64,000 bases of DNA from Tridacna crocea. Its lineage: Eukaryota > Mollusca > Bivalvia > Cardiida > Cardiidae. The stretch is taken from contig OX031070.1 in the NCBI GenBank assembly GCA_943736015.1, positions 40,292,173 through 40,356,172 of the forward strand, in the 5' to 3' direction. This document shows, in pieces, positions 1 to 64,000 of the stretch (the stretch's first letter is position 1; every line of letters begins with the position of its first letter). Under the pieces are notes generated by a model that saw nothing but the letters and a program-made list of their open reading frames with translations, was not told the DNA's origin and did not search any database. The position numbers were made by a program, and so were the translations under genes.

Positions 1-103
1 ACACAACAAAACTTCAAATTTTTCATTCACTTTTATGTTGTCGTCTGCCAATGCTTTCGATTTGGACAAGTCTGAAATATTGTCGTTTGGTAATGAGTTT
101 AAT
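1..103 (+). mobile_element. Family A TTAA MITE, right half (cut by window edge)
   Basis: Right part of a family A element: it has the GTCGTCTGC, TTTGGACAAGTCT and CGTTTGGTAATGAGTTTAA end blocks shared with intact copies such as the one at 8453. The hairpin half lies outside the window. The terminal TTAA has slipped to TTTAA. Confidence 0.75.
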
Positions 104-195
104 CCCAAGAGCGGAATCGAGAGAAAATAAAATAAGTTTCAGGAATTTGTTCCTCAGTCGATATGCGTAAAAACAAATACGTTTAAACTATTCTG
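104..195 (+). repeat. SINE body fragment
   Basis: Shares the order GAATCGAGAGA, TTTCAGGAATTTGTT, CTCAGTCGAT and GTTTAAACTA with the tRNA-headed SINE at 841-1060 and the fragment at 19912-20043. The tRNA-like head is absent here. Confidence 0.5.
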
Positions 196-428
196 GGCTT
201 CAATTTGGACATGTATAAAAAACTTCATCGTTTGGTAAAGATATAAGATGCAGACTGAGCATGTCCAAACACGAAAAATCACGTGATCAAGCAGCTTTAT
301 TTAGAAACCCGGAAAAGACTGCGGGGGAGTTTTGTGGTTTTACTAATCGCTGTCGACACACCCGATTATAAATGACGCAAGCTCTGTGAAAAGGGAACTT
401 AATACATCTGCATCTTTGTGTGGTGTCC

Positions 429-840
429 CATCTTCGCGGGCGAAGTTTACGATCACTATGTGGTTCTTACCTTGGCTGATTGAGCCCGATTTCGAGATTC
501 CTGCGATGCGCCCTCTATTGGATGCTGGTTATTAAACCCCCCACCCCCCTTTACATCATGTTTCTAAAAGCAAATGAAATATCGTTTTACAAACCGCTTA
601 CGAATACACATGAAGCGATAAGCAGACATCCACGTGGATTTCCATGGTTTACCCTCTATTCGAAAGGAAGCGACCTTGTTCTATTTTTATCAAAGATGAA
701 ATGCTACGAGCGATTTCATTCGTTGCAGCTAGAGCTGGCTGCATCCAATGAAAAAGCGTATCGGGTAAATGTAAAAATCAAGCTCGATCCGCCAAAGGTA
801 GAGTAGCGTAGTGCATCGTCAGCCTTAGCTTGCGAAGATG
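429..840 (+). mobile_element. Family H Mutator-like MITE, copy 1
   Basis: About 412 bp with inverted ends CATCTTCGCG / CTTGCGAAGATG, flanked by a perfect 9-bp duplication GTGGTGTCC (420-428 and 841-849). Nine-bp duplications are typical of Mutator-type transposition; the superfamily call rests on this and not on a transposase. The element sits at the head of a tRNA-derived SINE. The 108-codon frame inside (480-806) starts at TTG, overlaps the inverted ends and is not considered a gene. Confidence 0.8.
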
Positions 841-1060
841 GTGGTGTCCGTGTCCGTCAGGAAGAGCGTCGGCCTCATAAACCTAAAGGTCCCGAGTTCG
901 ATACCCGGGAGCGGGTGTCAACTTTGGAATTTTTCATTGGCCCACACATTTGGTGCGAGTAGTGGTATGATTCCAAGGAAGCAGAATTGAGAGAGATTAG
1001 TATAAGTTCTCAGAACTTGTTTCTCAATCGATGTAAAATAGATATATTTAAACTAATACG
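841..1060 (+). repeat. tRNA-Met-like SINE, interrupted at its head by family H
   Basis: Residues 853-915 resemble an elongator tRNA-Met: an AGAGCGTC block, a CTCATAA anticodon-loop equivalent, then AAGGTC and GAGTTCGATACC (B-box-like). A body follows (TTTTCATTGGCCCACAC to TTTAAACTAA) that recurs at 104 and 19912. The acceptor stem does not pair and there is an unrelated tail, so this is a retroposon and not a working tRNA gene. Confidence 0.65.
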
Positions 1061-1268
1061 TCTGCAAAAAGGTGTCTACACAGATCAGCCTCTGCAGTCC
1101 AAGCGGGTTGATCCGGGCTTGCAACTTTTTTTTCTCTTTTATCAATTGTTTACATGTCGAAGGACCGTCCTATATTAAGATTTAGCAGTTTATTTGACAA
1201 AACGGGTTTTATAGATCTATAATTATGTGATAACTTGCTTTGTATCACAGACTCATCACAGAGATCCA

Positions 1269-1722
1269 TTAACTCTTTACCAAGTTTACGACAAAATTTT
1301 AGACTGGTCCAAATTAACACTTTTCAAGGCATTTCTATGGCATCTCTAATTGATCCTAAATAACAGCAAGGATGAAGCCGTTTCTTATGTGTAAATGACA
1401 CCTTTTGATAGTATAGGAAACATTGTGGCAAAAGGTGAAACTGCTCGTCACGAGCGATTTCACCTTTTGCCACAATGTTTTCCAAAGTCTCCTAAAAGCA
1501 ATGTGTAGAAATGAGTATCTATGGAGTGAAGGGTTAAAAGCATTTGCAAACGACAAAATAAACGTGGCTCAAAAAATTGAAATTTGTTTTGAGAAGGGTA
1601 GAAAACATTGTGGGAAAAGGAGAAAATGCTGGTTACCAGCATTTTCTGCTTTTCCCACAATGTTTTCAAAAGGCTTCTTTCCCAGGTGTGTTAAAAGTCA
1701 GGATTGTGTGGTAAAGAATTAA
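1269..1722 (-). mobile_element. Family A MITE split by a nested family B MITE
   Basis: Outer TTAA sites are at 1269-1272 and 1719-1722. The A sequence runs from ACTCTTTACCAAG to GGTCCAAATT, stops at TTAA, and resumes after the family B copy at AAAGCATTTGC. The central hairpin is intact apart from one arm mismatch (TTTTCTGC). Confidence 0.85.
1314..1537 (-). mobile_element. Family B TTAA MITE nested in family A
   Basis: Bounded by TTAA on both sides. Contains the family B hairpin TTGTGGCAAAAGGTGAAA with inverted arms, plus the arms ATTTCTATGGCATCTCTAAT and ATGAGTATCTATGGAGT shared with copies at 3779, 21152 and 63550. Its insertion inside an A copy shows B was mobile after that A insertion. 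Confidence 0.85.
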
Positions 1723-1786
1723 GTCCCGTTTTCACAGAACACGGCCCAAATCGTCTTCACTATTTCTGCACAATGGTAGCTTATGT

Positions 1787-2228
1787 CACGGCGGGGAATC
1801 ACGTGACACAACAACAAAAAGAATGACCGACATTTGAAGAAATTCCCCCACTTCAGGTAAGAAAATCTTCAATAATTCCGTTAATACGTGACCGATTGGA
1901 ATTTGGTTTGAAGCAGAGAAGGTGGAAGGACTCCGGGGATTTGCTTGATGTGTTAGATTTTTTAAACAACACCTGATAAAAAAGTTATTGACGAGCAAAC
2001 AAATTATCCAGGGTAAAAAATTTGTTTGCTCGTCAATAACTTTTTTGTTTAAAAAATCTAACACATCAAGCAAATCCCTGGAGTCCTTCCGCCTTCTCTG
2101 CTTCAAACCAAATTCCAATCGGTCATGTATTAACGGAATTATTGAAGATTTTCTTACCTCAAGTTGGGGAATTTTTTCAAATGTCGGGTCATTTTTGTTG
2201 TTGTTGTGTCACGTGATTCCCCGCCGTG
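1787..2228. mobile_element. Family G long fold-back element, copy 1
   Basis: A 442-bp near-perfect inverted repeat with ends CACGGCGGGGAATCACGTGA, centred near 2010 (GACGAGCAAACAAATT with its complement). The flanks show a direct repeat TTATGT (1781-1786 and 2229-2234), a candidate 6-bp target duplication. The overlapping open frames on both strands are mirror images of each other and are not genes. Confidence 0.8.
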
Positions 2229-2299
2229 TTATGTCTGTATGATGGTACTTCTGAAGTCGTTCGAGCATAGAAGATTTGCGTCGAAATGAATCATTGTGG

Positions 2300-2492
2300 T
2301 TAACTCGTTACCAAACGATCCAAATTGAAAGCATTTGCAGACGACAAAATAAATATGGTTCAAAAATTGAAATTTCATTTGGGAAGGGTAAAAATACATT
2401 GTGGGAAAAGGAGAAAATGCTGGTTACCAGCATTTTCTCCTTTTCCAACAATGTTTTTCTAAGGGCTTCTTTCTCAGGGTTGTTAAAAGTCG
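2300..2492 (-). mobile_element. Family A MITE, right end replaced by family I
   Basis: Starts at TTAA with the ACTCGTTACCAAACGA end and carries the full hairpin. It stops after GGTTGTTAAAAGTCG, where family I sequence begins, so the distal ~25 bp are lost. Confidence 0.8.
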
Positions 2493-2711
2493 CTGTTCCC
2501 CTTGGCGTACCCGTCCCGCATAACAACGCATTACAATATTACGTCAAGCGCAAGAAATGGAAGGTAAATGACGTCATATTTCCCATCTGGTTGTTAGGCA
2601 CGCGCAATTTACCTAGGCAACAAGAACGTGAAAATCGGTATTTTCACTGGTCGTACCAGTGTAAGATCGAAAAATATTTTCACTGCTATTTCTCGATATC
2701 CTACTGGAAAT
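2493..2711 (+). mobile_element. Family I element, 3' part only
   Basis: Matches the right portion of the family I copies at 21645, 27284, 31626 and 59503 (GGCGTACCC, GCATTACAATATT, GTCAAGCGC, CGATATCCTAC). The left fold-back of about 150 bp is missing. Confidence 0.7.
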
Positions 2712-2792
2712 AATGAAATAAATAAAATCTAATTTGTCTATAAACTCACTGAATCTTGCGTTGAGCTGGCTCGAAGTTTCTTGCAGATGAAT

Positions 2793-3024
2793 TTAAACTA
2801 TTTACCAAACGACAAAATTTTAGACCTGTCCAAATTGAAAGCATTTGCAGACGACAAAATAAATGTGACTTGAAAATTTAAATCTGCTTTGGAAAGAAAA
2901 GAAAACATCGTGGGAAAAGGAGAAAATGCTGGTTACCAGCATTTTCTCCTTTTCCCACAATGTTTTTAAAAGGCTTGCCTATCAGGGTCGTCAAAAGTCG
3001 GGATTGTGGGATGAAGAGGTAAAT
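2793..3024 (-). mobile_element. Family A TTAA MITE
   Basis: Left TTAA and TTTACCAAACGACAAAATT end, GCATTTGCAGACGACAAAAT block and full hairpin. The right end is decayed (GATGAAGAGGTAAA instead of GGTAAAGAGTTAA). An AATAAA lies on this strand in the block next to the hairpin, as in many copies. Confidence 0.8.
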
Positions 3025-3322
3025 ACCTTTTTCACAGAGCAAATAAAATGAATTTTAGATCATATGATGTGAATGATCTTTATACAGAACCGGTCATAGA
3101 TCAGACAGGTCATAAAATACAGTCCGATCTTGATCGATGATGTTCACAGAGCGACTAGTCTTATCCTGAGCATGGCGAAGCCAAGTTTCCTAAATAAATC
3201 TCGAAAAACTCAGTTGTTGTATATTCTACAGCCGCTTTCTATACTGCAGATACTGATCCAACAGCATGGTCTGTGTAGACTAATCTTGATCTACGTTGTC
3301 CCTAAACAGCATTGATTTGACA

Positions 3323-3551
3323 TTAACCCTTTCCCAAACGACAAACTTTTGGACTAGACCAAATTGAAAGCATTTGCAGACGACAATTCAATTCTTGCTG
3401 AAAAGATGATTTCTGTCTATGATAGGGTAGAATACATTGTGAGAAAAGGAGAAAATGCTGGTTACCAGCATTTTCTCCTTTTCCCTCAATGTTTTCCAAA
3501 GGCTACTATTCCAGACCCATAAAAACCAGGGATTGTTTGGGAAATGGTTAA
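3323..3551 (-). mobile_element. Family A TTAA MITE (CCCTTTCCC subtype)
   Basis: Complete, TTAA to TTAA. Ends read CCCTTTCCCAAACGAC and its complement, and GATAGGGTAGAATACATTG precedes the hairpin. Same subtype as copies at 8453, 28644, 40911 and 62937. Confidence 0.9.
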
Positions 3552-3778
3552 TAAACCGTATATATTACATATAATTACCATTGTTGGTCCGAGATGTTGC
3601 GGAAATACCTTCAATTCAAGTCTCAAATCAGTCAATAAAACCAGTCTATATTTACCGAGTATTTCAAATTGATCAATATCGATTGCGCAGTGGAATGTAA
3701 TGAAATCTAATCAATCAAACTCAGCGCTATCTATTTGATTTGGATTCTACTCTCACAATTCAAGTTGCTTAACCCTTT

Positions 3779-3997
3779 ACTCCATAGATACTCATTTCTA
3801 CACATTGCTTGTAGGAGCCTTTGGGAAACATTGTGGCAAAAGGTGAAATTGCTCGTGACGAGCAATTTCACCTTTTGTCACGATGTTTTCTATGCTATCA
3901 AAAAGTGTCATTTTTACAAAAGAAACTGCTTCATCCTTGCTGCTGTTTAGGGTCAATTAGAGATACCATAGAAATGCCTTATGGGGTAAAGGGTTAA
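3779..3997 (+). mobile_element. Family B TTAA MITE
   Basis: Complete: TTAA, CCCTTTACTCCATAGATAC, hairpin arms GTGAAATTGCTCGTGACGAG, then TTATGGGGTAAAGGG and TTAA. Its right TTAA (3994-3997) is also the left boundary of a family E element. Confidence 0.9.
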
Positions 3998-4551
3998 AGG
4001 TGGGTATTTAGAATTTTTACATCTCACCAAATTAAAATATATATATATATATATATCACTGAAATTCATATGAAAAAATAATACAAATCATCAATAATTA
4101 AGATTCATAAAATTACAAAAAAAATTTTTTTGGGTGGTATTCCCTAAAAAGGCTACGTAGCCTCTTAAGCTATTTTTAGATTTCGCGCCAAAAATCAATA
4201 AATCATTGTGGGAATGTCAAGTGACTGGCACATGACTCATAACGCTTAAATTCCCTATCATAACAAATATGTAATAATTATTTTCCATAATGTCTTCTTC
4301 GGACGCTATGTTTGAAGCTTCTTCTGTGTATTCCTGTAAGTAAATGAGCGAATTGATCATCTAAAAATAGAATGTGTCTCCCGTTAGAGTCAACCTGGGC
4401 CGTAGTAAATCTCTAATTTCTCGTGTTGTCGGACGGTTTTCGATTACTGGGGTTTTATGAATGAAAATTAAAAGGCTTTGGGAGTATAAGGATGTTTTTT
4501 TTTTGCACTTTTGTAAAATTTTCGTCCCAAAATGTGAAGGGCCACCTTTAA
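3994..4551 (-). mobile_element. Family E TTAA MITE, copy 1
   Basis: About 558 bp with inverted ends TTAAAGGTGG / CCACCTTTAA. Shares GGCTACGTAGCC, TTTCGCGCCAAAAATCA and CATTCATAAAACCCC-type blocks with copies at 18118 and 23999. An (AT)n run at 4036-4056 lies inside. No coding capacity is visible. Confidence 0.85.
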
Positions 4552-4703
4552 AGTATACATGTAGATCGCAATCAAACTTTGCACTCTAGGATGAGCGACC
4601 GTCCGGTTTTAACACTCTATCAAACGATAGAACCTTGCACTACCGAAATGAAAGTACTTGTACATGACAAATTTAAAGTCGCTAAAACGCTGATATCACT
4701 CCT

Positions 4704-4934
4704 TTAACACTTTACCAAACGACAAAATTTTGGAATGGTCGAAATTGAAAGCATTTGCAGACGATAAAATAAGTGTGGTTGAAAATTTGAAATTTGTTTT
4801 GTGAAGGGTAGAAAACATGGTGGGAAAAGGAGAAAATGCTGGTTACCAGCATTTTCTCCTTTTCCAACAATGTTTTCAAAAGGCTTTTTATACAGGTGTG
4901 TTAAAAGTCGTGATTGTGTGGTAAAGAGTTTTAA
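4704..4934 (-). mobile_element. Family A TTAA MITE
   Basis: Complete from CACTTTACCAAACGAC to GGTAAAGAGTT plus TTAA. The hairpin has two unpaired changes (CATGGTGGG against CCAACAATG). Confidence 0.85.
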
Positions 4935-4937
4935 TGG

Positions 4938-5050
4938 TTAGAAAAAGTTGTGGGAAAGAGATAATGCTTGTTATCAGCATTTTACCTTTCTTCACAATGT
5001 TTTCAAAAGGCTTCTTCTGAAGGGTCGTTAAAACTTGGAACTATGTGATA
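4938..5050 (-). mobile_element. Degenerate family A fragment
   Basis: Decayed hairpin (TTGTGGGAAAGAGATAATGC, TTCACAATGTTTTCAAAAGG) and right arm with GGGTCGTTAAAAC. The left arm is absent; it abuts the previous copy. Confidence 0.6.
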
Positions 5051-5132
5051 TATAGGATCTAACATGACTTGGTTTTTGAGATAAAATTTATTAAACGAGT
5101 CTACAGAAAATGTCATTAAGCGAGCCATTGGC
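5045..5132 (+). repeat. Dispersed ~90-bp repeat (pair with 58621-58711)
   Basis: Shares TATAGGAT, TTTTGAGATAA, TTATTAAACGAGTCTA and TTAAGCGAG in the same order and orientation with 58621-58711. The flanks differ. Class unknown. Confidence 0.55.
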
Positions 5133-5249
5133 GAGATTTGTTGTTTTCGCCATCATTTGCCATCGCCATCATTCGCAGTGTTTTCAAACGTGATCTGGCA
5201 GTAAACCTTTTACCACACAATCAATGCATAACCGAAGCCAAGTAATCCA

Positions 5250-5806
5250 CAGCTTCGCGAGCCAAGGTTACGATCAGTACTCGGATCTTACCTTGGCGAA
5301 TCGAGTCCGATTTCGTGATTTCCGCAAAACGACCCCTATTGGATGCTGCTTATTCTCTTCCTTTACATCATATTTCTTATAGCCGGTGAAATATCGTTTT
5401 GCATACCGCTTACGAATACAATAGCTTGTAATTCAACATGAAGCATTAAACACAAACGTCATTCGATATTCCAGGGTCGGGTGCTGGGATATAGTCTAAA
5501 AACTCTGATAATTTATTGGTCACACTGAAACTTGCTGTAAATATTGTTCTTCTATGTTTTTTTTTTTTCGGTAATAAATCACTACAGATGCTGCACGGAG
5601 GTGTCTGTGCTTACCTCCTATTTTTATCCGAAAGGTCGCGACCTTGTTCTATTTTTATCAAAGATGAAATGCCACGAGCGATTTGATTCGTGCAGTAAGA
5701 GCCAGCTGCAACCAATGAAAAGGCGTATCGGGGAATGTCGAAATCAAGCTCGATCTGCTAAGGGTAGAGCAGCGTAGTGGATCGTCACCCATGGCTTGCG
5801 AAGATG
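5250..5806 (+). mobile_element. Family H MITE, divergent enlarged copy
   Basis: Ends CTTCGCGAGCCAAGG and GGCTTGCGAAGATG, with shared blocks TACCTTGGCGAATCGAG, GCGACCTTGTTCTATTTTT and AAGCTCGATCTGC. About 150 bp longer than the other copies because of extra sequence around 5430-5620. The flanks AGTAATCCA / AATAATCCA fit a decayed 9-bp duplication. Confidence 0.7.
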
Positions 5807-5929
5807 AATAATCCAAAGACATACATGATAAACCGGTCTTTTTGATATGTCATTCTAGTGAATATGTTTGTTTCATTTTCCTCCATAAATTACAAAAAAA
5901 AAAAAACCCAAAAGCTTTATCTAAAGGGG

Positions 5930-6150
5930 TTGGGTTCATGCTTAATACGTACGGAGCTCGCACAGGCTAATATTGGTCGAAACTTTTTGGTATGGCTAAA
6001 CTTTCTGCGTTTCCAAGGACCAGACTATCTTATGATTCAGTCCATTGTTAGATAAAATGAATTTCATGGACCCATAATTATGGAATAAGATTTTTGGTAT
6101 AATGCGGCAGGTAGATTCATTAAATACCGACTTGCCAGAGCGCCCCGTAT
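5930..6150 (+). repeat. Family D-like remnant
   Basis: Weak similarity to family D: AAAGGGGTTGGGTTCATGCTTA, CGCACAGGCTAATATTGG, GGTCGAAACTTTT and a terminal TTGCCAGAGCGC. No ends could be fixed. Confidence 0.35.
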
Positions 6151-6175
6151 ATATATCAGTGGTTACGTCTTTTCT

Positions 6176-6406
6176 TTAACCCGTTACTACAGAATAACGC
6201 CTTATAACGATCCTGAGGAAGAAGCCTTTTGAAAAGATGGTGGGAAAAGGAGAAAATGCTGGTAACCAGCATTTTCTCCTTTTCCCACAATGTTTTCTAC
6301 CCTTCCCAAATCGAATTTCAGTTCTTTATTCACATTTATTTTGTCGTCTGTAAATGATCTCATTTTGGACTAGTCTTAAATGATTTGTCGTTTGTTAAAA
6401 AGTTAA
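6176..6406 (+). mobile_element. Family A TTAA MITE
   Basis: Complete, TTAA at both ends. The left end is altered to CCCGTTACTACAGAATAAC. The hairpin is perfect around GCTGGTAACCAGC, and the right arm carries GTCGTCTGTAAATG. Confidence 0.85.
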
Positions 6407-6434
6407 TATAAAGAAGAACGTGACCACATGTTCA

Positions 6435-6633
6435 TTTGACTCTTTACCAAACGACACAATTTTAGACTCGTCCAAATTGAAAGCATTTGCAGACGACAAT
6501 TTCAGTGTGGCTCAGGCAGTGCAATTTTTCTTTCACAGGTATTTCACCAGCATTTTCTCCTTTTCCCACAATGTTTTTAAGAGGCTTCTTACCCAGTGGT
6601 TTTAAAAGTCGGGATTGTGTGGTAAAGAGTTAA
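6435..6633 (-). mobile_element. Family A MITE with only half a hairpin
   Basis: Outer arms are intact (CTCTTTACCAAACGACACAA; GGTAAAGAGTTAA). The left hairpin arm is replaced by TTTCACAGGTATTTCACC, so the palindrome cannot form. The left TTAA has become TTGA. Confidence 0.8.
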
Positions 6634-6695
6634 GAAAATTCATAATTCATTATCCTATTACGCTGTAGCAAATAATTCAAAACTTTAACGATCAT

Positions 6696-6699
<4 letters not shown>

Positions 6700-6772
<73 letters not shown>
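6700..6772 (+). repeat. (GA)n microsatellite
   Basis: About 36 GA dinucleotides in a row. The Arg-Glu open frame across it is an artefact of the repeat. Confidence 0.98.
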
Positions 6773-6775
<3 letters not shown>

Positions 6776-6790
6776 AGGAGGCTTTTTAAT

Positions 6791-6865
6791 TTTTTCAAAA
6801 AAATTGTAGGAAAAGAAGGAAAATATAACCGGCATTTTCTCCTTTTCACACAATATTTTTCAGAT
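6791..6865 (-). mobile_element. Degenerate family A hairpin
   Basis: ATTGTAGGAAAAGAAGG, CCGGCATTTTCTCCTTTTC and ACACAATATTTTTCAG recall the A hairpin. Both outer arms are gone. Confidence 0.5.
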
Positions 6866-6872
6866 ATTTCAG

Positions 6873-7193
6873 AGAGAAAAAAAAAAATATCATTCTACAA
6901 ATTTAAAGCGTTTTTTTTTTTTCAATTTGCATACGTCTTCAGATATTTCAGAGATAAAAATATTATTTTACAAAATTAAAGATTTTTTTTTTTCAATTTG
7001 TATATGTCTATTTTTTCCTTAGTGGATAGTTTAGCTGAACAGAGGACCCTATTTGTACAATCCGATCGTTGTGAATCTGGGAGAAAAAATAACCGCAGTG
7101 TAAATAGTGGTGAGAAGCCCAGTGAAGAGGATTGCCAACAATGCATAGCTTTATTTAATGCAATAAATTAATCAAGCCCTGGCAAAAAGGGGC
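6873..7193. other. No gene seen; short T/A-rich duplication
   Basis: TTCAGATATTTCAGAGA followed by a poly(T)-TCAATTTG block occurs twice in tandem (about 6858-6925 and 6937-6995). The remainder (7000-7193) has no recognisable gene or repeat. Confidence 0.5.
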
Positions 7194-7423
7194 TTAACCT
7201 TTTCCCAAACGACAAATTTTGGACTCTTCCAAACGAAAAGGGTTTGCAGGCTGCAATTTTAGATTTGGAGAAAATGCCAGAAAGTTCTCAAAAAGGGTAG
7301 AAAACACTGTGGGAAAAGGAGAAATTGCTCGTTACGAGCAATTTTTCCTTTTCCCACTGTGTTTTCAAAAGACTTTTATACTGCAGACACGTAAAAACCA
7401 GGGCTTGTTTGGGAAAGGGTTAA
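7194..7423 (-). mobile_element. Family A' MITE (CTCG hairpin variant)
   Basis: TTAA to TTAA with CCTTTTCCCAAACGAC ends. The hairpin centre reads GAGAAATTGCTCGTTACGAG, as in the copy at 37871, instead of the usual ATGCTGG / CCAGCAT. This centre is intermediate between families A and B. Confidence 0.88.
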
Positions 7424-7560
7424 TGCACAGACCGTGCAGTCTGATCTTGGATCTACACTGTCCGATCAGGAGATATTATTCCCCGAAACATAACATTGAA
7501 ATTGCAATAATTGGGTTTTTTTTCACTATCGAACTGAAAATTTCATATCACTTATTTAGC
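7424..7560 (+). mobile_element. Family D' element, right half, interrupted by family H
   Basis: GTGCAGTCTGATCTTGGATC, ACACTGTCCGATCAGGAGAT and TATCGAACTGAAAATTTCAT match the D' copy at 33329-33541. The sequence breaks at TTATTTAGC, where family H inserted, and resumes as CGGATCATGG after 7976. Confidence 0.65.
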
Positions 7561-7967
7561 CATCTTCGCGAGCCAAGTTTACGATCACTACGCGGATCTT
7601 ACCTTGGCTGATTGAGCCCGATTTCGAGATTCCTGCGATGCGCCCTCTATTGGATGCTGCATGGTTATTACCCCCCTTTAAATCCTATCTCTAACAGCAA
7701 ATGAAATATCGTTTTACAAACCGCTAACGAATACACATGAAGCGATAAGCAGACATCCACATGGGTTTCCATGTTTTACCTCCCATTCGAAAGGTAGAGA
7801 CATTGTTGTATTTTTATCAAAGATGAAATACTACGAGCGATTTCATTCGTTGCAGTTAGAGCTGGCTGCATCCAATGAAAAAGCGTATCGGGTGAGCGTA
7901 AAAATCAAGCTCGATCCGCCAAGGGCAGAGTAGCGTAGTGAATCGTCAGCCTTGGCTTGCGAAGATG
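7561..7967 (+). mobile_element. Family H Mutator-like MITE, copy 2
   Basis: Inverted ends CATCTTCGCGAGCCAAG / CTTGGCTTGCGAAGATG, flanked by a perfect 9-bp duplication TTATTTAGC (7552-7560 and 7968-7976). The target was a family D' element. Confidence 0.88.
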
Positions 7968-7976
7968 TTATTTAGC

Positions 7977-8213
7977 CGGATCATGGTCAGTTCATCTAAT
8001 TTATCACCGTGATGAGTCATAACAAACAATTTATCTAGTAATTATCGTTTCCTGAAATCAATTTGTTGAACAGCCAGCTCAATCCCGGGGTAAACTTGTC
8101 CTTGGTCATGCAAAAAATTCTAAAACAGCAAAAAATAATTGCAGGGACGGGTCGATACTTTTGGCAGATGTTTTAAGCCCCCTTTTCACAGAGTATGGCT
8201 CATATATACATAT
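7977..8213. other. Mostly unassigned; family D end fragment
   Basis: The start continues the interrupted D' element. Around 8167-8200, AAGCCCCCTTTTCACAGAG matches the terminal block of family D. The rest shows nothing recognisable. Confidence 0.4.
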
Positions 8214-8432
8214 GTTGAACCGTTTATCAAACGATCCCGTATTTCAACGACCCTTGAGGAAAAGAAGGCGTTTGAAAATATTGTGGGAAAAGAAAATAAA
8301 AAAGTGTTGATAACAGGATGTTCCCTTTTTCTCTCTACGTGTTCTAGTTTTCAAAACAAACTCCATTAGTTGCCGTCTGCAAATGTTTTATAATTGAACT
8401 AGTCAACGACTTTGTCTATTTGGTAGAAATAA
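8214..8432 (+). mobile_element. Degenerate family A MITE
   Basis: CCGTTTATCAAACGATCCC, GAAAATATTGTGGGAAAAG and CGTCTGCAAATG are in the A order. The second hairpin arm has collapsed to CTTTTTCTCTCTACGTG. Confidence 0.65.
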
Positions 8433-8452
8433 CGTAACATTTTATTTTCGAC

Positions 8453-8681
8453 TTAACCCTTTCCCAAACAATCCCTGGTTTTTAAGGGTCTGGAATAGTA
8501 GCCTTTTGAAAACATTGTGGGAAAAGAAGAAAATGCTGGTAACCAGCATTTTCTCCTTTTTCCACAATGTTTTCTACCCTATCATAGACAGAAATCATCT
8601 TTTCAGCAAGAGTTGAATTGTCGGCTGCAAATGCTTTCAGTTTGGTCTAGTCCAAAAGTTTGTCGTTTGGGAAAGGGTTAA
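8453..8681 (+). mobile_element. Family A TTAA MITE (CCCTTTCCC subtype)
   Basis: Complete 229-bp copy. TTAA, CCCTTTCCCAAACAATCCC, hairpin around GCTGGTAACCAGC, TATCATAGACAGAAATCATC, GTCGTTTGGGAAAGGG, TTAA. A useful reference copy for the subtype. Confidence 0.92.
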
Positions 8682-9177
8682 AGCATATAGCTCATTGTCA
8701 AATAATATACAAATAAATTTAATACAGACGTGGAAAGCAATATAAAGACATAAAGTTGTTGGGTTGATTCGTAAACAAAATAAATGGATGAATAAATTTT
8801 AGCAGTCTTTCCATGTTTCTGTACTATTTCAGATGATAGATATAATTTCGATTAAAGTTAATTCAAATGGTAGATGATCGTAGATGTGGGAGTATTTCAT
8901 ACTGTAGTAAAGCATATGGAAGCATATAGAAAGGGAGTACATACACGAGTAAAATGAGCACATTCCAACTAAATTACTCGATGGGAAAATGTATTTCCAG
9001 TCAGCATTGGAACAAATAATACAACAATTTTATTGTGTCCGTGAACGGATAGAGTAGATCGAGGATCAGATCGCAAGTTTTGTACTACCTGATCTCCGAT
9101 CCACTCTACAGTAACACCAAACGGAAACAACATAGATATTGGTAAAGAGTTAATGATGGAAGTAGCCACGATGTACA
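8682..9177. other. No gene seen; one imperfect palindrome
   Basis: No coding signal. An imperfect hairpin at 9046-9112 (AGAGTAGATCGAGGATCAG with its complement) is separate from the named families. The rest is unassigned. Confidence 0.45.
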
Positions 9178-9353
9178 GTACAACCTGTATTCAGAGACCA
9201 CTCAAGGGAAGTTCTGAAATTGGTCTCTTACAGCAGGTGGTCTTTAAATACAGGTTATATTATGTTAATGTTAGAAAGGTTGTTGTATCAGAATAGTGGT
9301 CTCTTAAAGCAGGAGGTCTCTTAATACAGGTGGTCTCTAACACAGGTTTAACT
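9178..9353. mobile_element. GGTCTCT/ACAGGT inverted-end element
   Basis: About 176 bp whose ends repeat a short motif: CCTGTATTCAGAGACCAC and TACAGGTGGTCTCTAACAC, with further GGTCTCT...ACAGGT units inside on both sides of an AT-rich centre. This looks like a small DNA transposon with subterminal repeats. There is only one copy in this window. Confidence 0.55.
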
Positions 9354-9615
9354 GTATACCTTTTACACAAACTTTGTTTTTGCTCACAAAATTATCTAAC
9401 TTTTCGATCAGTTAATAAATTCAAATCCAAGCCCAAAGATATATGACATCTTATGGCCATGAAGTGGATTTCTTTGAAAAAAGAAAGCATTGCTGTAAAA
9501 GTATCAGTCACTCACAGCAAGCGATTTAATTTCTCCTTTCTTCATCGAGGTCTTTCCGAACAATTATTTTCCTTTTTTCGCCTTTTCGACACTTTAAATT
9601 CGATACTTGTCGGTT
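9354..9615. other. No gene or repeat recognised
   Basis: AT-rich sequence without a convincing coding frame. The 64-codon frame at 9453-9647 runs on into a family A element and is judged spurious. Confidence 0.4.
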
Positions 9616-9844
9616 TTAACCGTATACCACACAATCCCGACTTTTGACTCTCCTGAGAGAGAAAGCCTTTGAAAACATTGTGGGAAAAGGAGAAAATGCT
9701 GGTAATCAACATTTTCTATCTTTCACAAAACGCTTTCTACCCTTTCCAAATCAAATTTCAATTTTTGATTCACATTTATTTTGTCGTCTGCAAGTGCTTT
9801 CAATTTGGACAAGTCCAAAATTTTGTCATTTGGTAAAAAGTTAA
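9616..9844 (+). mobile_element. Family A TTAA MITE
   Basis: Complete 229-bp copy with TTAA at both ends. The hairpin arms have decayed to AATCAACATTTTCTATCTTT on the right side. Confidence 0.88.
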
Positions 9845-10157
9845 AATATTCCGAGCAGGAATGGGTTAATTGCTAATTTGGTATAAAGTTATTTATGCAT
9901 CCGTGAACACGATAAACTCTTAGCCTAACATACAAGACCAAGGATACCATTTTTGGAGATTATAGACAAAGATCAGACTACAGAAACGTAGAGTGTAATC
10001 GTGGTCCATACTCTCCAATTTTCGGTGCATTATTTTTTATGACGTTCACGCGATTGATCCGTGGAATACTGTTGAATTTCAGCTGAAATCGGAAGAAATT
10101 ATGAATGTGAATTGAAAGCGCAAACACCTACAGATCTAGAGGCAGACACATGAGCTT
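9845..10157. other. No gene or repeat recognised
   Basis: No open frame of note and no match to the families named here. Confidence 0.4.
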
Positions 10158-10224
10158 TCCGGACGGCTTAGATTAAGATCAGACTGCAAAGGGCGTGCAG
10201 CCTGATCTATCATCTAAACCACCC
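10158..10224. mobile_element. Family D' hairpin fragment
   Basis: TTAAGATCAGACTGCAAAGG and GTGCAGCCTGATCTATC form the D' hairpin. The outer arms are not recognised. Confidence 0.55.
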
Positions 10225-10379
10225 TCTTGTTTAGTCAAGCTTGAAAGATTAAAACCTTCCTCAGCTGATTGTATTTCATCCAACGAAAGAGATTGCGTTT
10301 ATATATTTATCACCGAAAGTGTTATCTCTTTCCCCGATAAATAAATAAAATAAAACTTTCAAGCCGATATAATGACAAC

Positions 10380-10512
10380 TAAAATTTTCTCTTTCAGAGA
10401 TACTTACAGGAGGATAAGTATTTCCTGATCGGACAGTGTGGATTTAAGATCAGACTACACGGTCCCGTCCGCAAAATTATCCTCTGGTCGCGTTCAGCGC
10501 TCTAAGGGTTAA
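10380..10512 (-). mobile_element. Family D' element, degenerate
   Basis: GATCGGACAGTGTGGATTTA, AGATCAGACTACAC, CCGCAAAAT and GCGCTCTAAGGGTTAA follow the D' order in reverse. It ends at TTAA 10509-10512. Confidence 0.6.
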
Positions 10513-10585
10513 TTGAGAATTACCTTGAATAGAAAGCAGAGGCGTTCAGTATTTTACATAAAGAAGCGTTTTCGTTCAAGCTGGT

Positions 10586-10816
10586 TTAACTCTTTCCCTT
10601 ACAACAAAATTTTAGACTGGTCCAAATAGTGAAAGCATTTGCAGACGACAAAATAGACACAACTCAAAAACTGAAATTTGTTTCCAGCTGGGTAGAAAAC
10701 ATTGTGGGAAAAGGAGAAAATGCTGGTAACCAGCATTTTCTCCTTTTCCCACAATGTTTTCAAAAGCCTTCTATCTCAGGGTCGTGAAAAACAGGGCTTG
10801 TTTGGTAAAGGGTTTA
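10586..10816 (-). mobile_element. Family A MITE with flipped hairpin centre
   Basis: Outer arms are in minus orientation (GCATTTGCAGACGACAAAAT on the left), but the hairpin centre reads GGTAACC, as in plus copies. A single central base explains this. The right end has decayed to GGGTTTAG. Confidence 0.85.
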
Positions 10817-11063
10817 GCAAGTCCCGTCTATCACTATTAGTAATAACTATGGAAGGTGTGTTCGAAAAAGGCACGGCGACACTGCGAGATCAATTTTATG
10901 TGTATGAGAAAAAAAACTAACGAAGCATAGCGATTGGACGATTAACCTTCTTGTTTGCATCACAAATCGCTGGCTGTCGTGGGGAGTTTGTCAGTTTACC
11001 TACCGATGTGATATTAAACAGAATAAAACGTGAATAGTGAGACTTTAATTTTATTTTATGTAT

Positions 11064-11077
11064 TTTTTTGTGAACAG
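11064..11077 (+). promoter_or_regulatory. Candidate 5'-UTR splice acceptor for the PTB-like gene
   Basis: A T-rich tract followed by TTTGTGAACAG|CTG lies 63 bp before the ATG at 11140 and fits an animal acceptor. If used, the gene has an upstream non-coding exon. Not provable from sequence alone. Confidence 0.35.
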
Positions 11078-11139
11078 CTGTTACCTCTGCACTGATAGGT
11101 TGTCTTAAATCGGAGGAATTAAACATCAATATAAACAAA

Positions 11140-13722
11140 ATGGCGGATATAGTTGTGTCTCGGAAAGTGTTTTTTATTGGGGCATGGCGTACACCAAACG
11201 TAACTGACCAGCTTCTCCAAGTTATTAGTAATAAAATGCATGAAAAGAACGGATATTCAACCGATCTCAGTCTAGCAACAGACGGCCTGTATCTGAACAT
11301 TCATAACATCAACGGACAAGTCACTAAAACGGATAAAATACCTTTGGAAATTATTGCAGACTTTATAGATAATATATATGACAATACATGTCTCTTGGCC
11401 AAGGTCAAGGACCATCGAGATCAGTTCACTGTGTTTGTGTTTCTTTGTCAAAACGAGAAAGATTCGGCAGCAATGGTACAGGAGTTCCAGAAGCTGAAGA
11501 AAAACCTGAGCGGGGAAGGTTACAATCTAGATATGAAACAATCTGGTACAAATTGGATGTTGAAGAACAAGGATACAGATAAGGCAATTCAACAGCCTAA
11601 CGGTGACGTCAAGTTGACAACCGCCACGACAACAGTAACGACTACTGCGACAAGGATAAGCAACAGTAGTGTTCCTGACAGTGTTTCACATACATCTGTC
11701 AGTTCTGATGTCCGAGACGAGATCAATGTACTTGCACAAGAAGTCAAAGATATAAGACTTATGATGCAGAAATCTGGGGGCCGTCATCATTTTGCGAAAC
11801 ACTACGGTTACCTCCGCAGTCCTCCGCCAACACAAACCACGATAAATCGGCAAGTGTTCACAGATGAGGTTTTTCTACAACCAGATCAAGTATCAAACGA
11901 AGTTAACATGGTCAAGAGGCATTACACCAAAAGAGGACCCGAGCATGGCGTGGTCTTGGTCCGAGAGCGACAAGGTATGTACAAACAACGTCAGTCTACT
12001 TCCAGTCACTTCTTGCGATCTTCTTCGCAATCTTCATTGGCAAGCTCTGTGAGAAAAAGGGTGTATCCCTCCCCTGCTCCAGTAACAGAATCTAGATATG
12101 TTGTACCACAACAGCGTGTCGAAACTATGAGGCTTATCAGCCCAGGCCAAACGCCAGCCATAAGAAAAGTGTACACCGGTAGTGCCTCTGATATAGTGCC
12201 CAGAAATATAGAAAACGTTTACAAATCAAAAAAGATGTACAAGAGGGTAATACCTGTTGGATCTGTCTCATCAGCTCGAAGTGAAATCTACGATTATGTT
12301 CAAGCCCACCAAAAGCCCGTGTTTGATGATAATACCTATGCGGAACCAGTTCGTAGCGTATATATGAATAGTGTTCCTCAAAGAGTGGTGAAGGGAGTTA
12401 CTACGCATATCAGGTATGAGCCTGGCGACAGAAATCTTTATGAGGACCCAACATTCAAGCAGCAAAGACAAGACGTTTCCAACGTAAGCACTCTTGTTAA
12501 TGTTTCCTCCAATAACATACTGGATGACAGCCAACATGTGGAAGTCAACAAGACACACGTTTATCGAGAAGCTCCAAGATCAGAACAAGTAGTTATCATA
12601 GGAGGTAACGAGATCCAGACAAGCGCAAATTACGATGAACAAATTACATCTACACATAGAAACGAGACACAATCTCACAATGTGATCATGGTCACACAGG
12701 ATGATGAAAATCGTGTTAAGCGAGAACGTGAAGAAGAAATTAGCACGACATATAGAAATGGGACACAGTCCGAAAACGTAATTGTTGTCAGAAGTGAGGG
12801 GAATATTGTTCAAAGTACAAAACCGACAGTGCAAGAAGAGGGTAATGTTATTTACGTTAAGAGTGAACATCATCAAGTTCAAGCATTCGACGACAACCCA
12901 CGGGTTATAGGCGGCGAAGTTTACCATGTCAAAGCTAAAGGACTAGAACATTATGATAGCAATTACTACCAGGCTACTAATGGCAACAACGCTGTCATCA
13001 TCGATGGCAAAAATTATGATGATGTTCAGAAAGCTTTTACATCTAATGTAACTGTCATTTCTGGGGATGTCAGTCAAGGTCTTTGGGGAGCCTATGCCAA
13101 AAAGCCTGAAGAATATAATCCGGGTATCGAAATCGAGAAGGAAAAGGCTTACAAATATACACATGATACCGAACCAGCCTCCTCGTCAAACGTCGTCGTC
13201 ATTTCTGGAGATACCAACCAAGGCCTTTGGGGAGCGTATGCTCAAAAGCCAGAACCCTATAACTCAGACAATGAAATCGAGAAAGAAACAGCTTACAGAT
13301 ATAGGCCTACACACGATAAAGCCGAAGAAAACAGGGACCAAGAAGCTGAAAATGGCTTAAATAATGAGCCGCATGTTCCTGAAGTACAGCACGAGAAGAA
13401 GGTACATTACTCAGAGGAGCTTGAGCAAACGATTGAAGATCGGATCGATGACAGAGAAAATGACATTGATGTAGCACATTATGCAATCGACGCCATTGAC
13501 AATGAACGCGACGTGAATGATGAGACTGATGCTGAAGTGAAACACATAAATACAAAAGTCGATGACGACGAAAACAATAACAATGGAGAAACAGAGGCAC
13601 CGCATATCGAAGAGAACAGCAAGACAGACACTGATATGACAAGTGTCACTACCGAAAACCTTCTGATGGAGGAATTAAGAGAAAAAGTTTCGCAGGCCTC
13701 AGAGTCCACTCTACTATTTTAA
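11140..13722 (+). CDS. PTB/PH-like domain protein with long low-complexity tail and 48-residue tandem repeat
   Basis: An uninterrupted frame of 860 residues. The ATG has a good context (A at -3, G at +4). Residues ~5-125 (VFFIGAW..., then an LSLATDGLYLNI strand, an IPLEIIADF strand, a TVFVFLCQN strand and a final Ala-containing helix) match the strand/helix order of phosphotyrosine-binding domains. This is inferred from pattern only, and sequence identity to known members looks low. A Thr/Ser-rich linker (~155-190) and an arginine/serine-rich section (~280-310) follow. V637-N684 and V685-~T732 are two copies of a 48-residue unit (ISGD, QGLWGAYA, KP, EIEKE, AYKY/AYRY). Residues ~735-840 are strongly acidic. 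No signal peptide or membrane span, so probably a cytosolic scaffold. No relatives among its neighbours; specific function unknown. The coding region carries none of the repeats that fill the flanks. Confidence 0.85.
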   Translation: MADIVVSRKVFFIGAWRTPNVTDQLLQVISNKMHEKNGYSTDLSLATDGLYLNIHNINGQVTKTDKIPLEIIADFIDNIYDNTCLLAKVKDHRDQFTVFVFLCQNEKDSAAMVQEFQKLKKNLSGEGYNLDMKQSGTNWMLKNKDTDKAIQQPNGDVKLTTATTTVTTTATRISNSSVPDSVSHTSVSSDVRDEINVLAQEVKDIRLMMQKSGGRHHFAKHYGYLRSPPPTQTTINRQVFTDEVFLQPDQVSNEVNMVKRHYTKRGPEHGVVLVRERQGMYKQRQSTSSHFLRSSSQSSLASSVRKRVYPSPAPVTESRYVVPQQRVETMRLISPGQTPAIRKVYTGSASDIVPRNIENVYKSKKMYKRVIPVGSVSSARSEIYDYVQAHQKPVFDDNTYAEPVRSVYMNSVPQRVVKGVTTHIRYEPGDRNLYEDPTFKQQRQDVSNVSTLVNVSSNNILDDSQHVEVNKTHVYREAPRSEQVVIIGGNEIQTSANYDEQITSTHRNETQSHNVIMVTQDDENRVKREREEEISTTYRNGTQSENVIVVRSEGNIVQSTKPTVQEEGNVIYVKSEHHQVQAFDDNPRVIGGEVYHVKAKGLEHYDSNYYQATNGNNAVIIDGKNYDDVQKAFTSNVTVISGDVSQGLWGAYAKKPEEYNPGIEIEKEKAYKYTHDTEPASSSNVVVISGDTNQGLWGAYAQKPEPYNSDNEIEKETAYRYRPTHDKAEENRDQEAENGLNNEPHVPEVQHEKKVHYSEELEQTIEDRIDDRENDIDVAHYAIDAIDNERDVNDETDAEVKHINTKVDDDENNNNGETEAPHIEENSKTDTDMTSVTTENLLMEELREKVSQASESTLLF

Positions 13723-13785
13723 GTTTTTCACCGAAGAATCCCGAGTTTGATAGACACTGGGGAAAGCAAAATCCATATAGATCTA

Positions 13786-13791
13786 AATAAA
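13786..13791 (+). promoter_or_regulatory. Poly(A) signal AATAAA
   Basis: Canonical AATAAA, 64 bp after the stop codon of the PTB-like gene. A decayed family A element starts beside it, so the cleavage site probably lies inside MITE sequence. Confidence 0.6.
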
Positions 13792-13956
13792 CCTTGAGGG
13801 AAAAAGACAAAATGCTGGTAATCAGCATTTTCCTGCTTTCCCTACATTTCTTTCTAACTTTTCAGAGATGAATTCAATAATTTAGCCCTTTTCAGCTTGG
13901 TGTCTGCAAATACTTTCAATTTAGACAAGTCTACATTTTTGATGTCTTAAATGGGT
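13792..13956 (+). mobile_element. Degenerate family A MITE, 3' of the PTB-like gene
   Basis: CCTTGAGGGAAAAAGACAAA, AATGCTGGTAATCAGCATT, GTCTGCAAATACTTTCAATT and TAGACAAGTCT follow the A order. The left terminus is missing. Confidence 0.7.
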
Positions 13957-14186
13957 TTAACCCATTACCACACAATCCCTACTTTTGACGCTTCTGGAAA
14001 AGAAGCCTTTTGAAAACATTGCGGGAAAAGGAGAAAATGCTGGTAACCAGCATTTTCTCCTTTTCCCACAATTTTTTTCTACACTTCACAAAACAAATTT
14101 TAAAATTTCAGTCACTTTTATTTTGTCGTCAGCAAATGCTTTTGATTTGGACAAGTCTAAAATAATGTCACCTAGTAATGAGTTAA
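13957..14186 (+). mobile_element. Family A TTAA MITE
   Basis: Complete 230-bp copy, TTAA to TTAA, CCCATTACCACACAATCCC end. The hairpin is nearly perfect (CATTGCGGG against CCCACAATT). Confidence 0.9.
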
Positions 14187-14510
14187 CTGTTGGCGTCATT
14201 CACGTCACATATATACTGTAGTTGTTTCTGAAACCATGTAAAATAAGCCTGAATACGTCCTTTGTATACTTTATAAGTGTCATATACATTAGTGGATATA
14301 AGCTACATTTGAGTGAAGTAAACTGACACCTATATGTGATGAAACACTGCGGAAAAAGGAAATTACAATGCGACTGCACAGACAACGTGAAGGTATAATA
14401 ACTTCGTTACTGAGAAAAAATAAGTGAAACAAATGATATATGCATAGAAAAAAAAAACAAAAAAAAACAAAAAAAAAAAAAAAAACAGAAATCTGTGCAT
14501 TTCGTTTTTA
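14187..14510. other. No gene seen; A-rich tract
   Basis: Holds poly(A)/AC interruptions at 14450-14487 and no recognised repeat or coding frame. Confidence 0.45.
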
Positions 14511-14514
14511 AGGT

Positions 14515-14640
14515 TTTCGGGCCAACAACTCTCAAAAAGTATTAGAAAATGTGAAAAAATGTGGGAAAAAGAGAGAAAAAAATCTGATAACAGCAGTTTT
14601 TTGTCTGTATTGGGCTTTAAGAAAAAAAAACAGAAAAAAA
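14515..14640 (+). mobile_element. Very degenerate family A remnant
   Basis: GCCAACAACTCTCAAAAAGT, AAAAAATGTGGGAAAAAGAG and GATAACAGCAG recall the A left arm and hairpin. The right arm is not readable. Confidence 0.35.
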
Positions 14641-14654
14641 AAATCTTCATTATA

Positions 14655-14962
14655 GTAAAATGCAACTAAGGACTAATATTAAGTTTAGCCTGACCAGCTC
14701 GGTGCAAATCACTTTTTTATTGAAATAATTTTCGACCCGACGTATTCATGCACTCAAGAATTAATGGTGTTTTCGACAAAAGCTTGGCTAGCCGAAAACC
14801 GGATGGAGTGGAAATAAAAAATCCTATTATGTTTGATGGACCATTGGTCGTTGCTAGGATATGCTGCAGCAAGGCATTTATAACAAAATGCGTAGCAATT
14901 GAAAAATGTTTGGGAGACATTTGTACCAAGATGTCGCTGTCTGGATGTTGTTTAGGAACCTT
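14655..14962. other. Unassigned, short open frames on both strands
   Basis: Open frames of 83 codons (+, 14748-14999) and 70 codons (-, 14717-14929) overlap here. Neither resembles a family I know and the plus frame runs into a palindromic repeat. Possibly a remnant of a longer transposon. Confidence 0.3.
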
Positions 14963-15162
14963 GGCCCTTATTCACCAACCATTCTTGAAAATATTTTAAG
15001 TCTTATTCTCCAAGGTTTTCTACATTTGTAAGTAACACAACTTCTGATTGGCTAAACCGAATGGTTTAGCCAATCAATAGTTGTGTTACTTACAAATGTA
15101 GAAAATTTTGGAGAATAAGACAAAGAACGTTCTTAAGAATGGTTGGTGAATACGGGTTCAGA
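14963..15162. mobile_element. Family J palindromic element, copy 1
   Basis: About 200 bp, almost a complete palindrome: TTCACCAACCATTCTT, CTACATTTGTAAGTAACAC, TTGGCTAAACCGAA, then the complement. Related copies are at 15372, 26116 and 28110. Confidence 0.85.
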
Positions 15163-15352
15163 ACTCCTTATCAAACGAATTTAAAAAATCTAGACTCTGG
15201 CAAATTGACAGAGCCTGCAGACAACAAATTTGAAAGTGATACCAATAAATCAAAGCTCTTTGGTTCGGGTATATTCTCCTTTTTCCGACCACGTTTTCAG
15301 ACGTATTGTCCTTCAGGATCAATAAAACTTTGGACTGGGCCAATTGATGTAA
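15163..15352 (-). mobile_element. Degenerate family A MITE
   Basis: CTCCTTATCAAACGAA, GCCTGCAGACAACAAATTTG, ATTCTCCTTTTTCCGACC and CGTTTTCAGACG keep the A order. The left hairpin arm is lost. Confidence 0.55.
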
Positions 15353-15371
15353 GGAATTGATATTGTAGTCC

Positions 15372-15526
15372 AGCGGCCGTATTTACCAATTTTTGTATCA
15401 TTCTTAATAAGTCTTGGTTCAGATCTAGAAACTTACTTAACTTTTGACTAACGTACGGTTTTAGCCAGTCAAAATACGTGATACTTTCAAATTAAGAAAA
15501 TTTCTCGAGAATAAGACAAAGATTAT
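15372..15526. mobile_element. Family J element, degenerate copy
   Basis: CGGCCGTATTTACCAATT, ACTTACTTAACTTTTGACTA, GGTTTTAGCCAGTCAAAA and GAGAATAAGACAAAG recall the J ends and centre with many changes. Confidence 0.55.
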
Positions 15527-15528
15527 CC

Positions 15529-15758
15529 TTAACTTTTTACCATACAAACAAATAATGGACTTTTCCAAATTGAAACCAGTTGCAGACAACAATTTAAACA
15601 TGGCTCAAAAGGAGGAATTCGTCTATGATAGAGTAGAAAAAATTGTGGGAAAAGGAGAAAATGCTGGAACCAGCATTTTCTCCTTTTCCTGCAATGTTTT
15701 TAAAAGGCTTCTGTCTAGGGGTCGTTAAAACTCGGGAAATTTTGTGGTAATGAGTTAA
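15529..15758 (-). mobile_element. Family A TTAA MITE
   Basis: Complete from TTAACTTTTTACCATAC to GGTAATGAGTTAA. One base is missing at the hairpin centre (GCTGGAACCAGC). Confidence 0.88.
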
Positions 15759-16245
15759 GATCGGTTTTAAATGTTGACACAGACTGTATTTTTTATGCAA
15801 CCTGATCTAGCTAGGATTTACATGTAGCTTTGATAGCGATATTTAGCTATATACTTGCAAAAAAAAAAACAACAACAAAGCTTCATTTCAATATTTGGAT
15901 TATGTTTTTACTCATTACCCTTTCGCAGGCCATTTTTGCAGTAGACGACTTTTGCATATATCGTGGTTAAAGGCGAATTAAGCTCGTAATGATTAATTAA
16001 TTCCTTCGTTTGCCATAAAATTTCAGCGCTTCCCCTCCGGCTAAAACCTTCATCTATATCATTCACCCTTGTAGTTTTATAGGGACGGATTGAAAACTAA
16101 TCTGCAGTTAATTTGTTTCAGAAGATCGAGAGTGAATTAAAGGCTAAGTCTATTGCCCTCTGTTATGATTCAACTCGATTAATTCAGCACAAAATGTACA
16201 ACCTCAGCATTTAATATACATTTCACTGCATGTAAGAAAAGTTAT
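15759..16245. other. No gene seen; weak D' hairpin trace
   Basis: 15760-15815 shows a faint D'-like hairpin (ACAGACTGTATTTTTTATGC). The rest is unassigned AT-rich sequence. Confidence 0.35.
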
Positions 16246-16474
16246 TTAACCCTTTACCAAACAATCCCTGGTTTTTACGACCCTGAGAAAGAAGCCTTTT
16301 GAAAACATTGTGGGAAAAGGAGAAAATGCTGGTAACCAGCATTTTCTCCTTTTCCCACAATGTTTTCTTCCCTGTTTGAAACAAATTTTGAATTTTGAGT
16401 TACGTTTAATTTGTCGTCTGCAAGTGCTTTCAATTTGGACCAGTCAAAAATTTTCTCCTTTGGTAAAGAGTTAA
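16246..16474 (+). mobile_element. Family A TTAA MITE abutting family F
   Basis: Complete 229-bp copy with a perfect hairpin. Its right TTAA (16471-16474) is also the left boundary of family F. Confidence 0.92.
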
Positions 16475-16826
16475 GGTAGTACCATTCTAATGGAAGACAG
16501 CTATTTCCACTATGATATCATCCTAAAAAATTTGCTGTGGCTGAAAATGAGTATTATTGTACTACTTTGACCGAGCCTGTTTTCCATTTTTTCCTTCTTT
16601 GAATTATCATTTATAAATGTAGGGCCACTCTATTCTCAATACAAAGGAAGATAATAATTACCTCCCTTTTCTTAAAACTAATGAAAATATCAAAGAATAA
16701 TTTCAAGATGGGCTTAAAAGGAATTTCTGGTCGATTAGCATTATATCGGTATAAATCCTTATTTAACAACTAATAAGAAATTTTTTTCCATGTTGCGTTA
16801 GAAGCGTTAGGATGGTAATACCTTAA
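16471..16826 (+). mobile_element. Family F TTAA element, copy 1a
   Basis: TTAA + GGTAGTACCATTCTAATGG to GGTAATACC + TTAA. Blocks GAGTATTATTGTACTACTTT, GAATTATCATTTATAAATG and AATTACCTCCCTTTTCT recur at 37654 and 44068. An inverted copy lies 207 bp to the right. Confidence 0.82.
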
Positions 16827-17032
16827 CACGCTTTAGTAGCCAAGTGGACAGTAAAGATTTAAGATCATACTGCTCGTTTTGTGCAACCTTGCAGTCCGCA
16901 TTGCTCCTGTTTTCGCCTATAGCTCTAATAAGCTTAAAGTTCTTGAAAAGGTTCAAAAGTGGTTGTATCTAATGGACAGGTACCAAAGAGAACCGGTACA
17001 CGTTTTTGTAAAATCGATCAGAGGCTGCCAAT
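16827..17032. other. Spacer between inverted family F copies
   Basis: No coding frame. AAGATCATACTGCTCG at 16861 is a faint trace of the D' hairpin. Confidence 0.4.
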
Positions 17033-17407
17033 TTAAGGTATTACCATCCTAACGCTTCTTGCGCAACATGGAATGAAATTTCTTATAAGTTGATAAATAA
17101 GGATTTATACTGATATAATATTTTTGCTCATTTTCTAACCAACCAGAAATTCATTTGATGTCCATCTTGAAATCATTTGTTGATATTTCGTTATTTTTCA
17201 GAAAAGGGAGGTAATTATTTTCACAATTTGTAATGAGAATAGAGCGGCCCTAGATTTATAAATGATAATTCTCGGAAGGGAAAAAAAATGGAAAAAGTGG
17301 CTCGGTCAAAGTTGTACAATAATACTCATTTTCAATCTTAGCAACTTTTTTAGGAATAATATTAAAGTGGAAATAGTTGTTTTCCATAAGAATGGTACCA
17401 CCTTTAT
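17033..17407 (-). mobile_element. Family F element, copy 1b (inverted)
   Basis: Reverse complement of copy 1a: AAGGTATTACCATCCTAACG, AGAAAAGGGAGGTAATTATT, TACAATAATACTCATTTTCA. The right TTAA is lost. Confidence 0.8.
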
Positions 17408-17640
17408 ATCGAAGGTGTCTAGAACGGGTACCTTAAAAAACATCATTTGGGTATACTTGGTGATCGTCCCACGACCACCTTTGACAAGTTTATCGACCTT
17501 CCTACGTTTTGGTTGACCTGTTGTTAAATAGCCAAATATTAATAGCTGTTTATCATGTTAAATGTATTTGTATTCTTTTGAAATTTTGGGGTCAGACGCT
17601 GTATATAATTGTTATGGGAGAAATATTTATGATGGTTAAT
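17408..17640. other. No gene or repeat recognised
   Basis: Short AT-rich spacer with no interpretable signal. Confidence 0.4.
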
Positions 17641-17875
17641 TTAACTCTTTACCACACGAGAAAATTTTAGACTGGTCCAAATTGAAAGCATTTGCAGACG
17701 ACAAAATAAAGGTGACTAAAAATTAGAAATTTGAATTTGTTCTGGGAAGGGTAGAAAACACTGTGGGAAAAGGAGAAAATGCTGGTTACCAGCATTTTCT
17801 CCTTTTCCCATAGTGTTTTCAAAAGGCTTCTTTCTTAGGGGCGTCAAAAGTAGGGATCGTGTGGTAATGGGTTAA
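17641..17875 (-). mobile_element. Family A TTAA MITE
   Basis: Complete; hairpin arms ACACTGTGGG and CCCATAGTGT carry an A-to-C type change matched in the other arm at the CACTG position. Confidence 0.9.
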
Positions 17876-18117
17876 ATAATAAAGAAACAGTTTAGTTCGT
17901 AGACACGTATCTACCAACGATCATGTTTTAACCCCGTGAGAAATATCTACAAGTAGCCCGGAAAGTAAAATGTACTCTACGTGACATTTTCCCCCAAATA
18001 CCCTGCCAAAGTCTATATTTGCTTTTGCCGCCATTAGGTCAAAATCATATTGCATAGAACGTGTCGTCTGATCCTGTTTCTATACTGTGCGCTGTGCTTA
18101 GAGAATTTCTATGCACT
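17876..18117. other. No gene seen
   Basis: Contains a poor D'-like trace (AAAATCATATTGCATAGAAC, GTCTGATCCTG) near 18040-18100 only. Confidence 0.35.
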
Positions 18118-18696
18118 TTAAAGGTGGCCCTTCAGATTTTGGGACGAAAATTGTACAAAAAAGCAAAAAAATCATCCTTATAGTTCTAAAGCCTTTTAAT
18201 TTTCATTCATAAAACCCCAGTAGTCGAACACCGACCGACAACACGAGAAATTAGAGATTTACTACAGCCCAGGTCGACACCGACGGGAGACACGTTCTAT
18301 TTTTAGATGATCATTTCGCTCATTTATATACAGGAATACACAGACGAAGTTTCAAACATAGCGTCCGAAGAAGACATTGTGGAAAATAATTATTACATGT
18401 TTGTTATGTAATGGAATTTAAGCGTTATGAGTCACGTGCCAGTCACTTGGCATTCCCAAAATGCTTTATTGATTTTTGGCACGAAATCTAAAAATACCTT
18501 AAGAGGCTACGTAGCCTTTTAAGGGAACACCATCAAAAATATATAAATTTTGTTTTTGTAATTTTATGAATCTTAATTATTGATGATTTGTTTTTTTTTT
18601 TAATTTATTGATGATTTTGTTTTTTCATATGAATTTCAGTGATATATATATTTTTTAATTTGGTGAGATGTAAAAATTCTAAATATCCACCTTTAA
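18118..18696 (+). mobile_element. Family E TTAA MITE, copy 2
   Basis: TTAAAGGTGGCCC to ATCCACCTTTAA, about 579 bp. Inverse orientation to copies at 3994 and 23999. Confidence 0.87.
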
Positions 18697-18788
18697 AATC
18701 GCAACTACATGTTTTGGACCTCTTTTCCTGGCTGGTTATACCGGTTTTGTTTAGTTTACAGCTATCATGTTGCCTCTAGTCCAATAAT

Positions 18789-18991
18789 GTTAACGCTATC
18801 TCTTTAGACCGTTGCAGAAGACAAAATAAAAGTGACTAAAAATTTGAAATTTGTTTTGTGAAGCCGGAAGAAAACATTGTGGGAAAAGGAGAAAATGCTG
18901 GTTACCAGCATTTTCTCCTTTTACCACAATGTTTTCTAAAGACTTCTTTCTCAGGGTCGTCAAAAGTAAGGATTGTGTGGTAATTAATTAA
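18789..18991 (-). mobile_element. Family A MITE, left arm truncated
   Basis: Begins within CTCTTTAGACCGTTGCAGAA, lacking the outer ~45 bp. The hairpin and right end (GGTAATTAATTAA) are present. Confidence 0.8.
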
Positions 18992-19400
18992 TGTGCTCGG
19001 TGTACAGTAAGGCCACATATTTGTTCTTGATGCCCTTGTATTCTCACCTTTTGTTGGTGTAATGCTAATTTCTGCAGTTAAGGATGAGTAGTGAAGAATG
19101 CACTGGAATTCTGAAGGAATTTTTAAGAAAAATAATCACATAAAGAGCGGACGGAAAGTATAAATTTTAGATCAGGCTGCACGTTGTGTGCAGTCTGATC
19201 TCAATTTAACCAGCTGCTTGAGCCTTATTTATCGTCTATGACAGTGAAAGTGTTCGGTGTCTCATACATGTATGTCTTCACTTTATATTTAACTCATAAT
19301 TTTGCAGTGAGCTAGAACTGTTCAAAGATCATGTTAAACTTTTTGCCGCGCTTATTTTTCAGTGGTGCTACAAGCAATTGTTTATATTGTATAAGATACG
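18992..19400. other. No gene seen; one D' hairpin
   Basis: A D' hairpin (TTAGATCAGGCTGCACGTTG, GTGCAGTCTGATCTCAATT) sits at about 19150-19215. The rest is unassigned. Confidence 0.45.
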
Positions 19401-19449
19401 AAAGAAAACAGAGAAAGAAAGAAAGAAGGAAGGTAGGAAGGAAGAAAAA

Positions 19450-19489
<40 letters not shown>
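19401..19489 (+). repeat. (GAAA)n microsatellite
   Basis: Imperfect GAAA/GGAA tetranucleotide run. The Lys-rich frame across it is an artefact. Confidence 0.95.
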
Positions 19490-19490
<1 letters not shown>

Positions 19491-19608
19491 GGTGTCAGTC
19501 TTATATTACAAATGCAATACATATGTATTGTAATATACTACTCAAACTTTGATATAGATCACTTGCATAATTATGTCTGTATGGGTTTATATGTTACAGC
19601 AGCTTTGC

Positions 19609-19834
19609 ATAAATTCTTTACCATACTGTAAAATTCTAGATTTGTCCCAGTTGAAAGCATTTGATGACCAAAAAATATATGAAACGTGCACTATGCTGTC
19701 TGTCATAGGGTAGAAAACATCGTTGGAAAAGGAGAAAATGCTGGTATCTAGCATTTTCTCCTTTTCCAACAATGTTTTCCAAAGGCTTCTTTCTCGGTGT
19801 CTTTAACTGTCGGAATTATTAGGTAAAGGCTTAA
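19609..19834 (-). mobile_element. Family A TTAA MITE
   Basis: Left TTAA lost (AAATTCTTTACC), right TTAA present. Hairpin arms read GTTGGAAAAGG and CCTTTTCCAAC, a change present in both arms. Confidence 0.85.
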
Positions 19835-19911
19835 AGATCCATTTCCACTGGTCATTTTATTGACCAGTGTGGCAATGTAACATATCGTAAAACCATAAAC
19901 CATTAGCTTTG

Positions 19912-20043
19912 GGATTTTTCATTGGCCCACACTTTCGGCGCGAGTACTGGTGTAGTTCCCAGGAAGCAGAATCGAGAGAGATTAGAATAAGTTGTCAGAA
20001 CTTGTTTCTCAATCGATGTAAAATAAATATGTTTAAACTAAAA
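19912..20043 (+). repeat. SINE body fragment
   Basis: TTTTTCATTGGCCCACAC, GGAAGCAGAATCGAGAGAG and TTCTCAATCGATGTAAAAT match the SINE body at 916-1053. No tRNA head here. Confidence 0.65.
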
Positions 20044-20096
20044 CCATACATGATACATGCCACCTATATATTTAGAGTGAATCTTTTAGGGTGATC

Positions 20097-20530
20097 CCTA
20101 GCAAATTTTGAGTACTATAAAAAGAAAAGTGTTGTTTTATTTCACAGTTTGTACATATGGACTGCCGACAATTGATTTTTTGGGAAGCTTTGCCCTCTAA
20201 TAAAACTATTTATATTAAAATGTAGAAGGAGATTATAATCAAAACTTAAGTGCTTTTTATAGCGTTCTATACCGACGAATTTATCACAATTTATGCTGCT
20301 TGTGCGGGAAGTGTAGATCAAAATCAGACTGCACAACACGTGTAGTCTGATCTTGGACTTACATTGCCTTCTACAAGGTAACATATCCGAGTAAAACCTC
20401 CTAGAAATTAACAGAACTTTGCCTATTTTTCCTATTTGGGAGGGTGAATGGTGAACGTTGATTGATTTTTAATGTGTCTATTTAATCTTTTGTAATGTTT
20501 TCTTTTTTATATCAGCTTTTTACGTACGTG
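20097..20530. other. No gene seen; one D' hairpin
   Basis: The D' hairpin AAATCAGACTGCACAACACG / GTGTAGTCTGATCTTGG is at about 20310-20360. The remainder is unassigned. Confidence 0.45.
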
Positions 20531-20723
20531 ATTCATACAACAAGCGAGAATAAAACTTCTCTCGATATAAAATTTATTATGATTGTTTTGGGACGGTATA
20601 GATAGCGATCAGACATAATAGTCTGGTCTGAATTAACACTTTTTGCAAGTGTGCCCTGAGTCGGGCTTACACTCTTTAGGGTTAAAAAGAATATTAAATA
20701 AAGACGATTTTTATTATCATAAA

Positions 20724-20987
20724 TGGCTCGCAACACGCGAAAAGGGGCATTCGGACATTTGCGTAAAGTGTCGTCTCGGATCAGCCTGCGCATATCTGCG
20801 CAGGCTGATCCGAGACGGCACTTTACGACTAGATTAGACTTTGTGCTACAATAAACTTGTGCAAAACAGAAAATTGCATGAAAATTGAAAATGTTGTTTC
20901 GGATTAGCCTGCACGGACTGCGAAGACTGATCCGAGACGACATGTTACACAAATGTCCGAATGTTCATCCCCGTTTGTTACAGGCCA
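20724..20987. mobile_element. Family C palindromic MITE, copy 1
   Basis: Ends TGGCTCGCAACACGCGAAAA / degenerate complement ending GCCA. Two hairpins inside: TCTCGGATCAGCCTGCGC with its complement, and a second, less perfect one. Flanks ATAAA / TTTAT extend the inverted repeat. Confidence 0.85.
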
Positions 20988-21151
20988 TTTATAATCAGAA
21001 ATTGTTCATCCTACATATTTTCATAGTACCAACGTTACAAACTTTGTGCGCATTTTTGTAGATTATAATTATAGCATCTATTTTTATTAAAACATATATT
21101 GTTTATATTGATAAAAATATTTATTCTGTTATTCTTTTGTCACAGTATTAT

Positions 21152-21380
21152 TTAACACTTTACTCCATAGATACTCATTTCTACACATTGCTTGTAGGAG
21201 CCTTTGGAAAACATTGTGGCAAAAGGTGAAATTGCTTGTCACGAGCAATTTCACCTTTTGTCACAATGTTTTCTACAATATCAAAAGGTGTCATATACTC
21301 ATAAGAAACGGCTTCATCCTTGCTATTATTTTGGGTCAGTTAGAGATACCATAGAAATGCCTTATAGGGTAAAAGGTTAA
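21152..21380 (+). mobile_element. Family B TTAA MITE
   Basis: Complete: TTAACACTTTACTCCATAG to GGGTAAAAGGTTAA with hairpin GGTGAAATTGCTTGTCACG. One mismatch in the hairpin centre. Confidence 0.9.
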
Positions 21381-21404
21381 CATTGTCCACATGAGAGACG
21401 TAAA

Positions 21405-21466
21405 ACTTGGATCTGACTTGAGAAAGAAGCCTTTAGAAAACATTGTAGGAAAGGGAGAAAATGCTG
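21405..21466 (+). mobile_element. Family A left-half fragment
   Basis: GACTTGAGAAAGAAGCCTTT, AGAAAACATTGTAGGAAAGG and GAGAAAATGCTGG, then an abrupt switch to family L hairpins exactly at the palindrome centre. Confidence 0.7.
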
Positions 21467-21580
21467 GAGTCATTTCTCTACGTAGAATAATGACCCGGGT
21501 CATTTCTCTACGTAGAGAAATGATCCATGGGTCATTTTGTAGAAGAGGGTCATTTCTCTGCATTACGCCGGACGGGGTTG
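21467..21580. repeat. Family L hairpin repeats (short array)
   Basis: Repeated GTCATTTCTCTACGTAGA with its complement, ending TCTCTGCATTACGCCGG. Same module as the longer array at 35497-35872. Confidence 0.75.
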
Positions 21581-21644
21581 GCTGAATTAACATGAGAACG
21601 TGTTTAACCATATAAACTGGACTGTACAATACCGGTATAAGGCA

Positions 21645-22107
21645 ATAGATAGAGAATATTTGCTTTTTTTTTTTGGTGAAAGACTGAAATTTATTTCATC
21701 GAGTGGACACCATCGATAATATTTTCACAGTCACGAGTGAAAATATTACCGATGATGTTCACGAGACTAAATAAATTTCGATCTCTCACCGAGAAAAAAC
21801 AAATATACTATTTATTTCATGCTTTTAACCCTTTCTGGGAGGAGCTTTATCAAAATGTAGTACAGTTCTTTTCCGTTATTCCCCGTGGCGTATCCCTCCT
21901 GCATAGCAACGCATTACAATATTATGTCAAGCGCGAGAAATGTAAAATAAATTACGTCATTTTTCCATCTGGTTGATAGGTACGCGCAATTAACCTAGAC
22001 AACAAGAACATGAATATCGGTATTTTCACTGGTCGTGCCTGCGTAATATCGAAAAATATTTTCACTGCTATTTCTCGATATCCTACCGGAAAGCAAGAAA
22101 TAAAAAT
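21645..22107 (+). mobile_element. Family I element
   Basis: GGTGAAAGACTGAAATTTAT fold-back with TAATATTTTCAC arms at 21715-21745, then TTTATTTCATGCTTTTAACC to CGGAAAGCAAGAAATAAA. Matches copies at 27284, 31626 and 59503. Open frames inside are not conserved between copies. Confidence 0.8.
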
Positions 22108-22110
22108 GGA

Positions 22111-22348
22111 TTAACCACTTATCGAAAGATTCTGACTTTAATTGACCTTGAGGTGGGCGGCTTCTGAAAACATTGTTTGAAATGTATTGTGGTAAACAAC
22201 AATAATGGTTTCTTCTACGATGTTCTTTATTATCCTTTGGCGGACAGATTTCATTTTTCATTTTTTTGACATTTAATTTGTCGCTTGCAAATGTATTTTT
22301 TTTTTAAATTTTGACGTAACTAAAATTTTTTGTTTGGTTGAGAGTTAA
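22111..22348 (+). mobile_element. Degenerate family A MITE
   Basis: TTAA at both ends, CCACTTATCGAAAGATTC left arm, GTCGCTTGCAAATG right arm. The central hairpin has decayed beyond pairing. Confidence 0.65.
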
Positions 22349-22431
22349 TTGTGTGGAACAAAACTCATTCGAGCAAAGCTATTGAAAACGTCATCAATTA
22401 ACATTTTCTATGCGAATTCGTCCATAACAGG

Positions 22432-22516
22432 ATATCGTCGGTTTACTTCCAAAACCTCGTAACTACAGCTTGTAACAAGCTGTAGTTACGAGGTTTTGGA
22501 AGTAAACCGACGATAT
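22432..22516. repeat. Family K perfect palindrome, copy 1
   Basis: About 40-bp perfect arms around TAA: ATCGTCGGTTTACTTCC, AAAACCTCGTAACTACAGC and the complement. A near copy is at 32315-32395. Confidence 0.92.
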
Positions 22517-22639
22517 ATGTTTTAGGTCGCCATAACAAGATGAAATCGAGTTGGTTATTTGGCGTTTGAGCCGTTCGAAAACAATATTTCAAATAATGCC
22601 ATGCAGTCGATGCTCCCATCCATAAACAACAACGGCTAG

Positions 22640-22810
22640 TCACCAGCCTCAGCAGCTGAAGTAGTAGACCATTGGACATTGTGAACGCTAGATCTCTGGT
22701 TACCTGGGCGTGTTGGTTCGATCCCCACAGACGACCACCTAAAATTACTAAAGTTTCTCTCGGATATTTAACTGAGGTCCAGTGTGACGGTACTATATAC
22801 ATTGCGTCTT
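22640..22810 (+). repeat. tRNA-derived SINE candidate
   Basis: TAGTAGACCATTGGACATTG (A-box-like region) and GTTGGTTCGATCCCCACAG (B-box-like) are spaced as in a tRNA, followed by CTAAAATTACTAAAG and ACTGAGGTCC. The arms do not form a full cloverleaf. Confidence 0.5.
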
Positions 22811-22858
22811 GTATCTTGCACTATTCTTGTAACTATAACCTACAGTTGTTTTTTTTTT

Positions 22859-22920
22859 GGGGGGGGGGGATGGCGGGGGGGATGGTGGGGGGGGGATGGG
22901 GGGGGGGGGGTTGGGGGGGA
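22859..22920 (+). repeat. G-rich low-complexity run
   Basis: Many G-runs of 4-14 bases broken by AT; G-quadruplex-forming potential. Glycine-rich frames here are artefacts. Confidence 0.9.
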
Positions 22921-22966
22921 GAAATCTTTGACTACGTCGGTAAACGCATTATCTCCCTCTAGATGG

Positions 22967-23296
22967 CATTCCACAAATACTCATCTATCTAATTTGGGCA
23001 TCCTTTGTACACAGGACCGGACCACATTTCTACGCGACAATCATTACTTTGAAATTCAAACTAAAATAAACGTTTACCCAATAAAACGCTACCTGGTGCG
23101 ATTTACTCAGCTAAGATCAGCAATTTAGAGAAATCTGGAGCTAAAACAGGCTTGCTTTTTCCTCAAACGTATTGATGAAATTCATTTTCTCAATTGCTAC
23201 TTTATTATAGCGCGTAATATTACAGTCTCCCCGATATCGGGGAGAGTAATGCGTCATATAAGACGGGTCGAATCTTCGAAGAATATGACATGCGCC
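22967..23296 (-). repeat. Dispersed ~330-bp repeat (pair with 61434-61762)
   Basis: Inverse of 61434-61762: TTTGGGCATCCT, ACCGGACCACATTTC, TAAAATAAACGTTTACC, TTTAGAGAAATCTGGAGC, CTCCCCGATATCGG, TTCGAAGAATATGACATGCG. A third fragment is at 29391-29445. Class unknown. Confidence 0.75.
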
Positions 23297-23691
23297 ATCT
23301 TCGCAAGCCAAGGCTGACGATTCACTACGCTACTCTACCCTTGGCGGATCGAGCTTCATTTTTACATTCCCCCTTTTTCATTGGATGCAGCCAGCTCTAG
23401 CTGCAACGAATGAAATCGCTCGTAGCATTTCATCTTTGATAAAAATAGAACAAGGTCTCTATCTTTCGAATAAAAGGTAAAACATGGAAATCCACGTGGA
23501 TGTCTGCTTATCGCTTCATGTGTATTCGTAAGCGGTTTGTAAAACGACATTTCATTTGCTTTTAGAAACATGATGTAAAGGGGAATAATAATCAGCATCC
23601 AATAGAGGGCGCATCGCAGGAATCTCGAAATCAGGCTCAATCAGCCAAGGTAAGATCCACGTAGTGATTGTAACCTTGGCTCGCGAAGATG
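23296..23691 (-). mobile_element. Family H MITE, copy 3
   Basis: Ends CATCTTCGCAAGCCAAGG / CTTGGCTCGCGAAGATG; inverse of copies at 429 and 7561. No 9-bp duplication is visible, so the flank has changed or the insertion boundary recombined with the repeat at its left. Confidence 0.85.
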
Positions 23692-23998
23692 CATTTTATC
23701 TAGCGACTGGAAAAGTTTTACGTAGGCGTATCAATCAATATGTAAGCACTTGAAAGAGAAACCTTTACTTATAGAAATAGGCGATGTAGAATGTAAAGAC
23801 ACGGCCTATGAAACTGAAATTAAAGCTGCTTGCAAACTTTACTCGAATTACCCATTACCTGCTAAACACGACTCATTGATCTGTGGCCTTTTTACTTTTG
23901 GTTTCATGACCTAAGGAGTTTTCGGGGTTTTTTTTTATTTATCTAGCCGTGTCTAAATCCTTTCTGGCATTTTTTACATGTGGTTGATGACAGGGCTA
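23692..23998. other. No gene or repeat recognised
   Basis: AT-rich spacer with a T-run near 23931. Nothing interpretable. Confidence 0.4.
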
Positions 23999-24548
23999 TT
24001 AAAGGTGGATATTTAGATTTTTCGCATCGCACCAAATTAAAAAATGTATATATCACTGAAATTAATATGAAAAAATAATACAAATCATCAATAATTTAGA
24101 ATCATAGAATAACAAAAATGATTTTTTTTCGATGGTATTCCCTTAAAAGGCTACGTAGCCTCTTTAGATATTTTTAGATTTCGCGCCAAAAATCAAAAAC
24201 GCATTGTGGGAATGTCAAGTGGCTGGCACATGACTTGTGACGCTTAAATTCCATAACAGAACAACCATGTATTTTTTTCCATAATGTCTCATTCGGACAC
24301 TATGTTTGAAGCTTCGTCTGTGTATTTCCGGCATGTAAATGGGCGAGTTGCTTATCATGTAAAAATGGACCGTGTTTCCCATCGCTGTCGACCTGGGCCA
24401 TAGTAAATCTCTAATTTCTCTTGTTCTCGGATTGTTTTCGACTACTCGGGTTTTATGAATGAAAATTAAAGGCTTTGGGAGTATAAGGGTGATAGTTTTT
24501 GTATTTTGTGTAAAATTTTCGTCCCAAAGTCTGAAGGGCCACCTTTAA
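23999..24548 (-). mobile_element. Family E TTAA MITE, copy 3
   Basis: TTAAAGGTGGATATTTAG to GGGCCACCTTTAA, 550 bp, highly similar to the copy at 3994. Confidence 0.87.
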
Positions 24549-24572
24549 AGCTGCTTGCAAACTTTACTTGAT

Positions 24573-24783
24573 TAACCCTTTAGCTACTAAGCGCGACTGA
24601 CTGACCTTTTGCGGACAATGTAGCTCAAGATCAGACTGCAGGGAACGTGCAGTCTGATCTGATCTTGGATCTACACTGTCCGATGAGGAGATATTTTGCT
24701 CCAAAGATGAATTTGAAGTAATATTTTTTAGGCTGTAACTATTCGCTTGAAAGTTTCATTTATCTGGCAGGAGAAGTTTTAAT
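24573..24783 (+). mobile_element. Family D' TTAA element
   Basis: TTAACCCTTTAGCTACTAAG, AAGATCAGACTGCAGGGAAC, GTGCAGTCTGATCTGATC (a 5-bp slippage duplication in this arm) and CACTGTCCGATGAGGAG. The right end has decayed. Confidence 0.75.
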
Positions 24784-24807
24784 GGATAGAGAGGTTATTC
24801 ATATTAA

Positions 24808-25072
24808 TGGCTTACAACTCATGAAAAGGGGCTTTCGGGCATTTGCGTAAAGTGTCGTCTCGGATCAGCCTGCGCAGTCCGCGCAGGCTAATCCGAGACG
24901 GCACTTCACGACTGCATTAGATTTTGTGCTACAGTAGACTTGCACAAGACAGAAAATTGCATAAAAACGGAAAGTGTGGTTTCGGATTAGCCTGTGCGGA
25001 CTGCGCAGAGGCTGATTCGAGACGACACTTTACGCAAATTTCCGAATGCCCCTTTTCGCGTGTTGCGAGCCA
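24808..25072. mobile_element. Family C palindromic MITE, copy 2
   Basis: TGGCTTACAACTCATGAAAA to CGCGTGTTGCGAGCCA with two internal hairpins (CGTCTCGGATCAGCCTGC and GTTTCGGATTAGCCTG types). Confidence 0.87.
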
Positions 25073-25487
25073 TTTACTATATGTTCAAAATGGCACTTAC
25101 TCTGATCCTGGTATAGGTGAGAATGGGTTAACTTAATGAGACCAAAGATCAGCTTCAGCCTCCCGTTGTCTTGCAGTCTGATCTTGATCCACATGTGTAC
25201 CATTAAATGAAATTATCGAGTATTCTTTTTTCGTTTATTATAGAAATATTGCTTTGTTTCGAAAGCCTGTAGTCGTTTAAATCTTAGTAGTTTCTTTAGA
25301 TATTCATTATGAATCATCAGATAAATTATGATAATAAGTTATTAATTAGAATTTGAAAAAGAATCGACTTTACTCATAGGTACACTTAAATGTCATTTTA
25401 TGAAAATTGCGCGTTCCTCAAGTTAACATTCTTATGCAAATGTCACTTTTCAAAATTATTAACAAGAATCTGTGTTCTTGTTTTCTA
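25073..25487. other. No gene seen; D' trace
   Basis: AGATCAGCTTCAGCCTCCCG / TGCAGTCTGATCTTGATCC at 25145-25190 is a decayed D' hairpin. The rest is unassigned. Confidence 0.4.
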
Positions 25488-25731
25488 GTGAGAGAGGGAG
25501 AGAGAGAGAGAGAGAGGCAGACAGACAGACAGATAAAGACAGAGAGATACAGACAGAGAGAGAGAGAGATACAGACAAAGACATAGACACAGAGAGACAG
25601 ATGGACGTACGTACGTACGTACGTACGGACGGACGGACAAACAGACAGGCAGACAGAAAAAATAAGACAGACAAACAGATAGACAAATAGACAGAGACAG
25701 AGGGAAGCAGAGGGAAGACAGTGTGTGTGTT
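25488..25731 (+). repeat. Compound GA / GACA / TACG microsatellite
   Basis: GA runs pass into (GACA)n and a pure (GTAC)n/(GGAC)n section at 25605-25638. Open frames on both strands are repeat artefacts. Confidence 0.95.
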
Positions 25732-25929
25732 GAACGTACCAGTATTTTAAAGATAAAAATGCATAAACGTACGAATTTGCCTTTTTAATGCTATTTTATG
25801 GTTGACAATGGTGACATATTGATTTCCAGAAGGATTACGGTATCATTCACATCATAGTCAGAAGGTTTAGAAAAAAACCATGATTTGCAAAAAAAGGATT
25901 TAAACATGTTTACACAGGAATTAAAGCTC

Positions 25930-26045
25930 TGTATAAAAGGGCCTAACGTATCTGCAAAAAGTATCGATTCATATCAGTCTGCACATTCAGCACAGGCTGA
26001 ACTGTGTGGGACTTTTTTGGTATCGATCAATTTTCCGCATGCCTA
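25930..26045 (+). mobile_element. Family D element, partial
   Basis: AAAGCTCTGTATAAAAGGGC, GTATCTGCAAAAAGTATCGA and CACAGGCTGAACTG resemble the left half of the copy at 34709. Confidence 0.55.
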
Positions 26046-26115
26046 GGACCATTCTACATGGATCGTGGAAATGTATTTGAATCCCCCCTTCCTTCCCTCA
26101 TCCTTTCGTTAGGGC

Positions 26116-26338
26116 CCGTATTCACCAACCATATTCTTAAGAACGTTCTTTTTGTCTTATTCTCCTGAGTTTTCTACATTTGTAAGTAACACAACTTCTG
26201 ATTGGCTATACCGAATCTACATTTGTAAGTAACACAACTTCTGATTGGCTAAACCGAATGGTTTAGCCAATCAGAAGTTGTGTTACTTGGAGAATAAGTC
26301 TAAGAATATTCTCAAGAATAGTTGGTGAATACGAGCCC
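26116..26338. mobile_element. Family J element with internal 45-bp duplication
   Basis: The unit CTACATTTGTAAGTAACAC...TTGGCTAWACCGAAT occurs twice in tandem on the left arm and once on the right, so the palindrome is asymmetric. Ends read CGTATTCACCAACC / GTTGGTGAATACG. Confidence 0.85.
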
Positions 26339-27032
26339 GGAGTATCGTTCATAATATTTAACAAAAAGACGCTAATGTTTTGTAAATGTCGACCTATATG
26401 TGAGACAGTTTTTATGTTGACGAAAGCTCGTCAGTAGCTCTAAGGTATGATCAAACTGCATGATAAACGATAAACAAGACATACCTCGTTATGGAGATAG
26501 GATCAAAAAGCCACGGTGACATTTCAATTTTGTACATAAACCTGCTTAGTTTTTACCCAACCCTTCTCTCTTAAAATGGTTTACACGTATTTATACGCAT
26601 ATAAGCATTTTTTTCATTTATCCCGATGATCCTTTCGCGATGACTATTAGCAATAAACATAAAAGGTATTATTATACTGCAAAAAAATTAATGATCTGAT
26701 TGGTTAACATGCTGGAAACATATACATTATGTACCCTGGCAAAAACCACGTAATGCCAGTTTCCCTTTTTAGTGGCCCGCAAAGAGCACTACACGTGCAA
26801 CACAACATCCGAGATGGCGGAGTCGATCGATCACCAGACTGCACGTAATTATATGCACCAAACTGCACGTTTCCGTGAAGTCAGTTTCCGGTGACGTCAG
26901 TTTTCATTGAAATGGGGCACTCAGAAAGGAATTTCTATTTCGTCAGCATACGAGTCGATTCACGAGATTATTATACAGAAAAATTTCGCTTGACGCGCTT
27001 TGAAAGGGTAAAACTTTGCAGTATAATAAATT
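26339..27032. other. No gene recognised
   Basis: About 690 bp without a matching repeat. CGAGATGGCGGAGTCGATCG at 26811 is GC-richer, but no frame could be supported. Confidence 0.4.
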
Positions 27033-27176
27033 CGTTGTACGATAAGGTGACAGGGGACTTGGAAACTTGTTCATGGGTGTGTCGAATCATGTCGCCACCC
27101 CGCCTTCGGCTCGGGTTGACATAATTCCCCACAGCCGTGAACAAGTTTCCAAGTCCCCTGCCACCTGACCGTACAA
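27033..27176. repeat. Inverted repeat, arms ~45 bp
   Basis: AGGGGACTTGGAAACTTGTT and its complement enclose a ~50-bp GC-rich loop that itself pairs (GCCTTCGGC). No second copy in the window. Confidence 0.8.
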
Positions 27177-27283
27177 CTAATAATATGCTTGACACTCCAC
27201 ATACACAAATAGGCAACTCTCAACCTCCAAATAGAATTCAATACTTATCCAAGCTGACAAGATTGGAATACAACAAATAAGAT

Positions 27284-27750
27284 ATAGAGGGTATTTGTTT
27301 TTTTTTTCGGTGAAAGATCGAAATTTATTTCATCGAGTGGACACCATCGGTAATATTTTCACGAGTGGCGCAGCCACTCGTGAAAATATTACCGATGGTG
27401 TTCACGAGATGAAATAAATTTCGATCTTTCACCCGAAAAAAACAAATATTCTATTTATTTCATGCCTTTAACACTTTCTCGGAGGAGCTTTTTCAAAGTC
27501 CAGTACAGTTTTTTTTTTCCGTTATTCCCCGTGGCGTACCCCTCCTGCATAGCAACGCATTACAATATTTCGTCAAGCGCGAGAAATGTAAGGTATATGA
27601 CGTCATATTTCCTCTCTGGTTGTGAGACACGCGCTATTTGCCGAGGCAACAAGAACGTGAAAATCGGTATTTTCATTGGTGGTACCAGTGTAAGATCGAA
27701 AAATATTTTCACTGCTATTTCTCGATATCCTACCGGAAAGCATGAAATAA
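27284..27750 (+). mobile_element. Family I element
   Basis: The best-preserved fold-back of the family: GGTGAAAGATCGAAATTTAT, ACGAGTGGCGCAGCCACTCG centre, and complement with one extra C. The second module follows, ending CGGAAAGCATGAAATAA. Confidence 0.85.
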
Positions 27751-28109
27751 GTGGAATTAAACTGTTCAAGGGAAGTGCACAGTCTTGGAAAAGGGTAGAA
27801 TGCGTGGTATCAGCAAATTGGTCTTGAATTTCAGAAGCTAGCTAAAGTCCTGGCTGGAAGGATATTCTAAAAGCTCTCGCTGGAAATGAATCATTTGGTC
27901 ATTTGGTCTTCTGTATTGTCATGGACAGGAATAAATGTCTGTTATATGAACTTTATTTGCTCTCTGTTAAAAAACTGTCCTGCCTATGTTTTGAAAATCC
28001 TGTTTTCTAGATGGAGAAGGCGGGGTGGGGGTGGAGTGAATTCCCCTCATTTTCAGTTTCTAGAATAGATACTTCATTGTAGTTAAACAGGCAAATTGTT
28101 TTTAGGACA
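27751..28109. other. No gene recognised
   Basis: A short open frame (27886-28068) has no recognised similarity. A purine-rich block lies near 28010-28035. Confidence 0.4.
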
Positions 28110-28291
28110 AAAGCATAATTTTATACAATGTTTTTCCAATAGGAATTTCTAAATGTAAAAGTAACAGAACTTCTAATTGGCTAAACCGAATGGTTTAGCC
28201 AATCAGAAGTTCTGTTACTTTCACAATGGCAAAACTTTGAAGACTAAGACTAAGAATGTTCTTAAGAATATTTGGTGAATACGGGCCCAGG
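28110..28291. mobile_element. Family J element
   Basis: Centre TTGGCTAAACCGAATGG with AAGTTCTGTTACTTT arms. The left outer arm is decayed; the right end reads GAATATTTGGTGAATACGGG. Confidence 0.8.
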
Positions 28292-28643
28292 ACTTTACTT
28301 GAATATCTTAAGGGAAAAACATAAATAGGTCATAAGTTTTGAGTGCATTAATATGTCATGGCTCAAGTGGCACAAGCGTGGTCCAAATTTGGCCCAAGGT
28401 CTGGCTCAGCAATCTTTTAAGATGGGGCTAGCCCTGCTTTTTCTACCTTGCCTACTATCTCTATGACTGGTGCCATATTCGATTGATCGTTTACAAGTGC
28501 TTTGAATTTAGAAGAATCCAAAGATTCTTGAATTGGTAAAGGGAAATTGCATCAGACTTTCTCCCTATGGGAAAATGTAACATTCTTTACAGTATTTTCT
28601 ATCCATATAGAATATCACAGCCTGTACAAAATTTTGCAATTAA
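28292..28643. other. No gene seen; A remnant
   Basis: GATCGTTTACAAGTGCTTTG and ATTGGTAAAGGGAAATTG near 28485-28550 look like a decayed family A right arm. Confidence 0.4.
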
Positions 28644-28874
28644 TTAACCCTTTCCCAAACAATCCCTGGTTTTTTACGGGTCTGGAATAGTAGTCTTTTG
28701 AAAACATTGTTGGAAAAGGAGAAAATGCTGGTAACCAGCATTTTCTCCTTTTCCCACAATGTTTTCTACCGTATCATAGACAGAAATCATCTTTTTCAGC
28801 AAGAGTTGAATTGTCGTCTGCAAATGCTTTCAATTTGGTCTAGTCCAAGAGTCTGTCGTTTGGGAAAGGATTAA
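28644..28874 (+). mobile_element. Family A TTAA MITE (CCCTTTCCC subtype)
   Basis: Complete and close to the copy at 8453. One hairpin mismatch (TTGTTGGAAAAGG against CCTTTTCCCACAA). Confidence 0.9.
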
Positions 28875-29454
28875 TATCCGCACACCACATATAAAAGTTA
28901 CGGTCATGGAGTGCATTCCTTGTAAAATAGAGATTATGTAAATTGCCGTGCACAGAACTTCAGATTATGATTTTCATTTTACTCTTTCTACATCAGTTTC
29001 AGAAATTCTGTTTTTTTTTTCAAGCTCTCAAAAATAGATATCCACTGCTATTGAAGACAATTATTGTCATGCGTTAGAGATAGATGGTAGACAATGTAGA
29101 TCCAAGGTCAGACCGCACGTTTTGTGCAGTCTTACCTTGTTCTAAGCAGTCCGCAAAAACGTCCTTGAGTCGTCACTGAAAATGAAAGAGTGACGGAAAT
29201 TAAAAGAAATCGATTTCCGAACTAATTCACATGCTGCTTGCAACAGCTAAAAACAATGTGGAACAGAGGTATCGATGTTACAGTCGCTCGTTTTCCCACG
29301 ATGTTTTCAAAATGAATACTTCCCTTTCTATATATAAGAAATCATTTTTGTTAATTCTTACCTTTGTCTTTTTGACCTGTTTCGCATTGTCTGCGCATGT
29401 CATATTCTTCGAAGATTCGACCTGTCTTACATGACGCATCACTCACCTCCCCAA
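28875..29454. other. No gene seen; D' hairpin and shared 55-bp block
   Basis: A D' hairpin lies at 29093-29160 (AGGTCAGACCGCACGTTTTG). 29391-29445 (GCGCATGTCATATTCTTCG, GATTCGACCTGTCTTACATG) matches the dispersed repeat at 61434. Confidence 0.5.
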
Positions 29455-29610
29455 TGTCTGGGAAAAGTAGGTAACCCGTATTTTTTCCTTTTCTTAAATT
29501 GTTTTCTTTTCTTTTCACAGACTAATTCCATCATGTGAGTATTAACTGAACTGTCATCTGTGAAAGTTTAGATTTTGACAAAGTAAAATATGTGTCGTTT
29601 ACTAGAATTA
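29455..29610 (+). mobile_element. Degenerate family A remnant
   Basis: GGGAAAAGTAGGTAACCCGT, TTCCTTTTCTTAAATTGTTT and TGTGTCGTTTACTAGAATT follow the right part of an A copy. Confidence 0.4.
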
Positions 29611-29639
29611 CAATTTAGAGTTAGAATTGATGTTTTTGG

Positions 29640-29720
29640 TATAAGGACTCCTCTGTGTGGGAAGGAGGTATTGCTCGATGTGAGCAATTTCTCCTTCCCA
29701 TACATTGATTGTGGTGAACA
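29640..29720. repeat. Short hairpin, A'-like
   Basis: GTGGGAAGGAGGTATTGCTC and GAGCAATTTCTCCTTCCCA resemble a shortened A'/B hairpin. The outer arms are absent. Confidence 0.45.
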
Positions 29721-30158
29721 GTTCAGAAGTAGCTCTACCTGTGTTAATGTTTAAATCATTGTAAGTCATAAAAAAAATAATAAAATAAATAAAAATTAAA
29801 AAAAATAATAATAATAATGGGTTTACCATAAAATGGGGTTTTGAGTAGAGATTACGGGGGATTAGGTTGTGTGAATTGAGGAAATAAAGATAAAATGAAA
29901 TCGGTATTTTGTCCTTAACAAAATAAGGCTTTACGATTCAAACTATTTGTCGTTTTAGTCCTGTTTCATTTGTGGTCAGAAAAGTAATTTTAAAATGAAC
30001 AATATATAAATGTCTGTTGGTTGGTAAAGATATAAGTAGACACATGTAGATGCAGGTATAAATTTCCGCTAACATAATCAATCAAGGTGCACAGACTGAT
30101 CTTTGAAAACAATTTGCATACATTAACTCGTTCCTTCATCAGTGGAAAATAGGAGAAT
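29721..30158. other. No gene seen; AT microsatellite
   Basis: ATAA/AAT low-complexity at 29768-29818. The rest is unassigned. Confidence 0.45.
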
Positions 30159-30387
30159 TTGACTGTTTACCACACACTCCCGACTTTTAACAACCTTGAA
30201 AGAAAAGCCTTTTGAAAACATTGAAGGAAAAGGAAAAAAATGCTGGTAAACAGCATTTTCTCCTTTTCCCACAATGCTTACTACCCGATCAGAGAGAAAA
30301 ATCACAAATGTAGCAACATTTAATTTTCGTCTGCACATGCTTTCAATTTGGACCAGTCTAAAATTTCGTTGTTTGGTAAAGGGTTAA
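30159..30387 (+). mobile_element. Family A MITE
   Basis: Left TTAA lost (TTGACTGTTTACCACACA), right TTAA present. Hairpin slightly decayed (GGTAAACAGC). Confidence 0.85.
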
Positions 30388-30428
30388 AGACATCGATATA
30401 AACGCAGCTCAAATGACAGTGTTTTTCC

Positions 30429-30657
30429 TTCATCCCATTACCACACAATCCTTACTTTTGACAACCCTAAGAAAGAAGCCTTTAGAAAACATAATGGGAA
30501 AAGGAGAAAATGCTGGTAACCAGCATTTTCTCCTTTTCCAACAATGTTTTCTACCCTTCACGAAACAAATTTCGAATTTTCAGTCACTTTTATTTTGTCG
30601 TCTGCAAATGGTTTCGATTTGGACAAATCTAAAATATTGTTGTTTGGTATTGAGTAA
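30429..30657 (+). mobile_element. Family A MITE, both TTAA sites mutated
   Basis: TTCATCCCATTACCACACAA and GTTTGGTATTGAGTAAAC ends. Hairpin AACATAATGGGAAAAGG against CCTTTTCCAACAATGTT. Confidence 0.85.
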
Positions 30658-30669
30658 ACGGATTATCAT

Positions 30670-30812
30670 GCCTTAGCCAGTCAATTCCAACTTTAAACGA
30701 CCATCAGAAAAACGATCTTGAAAATATAGTTGGAAAAGAATAAAATGCTGATCACTAGTATTTTCTCGTTTTTCCCACATTGATTTTAAAAGTTGTTTTT
30801 CTCAATAAAAGA
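30670..30812 (+). mobile_element. Degenerate family A fragment
   Basis: CCAGTCAATTCCAACTTTAA, GAAAATATAGTTGGAAAAGA and AATGCTGATCACTAGTATT. The right arm is absent. Confidence 0.55.
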
Positions 30813-30849
30813 TTTGATTTAAATGGACAATATTCGTATAAAATAACTG

Positions 30850-31078
30850 ATAACCCATTACCAAACGACAATATTTTAGACTGGTCCAAATTGAAGGCAT
30901 TTGCAGACGACAAAATAAAGGTGACTAAAGATTTGAAATTTCTTTAGAGAAGGGAAGAAAACATTGTGGGAAAAGGAGAAAATGCTGGTTACCAGCATTT
31001 TCTCCTTTTCCCACAATGTTTTCAAAAGGCTTCTTTCTCAGGGGCGTCAAAAGTAGGGATTGTGTGGTAATGGGATAA
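30850..31078 (-). mobile_element. Family A MITE flanked by ATAA instead of TTAA
   Basis: Perfect hairpin, 229 bp. Both flanking tetramers read ATAA (30850-30853 and 31075-31078), so they remain identical to each other while differing from the TTAA of the other copies. Confidence 0.9.
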
Positions 31079-31080
31079 TC

Positions 31081-31200
31081 TATATTAGCCAAGGGTTAGA
31101 AATTGAAAACACATAAAGAAAGAATATGTGAAAGAAAAAATTGCTCAATACAACCGGTCTTTTCCTTTTGCCACAGTATTTTCAAAAAATGGCCCTGCCT
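31081..31200 (-). mobile_element. Degenerate family A fragment
   Basis: AAGGGTTAGAAATTGAAAAC, AAAAAATTGCTCAATACAAC and TTCCTTTTGCCACAGTATTT. It could be an A' or B remnant. Confidence 0.4.
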
Positions 31201-31240
31201 TATAAAGAAAAGAGTCGTCAATTAGAGGCTATTTGTTAAA

Positions 31241-31480
31241 TTGATATATTGCCTCCGATTTTTCCCTGTACTCTTCACAAGCAAAAAATTTTCAGTTAGA
31301 CTTGTCTATTTTCAGAGTATTTGACGACGGCAGACTGAAATAATTGCGTTGAGATTTGTGTCTGAAAGGGTCGAAAACATTGTGTGGAAAGGACAAAATG
31401 CTGGTCACCGGTAATTTCTTCTTTCGCTCAATATTTTTAAAGTGTTTTCTTCCCAAAGGTCATCGCATGCTTAATAAAAA
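31241..31480 (-). mobile_element. Degenerate family A MITE
   Basis: CAGTTAGACTTGTC, AGAGTATTTGACGACGGCAG, CATTGTGTGGAAAGGACAAA and AATGCTGGTCACCGG keep the A order. Ends are not recognisable. Confidence 0.55.
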
Positions 31481-31625
31481 GGTAAATGAACTATAATTTC
31501 CCTGTTTGTTGTGAGGAACACGTGTGAAACGAGTTTGAAGTTGCTTTTTCTTCATAAGTATTTCCCTTTTCCTTGATGTTATTCCTGTCCCTATTGTCGC
31601 AAAATTGTATTGTACTGTCGGTATG

Positions 31626-32076
31626 GATAGAGGATATTTGTTTTTTTCGGTGAAATATCAAAATTTATTTGATCGAGTGAACATCATCGGTAATATTTTC
31701 AAGAGTGGCTGGGCCACTCGTGAAAATATTACCGATGGTGTTGACTCGATGAAATAAATTTCGATCTTTCACCGAAAAAACACAATATTCTATTTATTTC
31801 ATGCTTTTAACCCTTTCTTGGAGGAGCTTTCTCAAAATCCAGTATAGTTCTTTTCCGTTATTCCCCATAGCGTAGCCCTACCGCATTACAATATAACGTC
31901 AAGCGCGAGAAATCTAAGGTAAATGACGTCATATTTCCATCTGGTTGTGAGGTACGCGCAATTTACCTAAGCAACAAGAACATGAAAATCGGTATTTTCA
32001 CTGGTCGTACCCGTGTAATATCGAAATATATTTTCTGTGCTATTTCTCCATATCCTGCCGGAAAGCATGAAATGAA
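31626..32076 (+). mobile_element. Family I element
   Basis: Fold-back GGTGAAATATCAAAATTTAT with GGTAATATTTTCAAGAGTGG centre, then TTTATTTCATGCTTTTAACC and CGGAAAGCATGAAATGAAA. Confidence 0.82.
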
Positions 32077-32314
32077 ATACACTTTTAAAACGGCGGCGCA
32101 TCACCGTAGGGGAAAAATAATCTAATAAAAGTAGATCGACAAAAATGTAGATCGATAATTTAATTTGCGTTCTGATGTAACTTTCACCTATAACGTGACC
32201 AGTCACAGACTTTAGAATTCACATAGGACTTAAAATGATTGGTCTAAATGAAGCTCGTCTGTAAGTACAGACAGTATTATAGTACTATGCAAGCTCATGA
32301 TAAATCATATCGTC

Positions 32315-32395
32315 CGTCGGTTTACTTCCAAAACCTCGTAACTACAGCTTATTACACGCTATAGTTACGAGGCTTTGGAAGTAAACCGACGATAT
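32315..32395. repeat. Family K palindrome, copy 2
   Basis: Same palindrome as 22432-22516 with a few arm mismatches (CAGCTTATTACACGCTATAG) and an extra CGTC near the left end. Confidence 0.88.
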
Positions 32396-32461
32396 TGTAG
32401 ATATATAAGCGGCACTCTGGTAAACGGAGTTTCATGGATCTCCGTGCCACATCATACCAAG

Positions 32462-32724
32462 TGGCCTGCAACACGCGGAAAGGTGCATTCGGACATTTGC
32501 GTAAAGTGTCGTGTCAGACCAGCCTGCAACGTCGGCACTGGCTAATCCGAAAGGACATTTTCCGTCTTTAAGTAATTATCTGTTTTGCGCAAGTCTATTG
32601 AAGAACAAAATCTAATGTAGACGTAAAGTGTCGTCTCGGATTAGCCTGCGCATACTGCGCAGGCTGATCCGAGATGACACTTTACGCAAATGTCTGAATG
32701 CCCCATTTCGCGTGTAGCCGGCCA
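32462..32724. mobile_element. Family C palindromic MITE, copy 3
   Basis: TGGCCTGCAACACGCGGAAA to CGCGTGTAGCCGGCCA. The second hairpin is well kept (CGTCTCGGATTAGCCTGC); the first is decayed. Confidence 0.85.
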
Positions 32725-32737
32725 TTAGTATACCATT

Positions 32738-33185
32738 ATAATTTATTGATACACAGTCTGTTTCGTCATGGTTTGGTAAATAAAGCGAAATCAAAAAACC
32801 AAAACAGGAAATAGGCGTGGTTTATTTAAATTATATGACGAATATCAGAAAAAAATATTTGTTAAATCTATTTGCCATGTCTGCAAATGTCCCGTCAAAT
32901 AATTGTAATTTTTCATTAAGCAAATAAATCTAAGCAGCAGAAAAGAAAAGAAGAATTTCGTTAAAAAAAAAAAGAGAAAGAAGACTGCTGGCCAAGATCA
33001 TGCGACTTGAAAAAGCGACAAGAGACCAAATGACCGTCATGTAAAGCATAATTATGAGGTTTCTACGCGGCGGCCTCTTTACTTGTTTGTTTACATGTAC
33101 CAAAATGTATTGAAATTAAAAGCCAATAAACTATTTTAAAACATTGATGCTGACATTTCTTGGTTTCTTTTTTAAAGAAGCCAAA
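32738..33185 (-). repeat. Family P dispersed repeat, copy 1
   Basis: Inverse of 46962-47457 and 52737-53097: CAGTCTGTTTCGTCATGG, AATAAAGCGAAATC, TTTACATGTACCAAAATG, TAAAAGCCAATAAACTATT, AAAGAAGCC. Probably non-coding remains of a larger transposon. Confidence 0.7.
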
Positions 33186-33274
33186 TTGTTATGATTAGGC
33201 ACCTATACAACCCAAAGACCGGTTTCTTGACATGCAGTTTTACAAATACATGTAGCTAAAGATTTCGGCCCAGG

Positions 33275-33600
33275 TCTGCCCTGTCTGTTTGTGCAGGCTA
33301 AACTGAGTCAATACTTTTCACAGATACATTAACCCTTTGGATGCTTATCGCGTCTCACAGACATTTTGCGGACAGCGTAGATCAAGATCAGACTGCACAG
33401 AACGTGCAGTCTGATCTTGGATCTACACTGTCCGACCTGGAGATTTTTTTCTCCGAAAGATCCCTTTGAAATAACAATTTTTGGAGTTTTACTATCGAAT
33501 TGAAAATTACATTTTTAGTTATTTAGCAGGATAAGAGTTAAACACCGTTTTTACAGAGCATGACTTATTCACAAAGTGGTCTGATCTACTCAAGCGGGTA
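33275..33600 (+). mobile_element. Family D element split by D'
   Basis: TCTGCCCTGTCTGTTTGTGC, GGCTAAACTGAGTCAATAC and TTTTCACAGATACATTAA precede the nested D' copy; AACACCGTTTTTACAGAGCA follows it. The junction uses TTAA. Confidence 0.6.
33329..33541 (+). mobile_element. Family D' TTAA element (reference copy)
   Basis: TTAACCCTTTGGATGCTTAT, AGATCAGACTGCACAGAACG hairpin, ACACTGTCCGACCTGGAG, TATTTAGCAGGATAAGAG, TTAA. Inserted in a family D element. 213 bp. Confidence 0.82.
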
Positions 33601-33813
33601 AACGGATGTAATGGCGTTATAGCAAATGGTGCATATAGGTAAAGGCTGCGTTAATATGACATTGAACGAAATAGGTCGTGAAATAAACAACTCCGCCTTA
33701 TGTTGGGGAACCTTGATAATCATCCAGCTTTACCGGAAGCCCAGAATAACTCCATGTAAACAAACATTAGGTTGTAAGTGGAAGTTTGTAATCGATGGTG
33801 TGTGAAAACTTCC
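33542..33813. other. No gene recognised
   Basis: Continuation of the split D element, then unassigned sequence. Confidence 0.4.
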
Positions 33814-34042
33814 TTAACTCTTTACCAAACGACAAAATTTCAAGCTTGTCCAAATCGAAAGCATTTGCAGACGACAAAAAAAAAAGTGATTGAAAATTTG
33901 AAATTTGTTTTGTAAAGGGTAGAAAACCTTGTGGGAAAAGGAGAAAATGCTGGTTACCAGCATTTTCTCCTTTTCCCACAATGTTTTCTAAAGGCTTCTT
34001 TCTCGGGGCGTCAAAAGTAGGGATTGTGTGGTAATGGGTTAA
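33814..34042 (-). mobile_element. Family A TTAA MITE
   Basis: Complete; right TTAA (34039-34042) doubles as the start of a second, truncated A copy. Confidence 0.9.
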
Positions 34043-34147
34043 CTCATTACCAAACGACAAAATTTCAGACTGGTTCAAATTGAAAGCACTTGCAGATGAC
34101 AATGTAAATGCAACATTAAAAGTGAAATCTGTTTCCAGCAGGGCAAT
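34039..34147 (-). mobile_element. Family A MITE, left arm only
   Basis: CTCATTACCAAACGACAAAA to TTTCCAGCAGGGCAATGC, ending at the hairpin start. It is followed by sequence that leads to an (AATC)n tail, suggesting truncation by a retroposon. Confidence 0.8.
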
Positions 34148-34271
34148 GCTTATGGAGAAAATAGCGAGCGTCTTTGGACGAATATTGTCCAAAGTGCTGG
34201 TAGGTTAAACTCCAGAAGCATAGCTGGGTGCTCTGATGCTAATAAAATAATGTTGAAAACGGCATTAAAAG

Positions 34272-34310
<39 letters not shown>
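34148..34310 (+). repeat. Retroposon 3' end with (AATC)n tail
   Basis: Ends AACGGCATTAAAAGACAATC followed by about ten AATC units (34272-34310), a tail style of mollusc non-LTR elements. 5'-truncated; no reverse transcriptase frame is present. Confidence 0.5.
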
Positions 34311-34708
34311 GGTCGTAAGGTACGAAAAAATGTGAGCGGGGTAAAAGGCGAGAGACTTATAAGGGTAAAATTTACATATATCTCGCTTAAAAAAATGTTG
34401 TATAAATCATATATGAAAATGGGGTCATGTCACAGTTTAGAAATAAACCCTTCAAAAGAATTCTATAAAATATGAATGGGATGCTTATAAAGACGTATTG
34501 AGAATTAGTTGAATAATTTGAATAATTTAAAAACGAAAAAAGTAACCAATATGCTAATTACATGTAGTTGAATTCGTAATGTAAGTTTAGCGGTTTTTGG
34601 CCTATCGTACACGTATCCCCGCAAGTATAGAGCCTGCATGTGTATTAACGCACATTTTTCGTTCACCTGCTTCAGTTGCGGCAAACCCGAATTGTTTATT
34701 TTGCATGT

Positions 34709-34981
34709 GATCAGCGCTCTGTGAAAAGGGGGCTTAATGTATTTGCGAAAAGTATCGACCCAAGTCAACCTGCGCAAACTGCGCAGGCTGACTTGAGCCG
34801 AAACTTTTCGCCGTTGGTCAATTTTTTGTTTGTCAAATGACCAATTTACTTCATGATTAAGTCGGTTATTGAAACAAAGGCAGCTATGGAATCCTAACTA
34901 TGAGATGACTTGGGCTAGTATCATGTATAACAGAGATGCATTAAGCCCCTTTTTGCCAGAGCAAGGCTCATTTATATTTCA
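34709..34981 (+). mobile_element. Family D element (best copy)
   Basis: CGCTCTGTGAAAAGGGGGCT and CATTAAGCCCCTTTTTGCCA as inverted ends, with hairpin CAACCTGCGCAAACTGCGCA / complement near 34765-34800. 273 bp. Confidence 0.75.
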
Positions 34982-35034
34982 TTACCTGTGCATGCCCATA
35001 CGTGTCTGGGGGTGGTGCAAGATAGTGCCTGAAA

Positions 35035-35225
35035 CTCAATGTAAGTTACGCCTTGTTCTTTAATGTACTCGGTGTATAACACCGTCACATAGGAACTCGG
35101 TGCAACATCTCATCCGAAAGACTATTTGTAACCTTAGGTAGCCAGCCAATGGGCTCGAACCCACTTCCTCCGGTGCCCAAGATTTGGCTGGTCACATGTC
35201 CAACTGCTCTATTATTATTGGAGCA
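35035..35225 (-). repeat. tRNA-derived SINE (minus)
   Basis: Read on minus, AGAGCAGTTGGACATGTGAC (A-box region) and GTGGGTTCGAGCCCATTGG (B-box region) are tRNA-spaced. The body continues through TCGGATGAGATGTTGCACC. Not a functional tRNA. Confidence 0.55.
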
Positions 35226-35496
35226 ATAACATCAGGAGCCTTTTCTATATTTCAGTGAACTGTATTATCAGTCACTTTAAAAAAGATGACGAGTTTATGT
35301 GTTTGGCGCTGAAAGTAAACTAAAAAGGTCGGAGTGAGAAATAAGCTGTTTTATCAAACAAGACAATTGATCTATACATATAAATTTGCCTGCAACTATC
35401 TGTCTTAGATGTAACCTATTTTCACAATAATTCATTAAGGAATATAAAAGAGGTCTGCCCAAGAATCAATCATACAAAAATATAGGTAAATTTTGA
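35226..35496. other. No gene or repeat recognised
   Basis: AT-rich; nothing supported. Confidence 0.4.
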
Positions 35497-35872
35497 GCCG
35501 GTGTAATGCAGATAAATGACCCTCCCCTAAAAAATGACCCATGGTTCATTTCACTACGTAGAGGAATGACCCACGAGTCATTTTGTAGGGGAGGGTCATT
35601 TCACTACGTAGAGGAATGACCCACGAGTCATTTTGTAGGGGAGGGTCATTTCACTACGTAGAGAGATGACCTATGAGTCATTTTGTAGGGGAGGGTCATT
35701 TCTCTACGTAGGGAGATGACCCATGACTCATTTTGTAGGGGAGGGTCATTTCTCAACATAGAGAGATGACCCATGACTCATTTTGTAGGGGAGGGTCATT
35801 TCTCAACATAGAGAGATGACCCATGAGTCATTTTGTAGGGGAGGATCATTTCTCTGCATTACACCGGCTCTA
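35497..35872. mobile_element. Family L element: 50-bp tandem hairpin array with inverted ends
   Basis: Inverted ends GAGCCGGTGTAATGCAG / CTGCATTACACCGGCTC enclose units that begin TTTTGTAGGGGAGGGTCATT exactly every 50 bp (35581, 35631, 35681, 35731, 35781, 35831). Each unit contains a small palindrome with a TACGTA or equivalent centre. Related modules are at 21467 and 58311. Confidence 0.88.
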
Positions 35873-36066
35873 TGACTTGAACTATGACAATTGGTACCGG
35901 AAAATTCGTACCAAGACAAATCATATCGACGCCACCCCTTACCTAGGGCAACTGGTACTTAGGTCAACTCGTAACACGGACTATTCGTACACGGAGATTT
36001 GGTATCTTGAACAATTCATATCCGGTACAGCTCGTACTTCGGGCATAAATACCAGTGTTGATTTTC
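35873..36066. repeat. Short-motif array (TTGGTAC / TTCGTAC)
   Basis: About eleven degenerate units of roughly 15 bp, each holding a TCGTAC, TGGTAC or TCATAT core separated by variable bases. This looks like a decayed terminal array of a DNA element. A similar array, inverted, is at 40363-40560. Confidence 0.5.
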
Positions 36067-36082
36067 TCTTTTACCTGTACTA

Positions 36083-36282
36083 AAAAGTCCAAGTTGAATG
36101 AACTTGCAGGCTAAAAAAAAAAACGCAACTCAAGAATTGAAATTTGTTTCCAGCGGGGCAGAAAACATTGTGGGAAAAGGAGACAATGCTGGTTACCAGC
36201 ATTGTCTCCTTTTCCCACAATGTTTTCAAAAGGCTTCTACCTCAGGGTCGTAAAAACCAGGGATTGTTTGGTAAAGGGTTAA
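36083..36282 (-). mobile_element. Family A MITE, left end truncated; compensated hairpin
   Basis: The hairpin reads GGAGACAATGCTGG / CCAGCATTGTCTCC: the usual A and its partner T are both changed, so pairing is preserved. Right TTAA 36279-36282. Confidence 0.88.
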
Positions 36283-36311
36283 CCCGGACTAAAGACAACT
36301 TGACTTAGTTT

Positions 36312-36519
36312 TTAACCCAAGGATCCTTTATTCAATGACCCTTAAGAAAGAAGCCTTTCTTGGACAGTGTGGAAAAAAGGAGAAAATGTCGGTAACCAGT
36401 CGTATGTGCCCCTTTTTCCTACAATGTTTTCTACCCTGTCAGAGAATTTCTCTTCATTTTTGTCAAATTTTGACTTTGTATTTTACTGATGCTTTTAGTT
36501 TTGAAGGTGTGAAAGGTAA
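36312..36519 (+). mobile_element. Degenerate family A MITE
   Basis: TTAACCCAAGGATCCTTTAT and CCCTTAAGAAAGAAGCCTTT. The hairpin is decayed (GTCGGTAACCAGTCGTATG); the right arm is weak. Confidence 0.65.
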
Positions 36520-37126
36520 AGATCTAGGATCGGACGCTATCCTCTGTGCTGTATGATCTTGATCCATGCAGGCCATCATGGCGCCTTTTTTTCTGAAAGG
36601 TACGAGGACTTCTGAAGCACATGTAGGCGGCTGTATTACGCATTCGATGGTCTGGTGAATTCAGATTTATCATGAATAAATTTCACATTAATCCTTAGCC
36701 TTCCCAGCAGGACTCTGAACGTTTTTTCTTTCAATATAGATCAAGACTGGACTCTGATGTTTGATCTTTGAGTTCCGTTACAAAAGAAAATAACTTTCAA
36801 AACGCAACGTTTTTGTTCGTAATACCAATCAGAAATTGTCATTGTTTTCACACAAGAACGAAGTAGGCTCACAGAGAAAAATGTGTCTCCATTTCAAATA
36901 CATTCGAAGAAAAGAAAAGTGAGTTTAGATTATGATGATTTTACTAAAATAGTTTAGAAAAAGGTGTGGTATGTGGCGAAATTGCCTGTTACTAGCAATA
37001 TCTGTATTTGCTACATAAATTTTTGTTTTTTTTTTTCAAAAGAGTCAATTATATATATATATATAGATTCATGTGAACCAAAGGGCTGTCTACAAATAGC
37101 CAAAGTTACATTTGCATTCAAAAATT
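36520..37126. other. No gene seen; D' trace and weak A'/B hairpin
   Basis: 36520-36565 holds a decayed D' hairpin. 36965-37010 (GTGGCGAAATTGCCTGTTAC) may be a B-like hairpin remnant. An (AT)n run is at 37050-37065. Confidence 0.4.
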
Positions 37127-37346
37127 TTAACCCTTTACCACACCATAACGACTTTTAACGTCTCGGACGAAGAAGCCTTTAGAAAACGTTGTGGGAAAAG
37201 GAGAAAATGCTGGTAACCAGCATTTTCTCCTTTTCCCACAACGTTTTCTACTCTATCACAAAATAAATGCATCATATGAGCCACTGTGAGATAATCATCT
37301 GCAAATTTGAATAGGTCTAAAATTCTGAAGTGGGGTAAAGGGTTAA
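37127..37346 (+). mobile_element. Family A TTAA MITE; compensated hairpin
   Basis: Arms read AAAACGTTGTGGG and CCCACAACGTTTT: ATT has become GTT on the left and AAT has become AAC on the right. The hairpin is otherwise perfect. Confidence 0.9.
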
Positions 37347-37424
37347 ATTACTTCAGCCTTCATCAACCATTCCTGTTTTAGTTATCCTTGTGCGAAAAAG
37401 GTATTCAAAAACGTCTTCTACCAT

Positions 37425-37653
37425 TTAACTCTTTACAAAACGACAATATTTTAGGCTTGTCCAAATCGAAAGCATTTGCAGACGACAAAATAAAAGTGAC
37501 TGAAGATATGCAATTTGTTTTGTGAAGGGTAGAAAACATTGTGGGAAAAGGAGAAAATGCTGGTTACCAGCATTTTCTCCTTTTACTACAATGTTTTCTA
37601 AAAGGTTCTTTCTCAGGGGCGTCAAAAGTAGGGATTGTGTGGTAATGGGTTAA
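37425..37653 (-). mobile_element. Family A TTAA MITE abutting family F
   Basis: Complete 229-bp copy. Its right TTAA (37650-37653) is also the left TTAA of a family F element. Confidence 0.9.
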
Positions 37654-37870
37654 CGTAGTGGAACCGTAATTCCACTATAATATTATCCTACAAAATTTGC
37701 TCAGATTAAAAATGAGTATTATTATACTACTTTCACCCAGCCACTTTTTTCCTTTTTTGTGCTTCCTCGAATTATCATTTATAAATCTAAAACCACGATA
37801 TTCTCATTACAAAGTGACATGATAATTACCTCCCTTTTCTGGAAACTAACAAAAGTATCAACAAATACTT

Positions 37871-38102
37871 TTAACCCTTTCCCAAACGACAAATTTTAGA
37901 CTCTTCCAAACTCAAAGAGTTCGCAGATGACAATTTCAAATTTGATAAAAGAAAATAGCATAAAGTTCTCCAAATGAGTAGAAAACACTGTGGGAAAAGG
38001 AGAAATTGCTCGTTACGAGCAATTTCTCCTTTTCCCACATTGTTTTCAAAAGACTTCTACTGCAGACACGTAAAAACAAGAGCTTGTTTGGGAAAGGGTT
38101 AA
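37871..38102 (-). mobile_element. Family A' MITE nested in family F
   Basis: TTAA to TTAA; hairpin GAGAAATTGCTCGTTACGAG as in the copy at 7194. Splits family F within ACTTTTAAGATAGA. Confidence 0.9.
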
Positions 38103-38220
38103 GATAGACATCAAAGGAATTTCTGGTCGGTTAAAAATGTGCAAAACTATTATATTTGTATAAATCTTGTCTTTATCAACTGTCAAGAAATTTTATGCCA
38201 TGCTGCACTAGAAGTATTAT

Positions 38221-38671
38221 CACGGCGGGGAATCACGTGACACAACAACAACAACAATGACCGTTATTTGAAAAAACTCCCCAACTTCTGGTAAGAAAAT
38301 CTTCAATAATTCCGTTAATACGTGACCGATTGGAATTTGGTTTGAAGCAGAGAAGGTGGAAGGACTCCTGGGATTTGCTTGATGTGTTAGACTTTTTAAA
38401 CAACACCTGATAAAAAAGTTATTGACGAGCAAACAAATTATCCAGGGTAAAAAAATTGTTTGCTCGTCAATAACTTTTTTATCAGGTGTTGTTTAAAAAA
38501 TCTAACACATCAAGCAAATCCCTGGAGTCCTTCCACCTTCTCTGCTTCAAACCAAATTCCAATCGGTCATGTATTAACGAAATTATTGAAGATTTTCTTA
38601 CCTGAAGTCGGGGAATTTTTTCAAATAACGGTCATTGTTGTTGTTGTTGTGTCACGTGATTCCCCGCCGTG
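38221..38671. mobile_element. Family G long fold-back nested in family F
   Basis: 451-bp near-perfect inverted repeat, ends CACGGCGGGGAATCACGTGA. Flanks ATTAT (38216-38220 and 38672-38676) suggest a 5-bp duplication, against 6 bp at the other copy. Centre GACGAGCAAACAAATTATCC. Confidence 0.85.
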
Positions 38672-38866
38672 ATTATGGATCCACTACCTTAAGTAATAAT
38701 CAATTATCACAATTTCAATTTCCATTCCTCAATTTTGAGGGTTTTTAACTTTCCCGGTTGTCTTGCTAAGTGTTAGTGCAGAGTGGAGGCTTAATGATGT
38801 AGAAAGTAAATGTCATATCTTTCCAACAGAAACCGAAAGATGAAAAAAAAAAATCCCATATATTGT

Positions 38867-39333
38867 ATATATGTCGTAGGCCAGGTTGGAATCTAGGCAG
38901 ATCCGGAATCTGCCTAGACCAAATTAGAATTCAAATTTTGTGTAGACCAAAATACATCGTTTTCTAATATTTTCTTTATATATATTGATTTAATTATGTT
39001 TACAATTGAGAGGCATTTTCATTTAAAGCATTTTATATGATTTTTTCCACAATCGCTCTTTTTTCCACCTTTTTTTATTAGTACAAAACATTCAAAATTT
39101 ATATCTACTCTGAATTTCTGACTAAAACTTCTTTTATTTTGGAGTTTACGTTTAAAAGTAAGATGATTCATATGTAGATGCCCTATATTCAACGAGAAAT
39201 TATTAAAATTTGGTTTAGGCAGATTGTAGAGCTGCAAAGCTAAACTGGAATCCTGATTTGTTATAGACAAATTCCAGTTTGGTCTAGGCAGATTCCGGAT
39301 CTGCCTGGATTCCAGTTTGGACTACGACATATA
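38867..39333. mobile_element. Element with GTCGTA ends and TCTAGGCAGATCCGG palindromes
   Basis: Inverted ends TATGTCGTAGGCCAGGTTGG / complement with mismatches. Next to each end lies its own perfect short palindrome (CTAGGCAGATCCGGAATCTG, AGGCAGATTCCGGATCTGC). The ~350-bp AT-rich interior has an 83-codon minus frame with no recognised product. Confidence 0.65.
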
Positions 39334-39377
39334 CATAGACAATATATACGGCCGTCGAAAACTTTTCGAATTACCAA

Positions 39378-39493
39378 TTAAATCTTTACCAAACCGTCCC
39401 TCGTTTTTACAACCCTGAGATAGAAGGCTCTTGAAAACATTGTGGGAAAAGGAGAAAACGCTAGTCACGAGTCATTGCGTGGTAAAGGGTTAA
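39378..39493 (+). mobile_element. Family A MITE with large internal deletion
   Basis: Left arm and first hairpin arm, then a jump at GCTAGTCACGA to the terminal GGTAAAGGG. 116 bp. Right TTAA is shared with the next copy. Confidence 0.8.
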
Positions 39494-39718
39494 CCCATTA
39501 CCAAACGACAAAATTTTAGACTGGTTCAAATTGAAAGCATTAGCAGACGACAAAATAAAGGTGACTGAAAAATTGAAATTTGTTCTGGGAAGGGTAGAAA
39601 ACACTGTGGGAAAAGGAGAAAATGCTGGTTACCAGCATTTTCTCCTTTTCCCACAGTGTTTTCAAAAGGCTTCTGTCGCAGGGGCGCCAAAAGTAGGGAT
39701 TGTGTGGTAATGGGTTAA
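39490..39718 (-). mobile_element. Family A TTAA MITE; compensated hairpin
   Basis: Complete; arms ACACTGTGGG and CCCACAGTGT both differ from the usual ACATTGTGGG / CCCACAATGT, keeping pairing. Confidence 0.92.
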
Positions 39719-40070
39719 GCTCCGGTGTGAGAAAACACGCCTCTAAGATTTTCAGCCTGTAAATGCAATTTCGGAGCCATTTCTGTTATAGTATTTCACA
39801 CTATTTCTGACTTTGATTTCCGATCAGATTACTCATGTGTTTTCCTGGGTTTGTTTCTCACCAGAATTTGGCACAATATTCTTGCAAAGCCACTACTGCT
39901 TTCCCACACAAACATCGTCAGAATGACCTAAAGGGTTGAGAGGGGAATGAATCCAATTGCAATGACGTCCGTCAATCTTCAAGAGAAATCGGTATATTGG
40001 AAACTCGAACCAGCGACCGCGCGGTTCCAAGCCATCGACTGACCTACCAAGCTACGATACAGGTAATGTA
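39719..40070 (-). repeat. tRNA-derived SINE (minus)
   Basis: On minus: TAGCTTGGTAGGTCAGTCGA (A-box region) and GGTCGCTGGTTCGAGTTTCC (B-box region). The sequence to the left (to 39719) is probably its body. No second copy in the window, so the body extent is uncertain. Confidence 0.5.
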
Positions 40071-40843
40071 ATGGCTTGTAACCATGCAGGCGTAAAAAAA
40101 TGGAACAACAAAATATTAATGCATAACATCAATGGCGCCGCGAAACAGTTGTTAAAAAAAAAAAAAGAAAATAGCACATTGCAGCGTTTTAAATTGACCA
40201 AAATAAATTTTTGCAGAACTCGGTGAGAAATGAATTGAGAAGTCTTAAATAATCTTTAGAATGCAGCTTAAAACAACAAAGAACCAGTAATGGTTAGACA
40301 CAATCATAGCCATTCTTTGGCGAAATTTGATATGATTTCAACTGGAGCTATGTAAAAATGCAGTTGTCATTCGAGAAACAACACAAGAAAATAGTATCAA
40401 AACCAGGTTCCAAATTACCAAATTGATATTAAAAATTGGATATGAAATGACCAAAGTGGGTACGAAATTATAACAAAGTAAAAGGAATAGGTGGGTACAA
40501 CATGACCAGAATTGTACGAAATGGCCTAGGTGCGACATGGCCTAGGTACGAAATGACTTGAAGACGAGTAAATAATACGGCCGCCTCCATAGGCACTTTT
40601 CAAAACCGAATTAAAATATAGTGTCACCACTCGCCACAAAAAAATGGTGGAGGGGGGGGGGGGGAAATGATTGATCAGTTTTTGCTTTTAAAATAAATTT
40701 CGAAATCAAAGGGTTTTAAGAAAAAATCTCCCTCTCTTTTTTGTTTTAATCGTTGAATCACATCCACGATACGAATCATGGTTTACACCAAAATAAATTT
40801 CGTACCGGTACATCGAAAAAATCTGTATACCAGCTTATCTATT
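40071..40843. other. No gene seen; short-motif array and G-run
   Basis: 40363-40560 contains repeated GAAATGACC / GGTACGAAAT units of ~15-17 bp like those at 35873. A pure G-run is at 40652-40664. No coding frame supported. Confidence 0.5.
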
Positions 40844-41290
40844 ACCACGCAGTCTCGAAGTTCAACAACCCCAAAAAAGATGCTTACAGTGGGAAAAGGA
40901 GAAAATCCATTTAACCCTTTCTCAAACGACAAACTTTTGGACTAGACCAAATTGAAAGCATTTGCAGACGACAATTCAACTCTTGCTGAAAAGATTATTT
41001 CTGTCTATGATAGGGTAGAAAACATTGTGGGAAAAGGTGAAAATGCTGGTTACCAGCATTTTCTCCTTTTCCCACAATGTTTTCAAAAGGCTACTATTCC
41101 AGACCCGTAAAAAACCAGAGATTGTTTGGGAAAGGGTTAATCAGCATTTTCTCCTTTTTCCACTATGTTTTCTACTATTACAAACATAGAAGTCATCGTT
41201 GGAGCTCTATTCAATATGAATGTGCCGTCTGTAAATGCTTTCAGTTTTGACAAAACCTTTCTAAAATTTTGTCGTTTGGTAAAGAGTTAA
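40844..41290 (+). mobile_element. Family A MITE split at its hairpin by another A MITE
   Basis: Outer copy: CTATTACCACGCAGTCTC to GGGAAAAGGAGAAAATCCAT, then resumes TCAGCATTTTCTCC to GTTTGGTAAAGAGTTAA. The inner insertion sits at the palindrome centre. Confidence 0.88.
40911..41140 (-). mobile_element. Family A TTAA MITE nested in another A
   Basis: Complete CCCTTTCCC-type copy (CCCTTTCTCAAACGAC) with TTAA on both sides, lying inside the A copy at 40844-41290. Confidence 0.92.
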
Positions 41291-41445
41291 CCAAACGAAT
41301 GCTTAACGCGGCAGAATTTTCTTTTACGGTCCATGTAGAGCGAGATCAGACTGCACCAAAAAACGGGGTCTGATCTTTCATCCGACTGTCTGATACGATA
41401 ATGTTTTTCGTCATCTTTTTTCTAGCACTCCCTCTCTGAAGTTTT
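41291..41445 (+). mobile_element. Family D' element, degenerate
   Basis: ACGAATGCTTAACGCGGCAG, GAGATCAGACTGCACC and GGGGTCTGATCTTTCATCCG. It begins at the TTAA shared with the A copy. Confidence 0.6.
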
Positions 41446-41452
41446 ATATAAT

Positions 41453-41715
41453 TGGCTTGCTACAAGCGAAAAACGGCATTCGGACATTTGCGTAAAGTGT
41501 CGTCTCGGATTAGCCTGCGCAGTCTGCGCAGGCTAATCCGAGACGGCACTTTACGCCTACATTAGATTTTGTGCTAAAGTAGACCCGTACAAAACAGAAA
41601 GTTACTTAAAAACGGAAAGTGTCGTTTCGGATCAGCCTGCGCGGACTGTGCGGGCTGATCCGAGACGACACTTTACGCAAATATCCGAATTTACCTTTTC
41701 GTGTGTTGCGGGCCA
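41453..41715. mobile_element. Family C palindromic MITE, copy 4
   Basis: TGGCTTGCTACAAGCGAAAA to CGTGTGTTGCGGGCCA. Both internal hairpins are near perfect (CTGCGCAGTCTGCGCAG and GCGCGGACTGTGCGGGC). Confidence 0.9.
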
Positions 41716-41932
41716 AATATCAGCTTACAACTTTGTCATCTGTTCTTTTGTTTCGAACATTGATTTTCGTGAGTCATGTTCTGTGACAACACAGGCAGAC
41801 CGGGGTCGAAACGACGTTTTTGCTATGGATAAATCTCTGCATGTCATAGGACCATTCTACTCTATGTTAGAGTCGATTGTTTGATAAAATGGTTCTAAGG
41901 ATTTCTCAGCTCAGCATGCGATGACTTGCTGG

Positions 41933-42161
41933 TTAACCATTACCACACAATCCCTCCTTTTGACGACCCTGAGAAAGAAGCCTTCAGAAAACATTGTTGG
42001 AAAAAAGGAGAAAATGCTGGTAACCAGCATTTTCTCCTTTTCCCAAAATGTTTTCTACCCTATTTATAAGCAAATGCATCATTTAAGCCAAACTGAAATT
42101 GTCGTCTGCAAATGCTTTGAATTTGGACGGAGCTAAATTTTGTCGTCTGGTAAAGGGTTAA
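41933..42161 (+). mobile_element. Family A TTAA MITE
   Basis: Complete; two extra A in the left hairpin arm (GGAAAAAAGGAG). Right TTAA is shared with the following copy. Confidence 0.9.
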
Positions 42162-42367
42162 CTCTTTACCACAAAATTCAGAGTTTTAACGACCCCGAGG
42201 AATAAGGAAAAAAAAAAAAAATGAAAATGCTGGTAACCTGCACATTTTTTTCCTTTTCCCACAATATTTTCAATCCTTTCAAAGACACTTCCATCACACG
42301 AGGCACATTTGAAATGTCGTCTGCAACTGCAGATCTATCTTTTTTATTTGCCTTGTGGTAAATAATT
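42158..42367 (+). mobile_element. Family A MITE, decayed
   Basis: CTCTTTACCACAAAATTC left end, poly(A) expansion in the left hairpin arm, GTCGTCTGCAACTGC right arm, TTGTGGTAAATAATT end. Confidence 0.75.
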
Positions 42368-42604
42368 ATATATCTTGGCGACCATAAAGATATTCCCTCC
42401 AAATTTACAAACCTTGTACATGTAAGTTAAAACGAAGAAACGCATTTCAAATTTCCGCCTCCCATATGCGTCAGTTCATTTCTTGAAAACAAACCCATTA
42501 ATTTACATAAAATTCATGAGTTCATGAATTTATTACAGTTATAAATAAATAAATAAATCGTTGGCTTGACATTTCTTGCCTGTATTCATACGCGCAGGTG
42601 TTTT

Positions 42605-42850
42605 TACCATCGGTTTAACGCCGTTTTCACACCTTTGGTTATATAACGACGGTCGGTGCACCTACATGTAACCATGTGCTTCCTGGCTTTCTCACGCCAG
42701 TAATGACACAACTTTCTTTCCAAGTCACTAGTTTTCTCATATGTATCAGAGTTGAGAGGGAAAAAATCGGCGGAAAGAATGTTTGCTGTAAACGGGTTTC
42801 GAACACGAAACACCCAGGTCACGTGTTAGATATACATGTACTAACCACTG
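42605..42850 (-). repeat. tRNA-derived SINE (minus), copy 1
   Basis: On minus: GTGGTTAGTACATG, then GTGTTCGAAACCCG (B-box-like), a body with TTCCGCCGATTTTTTCCC, and an end GGCGTTAAACCG. Body and order match 52256-52517. Confidence 0.65.
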
Positions 42851-42934
42851 TTTTCCTGTTTCTGAGAAAGAAATACTTTTATCGGCAAAATCGAAAATAT
42901 TTTTATTACAATACCATGTCCAACGTCTGGACAT

Positions 42935-43036
42935 GTAATATAAGTTGTTGTAATTCAATTCTCTGTTACTTGATCAATTTCAGAGAAGAAACAAAAGTGA
43001 TCAGTTAGAAGTTTTGCTGAGCGTATTCAGGAAATG
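42935..43036 (-). mobile_element. End fragment of the GCTGAG/CTCAGC element
   Basis: CTCTGTTACTTGATCAATTT and AAAAGTGATCAGTTAGAAGT, TTTTGCTGAGCG match the termini of the element at 56213-56778. Confidence 0.6.
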
Positions 43037-43110
43037 TCGATCAAAAGACAATAATTATCGATGAAATTTAAATCATTACCATATAATCCCTGCTTTTACA
43101 AACATAACCC
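43020..43110 (+). repeat. Block duplicated at 45659-45745 (includes A-element left end)
   Basis: TATTCAGGAAATGTCGATCA, ATTATCGATGAAAT and ATCATTACCATATAATCCC recur in the same order at 45659. The A copy here is cut off after about 40 bp. Confidence 0.6.
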
Positions 43111-43116
43111 AAGCAC

Positions 43117-43264
43117 TGCTGTTTCAAAATAATGTTTTGGGAAATACTATCTCCTTATCGAACAGTGTAGATCAGAGATCAGACTGCACGTTTTGTGCAG
43201 TCTGATCTTGATCTACACTGTCCGCAAAAGGTCAGCGAGTCGCGCTAAGGAACCAAAGGGTTAA
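43117..43264 (-). mobile_element. Family D' TTAA element, half
   Basis: TATCGAACAGTGTAGATCAG, AGATCAGACTGCACGTTTTG hairpin, CCGCAAAAGGTCAGCGAGTC, AACCAAAGGG + TTAA. Confidence 0.7.
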
Positions 43265-43369
43265 TACATGTCGATGGTATATTGTACCAAGTAAGTCATC
43301 ACATTATTTATGGTTCCTTAAAATCCATTTTATCTTATAACCGAGTGAAACATGTGGTAGACTGGTCCT

Positions 43370-43470
43370 TTTACACGCATAAAATTGACAAATAGAAAAA
43401 AAGTATCGACCCAGGCCAGCCAGCGCGGAATGCACAGTTTGACCTGAATCGATATGTTTCGCAGATATAT
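43370..43470 (+). mobile_element. Family D fragment
   Basis: AAAAAGTATCGACCCAGGCC and CACAGTTTGACCTGAATCGA. Its right side abuts an A copy at TTAA. Confidence 0.5.
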
Positions 43471-43699
43471 TAACCCATTACCACACAGTCCCTACTTTTG
43501 ACGCCTCTGAGAAAGAAGCCTTTAGAAAACATTGTGGGAAATGGAGAAAATGCTGGCAACCAGCATTTTCTCCTTTTCCCACAATGTTTTCTACCATTCA
43601 CAAAACAAATTTCAAACTTTCAGTCACTTTTTATTATGTCAGCAGCGAATGCTTTTGATTTGGACAAATCTAAAATTTTGTCGTTTGATAATGAGTTAA
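43470..43699 (+). mobile_element. Family A TTAA MITE abutting family F
   Basis: Complete 230-bp copy; right TTAA 43696-43699 is the boundary of family F copy 3a. Confidence 0.9.
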
Positions 43700-44071
43700 G
43701 GTAGGAGACCTGTCATACTTCTAGTGCAACATGGAATACAATTTCTTGATAATTGATAAATACGGACTTATACAGATATACGTAATATTTTTATATATTT
43801 TCAACCGACCAGAAATTCCTCTGATTTCTATCTTAAAAAATATCTTTTAAAACGTTTGTTATTTTCTAGAAAAGGGAGGTAATTATTCTCCCTTTTATAA
43901 CAAGAATATAGTGGTTCTAGATTTATAAATGATAATTCTAAGAAGGAAAAAATGGAAAAAAAGTGCCTCGGTTAAATTTGTACAATAATACTCATTTCTA
44001 ATCATAGTAAATTTTGGAGGGCAATTTTATAGTGGAAATAGCTGTTTTCTATTACGGGTCCTCTACGTTAA
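43696..44071 (-). mobile_element. Family F element, copy 3a
   Basis: Inverted orientation: TAGAAAAGGGAGGTAATTAT, TTTATAAATGATAATTC, ACAATAATACTCATTTCTAA. Shares TTAA 44068-44071 with copy 3b. Confidence 0.82.
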
Positions 44072-44447
44072 GGTAAGACCGGTGTAATGGAAAACAGCTA
44101 TTTCCACTGAAATATCATCCTGCAAAATTAGCTATAATTAAAAATGAGTATTATTGAACTACTTTCACCTTTTCATTTTTTCCACTTTTTCCTTTTTTGA
44201 ATTATCATTTATAAATCTAAAACCACTATATTCTCAATTCAAACACAGATAATAATTACCTCCCTTTTCAGAAAACTAACAAAAGTATCGGAAAATAGTT
44301 TCAAGATAGACATAAACGGAATTTCTGATACACTAAAATGTGCAAAAATATTATTTCTGCATAAATCCTTATTTATCTTTATTTATCAACCAATTAGAAT
44401 TTTTGCCCAATGTTCACTGGAAGTGCATTACACAGGTCTTACCTTAA
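44068..44447 (+). mobile_element. Family F element, copy 3b
   Basis: TTAAGGTAAGACCGGTG to CACAGGTCTTACC + TTAA. With copy 3a it makes a ~750-bp inverted repeat with no spacer. Confidence 0.85.
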
Positions 44448-44799
44448 ACCCGCTTTTCAAAGAGTAAGGCAGAATTATAAGTGTTTACGTATGAAAACAT
44501 AGATTGAAGCAGCGTGTTTCATAATACAAATATTATTTTTTCACTTGTCATTGGGATTTTAGTACATCATTAAAACGAGAATTGCAGTGTCGTTAACATT
44601 TACATACTGATTTAATTCCCATTGCTTATCCTTGGCGAAAAGGCCCTGTAATCTTTTTTGGAGGTAAATTGATAACTATAATTTTCTGCACACAGTATAG
44701 ATGAAGATCTGCCTGCACAGGCTGTGCTTGTCCCGTTCTGTGTGATGCTTTTAAATTTTTCGATGTTTTCAGATTTTGTGCTGAAAGATAATTGGTGCC
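44448..44799. other. No gene seen; family D end
   Basis: AAACCCGCTTTTCAAAGAG at 44447 is a family D terminus. 44690-44740 has a weak hairpin. The rest is unassigned. Confidence 0.4.
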
Positions 44800-44886
44800 A
44801 AAAGGAAGGAAGGAAGGGAGGGAGGCAAGGAAGGAAGGGAGGGAGGGAGGTAAGGAAGGAAGGAAGGAAGGAAGGAAGGAAGGAAG
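44800..44886 (+). repeat. (GGAA)n microsatellite
   Basis: GGAA/GGGA tetranucleotide run; Lys/Glu- and Pro/Leu-rich frames across it are artefacts. Confidence 0.97.
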
Positions 44887-45462
44887 ATTGAATTTGATTC
44901 ATCTGCAAAAAGATTCGACCCAGGTCAGCCCGCGTAGATTTTTTTTTGGCTTGTGGCCAATTTCAAATATGTCAAGTCGAATCTTTCTTTCTATCAGTTT
45001 GGTAATTCAACAACATTTGTTTCATGAACCCCTAATCGTGTGATGACTTGGAATAATTGACCAGAGAAATAATTTTCAAACGCTCTTTTACCAAAGAACA
45101 TCCTCATTTTATCTTTTTTTTTTTAATCTTTGAATACCAATATATGTTCTGTGTAGTCTGATCTTGACCCACACTGTCTGTCAAAGCACAGCGAGTTGTT
45201 TAGTCGCGCTAAGAGTTAAATTAGCGTCAACAACCAGGGTGAACCACCTAATCATCATACTTTTACGATATTTACCAATAACAATAAAAGATATATAACT
45301 TATCGATACAGTCTGTCGATCACATAATTTATGGAAAAAATTGCAACAGTGGCTAAAAGTACATAAACTTTTATTGTCATGGCTTAGTGCTGTAAACTGT
45401 TATTATGCTATTATCATTTTACACTGAATTGGCCTAAGAAACAAATATATAATTGATTTATC
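44887..45462. other. No gene seen; D and D' fragments
   Basis: 44899-44935 (AAAAAGATTCGACCCAGGTC) is a D fragment. 45145-45216 (TGTAGTCTGATCTTGACCC to CGCGCTAAGAGTTAA) is a D' right half. Confidence 0.45.
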
Positions 45463-45660
45463 TTAATCCTTTTGGCAGCTATGTGGACGGTGTAGGTCAA
45501 GATCAGACTGCACAGAACATGCAGTCTGATCTCGGATTTCGACTGTCTGATAAAGGGATACTATTCCCACAAAACTAAAGTTTGAAATCACAATATTTTG
45601 TTGTTGTTTTCCTATATAATTGCAAATTTCATTTTAGTTATTTATGAGGATACGGGTAAA
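45463..45660 (+). mobile_element. Family D' TTAA element
   Basis: TTAATCCTTTTGGCAGCTAT, AAGATCAGACTGCACAGAAC hairpin, GACTGTCTGATAAAGGGATA, TTATGAGGATACGGG. The right TTAA has decayed. Confidence 0.7.
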
Positions 45661-45719
45661 TATTCAGGAAATGTCCATCACAAAACAACAGTTATCGATG
45701 AAATGAGGTTCGTAGTTAT

Positions 45720-45952
45720 TTAAATCATTACCACACAATCCCTGCTTTTGACGACCCTGAGAAAGAAGCCTGTAGAAAACATTGTGAGAAAAGGAGAAAA
45801 TGCTGGTAACCAGCATTTTCTCCTTTTCCCACAATGTTTTCTATCCTTTACAAAGCAAATTTCAAATTTTCAGTCAAGTTTATTTCTTTTTTGATCTGCA
45901 AATGCTTTCGATTTGAATGAACCTAAACTTTTGTTGTTTGGTAATGAGTTAA
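45720..45952 (+). mobile_element. Family A TTAA MITE
   Basis: Left TTAA is followed by ATCATTACCACACAATCCC; right GGTAATGAGTTAA. Hairpin with one mismatch (GTGAGAAAAGG). Confidence 0.88.
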
Positions 45953-46025
45953 AAAAAATTCTTGTTTGGGGAAAAACTGCAGAAATTGAAATGCAGAATT
46001 ATATCCATATTTTTCATGAGTGTAG

Positions 46026-46850
46026 GACAAAACCCCCCTAGGACAAAACCCCCCTAGGATAAAACCCCCATGGACAACCCCCCCAGGACAAAACCCCCAT
46101 AGGATAAAACCCCCCTAGGACAAAACCCCCATCATATATAAAAAGCATATAAATTTGAGAAAACACACAGAATTTGCAAACAGTTTTAAAGTATTCAAAA
46201 CAAGTCTCTTTGATTTAAGAAAAAAAATCAAACATGAAAGGCAAAAAATGATTTAGATACTATCTTATTTTAATTTGTACCTCAAGTTTGTTGATAATTT
46301 CTATTGATATATCGGTTCGATATATCAACACCTATGCAGACTTGGGCAAGACAGGTGTTGAGAAGGGATTAAGACACCTGATTTGCAAGTTTACACCTGT
46401 CATATTCACTAATATCTAGTAGTAGATTTGAACATATAAAAGCACCAAATAAGAAAAAAAATCCTTTGATTAATATATAAATGATTTTTTCCATTGTATG
46501 AATGCATTTATAATTTATTATGAATTCATTATGAATGTATTAAGAAAAAACACATTTTTGGTCATAAAGCAAAATTTTAAGAAAAAAACACATTTTTGAT
46601 CATAAAGCACAATTTAAAGAAAAAAAAAAAATTCATATCAAATCAATTTAACTTATACAAAAACATTATTTTTTACAACCCCCACAAATATTTAAAGCAG
46701 TAAATTTTATTCAACTTTAAAATGATTGTACAAAAAGAATCATTTTAAAACCATGGGGGTTTTGTCCACTTTTCAGTTAAGGGTATGGGGGTTTTGTCCA
46801 GGGGGGGGGGGTTTGTCCAGGGGGGTTTTGTCCTAGGGGGGTTTTGTCCG
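46026..46850. mobile_element. Element with inverted GGACAAAACCCCCC arrays
   Basis: The left end carries about eight units of GGACAAAACCCCC(CTA) (46026-46131). The right end carries the complement, GGGGGTTTTGTCC, about five times (46752-46850). The AT-rich ~620-bp interior holds TTGATATATCGGTTCGATAT. No coding frame. No flanking duplication identified. Confidence 0.65.
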
Positions 46851-46961
46851 TGCCCCATTTTTCAACGGTATGAAATAAATAAATTCGCCTGTAATTTGAG
46901 CCTCCAATTGTGTACTGTTGGCTGTACAGATTGTCCGGCTAAATTAGCGAAACAAGTTTGC

Positions 46962-47457
46962 TTCTTTCAAAAAGAAGCCAGGAGAGGTCAGCATCAATGT
47001 TTTCAAATAGTTTATTGGCTTTCAATTTCAATATATTTTGGTACATGTAAACAAACGAGTAAAAAAAGCCGCTGCGTAGAAACCTCATATGCTTTACATG
47101 ACGGTAATTTGACCTTCTTGTCGCGTTTTCAAGTTGCATGTTCTTGTCCAGCGGTCCTATTTGTCTTTTTGAACGAAATTCTTCTTTATTTTTTTCTTCT
47201 GCTTGGAATATTTGCTCAATTAAAAAAAAAACTACAACTATTACAGGGGTTATTTTTAGCCTTGGCAAATTACTAAATTAAATATTTTTTTTGAAATTCG
47301 TCATTTATAAAAATAAATCAAGTCTATTTCCTGTTTCGTTTTCAAGTTTTTTATTTCGCTTTATTTACAAAACCATGACGAAACAGACTGTGTATCAGAA
47401 CAATTACGCTAGAAGAAACAGAATTAGACAGCAAATTCTGATGACCTCTCCAATGAT
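46962..47457 (+). repeat. Family P dispersed repeat, copy 2
   Basis: Longest copy. TTTTCAAATAGTTTATTGGC, TTTGGTACATGTAAACAAAC, AAACCTCATATGCTTTACAT, TTTACAAAACCATGACG, AGACAGCAAATTCTGATG. A 109-codon minus frame inside has no recognised product and is not kept in the other copies. Confidence 0.72.
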
Positions 47458-47988
47458 TGATTGATTGATTTGTAGGTTTATAAGGTCCCTCCTTGCTCTA
47501 GGCATATTTGGTATGAACCCCAGGATGCAACCCACCATCCCGTTAAAATGTTTTTTAGACAATCGAAAAGGGTTGATTTACTATTTTTTTGGGGGGAGTT
47601 ACATTTATTCTCCCGAGAAACAGGATCAAAACTTTAAAATTTGGTTTCAAAGATTATGTGCACCAATAGCAATTTCGCGAGAAAAAAAAATTAGGTGCTC
47701 ATAATGAATATTGATTAGTGTGTTTTGATAGTTGAAGACAGACCCAACTATCAATGGTAACAGGACGTTTCGTCCCCAAGACGTTTCCCCCCTGGTCGTT
47801 TCCCCCCTGGTCGTTTCGCCTCTATTTTTCACCCCTAGTCGTCTCCAATGAAACTTTCAAGCCGATTATAAATACTCGAATAGTGCTATTTCAAAAAAAA
47901 AAATTCAGAATTTTTTCCCTTATCCGATATTACAGATCCAAGATCAGACCGCACGTTGTGTGCAGTCTGATCTTGATCTACACTTGAT
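47458..47988. other. No gene seen; short GTTTCGTCCCC motif cluster
   Basis: (GATT)n at 47458-47470. 47765-47850 has GACGTTTCCCCCCTGGTCG-type units repeated about five times. A D' hairpin is at 47937-47983. Confidence 0.5.
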
Positions 47989-48211
47989 TACCAAACAATT
48001 CGTAGTTTTTTCACACTACAGAGAAAGAAGGCGTTTGAAAACATTGTGGGAAAAGGAGAAAATGCTGGTAACCAGCATTTTCTCCTTTTCCCACAATGTT
48101 TTCTACCCTATCAGAGACCGACAGCAAATTTGTACCAACTTTGAATTCGTGGTCTGCAGATGCTAACGACTTTTGAAGAGTCGAAAAAAATTGTCGTTTC
48201 GGAAAGGGTCG
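47989..48211 (+). mobile_element. Family A MITE, ends decayed
   Basis: GATTACCAAACAATTCG and GTCGTTTCGGAAAGGGTCGA ends; hairpin perfect. Confidence 0.82.
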
Positions 48212-48330
48212 ACGCCGTTTTCAACGTAATTTCGTTTATATAACGGCTGTCAGTGCACATATCTATGCATTTTTTAATATCCTGGCTTATCCTACACCAA
48301 ACCACTGTTCGCTTTCGATCGTCTCTCTCT
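48212..48330 (-). repeat. SINE fragment (same family as 42605)
   Basis: ACGCCGTTTTCAACG, ATATAACGGCTGTCAGTGCA and TATCCTGGCTTATCC match the 3' body of the SINE at 42605. The head is missing. Confidence 0.5.
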
Positions 48331-49414
48331 AGTTTTTTTTCTCTATGACATCCCCAACTTTCAGCTGCAGGTCGAGCAAGAGTTACTCTCCTTGGAACTT
48401 ATCGATTATCTGGTCCGAAAGGATTTCCGATAACGGCCTGTCATATAGGATTCAGAAGGGAAAATTTTTTGATCGACTAAAACACATTTTTCTTCTAAAA
48501 TGATTAAAATCTATAACGTCGTGAAGTATTCTGTAATATCTCTACTTTACTTCAATATAATTTTAATTCCTGTAGCAAAATGGGAAGTTGCGTCCATTTT
48601 GATTTAAAGTTACTGACCCATTGTCCTTCTTATTTCCATATAAAGGTTTAAGAAATTTGCTCTTGCGCCGTTTTTGACGCTCAATAACATAAAAATGAAT
48701 TGCAAGCAAAAAATCTATAACGTCTTGAAGTATTCTATGTTTTGTTGTGATTATGATCAAAGTATTCGTTTACATTTGTGAAATTGAGATCTTGCGTCCA
48801 TTTTAGTTTAAAAACGACACTATCGTTAATTTTTGTATAAAAAATGCAGTATCGAGCAAAGTGAGATTTTAAGACTGGGTGAAAAGATTTAGCAACGGAT
48901 AAAGGGAAGATAAGAACTGATGACATGATAACCTTGTCTGTATTGTTTTGTTAAACCTGGATCCTGTTTTTACACATTGTCCAAATATATAATGATTGTA
49001 TTTATCATTTTTATACATGTACGTGTATATTATTTGCATCAGTGAAAACTTTTAAGAGATTTGTAAAAACCATTATTTTCCCAGTATCGTCTTTTTTAAT
49101 TCTTTTTGGAAAATAATTTCAATTTAGTTAGCATAAATTTCTTTAAAATGCATTTTTATTTATTTATTTATTTTTTTTTTCTTTATTTCTAAAGAAGATT
49201 GAATTTGTTGTACTATTGGATCATTATAGTAATTATGCAGTCAATAGACCAGTAACAAACTGTACAAAACAAGCAGTCTGATCCTGGGCCGAATCGGTTT
49301 TATCTTATGTGTCGAAATTCTTTTGGCTTAAAAAAATTGACGTATCAATATCAATATGTGACTAAAATCAGCAGAAAACAATTTGCGTTTTGAGAGTATT
49401 GATGTGACCCGTAC
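48331..49414. other. No gene recognised
   Basis: About 1.1 kb. ATCTATAACGTCGTGAAGTA and ATCTATAACGTCTTGAAGTA (48512 and 48712) head two imperfect ~200-bp direct repeats (TTGCGTCCATTTT, ATTTAAAGTT / AGTTTAAAAA). A weak D' trace is at 49240-49290. No coding signal. Confidence 0.4.
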
Positions 49415-49634
49415 AGCTTACTCCCGAATTTCAACGGTCCTGCATAAAACCTTTTGAAAATATTGTGAGAAAAGGAGAAATACCAATATCCAGTATTGAT
49501 TCCTTTTCCTACAATGTTTTCTACTCTTTTAAAGTGAAGAATATCAATTTAGCTACATTTGATTTATTTTCTGAAATTGCTTTTTTTCTAAGTTGGTGAA
49601 GTCAAAAAGTTCTCCATATGGGAAAAGATTTTAA
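49415..49634 (+). mobile_element. Degenerate family A MITE
   Basis: CTTACTCCCGAATTTCAACG, AAAATATTGTGAGAAAAGG, ATATCCAGTATTGATTCC and ATATGGGAAAAGATTTTA. Confidence 0.65.
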
Positions 49635-50885
49635 ATTATTGACTTTTGAAAACACATGAGAGGGAGAAAATACATGTGATCAGGTTGAAAATAGCGAGGA
49701 AATTTGAATATGTGAGCTGTCGCCATAAAATACTTTTGAAAATGCATTAATCATCACACATTTGCAAGTAAAGAGCTAAAGAGAGAAGGCGGCAAATTGG
49801 ACTTCCTTATACAAGATCTTGTTAAACTTGACTTTAAATCCTTATAAATAATCTCATAAAAAAATTATGATCTTAGTTTAAACATTTAGTTTTAATTTAT
49901 TCAATATACTAACATCATTCATTTGCAACAACATGTATTGCGAAAAGGATTGAAACGAAAGCATCAAAGCTTATATAGTTCCTCTCCCTACATGTACTTT
50001 CTTTCCGATTACCCCGTATAAATGTATCAATGTATACCATTACGTAACACCAATCAAGATACCCGATAGGCGTCTTATCTAACAGTGCGACTCGGTCATC
50101 ATCGGAGAACTCCGGCACAATGCAAACGATCAGGGAAAAAGAAAGAAAATACGATAGTTGCTTTAAAAAGGTGTAAAAAGGGCTAAAAATATATTTTCTA
50201 AATGACTGAAAACTATGCCATATTAAAGAACAATAAATAAGCTTTCTGACTTCCCTGAAGATAATTTTGATTTTCCAACAATATTGTGCAGGCTGATTTA
50301 TGTTTACCGTGTGCTCACAAAACCACTGACTTCTTCTAAAAAATGACGAAATTATTTTAAAAAAGAACTGACCTATTGAACATAAAGGTTAAAAAATATA
50401 ATTTGTATATGGTTGGTTTGTTTATGATAGATCAGACAATACCTGTGTGGGCTGATCTACCACCACACTTTCCCCAGCCTAATATACATTTACGTACATG
50501 TATTTGTGACGATGCTATGCAAAACAATTACAATAAAATGCAGTCTGTTGACTATGTAATAGCTCTATGCAACAGGTTGGAGATTAATGTTTTCAAAAAC
50601 ATTGTAACAAGAGAAGCCTCTTCATAATATCCTTAACTTTGTTAGCTATATTAGCTATTCAGAAATATATCAAACCGAAGTATTTTTACTATTGTACCAT
50701 TTTTGTTGATAAATCAATAAAAATATCAGAGATTGAATTCAAAATTATGATGAAAAAATCAGAGATAAAATTCCAAAGATGCAGTAAACATATGTGCTGT
50801 TACATTTCGAGCGTTCGTGTCGCGCTCCTCCCCCGGCTTTAGTCTCATCATAAGAAACTTGTACTGCGGATATTTTTCTTTTTTT
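49635..50885. other. No gene recognised
   Basis: About 1.25 kb of AT-rich sequence with no named repeat. Short frames at 49915-50118 (-) and 50376-50627 (+) lack an ATG at the boundary or any recognised similarity; left uncalled. Confidence 0.35.
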
Positions 50886-51064
50886 TAACTCTTCAGGGAC
50901 TGGCAATGTATGACTGTCCCAATATTTAAAGCAGTTGTAGACAACACAATAAATATGGCTCAAATTATTCAATTTGTATCAATTAAGGCATGACAACATT
51001 GCTTGAAAAAGAGCAAATGCTGGTCAAAAGCATTTCTATAGCTGACCATAATTTTTCAAACGCG
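50886..51064 (-). mobile_element. Degenerate family A MITE
   Basis: AACTCTTCAGGGACTGG, GCAGTTGTAGACAACACAAT, ACATTGCTTGAAAAAGAGC and AATGCTGGTC. The right end is not recognisable. Confidence 0.5.
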
Positions 51065-51629
51065 TGCTTTCGGTAAAATTTGAGGTAGATCATATTGCAA
51101 GACCTGAAAGGAAAACAAATCCTACAAATTTTGGTACCCCAGTAATTTACAACCCCAGATATCCCGCAGAGTTGTTTTCCAATAAATTGAAACCCTCTAC
51201 ACTCGAAGCGCGAAATTCGGGTTATAAGTGCAAAGGGTTTGCAGAGATGGCCAGTCAATATATAACTCCGTATGTGATCGATTTCACGGCCAAAAGGGAT
51301 CAAACTCTCATAATTTAATTGGCTTACATAGCGGTCAAATAACAGTTACCGGGTTTGATTTGCATGATAAAGTTGGCCATGGAAATTCCAGATTATATCC
51401 TTTATTTAGTATATGAAAATTCCCTTGTTAAAAGAGAATTTGCCAGTTTTTCGAACATTCATTATTTGAAACCGTTTGATGATCGTGAGGTTTACAAAAC
51501 GAATTTTGTGTGGGTATGTGTGTGTAAATTTTATGTTCAAAGTTATGAAAATGATAAATGATTTAAGGAAACAAATTTTCGTTCATATTTAATGACTCGG
51601 AAATTACTTCTGACGAGCACATACAGAAA
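51065..51629. other. No gene assigned; overlapping short open frames
   Basis: An 84-codon plus frame (51064-51318), overlapped by a second (51228-51416) and a minus frame (50983-51303). The sequence is less AT-rich and free of known repeats, so an exon is possible, but I recognise no domain and see no clear splice pair. Confidence 0.3.
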
Positions 51630-51838
51630 CCTTTACCTATCAATCTATCGTGCTAACGACGCTGAGAAGGGAGATATTTGAAAACTTTGTGGTCAGCTGC
51701 ATTTTCTCCTTTTCCTACAATGTTATTTACACATTTTATGACAATCTCACTATATAGCCACATTTAATTTGTTGTCTGCAAGTGCTTATTTTTTTTTATT
51801 TTGATAAGTCTAAAACAATACCGGATTGTAAAGAGTTG
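51630..51838 (+). mobile_element. Degenerate family A MITE
   Basis: CAGCTGCATTTTCTCCTTTT, TTTGTTGTCTGCAAGTGC and GGATTGTAAAGAGTTGA. The left hairpin arm is lost. Confidence 0.6.
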
Positions 51839-52066
51839 ACCCTTTACCATACAATCCCTGGTTTTAATGACCCTGAGATAAAAGCCTGTTGAAAACATTG
51901 TGGGAGAAGGAGAAAATGCTGGTAACCAGCATTTTCTCCTTTTCCCACAATGTTTTCGACCCTGCTGGAAACAACTTTCATAATTTGAGTCACTTTTATC
52001 TTGTCGTCTGCTGGTGCTTTAAATTTGGACAAGTCTAAAAAATTTTATTGTTTGGTATAGGGTTAA
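51836..52066 (+). mobile_element. Family A MITE
   Basis: TTGACCCTTTACCATACAAT to TTTGGTATAGGGTTAA; hairpin perfect bar GGGAGAAGG. Confidence 0.87.
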
Positions 52067-52255
52067 ACACATACCTTGGCTTTTAATTAACATTAATACC
52101 GGACAATCTAGTACCTAGATAAGACTGCAAGTTATGTAGTTTTATTTTGATGTACAATTGTGCAAACTTTGATCAACGGGAGGTAAACATTGCAGTTTCC
52201 TAATTTGTGAGGAGTTATATTTTTGCTCCATTAAATACCCTTTTGAGGTTGGTTG
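52067..52255. other. No gene seen
   Basis: Faint D'-like trace (AGATAAGACTGCAAG) only. Confidence 0.35.
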
Positions 52256-52517
52256 GTTGAATTGAGGTTTAACGCCACTTTAACAGCTATGGTCATATTA
52301 TGGCGGTCGGTGACACACATGTGTTTTCTGGCTTTCTCACACCGGTACTAACACAACTTTCTTTCCAAAGCCACCGACTACTTTTCTCACATGCTTCAGC
52401 AGAGGTGAAAGGCGAAAATACGCCGGAAAGAAAGTTTGCCTCAACTGGGTATCGAACTCACATCCACCAGGCCATGAGTCCGACACGCTCACCACTGAGC
52501 CACTCAGGTGGGCCCCT
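52256..52517 (-). repeat. tRNA-derived SINE (minus), copy 2
   Basis: On minus: CTGAGTGGCTCAGTGGTGAG (A-box), CTCATGG anticodon-loop region, GATGTGAGTTCGATACCCAG (B-box), body with TTTCTTTCCGGCG, end GGCGTTAAACCTC. The best-preserved SINE here. Not a working tRNA because the acceptor stem and 3' end do not fit. Confidence 0.78.
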
Positions 52518-52736
52518 TTTGAGGACAATATAGATCTAGATTAATATCACATTGCACAAATACTCCATTCTTATCATGGATTTCCAATGTCAATTACGGT
52601 GATTTTTTTTTTTTCAAATGTGATTTGACATGTATATCACTCGTTTTGGAGACAAAATCTTCTAGGGATTTCTGACGAAAGGTCTGCCCAGTGTTTACTG
52701 CTCAGCTGCTAAGGTTTCACACGACAACATGAAGAA

Positions 52737-53097
52737 GAGGTTGGCTTCTTTAAAAAGGAAAGGGGGTGAGGTCAGCATAAATGTTTTCAAATAGTTTATT
52801 GGCTTTCAAGTTCAATATATTTTGGTACATGTAAACAAACGAGTTAAAAAGTCGCTGCGTAGAAACCTCATATGCTTTACATGCTTTACATACGTCATTT
52901 ATAAAAATAAACCACGTCTATTTCTTGTTTCGGGTTTTTTTTTTTTATTTCGCTTTATTTACAAAACCATGACGGAACAGACTGTGTAACAGAACAATTA
53001 AGCTAGAAGAAATAGAATTAGACAGCAATTTCTGTGGCACCGTCTGCTTTATAAACTCACCACTGTTGGAGATGTCTGATGATCTCTCCAAAAAATG
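52737..53097 (+). repeat. Family P dispersed repeat, copy 3
   Basis: As 46962-47457 but lacking the middle ~190 bp and carrying an extra ~43 bp (TGGCACCGTCTGCTTTATAA region) before ATGATCTCTCC. Confidence 0.7.
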
Positions 53098-53585
53098 TTG
53101 GGAAGTACGAAAATTGAACAATTGCGGCATTCTATAAGTTACACATGTGTCTACATGCTTAACTTCGATAAAAGGAAAAAGTTGTTATTTTGCATTTTGT
53201 CATCAACAACTATAATTATACAAAGGGAAAAACGAAACAAAAATATGGAAAAGAAGCACCAAAACTCCCCAACAATATTGACAAGCCGGATATTGAATAC
53301 TTGTCTGGATTCCAACACGTCAGGGCAATGGTCTGGTTTGGTTGATATAAAACGGACTGTCACGATTTTTGTGTTGAAGAAATTTTCCACCATCAGTTTC
53401 ATAGATGTAAATGTATATTTCACAAAAGTGGATAAAATAATGTTTATTATCGACTCAATTTGAAAAAGAAAAAGTTGATTCTGTTAAAAAAAAAAAAGAT
53501 ACCCGTAGGTAACCGTTTGAACAATATGCCATCTCTTGTTGTTATAGCATTTATAACTGTTTCAACGGTTTTTTTGAGGCGGGAT
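53098..53585. other. No gene assigned
   Basis: Open on both strands: 122 codons (+, 53095-53463) and 90 codons (-, 53151-53423). No domain recognised and both are low-complexity K/I/F-rich. Possibly chance in AT-rich DNA. Confidence 0.3.
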
Positions 53586-53814
53586 TTAACTCATTACCAA
53601 ACGACAAAATTTTAGGTTTGTCCAAATCGAAAGCATTTGCAGACGACAAAATAAAAGTGACATAAAATTTGAAATTTGTTTTGTGAAGGGTAGAAAACAT
53701 TGTGTGAAAAGGAGAAAATGCTGGTTACCAGCATTTTCTCCTTTTCCCACAGCGTTTTCTGAAGGCGTCTTTCTCAGGGTCGTCAAAAGTAGGGATTGTG
53801 TGGTAATGGGTTAA
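53586..53814 (-). mobile_element. Family A TTAA MITE, 150 bp upstream of the ABHD-like gene
   Basis: Complete 229-bp copy. Hairpin mismatches (TTGTGTGAAAAGG, CCCACAGCG). The only repeat between 53586 and the ATG at 53964, so it falls in the likely promoter or 5'-intron zone. Confidence 0.9.
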
Positions 53815-53935
53815 ATCTCAAATAATAGTCACCAAGGAATTACAAAGAAATATTTCTAGAATAAAGTGCTCAAAAACTTGGACATGCTAATTTAAAGACG
53901 GATACGTGCATATGTACATGTATGCACCATCTTTT

Positions 53936-53950
53936 TAAATTCTTTGACAG
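53936..53950 (+). promoter_or_regulatory. Candidate 5'-UTR splice acceptor of the ABHD-like gene
   Basis: AATTCTTTGACAG|AAAC, preceded by CATCTTTTT, fits an acceptor 14 bp before the ATG. It would imply a non-coding first exon upstream. Confidence 0.35.
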
Positions 53951-53963
53951 AAACTAGTAAAAA

Positions 53964-55106
53964 ATGCTCCTATTAAATCTGGCATTGCTTGCAGTACACT
54001 GCATGTTGTTTTACGTCGTTATACGGATCGGAAACTGTTTTAGAGTTATGGATATTATTCCCGTTCTTCACTCGAAAGATTCTGTGTTGACCAAATACCT
54101 TCTTCGAAAGTGTGGACTGTTAAATAAACCCTTTTGCCCTCAACGCTTTTTAAGAGACAGATATGTTCAAACATTACTTGGATATTTTTATAACGCAACG
54201 TCAGGTGTTACCTTTGAGCGGGAATATGTCCAAATGTATGATAAAGGAGTGGTTGCCCTTGACTGGTATAGAAGTCATTTACAAAAGTTACGGAGTAACA
54301 GTCCAATTTTGGTGATATTTCCGAGACTAACCGGGGACGCAATAAGCGTGGCAAATATTTGCAGACTGGCGTCATCCAAGAGTTATCGGACTGTGGTTAT
54401 CAATAGACGAGGCCATGGAAATAGTTTGTTGACAACTCCGAAATTGACCAGTGCAGGGGATCCAAGTGATGCCAAACAGGCGATAGAGTATATATTTTAT
54501 AAATACCCGTATGTTCAAATGGTTGGGGTCGGTTTTGGAGCAGGGTGCGCCACTCTATTTTCTTATCTTGGTGAGCGTGGTTCTTCGTCTTTACTGAGAG
54601 CTGCTGTATGTATTTCTCCGTCTTACGACAATACAGAAAAACTTTGTGAACAAATACCGAAATTTTACGAACTGCTAGCTTTGATAAACCTGAAGAGAAT
54701 GCTTCTTCGATACTTTAATGCTTTACATAAGATCATTGACGTCAAGGCAGCTATCCTCAGAGCGTGGACTTTAAAAGATTTCGATTTTCATGTTTACTGC
54801 AAGATGAACGGAATCGAAACTTTTGAGGCATTCTGGAAGAAAAACGATCCAATGAGAGACGTGGACGATATCGCTGTACCGGTGCTCTGTTTGAACAGCA
54901 TTGATGACCCGGTGTCGACCGTAGATAATATCCCGTTTGATTTGTTCAATTTTTATCCAAATATGCTGTTAGTAACTCTTGAAAAAGGGGGCCATTGCGC
55001 GTTTCACGAGCGCCTGCAAGGGCCTTCCTGGGCAGAACATTTGACAATTCATTTCATGGAAAGCGTCTTAGACTTTATTGCCCATTCAAAGTACTTGTAT
55101 AAGTGA
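53964..55106 (+). CDS. ABHD1/ABHD3-type alpha/beta-hydrolase lacking the nucleophile (putative pseudoenzyme)
   Basis: 380 residues. The ATG is fixed by an in-frame TAA two codons upstream. Residues 2-24 form a hydrophobic anchor, as in membrane-tethered ABHD1/2/3 lipases, followed by PFCPQRFLRDRYVQTLLGYF, which matches the start of the family's core. Other landmarks: PRLTGD at 120-125 (oxyanion region, usually PGLTG), NRRGHGN at 147-153, the nucleophile elbow, DDPV at 314-317 (acid), and GGHCAF with His344. The elbow reads G190-F-G192-A-G, where the family has G-x-S-x-G, so Ser is replaced by Gly; acid and His remain. The frame is otherwise intact and similar in length to relatives (~400), so the change is not simple decay. 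Vertebrate relatives have many introns; this frame has none, which suggests a retrocopy. Probably non-hydrolytic; binding or scaffold roles are inference. A novel nucleophile elsewhere cannot be excluded. Confidence 0.9.
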   Translation: MLLLNLALLAVHCMLFYVVIRIGNCFRVMDIIPVLHSKDSVLTKYLLRKCGLLNKPFCPQRFLRDRYVQTLLGYFYNATSGVTFEREYVQMYDKGVVALDWYRSHLQKLRSNSPILVIFPRLTGDAISVANICRLASSKSYRTVVINRRGHGNSLLTTPKLTSAGDPSDAKQAIEYIFYKYPYVQMVGVGFGAGCATLFSYLGERGSSSLLRAAVCISPSYDNTEKLCEQIPKFYELLALINLKRMLLRYFNALHKIIDVKAAILRAWTLKDFDFHVYCKMNGIETFEAFWKKNDPMRDVDDIAVPVLCLNSIDDPVSTVDNIPFDLFNFYPNMLLVTLEKGGHCAFHERLQGPSWAEHLTIHFMESVLDFIAHSKYLYK

Positions 55107-55267
55107 ACATCAATTGTAAAAGTCATCTCATAAAAGAATGATTAAGTTCCGCTTTATTTAGCATTTTAATCTAAAAATACATAAATGGTAGGATTCGTTG
55201 TTCCTTCAACAAATATACTTGCTAAGTTTGTCAGCGCAGATCATGACCAGACTGCATAAAACGTGTA
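55107..55267 (+). other. 3' flank of ABHD-like gene
   Basis: No canonical AATAAA before the next MITE. CATAAA at 55182 is a weak possibility. A D' trace is at 55225-55262. Confidence 0.35.
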
Positions 55268-55496
55268 TTAATCCTTTCCCAAACAATCCCTTGTTTTCAC
55301 ATCTCTTACATACAAGCCTTCTGAAAACATTGTGGGAAAAGGAGAAAATGCTGGTAACCAGCATTTTCTCCTTTTTCCACAATGTTTTCTTCCCTTCCCA
55401 AAGCAAATTTCAATTTTTCAGTCACATTTATTTTGTCGTCTGCAAATTCTTTCAATTTGGACCAGTCTAAATTTTTGTCGTTTGGTAAAGAGTTAA
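55268..55496 (+). mobile_element. Family A TTAA MITE, 160 bp downstream of the ABHD-like gene
   Basis: Complete; TTAATCCTTTCCCAAACAAT to GTTTGGTAAAGAGTTAA. Its plus strand lacks AATAAA (the motif lies on the minus strand). Confidence 0.9.
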
Positions 55497-55617
55497 GATC
55501 CTTTATCTACCCGGCCCGCCATGCCTAGAGATTCGATTCTGCAGGAGCTTTTCGACGACAACTACAATTATTATTTTCTCCTGTTGAGACTGGGATTTTG
55601 TTTATAACTATGTCGCT

Positions 55618-55816
55618 TTAATGGTGGTATTTAGATTTTTTACATGATTAAATTAAAAAATATTCATACCACGCGGGCACGGAAATCTATTATGAAAAAA
55701 GTAATACAAATCATCAATAATTAAAAATCATAAAGTTACAAAAAAGAAAAACCCCAAAAATGGTGGTGTTCCCTTAAATGGCTAGTAGCCTCTTAAGATA
55801 TTTTTAGATTTCACCA
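55618..55816 (-). mobile_element. Family E element, partial copy
   Basis: TTAATGGTGGTATTTAGATT to CCTCTTAAGATATTTTTAGA. The distal two-thirds are missing. Confidence 0.75.
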
Positions 55817-55889
55817 AAGCAAATGAAGTCAGATCTAGCGCTTTAATGTTTAATCTTTATCATCTGAATAAGTGAAATAAAAGTTGGGA

Positions 55890-56010
55890 ACAGATATCTT
55901 CAAATCGGACAGTGTAGATCCACGATCAGACTGCACGTCCTGAGTAGTCAGATCTTGATCTACACTGTCCAAAATCGGTTTCTGAGTCTCGCACAGCAGC
56001 CTATGGATTA
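55890..56010 (-). mobile_element. Family D' element, half
   Basis: ATCGGACAGTGTAGATCCAC, hairpin ACGATCAGACTGCACG, ACACTGTCCAAAATCGG, CCTATGGATTAAA. Confidence 0.65.
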
Positions 56011-56109
56011 AAATGCATTTACTGTTTATACTGCATGTGCGTCTTTCCTCTGCTTGAAAATGCCTATGTCATATTTTTGGCAACTTAAAAAGAGTACAGT
56101 ATTGCTAGT

Positions 56110-56200
56110 TCTAGTGGGCTAAAAACAGTCAATTTAGTTATAGCTAATCAGAAATTGTAATACAATGTAGAATAAGACTTAGGATGTGATTAATTAAGGC
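56110..56200. mobile_element. Family J remnant
   Basis: GGGCTAAAAACAGTC, AGCTAATCAGAAATTGTA and GTAGAATAAGACTTAGGA recall the J centre and right arm. Confidence 0.4.
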
Positions 56201-56212
56201 TGTATGGTAAAT

Positions 56213-56778
56213 ACACTCAGCAAAACGCCTAACCGATCACTTTTGTTTCTCCTGTGAAATTGACCAAGTAACAGAGAAATGCATAAAACAACTTATAACA
56301 TATGTTATAGACAATAGACATGGTATTGTAATGAAAATGTTTTCGATTTTGCAGGTAAAAATATCTCTTTTTCAGAAAAAGGAAAACACATGGTTTGCGC
56401 ATGCGCCGTGCATATCAGAAAGACAGGCTTAAAATGAGAAGCATACATTACTGATTTTTCTTCAGTGATAAGAAAAAACATGAAAGTTATTCTCTGCACA
56501 AAAATATAACCCGGGGAAGGAGTGTGAAGTTTTTTTTCAAAAAAGTGATTTTTCAATTTTCACTGTTAAGTGAATGCATTTTTAATAAAAACATTTCAAT
56601 AGAACAAGTCGAAGAATTCTTTTCAAACTTGGGTTGGAGTATACTTTTACACTGGTCAATCATTCTCAAACAACATCAAACTATATGAACTGCCTCTTTC
56701 TTGGACAGCGGATGCCAAAAAAGGTCTACGGAGAATTTCGGCTTAAAAGTGATCGCTTAGAAGTTTTGTTCAGTGTGT
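56213..56778. mobile_element. Element with CACTCAGCAAAACGCCTAAC ends
   Basis: Inverted ends of ~33 bp (CTCAGCAAAACGCCTAACCG and the complement AGTGATCGCTTAGAAGTTTT) enclose ~500 bp. An 83-codon minus frame inside has no recognised product. One end recurs at 42935-43036. Non-autonomous DNA transposon. Confidence 0.65.
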
Positions 56779-56993
56779 AGACCGGGGTTTGAACATACTG
56801 AACTACCGAGAAGTAACGTCTGTGGGTTTCTCTTAGTTTATTTCTTTATCAAGACCAATCCAAAACAATGGCTGTGGAATCAATTCAAATGTCCAATATA
56901 CAAAAACTTAAGATTTTTGAAAAAAATTACATTTTTTCAGTGGAACATTTTGTCTTAACATGTTACTATAAGACAGCTTTTTTTTAAACCCAT

Positions 56994-57214
56994 TACCACA
57001 CAATCCCTACTTTACACGACCCAGAGAAAGGAGCCTTTAGAAAACATGGTGGGAAAATGGAGAAAATGCTGGTTACCAGCATTTTCTCTTTTTCCCACAA
57101 TGTTTTCTACCCTTCAACAAACAAATTTCAAATTCTCAGTCACTTTTATTTTGTCATCTGCAAATGCTTTCAATTTGGACGAACATAAAATTTTGTCGTT
57201 TGGTAATGAGTTAA
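56994..57214 (+). mobile_element. Family A MITE with flipped hairpin centre
   Basis: Plus-oriented outer arms but a GGTTACC centre. TTAA at both ends. Carries AATAAA on the minus strand (57147-57152), ~400 bp beyond the stop codon of the IL-17-like gene. Confidence 0.88.
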
Positions 57215-57224
57215 AGCATAATCG

Positions 57225-57310
57225 GCATTCTGGCGAAAGGAGAAATTGTTCCTGTAAATGCTTGCAATTTTAGACAAGCCTAAAATTTTTGTCGATTAGT
57301 AAGTAGTTAA
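57225..57310 (+). mobile_element. Family A right-half fragment
   Basis: GGCATTCTGGCGAAAGGAGA, GTAAATGCTTGCAATTTTAG and GTCGATTAGTAAGTAGTTAA. The right TTAA is shared with the next copy. Confidence 0.65.
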
Positions 57311-57531
57311 CTCTATCACACGACAAAATTTTAGACTTGTCCTTACTGAGCACATTATGCAGACGATAAAACAAACGTGATTGAGAAATTGAAACCTGAC
57401 TTTAGAAGAGTAGAAAACATTGTGGGAAAAGGAGAAAATGCTGGTTACCAGCATTTTCTCCTTTTCCCATAGTGTTTTCATAAGGCCTCTTCCTCTGGGT
57501 CGTAATCAGGGATTGTTTGGGAAAGGGTTAA
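57307..57531 (-). mobile_element. Family A TTAA MITE, 22 bp past the IL-17-like stop
   Basis: Complete TTAA-TTAA copy; left arm has a local change (GTCCTTACTGAGCACATTAT). It must lie within the 3'-UTR of the gene at 57553 if that transcript extends beyond 22 nt. Confidence 0.9.
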
Positions 57532-57552
57532 GTAGTAACTGACAGTATAAGG

Positions 57553-58242
57553 CTATATGACGCAAGGCAAAACGGCAACGCATCCAACCCCGATATTTAC
57601 GTTATCGTAACAGGTCCGCGTACCGTTACATTGCTGAAGTTGTACTCTTCGGCTAGCATACTTTGGTACACATTCAATTAAAGAGCTCGAGATAGCGGTA
57701 ACTCTGTCCCGTCGGCAGAAGGCCTCCTGTAAAGACCTCTTCCAAGAAGCTTCGAGACGCCTTCGGTATGCCCATGGACATAGCTCTCTCTGCTCATCGG
57801 AAGCGCAACTTTCACTTCGCTTTATCCTATTTGACAGTTTATCCGTCACGTGAGACGTGACGTCATCATCTTTCAAAATGGCGTCATTTCTCATGGTCTT
57901 AATAACATTATTAATCTGCTTCTGTATACCTAGTTGGTTGCTTTTGCTTATAGTCTTGATATTAAATGGTATGTTTTCTAATAGACTATCCCTTCCTATC
58001 AAAGATGAGTTGAGATCGTCAGCACTGTGGTGTACCTCATCACCTTTTATATTGAGAGCTTTCACAACAGCTGAGTACCGACCTTCATTATCATGCCGTC
58101 CAGAACCATTCCTTATGTTGTTAAGTAATTTCAAAATGAAATCATCTGAATGAACACCAGCATTGTAAGATGTGCTGTAATTGTCGGATGTTGAAGCAGC
58201 CAAACTTTTAGTTAAAGTCAAAACTATCAGAAGAAGTCTCAC
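57553..58242 (-). CDS. IL-17-like secreted cytokine, terminal coding exon
   Basis: The frame of 229 codons opens at the 3' side of a splice acceptor (TTTTCTTACAG|GTGAGACTT) with GTG as its first codon and an in-frame stop upstream, so the ATG exon lies to the right and is not identified. Residues 2-17 (RLLLIVLTLTKSLAAS) make a signal peptide core. A hydrophilic pro-region follows, then R139-I-K-R142, a furin-type site. The ~87-residue mature part has eight cysteines (146, 155, 176, 191, 205, 211, 221, 227) and the IL-17 landmarks CPWAY (155-159), LQEAFC (171-176), ECVP (190-193), CNGT (205-208) and IGVGCVAVLP (217-226). The usual CxC near the end (VGCTC) is VGCVA here, so one family cysteine is displaced. 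NXS/T sites at 21, 45, 78 and 206. Role by family: secreted dimeric ligand of IL-17 receptors in innate immunity. Stop TAG at 57553-57555. Confidence 0.82.
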   Translation of the reverse strand: MRLLLIVLTLTKSLAASTSDNYSTSYNAGVHSDDFILKLLNNIRNGSGRHDNEGRYSAVVKALNIKGDEVHHSADDLNSSLIGRDSLLENIPFNIKTISKSNQLGIQKQINNVIKTMRNDAILKDDDVTSHVTDKLSNRIKRSESCASDEQRELCPWAYRRRLEASWKRSLQEAFCRRDRVTAISSSLIECVPKYASRRVQLQQCNGTRTCYDNVNIGVGCVAVLPCVI

Positions 58243-58256
58243 CTGTAAGAAAACGA
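58243..58256 (-). promoter_or_regulatory. Splice acceptor of the IL-17-like gene
   Basis: On minus, CGTTTTCTTACAG directly before the open frame: pyrimidine-rich, with AG. It explains the absence of an ATG at the start of the signal peptide. Confidence 0.65.
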
Positions 58257-58310
58257 CGTTTTATTGTCAGTCATATCGTAAATTTTGTTGCTCACATGCA
58301 CCTGTAATCA

Positions 58311-58520
58311 GAACCGGTGTAATCAGAGAAATGACCCTCCCCTATAAAATGACCCACGGGCCATTTCACTCTGTAGAGAAATGACCCGGGTCATTCCTCC
58401 ACGTAGTGAAATTACTTCTGGGGTCATTTCTCTACGTAGAATAATGACCCGGGTCATTCCTCTACGTAGTGACATTACTTCTGGTGTCATTTCTCTACAT
58501 AAGCCGTACAACGGCGTAAA
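58311..58520. mobile_element. Family L element, second type
   Basis: AACCGGTGTAATCAGAGAAA left end, ATGACCCTCCCCTATAAAAT, then alternating TCATTCCTCCACGTAGTGAA and TCATTTCTCTACGTAGAA units (~80-bp period). It lies in the putative intron of the IL-17-like gene. Confidence 0.8.
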
Positions 58521-58620
58521 AAAAATACGTATCAAATCAGGGTCATTTACGGTTCCAATGATGATATGATGACGAAACCTGTTAGTGAAATTATTCTGAT
58601 TAGTTTTGACTGACTAAAAC

Positions 58621-58711
58621 GTTGTGATATCTATAGGATTTGACATGAGTTGACTTTTGAGATAAGATTTTATTAAACGAGTCTAGGGAAATGTTATTAA
58701 GCGAGTCTTTG
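58621..58711 (+). repeat. Dispersed ~90-bp repeat (pair with 5045-5132)
   Basis: TATAGGATTTGACATGAGTT, TTATTAAACGAGTCTAGGG and TTAAGCGAGTC match 5045-5132. Confidence 0.55.
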
Positions 58712-58827
58712 ATGTGTACACCGACTGCCGTGATAGACCCGTACATTGTACTGTTGAAAACGGTGATAACCACGAAAAAAAAAGATAACAATGTTTAATC
58801 ATAAAAAATTAGCATTACACTGACTTT

Positions 58828-59045
58828 TATCTCTTTACCACATCATTCCGACTTTCAACGACACTGAAAAAGAAAGCCTTTTGAAAACAATGTGGGGAAA
58901 GGAGAAAATGCTGGTAACCAGCATTTTCTCCTTTACCCACATTGTTTTCTACCCTACCGAAGGAAAATTGCACCATTTGAGCCACACTGAAGTTGTAGTC
59001 TGGAAATGCTTTCAGTTTAGATAAGGCTGTAATTTTGAAGTCTTA
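58828..59045 (+). mobile_element. Family A MITE; compensated hairpin
   Basis: Arms read AAAACAATGTGGG and CCCACATTGTTTT, so the usual ATTGTG / CACAAT pair is changed on both sides. Ends have decayed (TTATCTCTTTACC). Confidence 0.85.
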
Positions 59046-59207
59046 TATAGAAGATAATCAACTGGTTATTTTCGATATGAGAAATATCTCACGAGGATGC
59101 GTTGTTAGGTGTTGAAAAAACGAGTGCTCAGCACGAGTTTTTTTTAACGCCTTACGACGCATCCGAGTGAGATATTTTTCATGTCAAAAATAACCAGCTG
59201 ATTATTC
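59046..59207. repeat. Inverted repeat, arms ~70 bp
   Basis: CAACTGGTTATTTTCGATAT, GAGAAATATCTCAC, AGGATGCGT and their complements (AAAAATAACCAGCTG), with a centre ACGAGTGCTCAGCACGAG. A single copy in the window. Confidence 0.85.
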
Positions 59208-59502
59208 TATTTATTATATGTGCCTTATTAACATCATTATTTTTAATTTTTCGTTTGAAAGTCGAAATCAATACTTTGGATAGAGAGAAGAAATCAGGGA
59301 ATAAAGGAACAAAACGAGACTACTGGTTGAAAATATGGAACTTACAATTAACACTATCTATAAGTGCTTAATGAAAAACAAAAGTCACGAGTTCCTAAAT
59401 TACGGCAGTGAGTGAAACTGAAAGTTGATATCGTCACTAGTGATGATATCAAAATTTATTACACTGGGAAATTCCAGGATTTCACTGCTAGGTATATAAT
59501 AA
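59208..59502. other. No gene or repeat recognised
   Basis: AT-rich with a small hairpin ATATCGTCACTAGTGATGAT at 59428. Confidence 0.4.
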
Positions 59503-59909
59503 ATAGAGGATATTTGCTTTTTTCGGTGAAAGATCGAAATTTATTTCATCGAGTGAACACCGTCGGTAATATTTTCACGAGTGGCATAAATTTCGATCTT
59601 TCACCGAAAAATACAAATATTCTATCTATTTCATGCTTTTAACCCTTTCTAGGAGGAGCTTTATCAAAATCCAGTACAGTTCTTCCCCGTGGCGTACCCC
59701 TCCCGCATAGCAACGCATAGCAATATTACGTCAAGCTCGTGAAATGTAAGGTATATGATGTCATATTTCCCATCTGGTTGTGAGGCACGCGCAATATACC
59801 AAGGCAACAAGAACTTGAAAATCGGTATTTTCACTGGTGGTACCTGTGTAAGATCGAAAAATATTTTCACTGCTATTTCTCGATATCCTACCGAAAAGCA
59901 TGAAATAAA
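59503..59909 (+). mobile_element. Family I element, fold-back shortened
   Basis: GGTGAAAGATCGAAATTTAT to ACGAGTGGC, then directly ATAAATTTCGATCTTTCACC: most of the second inner arm is deleted. The right module is intact to CGAAAAGCATGAAATAAA. Confidence 0.82.
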
Positions 59910-60134
59910 AAAGGGTTATATAACAACTAATAATGATAACTACCATTTTAAAGCTGCCTGCACAAAGCTTGAAATCTTCAGTATATAGAAATCTATTTTC
60001 TGGTATTCTGAGCGTTTGTAAATTGGTTTTTGACCAAATGTAAAAGGAATGGAACAGTATTTATACTAAATCCAACATGCTTGTTGGCAAACAAATGAGC
60101 TGCTAAAATTTTAGGGAATTTTTTTATTCGCCGG
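59910..60134. other. No gene or repeat recognised
   Basis: Unassigned AT-rich sequence. Confidence 0.4.
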
Positions 60135-60357
60135 TGAACACTTTACCAAACGGTTAAACTTTTAGACTGAACCAAATTGAAAGCTTTGCAGAAAAAATAT
60201 AAATGTTGCACAAATTATGAAATCTGTATTTGAAAGGGTAGAAAATTTGTGACAAGGGTAATTAATGCTGGTTACCAGCATTGTCTCCAATTCCCACAAT
60301 GTTTTCAGTCTTTTTTCTTGGGGTCGTTACGAATAGGTGTTGTGCGATAAAGGTTTG
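60135..60357 (-). mobile_element. Degenerate family A MITE
   Basis: CACTTTACCAAACGGTTAAA, GGTTACCAGCATTGTCTCC and GGGGTCGTTACGAATAGG. The left hairpin arm is damaged (GTGACAAGGGTAATTAATGC). Confidence 0.7.
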
Positions 60358-60594
60358 AATCGTAATTTTTCATCCGACTGTAGTTCTATAGTCGCTCCCC
60401 ATCGAATCGAACACAATCTACCTCTTTTGTAATCTGGGCGAATCATAAAGCGATATGAAATGAAGTTTAGTCAAATCATGTTTATATCTAATCTGTGACA
60501 TTTCTTGTCATATTTGTAGAGATAGAGCAATCAATACTGACTCAACTAACCATGTGCCTCTACGTGTGATTTTAGATTCCTATTGCGTCTTCTT

Positions 60595-60810
60595 AATAAC
60601 TTTTGACCGCATAACCAAACTGTAATACACGTGAAAATTAAAAGTGTCAGCAGACGACATTTCAAAACTTCGTTTTAATGATAGAATTGGTCGTGAAAGG
60701 ACTGAAACACTGTGGAGAATGTAGATGCTGGTTACTAGCCCCGTCTCTTTTTCCCCACAATGTTTTCAAAAGATGTCCCGCTTTTGGTCGTTAAACACAT
60801 CGGAACAAAA
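60595..60810 (-). mobile_element. Degenerate family A MITE
   Basis: GTGTCAGCAGACGACATTTC, GATGCTGGTTACTAGC, CCCCACAATGTTTTCAAAAG and TTGGTCGTTAAACAC. Confidence 0.65.
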
Positions 60811-60934
60811 CACTTCCGGTCATAGGAGCCAAAAAAAGTAGTTCCATTTAAAAATGCGATTTTGTGAGAAAGGCAATTGGAAGACAGGTCTGACAATTAT
60901 TCCTCTCATGCTGTGTGTTGATACATCTGCATAT

Positions 60935-61104
60935 TGGCTGCAACACGCGAAAAGGTGCACTCGGACTTTTGCGTTAAGTGGCGTCTCGGATCAGCCTGCG
61001 CAGTCCGCACAAGCTAATCCGAAACGACACTTTCCGTTTTAGGCTGATCCGAGACGACACTTTACACAAACGCCCGAATGACCCTTTTCGCGTGTTGCTG
61101 GCCA
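60935..61104. mobile_element. Family C MITE with internal deletion, copy 5
   Basis: TGGCTGCAACACGCGAAAAG to CGCGTGTTGCTGGCCA, 170 bp, lacking ~95 bp of the middle relative to the other copies. Confidence 0.85.
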
Positions 61105-61312
61105 ATAATAGCATCAACACATGCCAGTCTGCGCGAACTGCAGGCTGACCTAGGTCGAAACTTTTCGCTATTTACTGGTTTTCTACTTCTGAAAGAACCA
61201 GTCAATCCCATAATTTGTTGATAGACAAAATGAAATTTATAGACCCATTATTATGCCATAACGTGTTTGTTACAATGCATTATGGAGATCATTTATCCAG
61301 AGCATGGCTGGG
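61105..61312 (+). mobile_element. Family D-like element
   Basis: ATGCCAGTCTGCGCGAACTG, CTGACCTAGGTCGAAACTTT and CATTATTATGCCATAA. The right side ends ATCCAGAGCATGGCTGGG. Confidence 0.5.
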
Positions 61313-61433
61313 TTTGCTATTTCAACGATGTCGTTAGTAGCTCTTCGTTGTATTTCTTGTGGAAACGTTTGGAGCCTGTGATAACGTGACGTAACATGGT
61401 CTGCAACAAGAAGTACAGAGATTGACGTTGTCT

Positions 61434-61762
61434 GCGCATGTCATATTTTTCGAAGATTCGACCTGTCTCATATAACGCATCACTCTCCCCGATATCCGGG
61501 AGAGTGTAATAATATGCGCTATTAAGTAGCAATTGAGAAAATGGCTTTTATCAATAGGGTTGAGGAGAAATCACGCCTGTTTTAGCTCCAGATTTCTCTA
61601 AACTGCTGATCATAGCTGAGTGAATCGAATCAGGTAGAGTTCTATTGAGTAAACGTTTATTTTAGTTTGAAATTCAAAGTAACGGTTGTCGCGTGGAAAT
61701 GTGGTCCGGTCCCGTGTACCCAGGATGCCCAAATTCGATAGATGAGTACTTGTAGAATCAGG
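61434..61762 (+). repeat. Dispersed ~330-bp repeat (pair with 22967-23296)
   Basis: GCGCATGTCATATTTTTCG, CTCCCCGATATCCGGGAGAG, GCAATTGAGAAAATGG, GTTTTAGCTCCAGATTTCTC, AAATGTGGTCCGGTCC, TCGATAGATGAGTAC: the inverse of 22967-23296. Includes a small palindrome at CCCGATATCCGGG. Confidence 0.75.
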
Positions 61763-62230
61763 GGTAACCTACATCAGACATTTTAAACCCGCCATTTTCG
61801 TTTTAAAAAGGTAAGTGTTTCAGCTTGTACACTTTTGTTATTGAAGATCTGTTCAAACAAAACAGTGCATATGGTACCTGACAACTTTCTTCGTTAGTAT
61901 ACATTAATATTTTGTTCATTAGTTTCGTTGATTTTGCAATTTCCTCCGCACAATTTTCGAGGCCGGTGACACATGTGGGATTTAAAAATAGATGTAGTAT
62001 ACAATGCCGTTAAGAATAATTGTGTTGAAGTGTTTAGAACTACAACATTGTTTCATGGCATTTTGATTTTACGAATAGGACAAATATATTTACCGTCACC
62101 AGATGACGTAGCTATTCTTAGTAAATTTTAGACACATACATCTTTTTAAAGTCATTAATCTGCACTTTGCGCACAAAATGGCGGCTATTCCGACACGTCT
62201 GCTATGACGTAGGTTGTCACCCTTGAGAAT
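61762..62230. mobile_element. Candidate element with GGGTAACCTACATCAGAC ends
   Basis: Left GTAACCTACATCAGACATTT, CCCGCCATTTTCG and right AAATGGCGGCTATTCC, GACGTAGGTTGTCACCC pair imperfectly over ~40 bp. The ~380-bp interior is AT-rich and non-coding. Single copy. Confidence 0.5.
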
Positions 62231-62389
62231 GCGGGAGATAATGCATAGATTGGTTATTTTCCCGATACCCCTCAAGTTATATCTGTATTTAAAACGAGTA
62301 TCAGTTCATGCAACGACTCATCGCTTCCTTTTACTGTAACCTTCCGATGTATGCGGTGTTTTACGTTTTACTATACATGTATTACAATA

Positions 62390-62613
62390 TTCAAGACTTG
62401 TCCAAATTAAAAATATTCGCAGACTGCAGACCAAAATGTTGCATAAAATGATCAGATTTACCTTTGTGAAAAGGATTGTGGGAAGAGCAAATTTTGTTTT
62501 ATATGATTCTCTCCTCTTTCCACATATTTTTCTTATTTTACGTTTTCTTATGCAGGATCATTGAAATAAGTCACACTAATTAATTCTGTGTCGGACTGTT
62601 TGGTAAAGGGATA
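62390..62613 (-). mobile_element. Degenerate family A MITE
   Basis: CAAGACTTGTCCAAATTAAA, TCGCAGACTGCAGACC, GGATTGTGGGAAGAGC and GACTGTTTGGTAAAGGGATA. Confidence 0.65.
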
Positions 62614-62936
62614 AGGGAGGAAGATAAAGTTGTGTTGCTCACAATACAATTTTCTTCGCGTCTATTGCGAGTCGCTGGAGTAAATATTTCGTAGAAATAA
62701 AAGCCGAGAAAAAAACCGCAGAGAGTAAAAAAAAATGACTGATGATCTGTGGAAAAGGGGGCTTAATGCATCTTCAAAAATATCGACTTAGGTCAGTGTG
62801 CGCAGTCCGCACCGGTTGATGGTTAGATAAAGATGGTTCCCACGTGATGTTTAACTTGATGAGAATAAGGAAACTCTTCGCAGTACTTTTATCGCCATAG
62901 GGTACTCTAGTTCTTATCGGTGACTATTGTTGCCTT
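62614..62936. other. No gene seen; family D end
   Basis: GTGGAAAAGGGGGCTTAATG at 62750-62770 and TCGACTTAGGTCAGTGTGCG form a D left half; the rest is unassigned. Confidence 0.45.
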
Positions 62937-63165
62937 TTAAACCTTTCCCAAACGACAAACTTTTGGACTAGACCAAATTGAAAGCATTTGCAGACGACAA
63001 TTCAACTCTTGCTGAAAAAATAATTTCTGTCTATGATAGAGTAGAAAACATTGTGGGAAAAGGAGAGAATGCTGGTTACCAGCATTTTCTCCTTTTCCCA
63101 CAATGTTTTCAAAAGGCTACTATTCTAGACCCGTAAAAATCAGGGATTGTTTGGGAAAGGGTTAA
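62937..63165 (-). mobile_element. Family A TTAA MITE (CCCTTTCCC subtype)
   Basis: Complete 229-bp copy, nearly identical to 40911-41140. One base is lost from the left C-run (TTAAACCTTTCCC). Confidence 0.92.
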
Positions 63166-63235
63166 CCATCAAGAGATAAAGGTATCGATGGTAGAAGATG
63201 TAGATCAAGGTAAGGCTACAGAGAACGTGCAGTTT

Positions 63236-63466
63236 AAACAACTCATTACCAAACGACAACATTTTAGGCTTGTCCAAATTGAAAGCATTTGCAGACCACA
63301 AAATAAAAATGACTGAAAATTTGAAATTTCTTTTGTGAAGGGTAGAAATCATTGTAGGAAAAGGAGAAAATGCTGGTTACCAGCATTTTCTCCTTTTCCC
63401 ACAATGTTTTCAAAAGGCTTCTTTCTCAGGGAAGTCAAAAGTAGGGATTGTATGGTAATGGGTTAA
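63236..63466 (-). mobile_element. Family A TTAA MITE
   Basis: Left end AACAACTCATTACCAAACG (TTAA decayed), right GGTAATGGGTTAA. Hairpin with ATCATTGTAGGAAAAGG change on one side. Confidence 0.88.
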
Positions 63467-63549
63467 GCCATAAAACTCCCAAAACACCGGTCAGTTTCGG
63501 TTAAGACCAGATCTATGCAGTCTGATTTAGATCTTCTCCATAAACTTTT

Positions 63550-63782
63550 TTAACCCTTTACTCCATAGACCTGTACTCATTTCTACACAATGCTTGTAGG
63601 AGCTTTTGGAAAACATTGTGGCAAAAGGTGAAATTGCTCGTGACGAGCAATTTCACCTTTTGTCACAATGTTTTCTATGCTATCAAAAGGTGTCATTTAC
63701 ACATAAGAAACGGCTTCATCCTTGCTGTTATTTAGGGTCAATTAGAGATGCTATAAAAATGCTTTATGGGGTAAAGGGTTAA
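63550..63782 (+). mobile_element. Family B TTAA MITE
   Basis: Complete; CCCTTTACTCCATAGACC with a 4-bp insert (CTGT), hairpin GTGAAATTGCTCGTGACGAG, end TTATGGGGTAAAGGG + TTAA. Confidence 0.9.
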
Positions 63783-64000
63783 GCACCAAGGGTTGAGTTA
63801 CTATAGCATGTAACTCGAGTGCTGCAGATATCCGCTATCTTCACTAAATAGTTCTGAAACTAGATACTGTAACTCACGACAAATCGGAGTGAAAATTGTT
63901 ATCTAGGATGATATCCGGGACAATAATTTAGATTTCCTTGAGTGAGGAGATCTGGAATAAACAATTTCCCCGGTAAAATATCATACCGGTATTTTATGGG
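63783..64000. other. No gene or repeat recognised
   Basis: Window end. A short palindrome ACCGGTATTTTATGGG / GGTAAAATATCATACC may start another element beyond the edge. Confidence 0.35.

Follow-up and report, generated by a model that had tools for sequence, protein, structure and literature searches.

Paired changes in the arms of an internal MITE palindrome in Tridacna crocea

The two arms of a palindrome inside a ~225-bp TTAA-flanked, piggyBac-like MITE of Tridacna crocea probably change together through subfamily inheritance combined with recurrent copying from arm to arm in inserted copies. Double changes that are rare were found to be complementary and to recur. The common paired states would have been fixed in source lineages and then multiplied into subfamilies, as linked changes in the outer arms suggest, and a point mutation in one arm may now and then be copied to the other arm of a single inserted copy. 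A likely enzymatic route is template switching at the quasipalindrome while the extruded hairpin is being replicated or repaired. If such copying has no bias, equally many single-arm changes would presumably have been reverted unseen.

The palindrome and its host element

The hairpin comes from a palindrome inside a non-autonomous MITE of the TTAA (piggyBac-like) type. Across the window (the whole stretch of DNA analysed, 64,000 nt, in which the first-pass annotation spanned 1269..63466 without regard to strand), 47 full copies were found, and sampling elsewhere in this large genome gave a density of ~0.7 full copies/kb for the DNA covered. A 20-mer of the hairpin matched the window 93 times at <=3 mismatches, against 0.02 expected. 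The inner part of the full copy at 37127..37346 (+ strand), with TTAA duplications at 37127-37130 and 37343-37346, served as the search seed. TTAA was present on both sides in 69 of 102 clean-ended copies, and among the others 19 of the 20 listed deviated from TTAA on one side only. The ends agree over ~10 bp after TTAA: the left end is CCCTTTACCA, or CCCATTACCA in the largest cluster, and the right end, read inward, is CYCTTTACCA, with T outnumbering C at position two (column 225: A 94, G 65). PiggyBac-like MITEs are defined, in PMC2872659, by terminal inverted repeats of 12-19 bp and a CC[C/T]T end. No Rfam family scored above its threshold within the window.

The palindrome forms an off-centre, near-perfect hairpin of 33 pairs around 1 centre base, and the DNA fold of 37184-37250 reached -36.3 kcal/mol (z -15.1). 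This hairpin and all five paired changes cited in the first-pass annotation exist, at coordinates that were correct to within some bases. In the seed copy, the palindrome (37182..37248, + strand) carries paired A7G. The same state is found in copy L003 and, together with paired C6T, in L006, L009 and L010, and L002, L004, L005 and L007 have a mismatch at pair 7; copies L002-L007, L009 and L010 were picked up by similarity to the seed copy. Two further palindromes carry subfamily states, namely paired A24C at 36161..36227 (- strand, copy 36086-36282), whose nearest available copies L051 and L047 have A24C and were both retrieved as A24C carriers, and paired T8C at 39597..39663 (- strand, copy 39494-39718). 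T8C was observed in 14 of 175 copies, and outer-arm column 160 is C in 11 of these 14 carriers versus 4 of 153 non-carriers. The palindrome at 58883..58949 (+ strand, copy 58827-59043) shows paired T8A, with the nearest available copy 0.235 off in the outer arms, so that it may be either a lineage state or a private change. Paired G12T at 19713..19779 (- strand, copy 19616-19834; nearest copy 0.279 away) occurred once among the 175 copies, versus 0.64 by chance. Both of these last palindromes additionally carry unpaired stem changes. Another copy, at 37875..38102 (- strand), carries both paired A26T and paired G31C, a combination present in 5 of 175 copies.

Inherited and scattered paired changes

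The local sample comprised 175 copies with <=4 gaps in the palindrome, and 9 similarity-selected copies were left out. Its 5,775 stem-pair cells were divided into 4,992 with both arms consensus, 317 changed in the left arm only, 306 in the right only, 67 paired, 29 with both arms changed but non-complementary, and 64 gapped. The 67 paired cells compare with 17.7 expected from independent columns, and single-arm decay was 9x commoner than paired change (623 vs 67 cells). With subfamily states excluded, there were 39 paired cells versus 14.05 expected and 25 unequal ones versus 16.42; the 147 copies with the fewest changes gave, under the same exclusion, 14 versus 5.46 and 8 versus 7.0.

Some of these states are inherited. 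Carriers of A24C, A7G and T8C resemble one another in the outer arms, as shared subfamily states, and A26T and G31C are associated with particular outer-arm letters, with carriers that are overall no closer than random copies. For the subfamily state C/G (A24C), a same-state copy was nearest in 16 of 22 carriers, 2 of the 22 being a tandem pair in L046. The corresponding counts for rare states, ties included, were 3/16 (G/C) and 0/8 (T/A) at pair 24, and 0/10, 1/6 and 0/4 at pair 27. The G/C carriers are mutually nearest slightly above chance (3/16 vs about.07), and the rare paired states at both pairs are dispersed over unrelated copies. That paired states are merely old subfamily consensus, the counter-reading raised at first pass, therefore holds for the common states but fails for the rare recurrent ones. 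In copies L049 and L053, paired changes occupy two neighbouring stem pairs. Flank scores were similar in paired carriers and unpaired doubles (.568 vs.603), and the mismatch between outer-stem arms was lower in paired carriers (.138 vs.275, p =.0009); no difference in this mismatch was seen between paired and single-arm carriers (.138 vs.171, p =.81).

Genome-wide, the palindrome core was found at 186,284 sites, and base shares at the three pairs counted were estimated on the first 50 listed sites or the first 100 listed rows. At pair 24 there were 2,442 single-arm and 289 both-arm changes. Without the subfamily base (left G/T, right A/C), 26 sites remained, 17 G/C, 8 T/A and 1 unpaired, so that 25 of 26 doubles were complementary where 1.49 paired and 1.44 unpaired were expected (16.8-fold and 0.7-fold the independent expectation). 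Pair 27 had 82 both-arm and 3,234 single-arm changes, with 31 paired to 19 unpaired among the first 50 listed (p = 9e-4), and pair 21 had 223 and 5,109, with 39 paired among the first 50 listed (p = 2.5e-6). Splits from these first 50 put complementary doubles at 9.1-fold and non-complementary ones at 3.6-fold expectation for pair 27, and at 10.6-fold and 2.5-fold for pair 21. Since non-complementary doubles are likewise above the independent expectation at these two pairs, rate heterogeneity accounts for some of the paired excess there, and subfamilies may inflate the excess at pair 21, scatter having been examined at pairs 24 and 27.

A mutation type specific to each copy was rejected as the source of complementarity, since the non-partner control did not support it: left 24 with right 26' gave 16 of 45 same-type doubles versus 13.4 expected, and the partner split at pair 24 (25:1) differed from the control split (13:9; p =.003, comparing splits and not fold). 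The hairpin-templated copying proposed at first pass gains support from rare paired states that recur in unrelated copies, far above non-complementary doubles. The accompanying claim that copying maintains the palindrome is unsupported, as ~1-2.6% of single-arm changes turned paired at the three pairs counted.

Inversion of the centre base, which marks one template-switch route, was considered as a direct hallmark of copying. Centre T was seen in 17 dispersed copies among the 173 without a gap at that position, and in 9/44 paired carriers, 6/20 unpaired doubles, 1/19 single-arm carriers and 3/70 random perfect cores. This candidate (p =.01 vs perfect cores) was dropped, as unpaired doubles have T equally often. 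The genome-wide ratio of centre T to A, 14,385 vs 41,219, is unevenly distributed and gives no inversion rate: within one contig, the first 100 T sites stretch over 34 Mb, but the first 100 A sites over 3.5 Mb.

Slow divergence of the inner stem and competing explanations

Against the global consensus the whole stem diverged by.072 and the outer arms by.186, in agreement with the first-pass view that the hairpin is the better conserved part, but this did not extend to the outer 14 pairs within tight clusters. In two tight clusters defined by their flanks, with 31 copies in all and polymorphic columns excluded, divergence was.043 in the flanks,.045 in the outer 14 pairs,.021 in pairs 15-22 and.013 in pairs 23-33. 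Among 54 nearest-neighbour pairs, selected by flank likeness, the values were.077-.087,.108,.070 and.037, and the innermost pairs alone stand out. Arm-arm differences in the inner 19 pairs were fewer than differences between target-site duplications, both in large clusters (40/1,115 vs 21/248, 2.4-fold, p =.0019) and in all 102 copies (110/1,782 vs 39/408, 1.5-fold, p =.021). Stem decay as fast as that of the surrounding insertion, also part of the counter-reading raised at first pass, applies to the outer 14 pairs, which diverge like flanks and target-site duplications, but not to the slower inner stem. Base context was rejected as the reason, with 75 inner-stem changes versus 196.5 in the context-matched comparison. 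Unbiased arm copying cannot produce this slowness, which is a separate effect.

Selection for the stem, acting on DNA in transposition or on RNA and leaving broken hairpins less mobile, is compatible with arm copying and is a possibility that we hold with some doubt. Among the flank clusters, the largest three (57, 17 and 9 copies) have identical, fully paired consensus stems and different flanks, which favours constraint on the source copies. Selection, however, leaves the rare states in dispersed, decayed copies unexplained, the pair 7 mismatch is common to four relatives of the seed copy, and decay is faster at the ends required for transposition than in the inner stem (.042 vs.013). Ectopic gene conversion among copies, spreading paired states and holding the inner stem at consensus, would account for the slow divergence but is unlikely, as the rare pair 24 states, present in just 17 + 8 exact cores genome-wide, would hardly serve as mutual donors. 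Subfamily inheritance alone, with every paired state going back to a single fixation in a source element and no copying in inserted copies, fits the commonest states, by the nearest-copy count of A24C and the outer-arm letters tied to T8C, A7G, A26T and G31C; the dispersal of the rare pair 24 and pair 27 states and their complementary splits (the latter's among the first 50 listed) make it improbable. An assembly artefact, in which polishing with reads of other copies draws the inner stem towards consensus or mis-calls arms, would suit a slow stretch that is the part most similar among copies, but it is more improbable still, as such polishing would remove rather than generate rare complementary doubles and the effect spans several base types and three pairs.

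Besides inheritance with recurrent arm copying, it is conceivable, if unlikely, that the arms act as mutual backup templates, so that inner-stem damage would be bypassed or repaired error-free, the mutation rate would be lower there than elsewhere in the insertion, and rare mis-copying would yield the paired changes. Were this so, the genome would amount to a mutation-accumulation experiment run by nature on a very large number of almost identical palindromes.

Relation to known systems

Template switching between hairpin arms has mostly been inferred from few events. With 186,284 core sites, arm-copying rates, their dependence on tip distance and base type, and any protection of the stem become measurable in one natural genome. 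Should arm copying prove genuine in neutral insertions, compensatory changes in the hairpins of repeats would not alone suffice to demonstrate RNA selection. Among the paper titles listed by literature searches, none dealt with copying between the arms of a MITE hairpin, and a stem piece of 17 letters had no match in the literature text searched. In the passages searched of the Galileo paper (PMC4168063), "gene conversion" and "homogeni" were absent and "template switching" appeared once.

The CMITE piggyBac-like MITEs of Acropora corals (PMC2872659) share with this element the TTAA duplications and an internal region more conserved than the ends, and several of their families likewise have CCCTTT-type ends. 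Their 60-bp internal sequence, as given there, matched this MITE no better than shuffles (score 20; 75/300 shuffles scored as well) and, unlike the palindrome here, shows little self-inversion. Perfect inverted repeats are likewise preserved in evolution in the coding palindromes of Nematomorpha (PMC6649704), although those are mitochondrial and lie within genes. Another related system is the template-switch compensation of rRNA stems (Monttinen & Loytynoja 2022, PMC8794818), in which paired changes arise in single events and loop inversion is seldom coupled; rRNA stems are under RNA selection, whereas the MITE insertions are presumed to be mostly neutral. In quasipalindrome correction (Abraham & Hazkani-Covo 2021, PMC8604942), one arm is converted into the reverse complement of its partner across short spacers, as here. 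That system involves multi-base events between yeast strains, whereas the changes in the MITE are mostly single pairs inferred from counts across the abundant copies of a single repeat, with spacer inversion not linked to the events.

The palindromic element and its surroundings

The MITE is an element of ~225 bp, with TTAA on either side and short, imperfectly matched inverted ends (left, CCCTTTACCA; right, read inwards, CYCTTTACCA), and it resembles a piggyBac-type element. The palindrome is located off centre, at consensus columns 56-122, and contains 33 pairs around one base, with pair 33 innermost; the copy at 37182-37248 (folded as 37184-37250) was predicted to reach -36.3 kcal/mol as DNA. 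The window together with 20 10-kb regions at round coordinates (264 kb in all) yielded 184 full copies (0.70 per kb), and MITE placements, fragments included, covered 21% of the bases. Three of the 20 regions (L011-L013) contained no full copy. Across the genome, a centre T with a perfect right arm was found in 14,385 copies versus 41,219 with centre A. Among the matches listed, centre-T sites were thin over the first 34 Mb of one contig (C1) and must therefore be denser elsewhere, perhaps because a T-centred variant or array has multiplied locally. Locus L046 (C2:9883260-9883790) has two hairpin cores, separated by 126 bp, that share their unusual paired states and look like the result of part of a MITE copy having been duplicated in tandem.

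The window also contains a related family with the stem ATTGTGGCAAAAGGTGAAAY (1422, 3830, 21213 and 63615), several pairs of which differ from the MITE stem, a different short unit that carries an inverted repeat (TCATTTCTCTACGTAGAGA...) and is arrayed in tandem at 35546-35855 and 58347-58498 with periods of 50 and 30-63 bp, and a second, far larger foldback at 38216-38676, with arms of 224 nt, 96% complementary, and a spacer of 13 nt. One open frame, 860 aa long (11140-13722) and partly within a stretch of AT skew 0.20, is a candidate for a gene without introns or a long exon; another of 380 aa (53964-55106) we take, by eye, to have the look of an alpha/beta-hydrolase.

Paired changes in the two arms

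The first-pass annotation had proposed, from five copies, that the hairpin arms change together, and all five paired changes were found in the sequence. In the 175 copies whose palindrome is nearly complete, not counting 9 chosen by similarity, the 5,775 pair cells included 67 paired changes, 29 non-complementary doubles, 64 cells with a gap and 623 single-arm changes, so that ordinary decay dominates. The excess of paired cells over the 17.7 expected came largely from subfamily states. T8C (pair 8 changed in both arms, complementary) was observed in 14 copies, and A26T and G31C in 6 each, all with linked outer-arm letters; carriers of the latter two resembled one another overall no more than random copies do (p.66 and.94 by permutation). 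A24C and A7G were also shared by relatives that had been picked for carrying the state or for sequence similarity. With subfamily states removed, 39 paired cells remained versus 14.05 expected; since non-complementary doubles were also above expectation (25 versus 16.42), rate differences among copies account for part, but not all, of the paired excess.

A stricter test came from counting exact pattern matches genome-wide (1.05 Gb, 31 contigs). With pair 24 left free, the 31-base core occurred at 186,284 sites; one arm was changed at 2,442 and both at 289. C/G (left/right letters) accounted for 41 of the 50 double-change sites listed, and most of the 22 C/G copies read with flanks resembled one subfamily. 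Without left C and without right G, 26 sites were left, 17 G/C, 8 T/A and 1 unpaired, where 1.49 paired and 1.44 unpaired were expected. At pair 27, both arms were changed at 82 sites and one arm at 3,234, and 31 of the 50 double-change sites listed were paired; at pair 21 the numbers were 223 and 5,109, with 39 of the 50 listed paired. Scaled up from the 50 listed, paired changes exceeded independence 9.1-fold and 10.6-fold, and unpaired doubles 3.6-fold and 2.5-fold, respectively. In a control with non-partner positions (left 24 with right 26', two mirror arrangements, 45 sites), the same type was found at 16 versus 13.4 expected. As a share of single-arm changes, the paired excess was 1.6% at pair 24 (G and T only), 1.0% at pair 27 and 2.6% at pair 21.

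Carriers at pairs 24 and 27 were compared by their flanks, using 24 of the 26 rare pair-24 sites (16/17 G/C, 8/8 T/A; the unpaired site as a 117-base stretch only) and, for pair 27, 20 of the 31 paired sites in the list. The nearest copy had the same state, ties included, in 3/16 G/C and 0/8 T/A, and in 0/10, 1/6 and 0/4 for the pair-27 states, close to random draws (.01-.07); for the subfamily state C/G it did in 16/22 (chance.09). Because a same-state carrier was nearest about as seldom as by chance, the rare paired states originated more than once. Several of these carriers fell, by eye, in the largest flank cluster, like random copies. Flank decay was about the same in paired carriers (n=44) and unpaired doubles (n=20), and mismatch in the outer 14 pairs was.138 versus.275 (p =.0009), although it was no lower in paired than in single-arm carriers (.171, n=20; p =.81).

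Conservation of the inner stem

Since both sides of a target-site duplication start out identical, how far they differ within a copy serves as a clock that subfamily history does not affect. Among clean-ended copies from the large clusters (n=62), 21/248 duplication positions differed (.085), and mismatches were found in 74/847 outer 14 pairs (.087) and 40/1,115 inner 19 pairs (.036; p =.0019 versus duplications). The contrast was weaker in all 102 clean-ended copies (.096,.106 and.062, respectively; p =.021). Divergence from the cluster consensus showed the same outer-to-inner gradient, and in nearest-neighbour pairs of copies it was low in the innermost 11 pairs only. Context-matched flank rates predicted 196.5 changes in the inner stem versus 75 observed, and 147 in the outer stem versus 121. 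As unbiased arm copying reduces mismatch but not divergence, something besides it must be involved, with fewer mutations, biased correction, conversion from other copies and assembly polishing as candidates.

Origin of the paired states

The best reading is that the arms change together through paired states inherited from source elements and rare arm-to-arm copying in inserted copies. Paired states of source elements would pass on to daughter copies, and in an inserted copy one arm would rarely be copied into the other, possibly when synthesis switches template at the fork or when an extruded hairpin is repaired, and reversions may go unseen alongside. The hairpin-templated copying suggested earlier gains support from complementarity at three pairs (24, 27 and 21) and from recurrence and scatter at two (24 and 27), but the common paired states are subfamily states. 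Spacer inversion, expected from one route, showed no specific coupling to paired changes in the MITE. This agrees with yeast quasipalindromes, where 9/10 inversions were on arms already perfect (PMC8604942).
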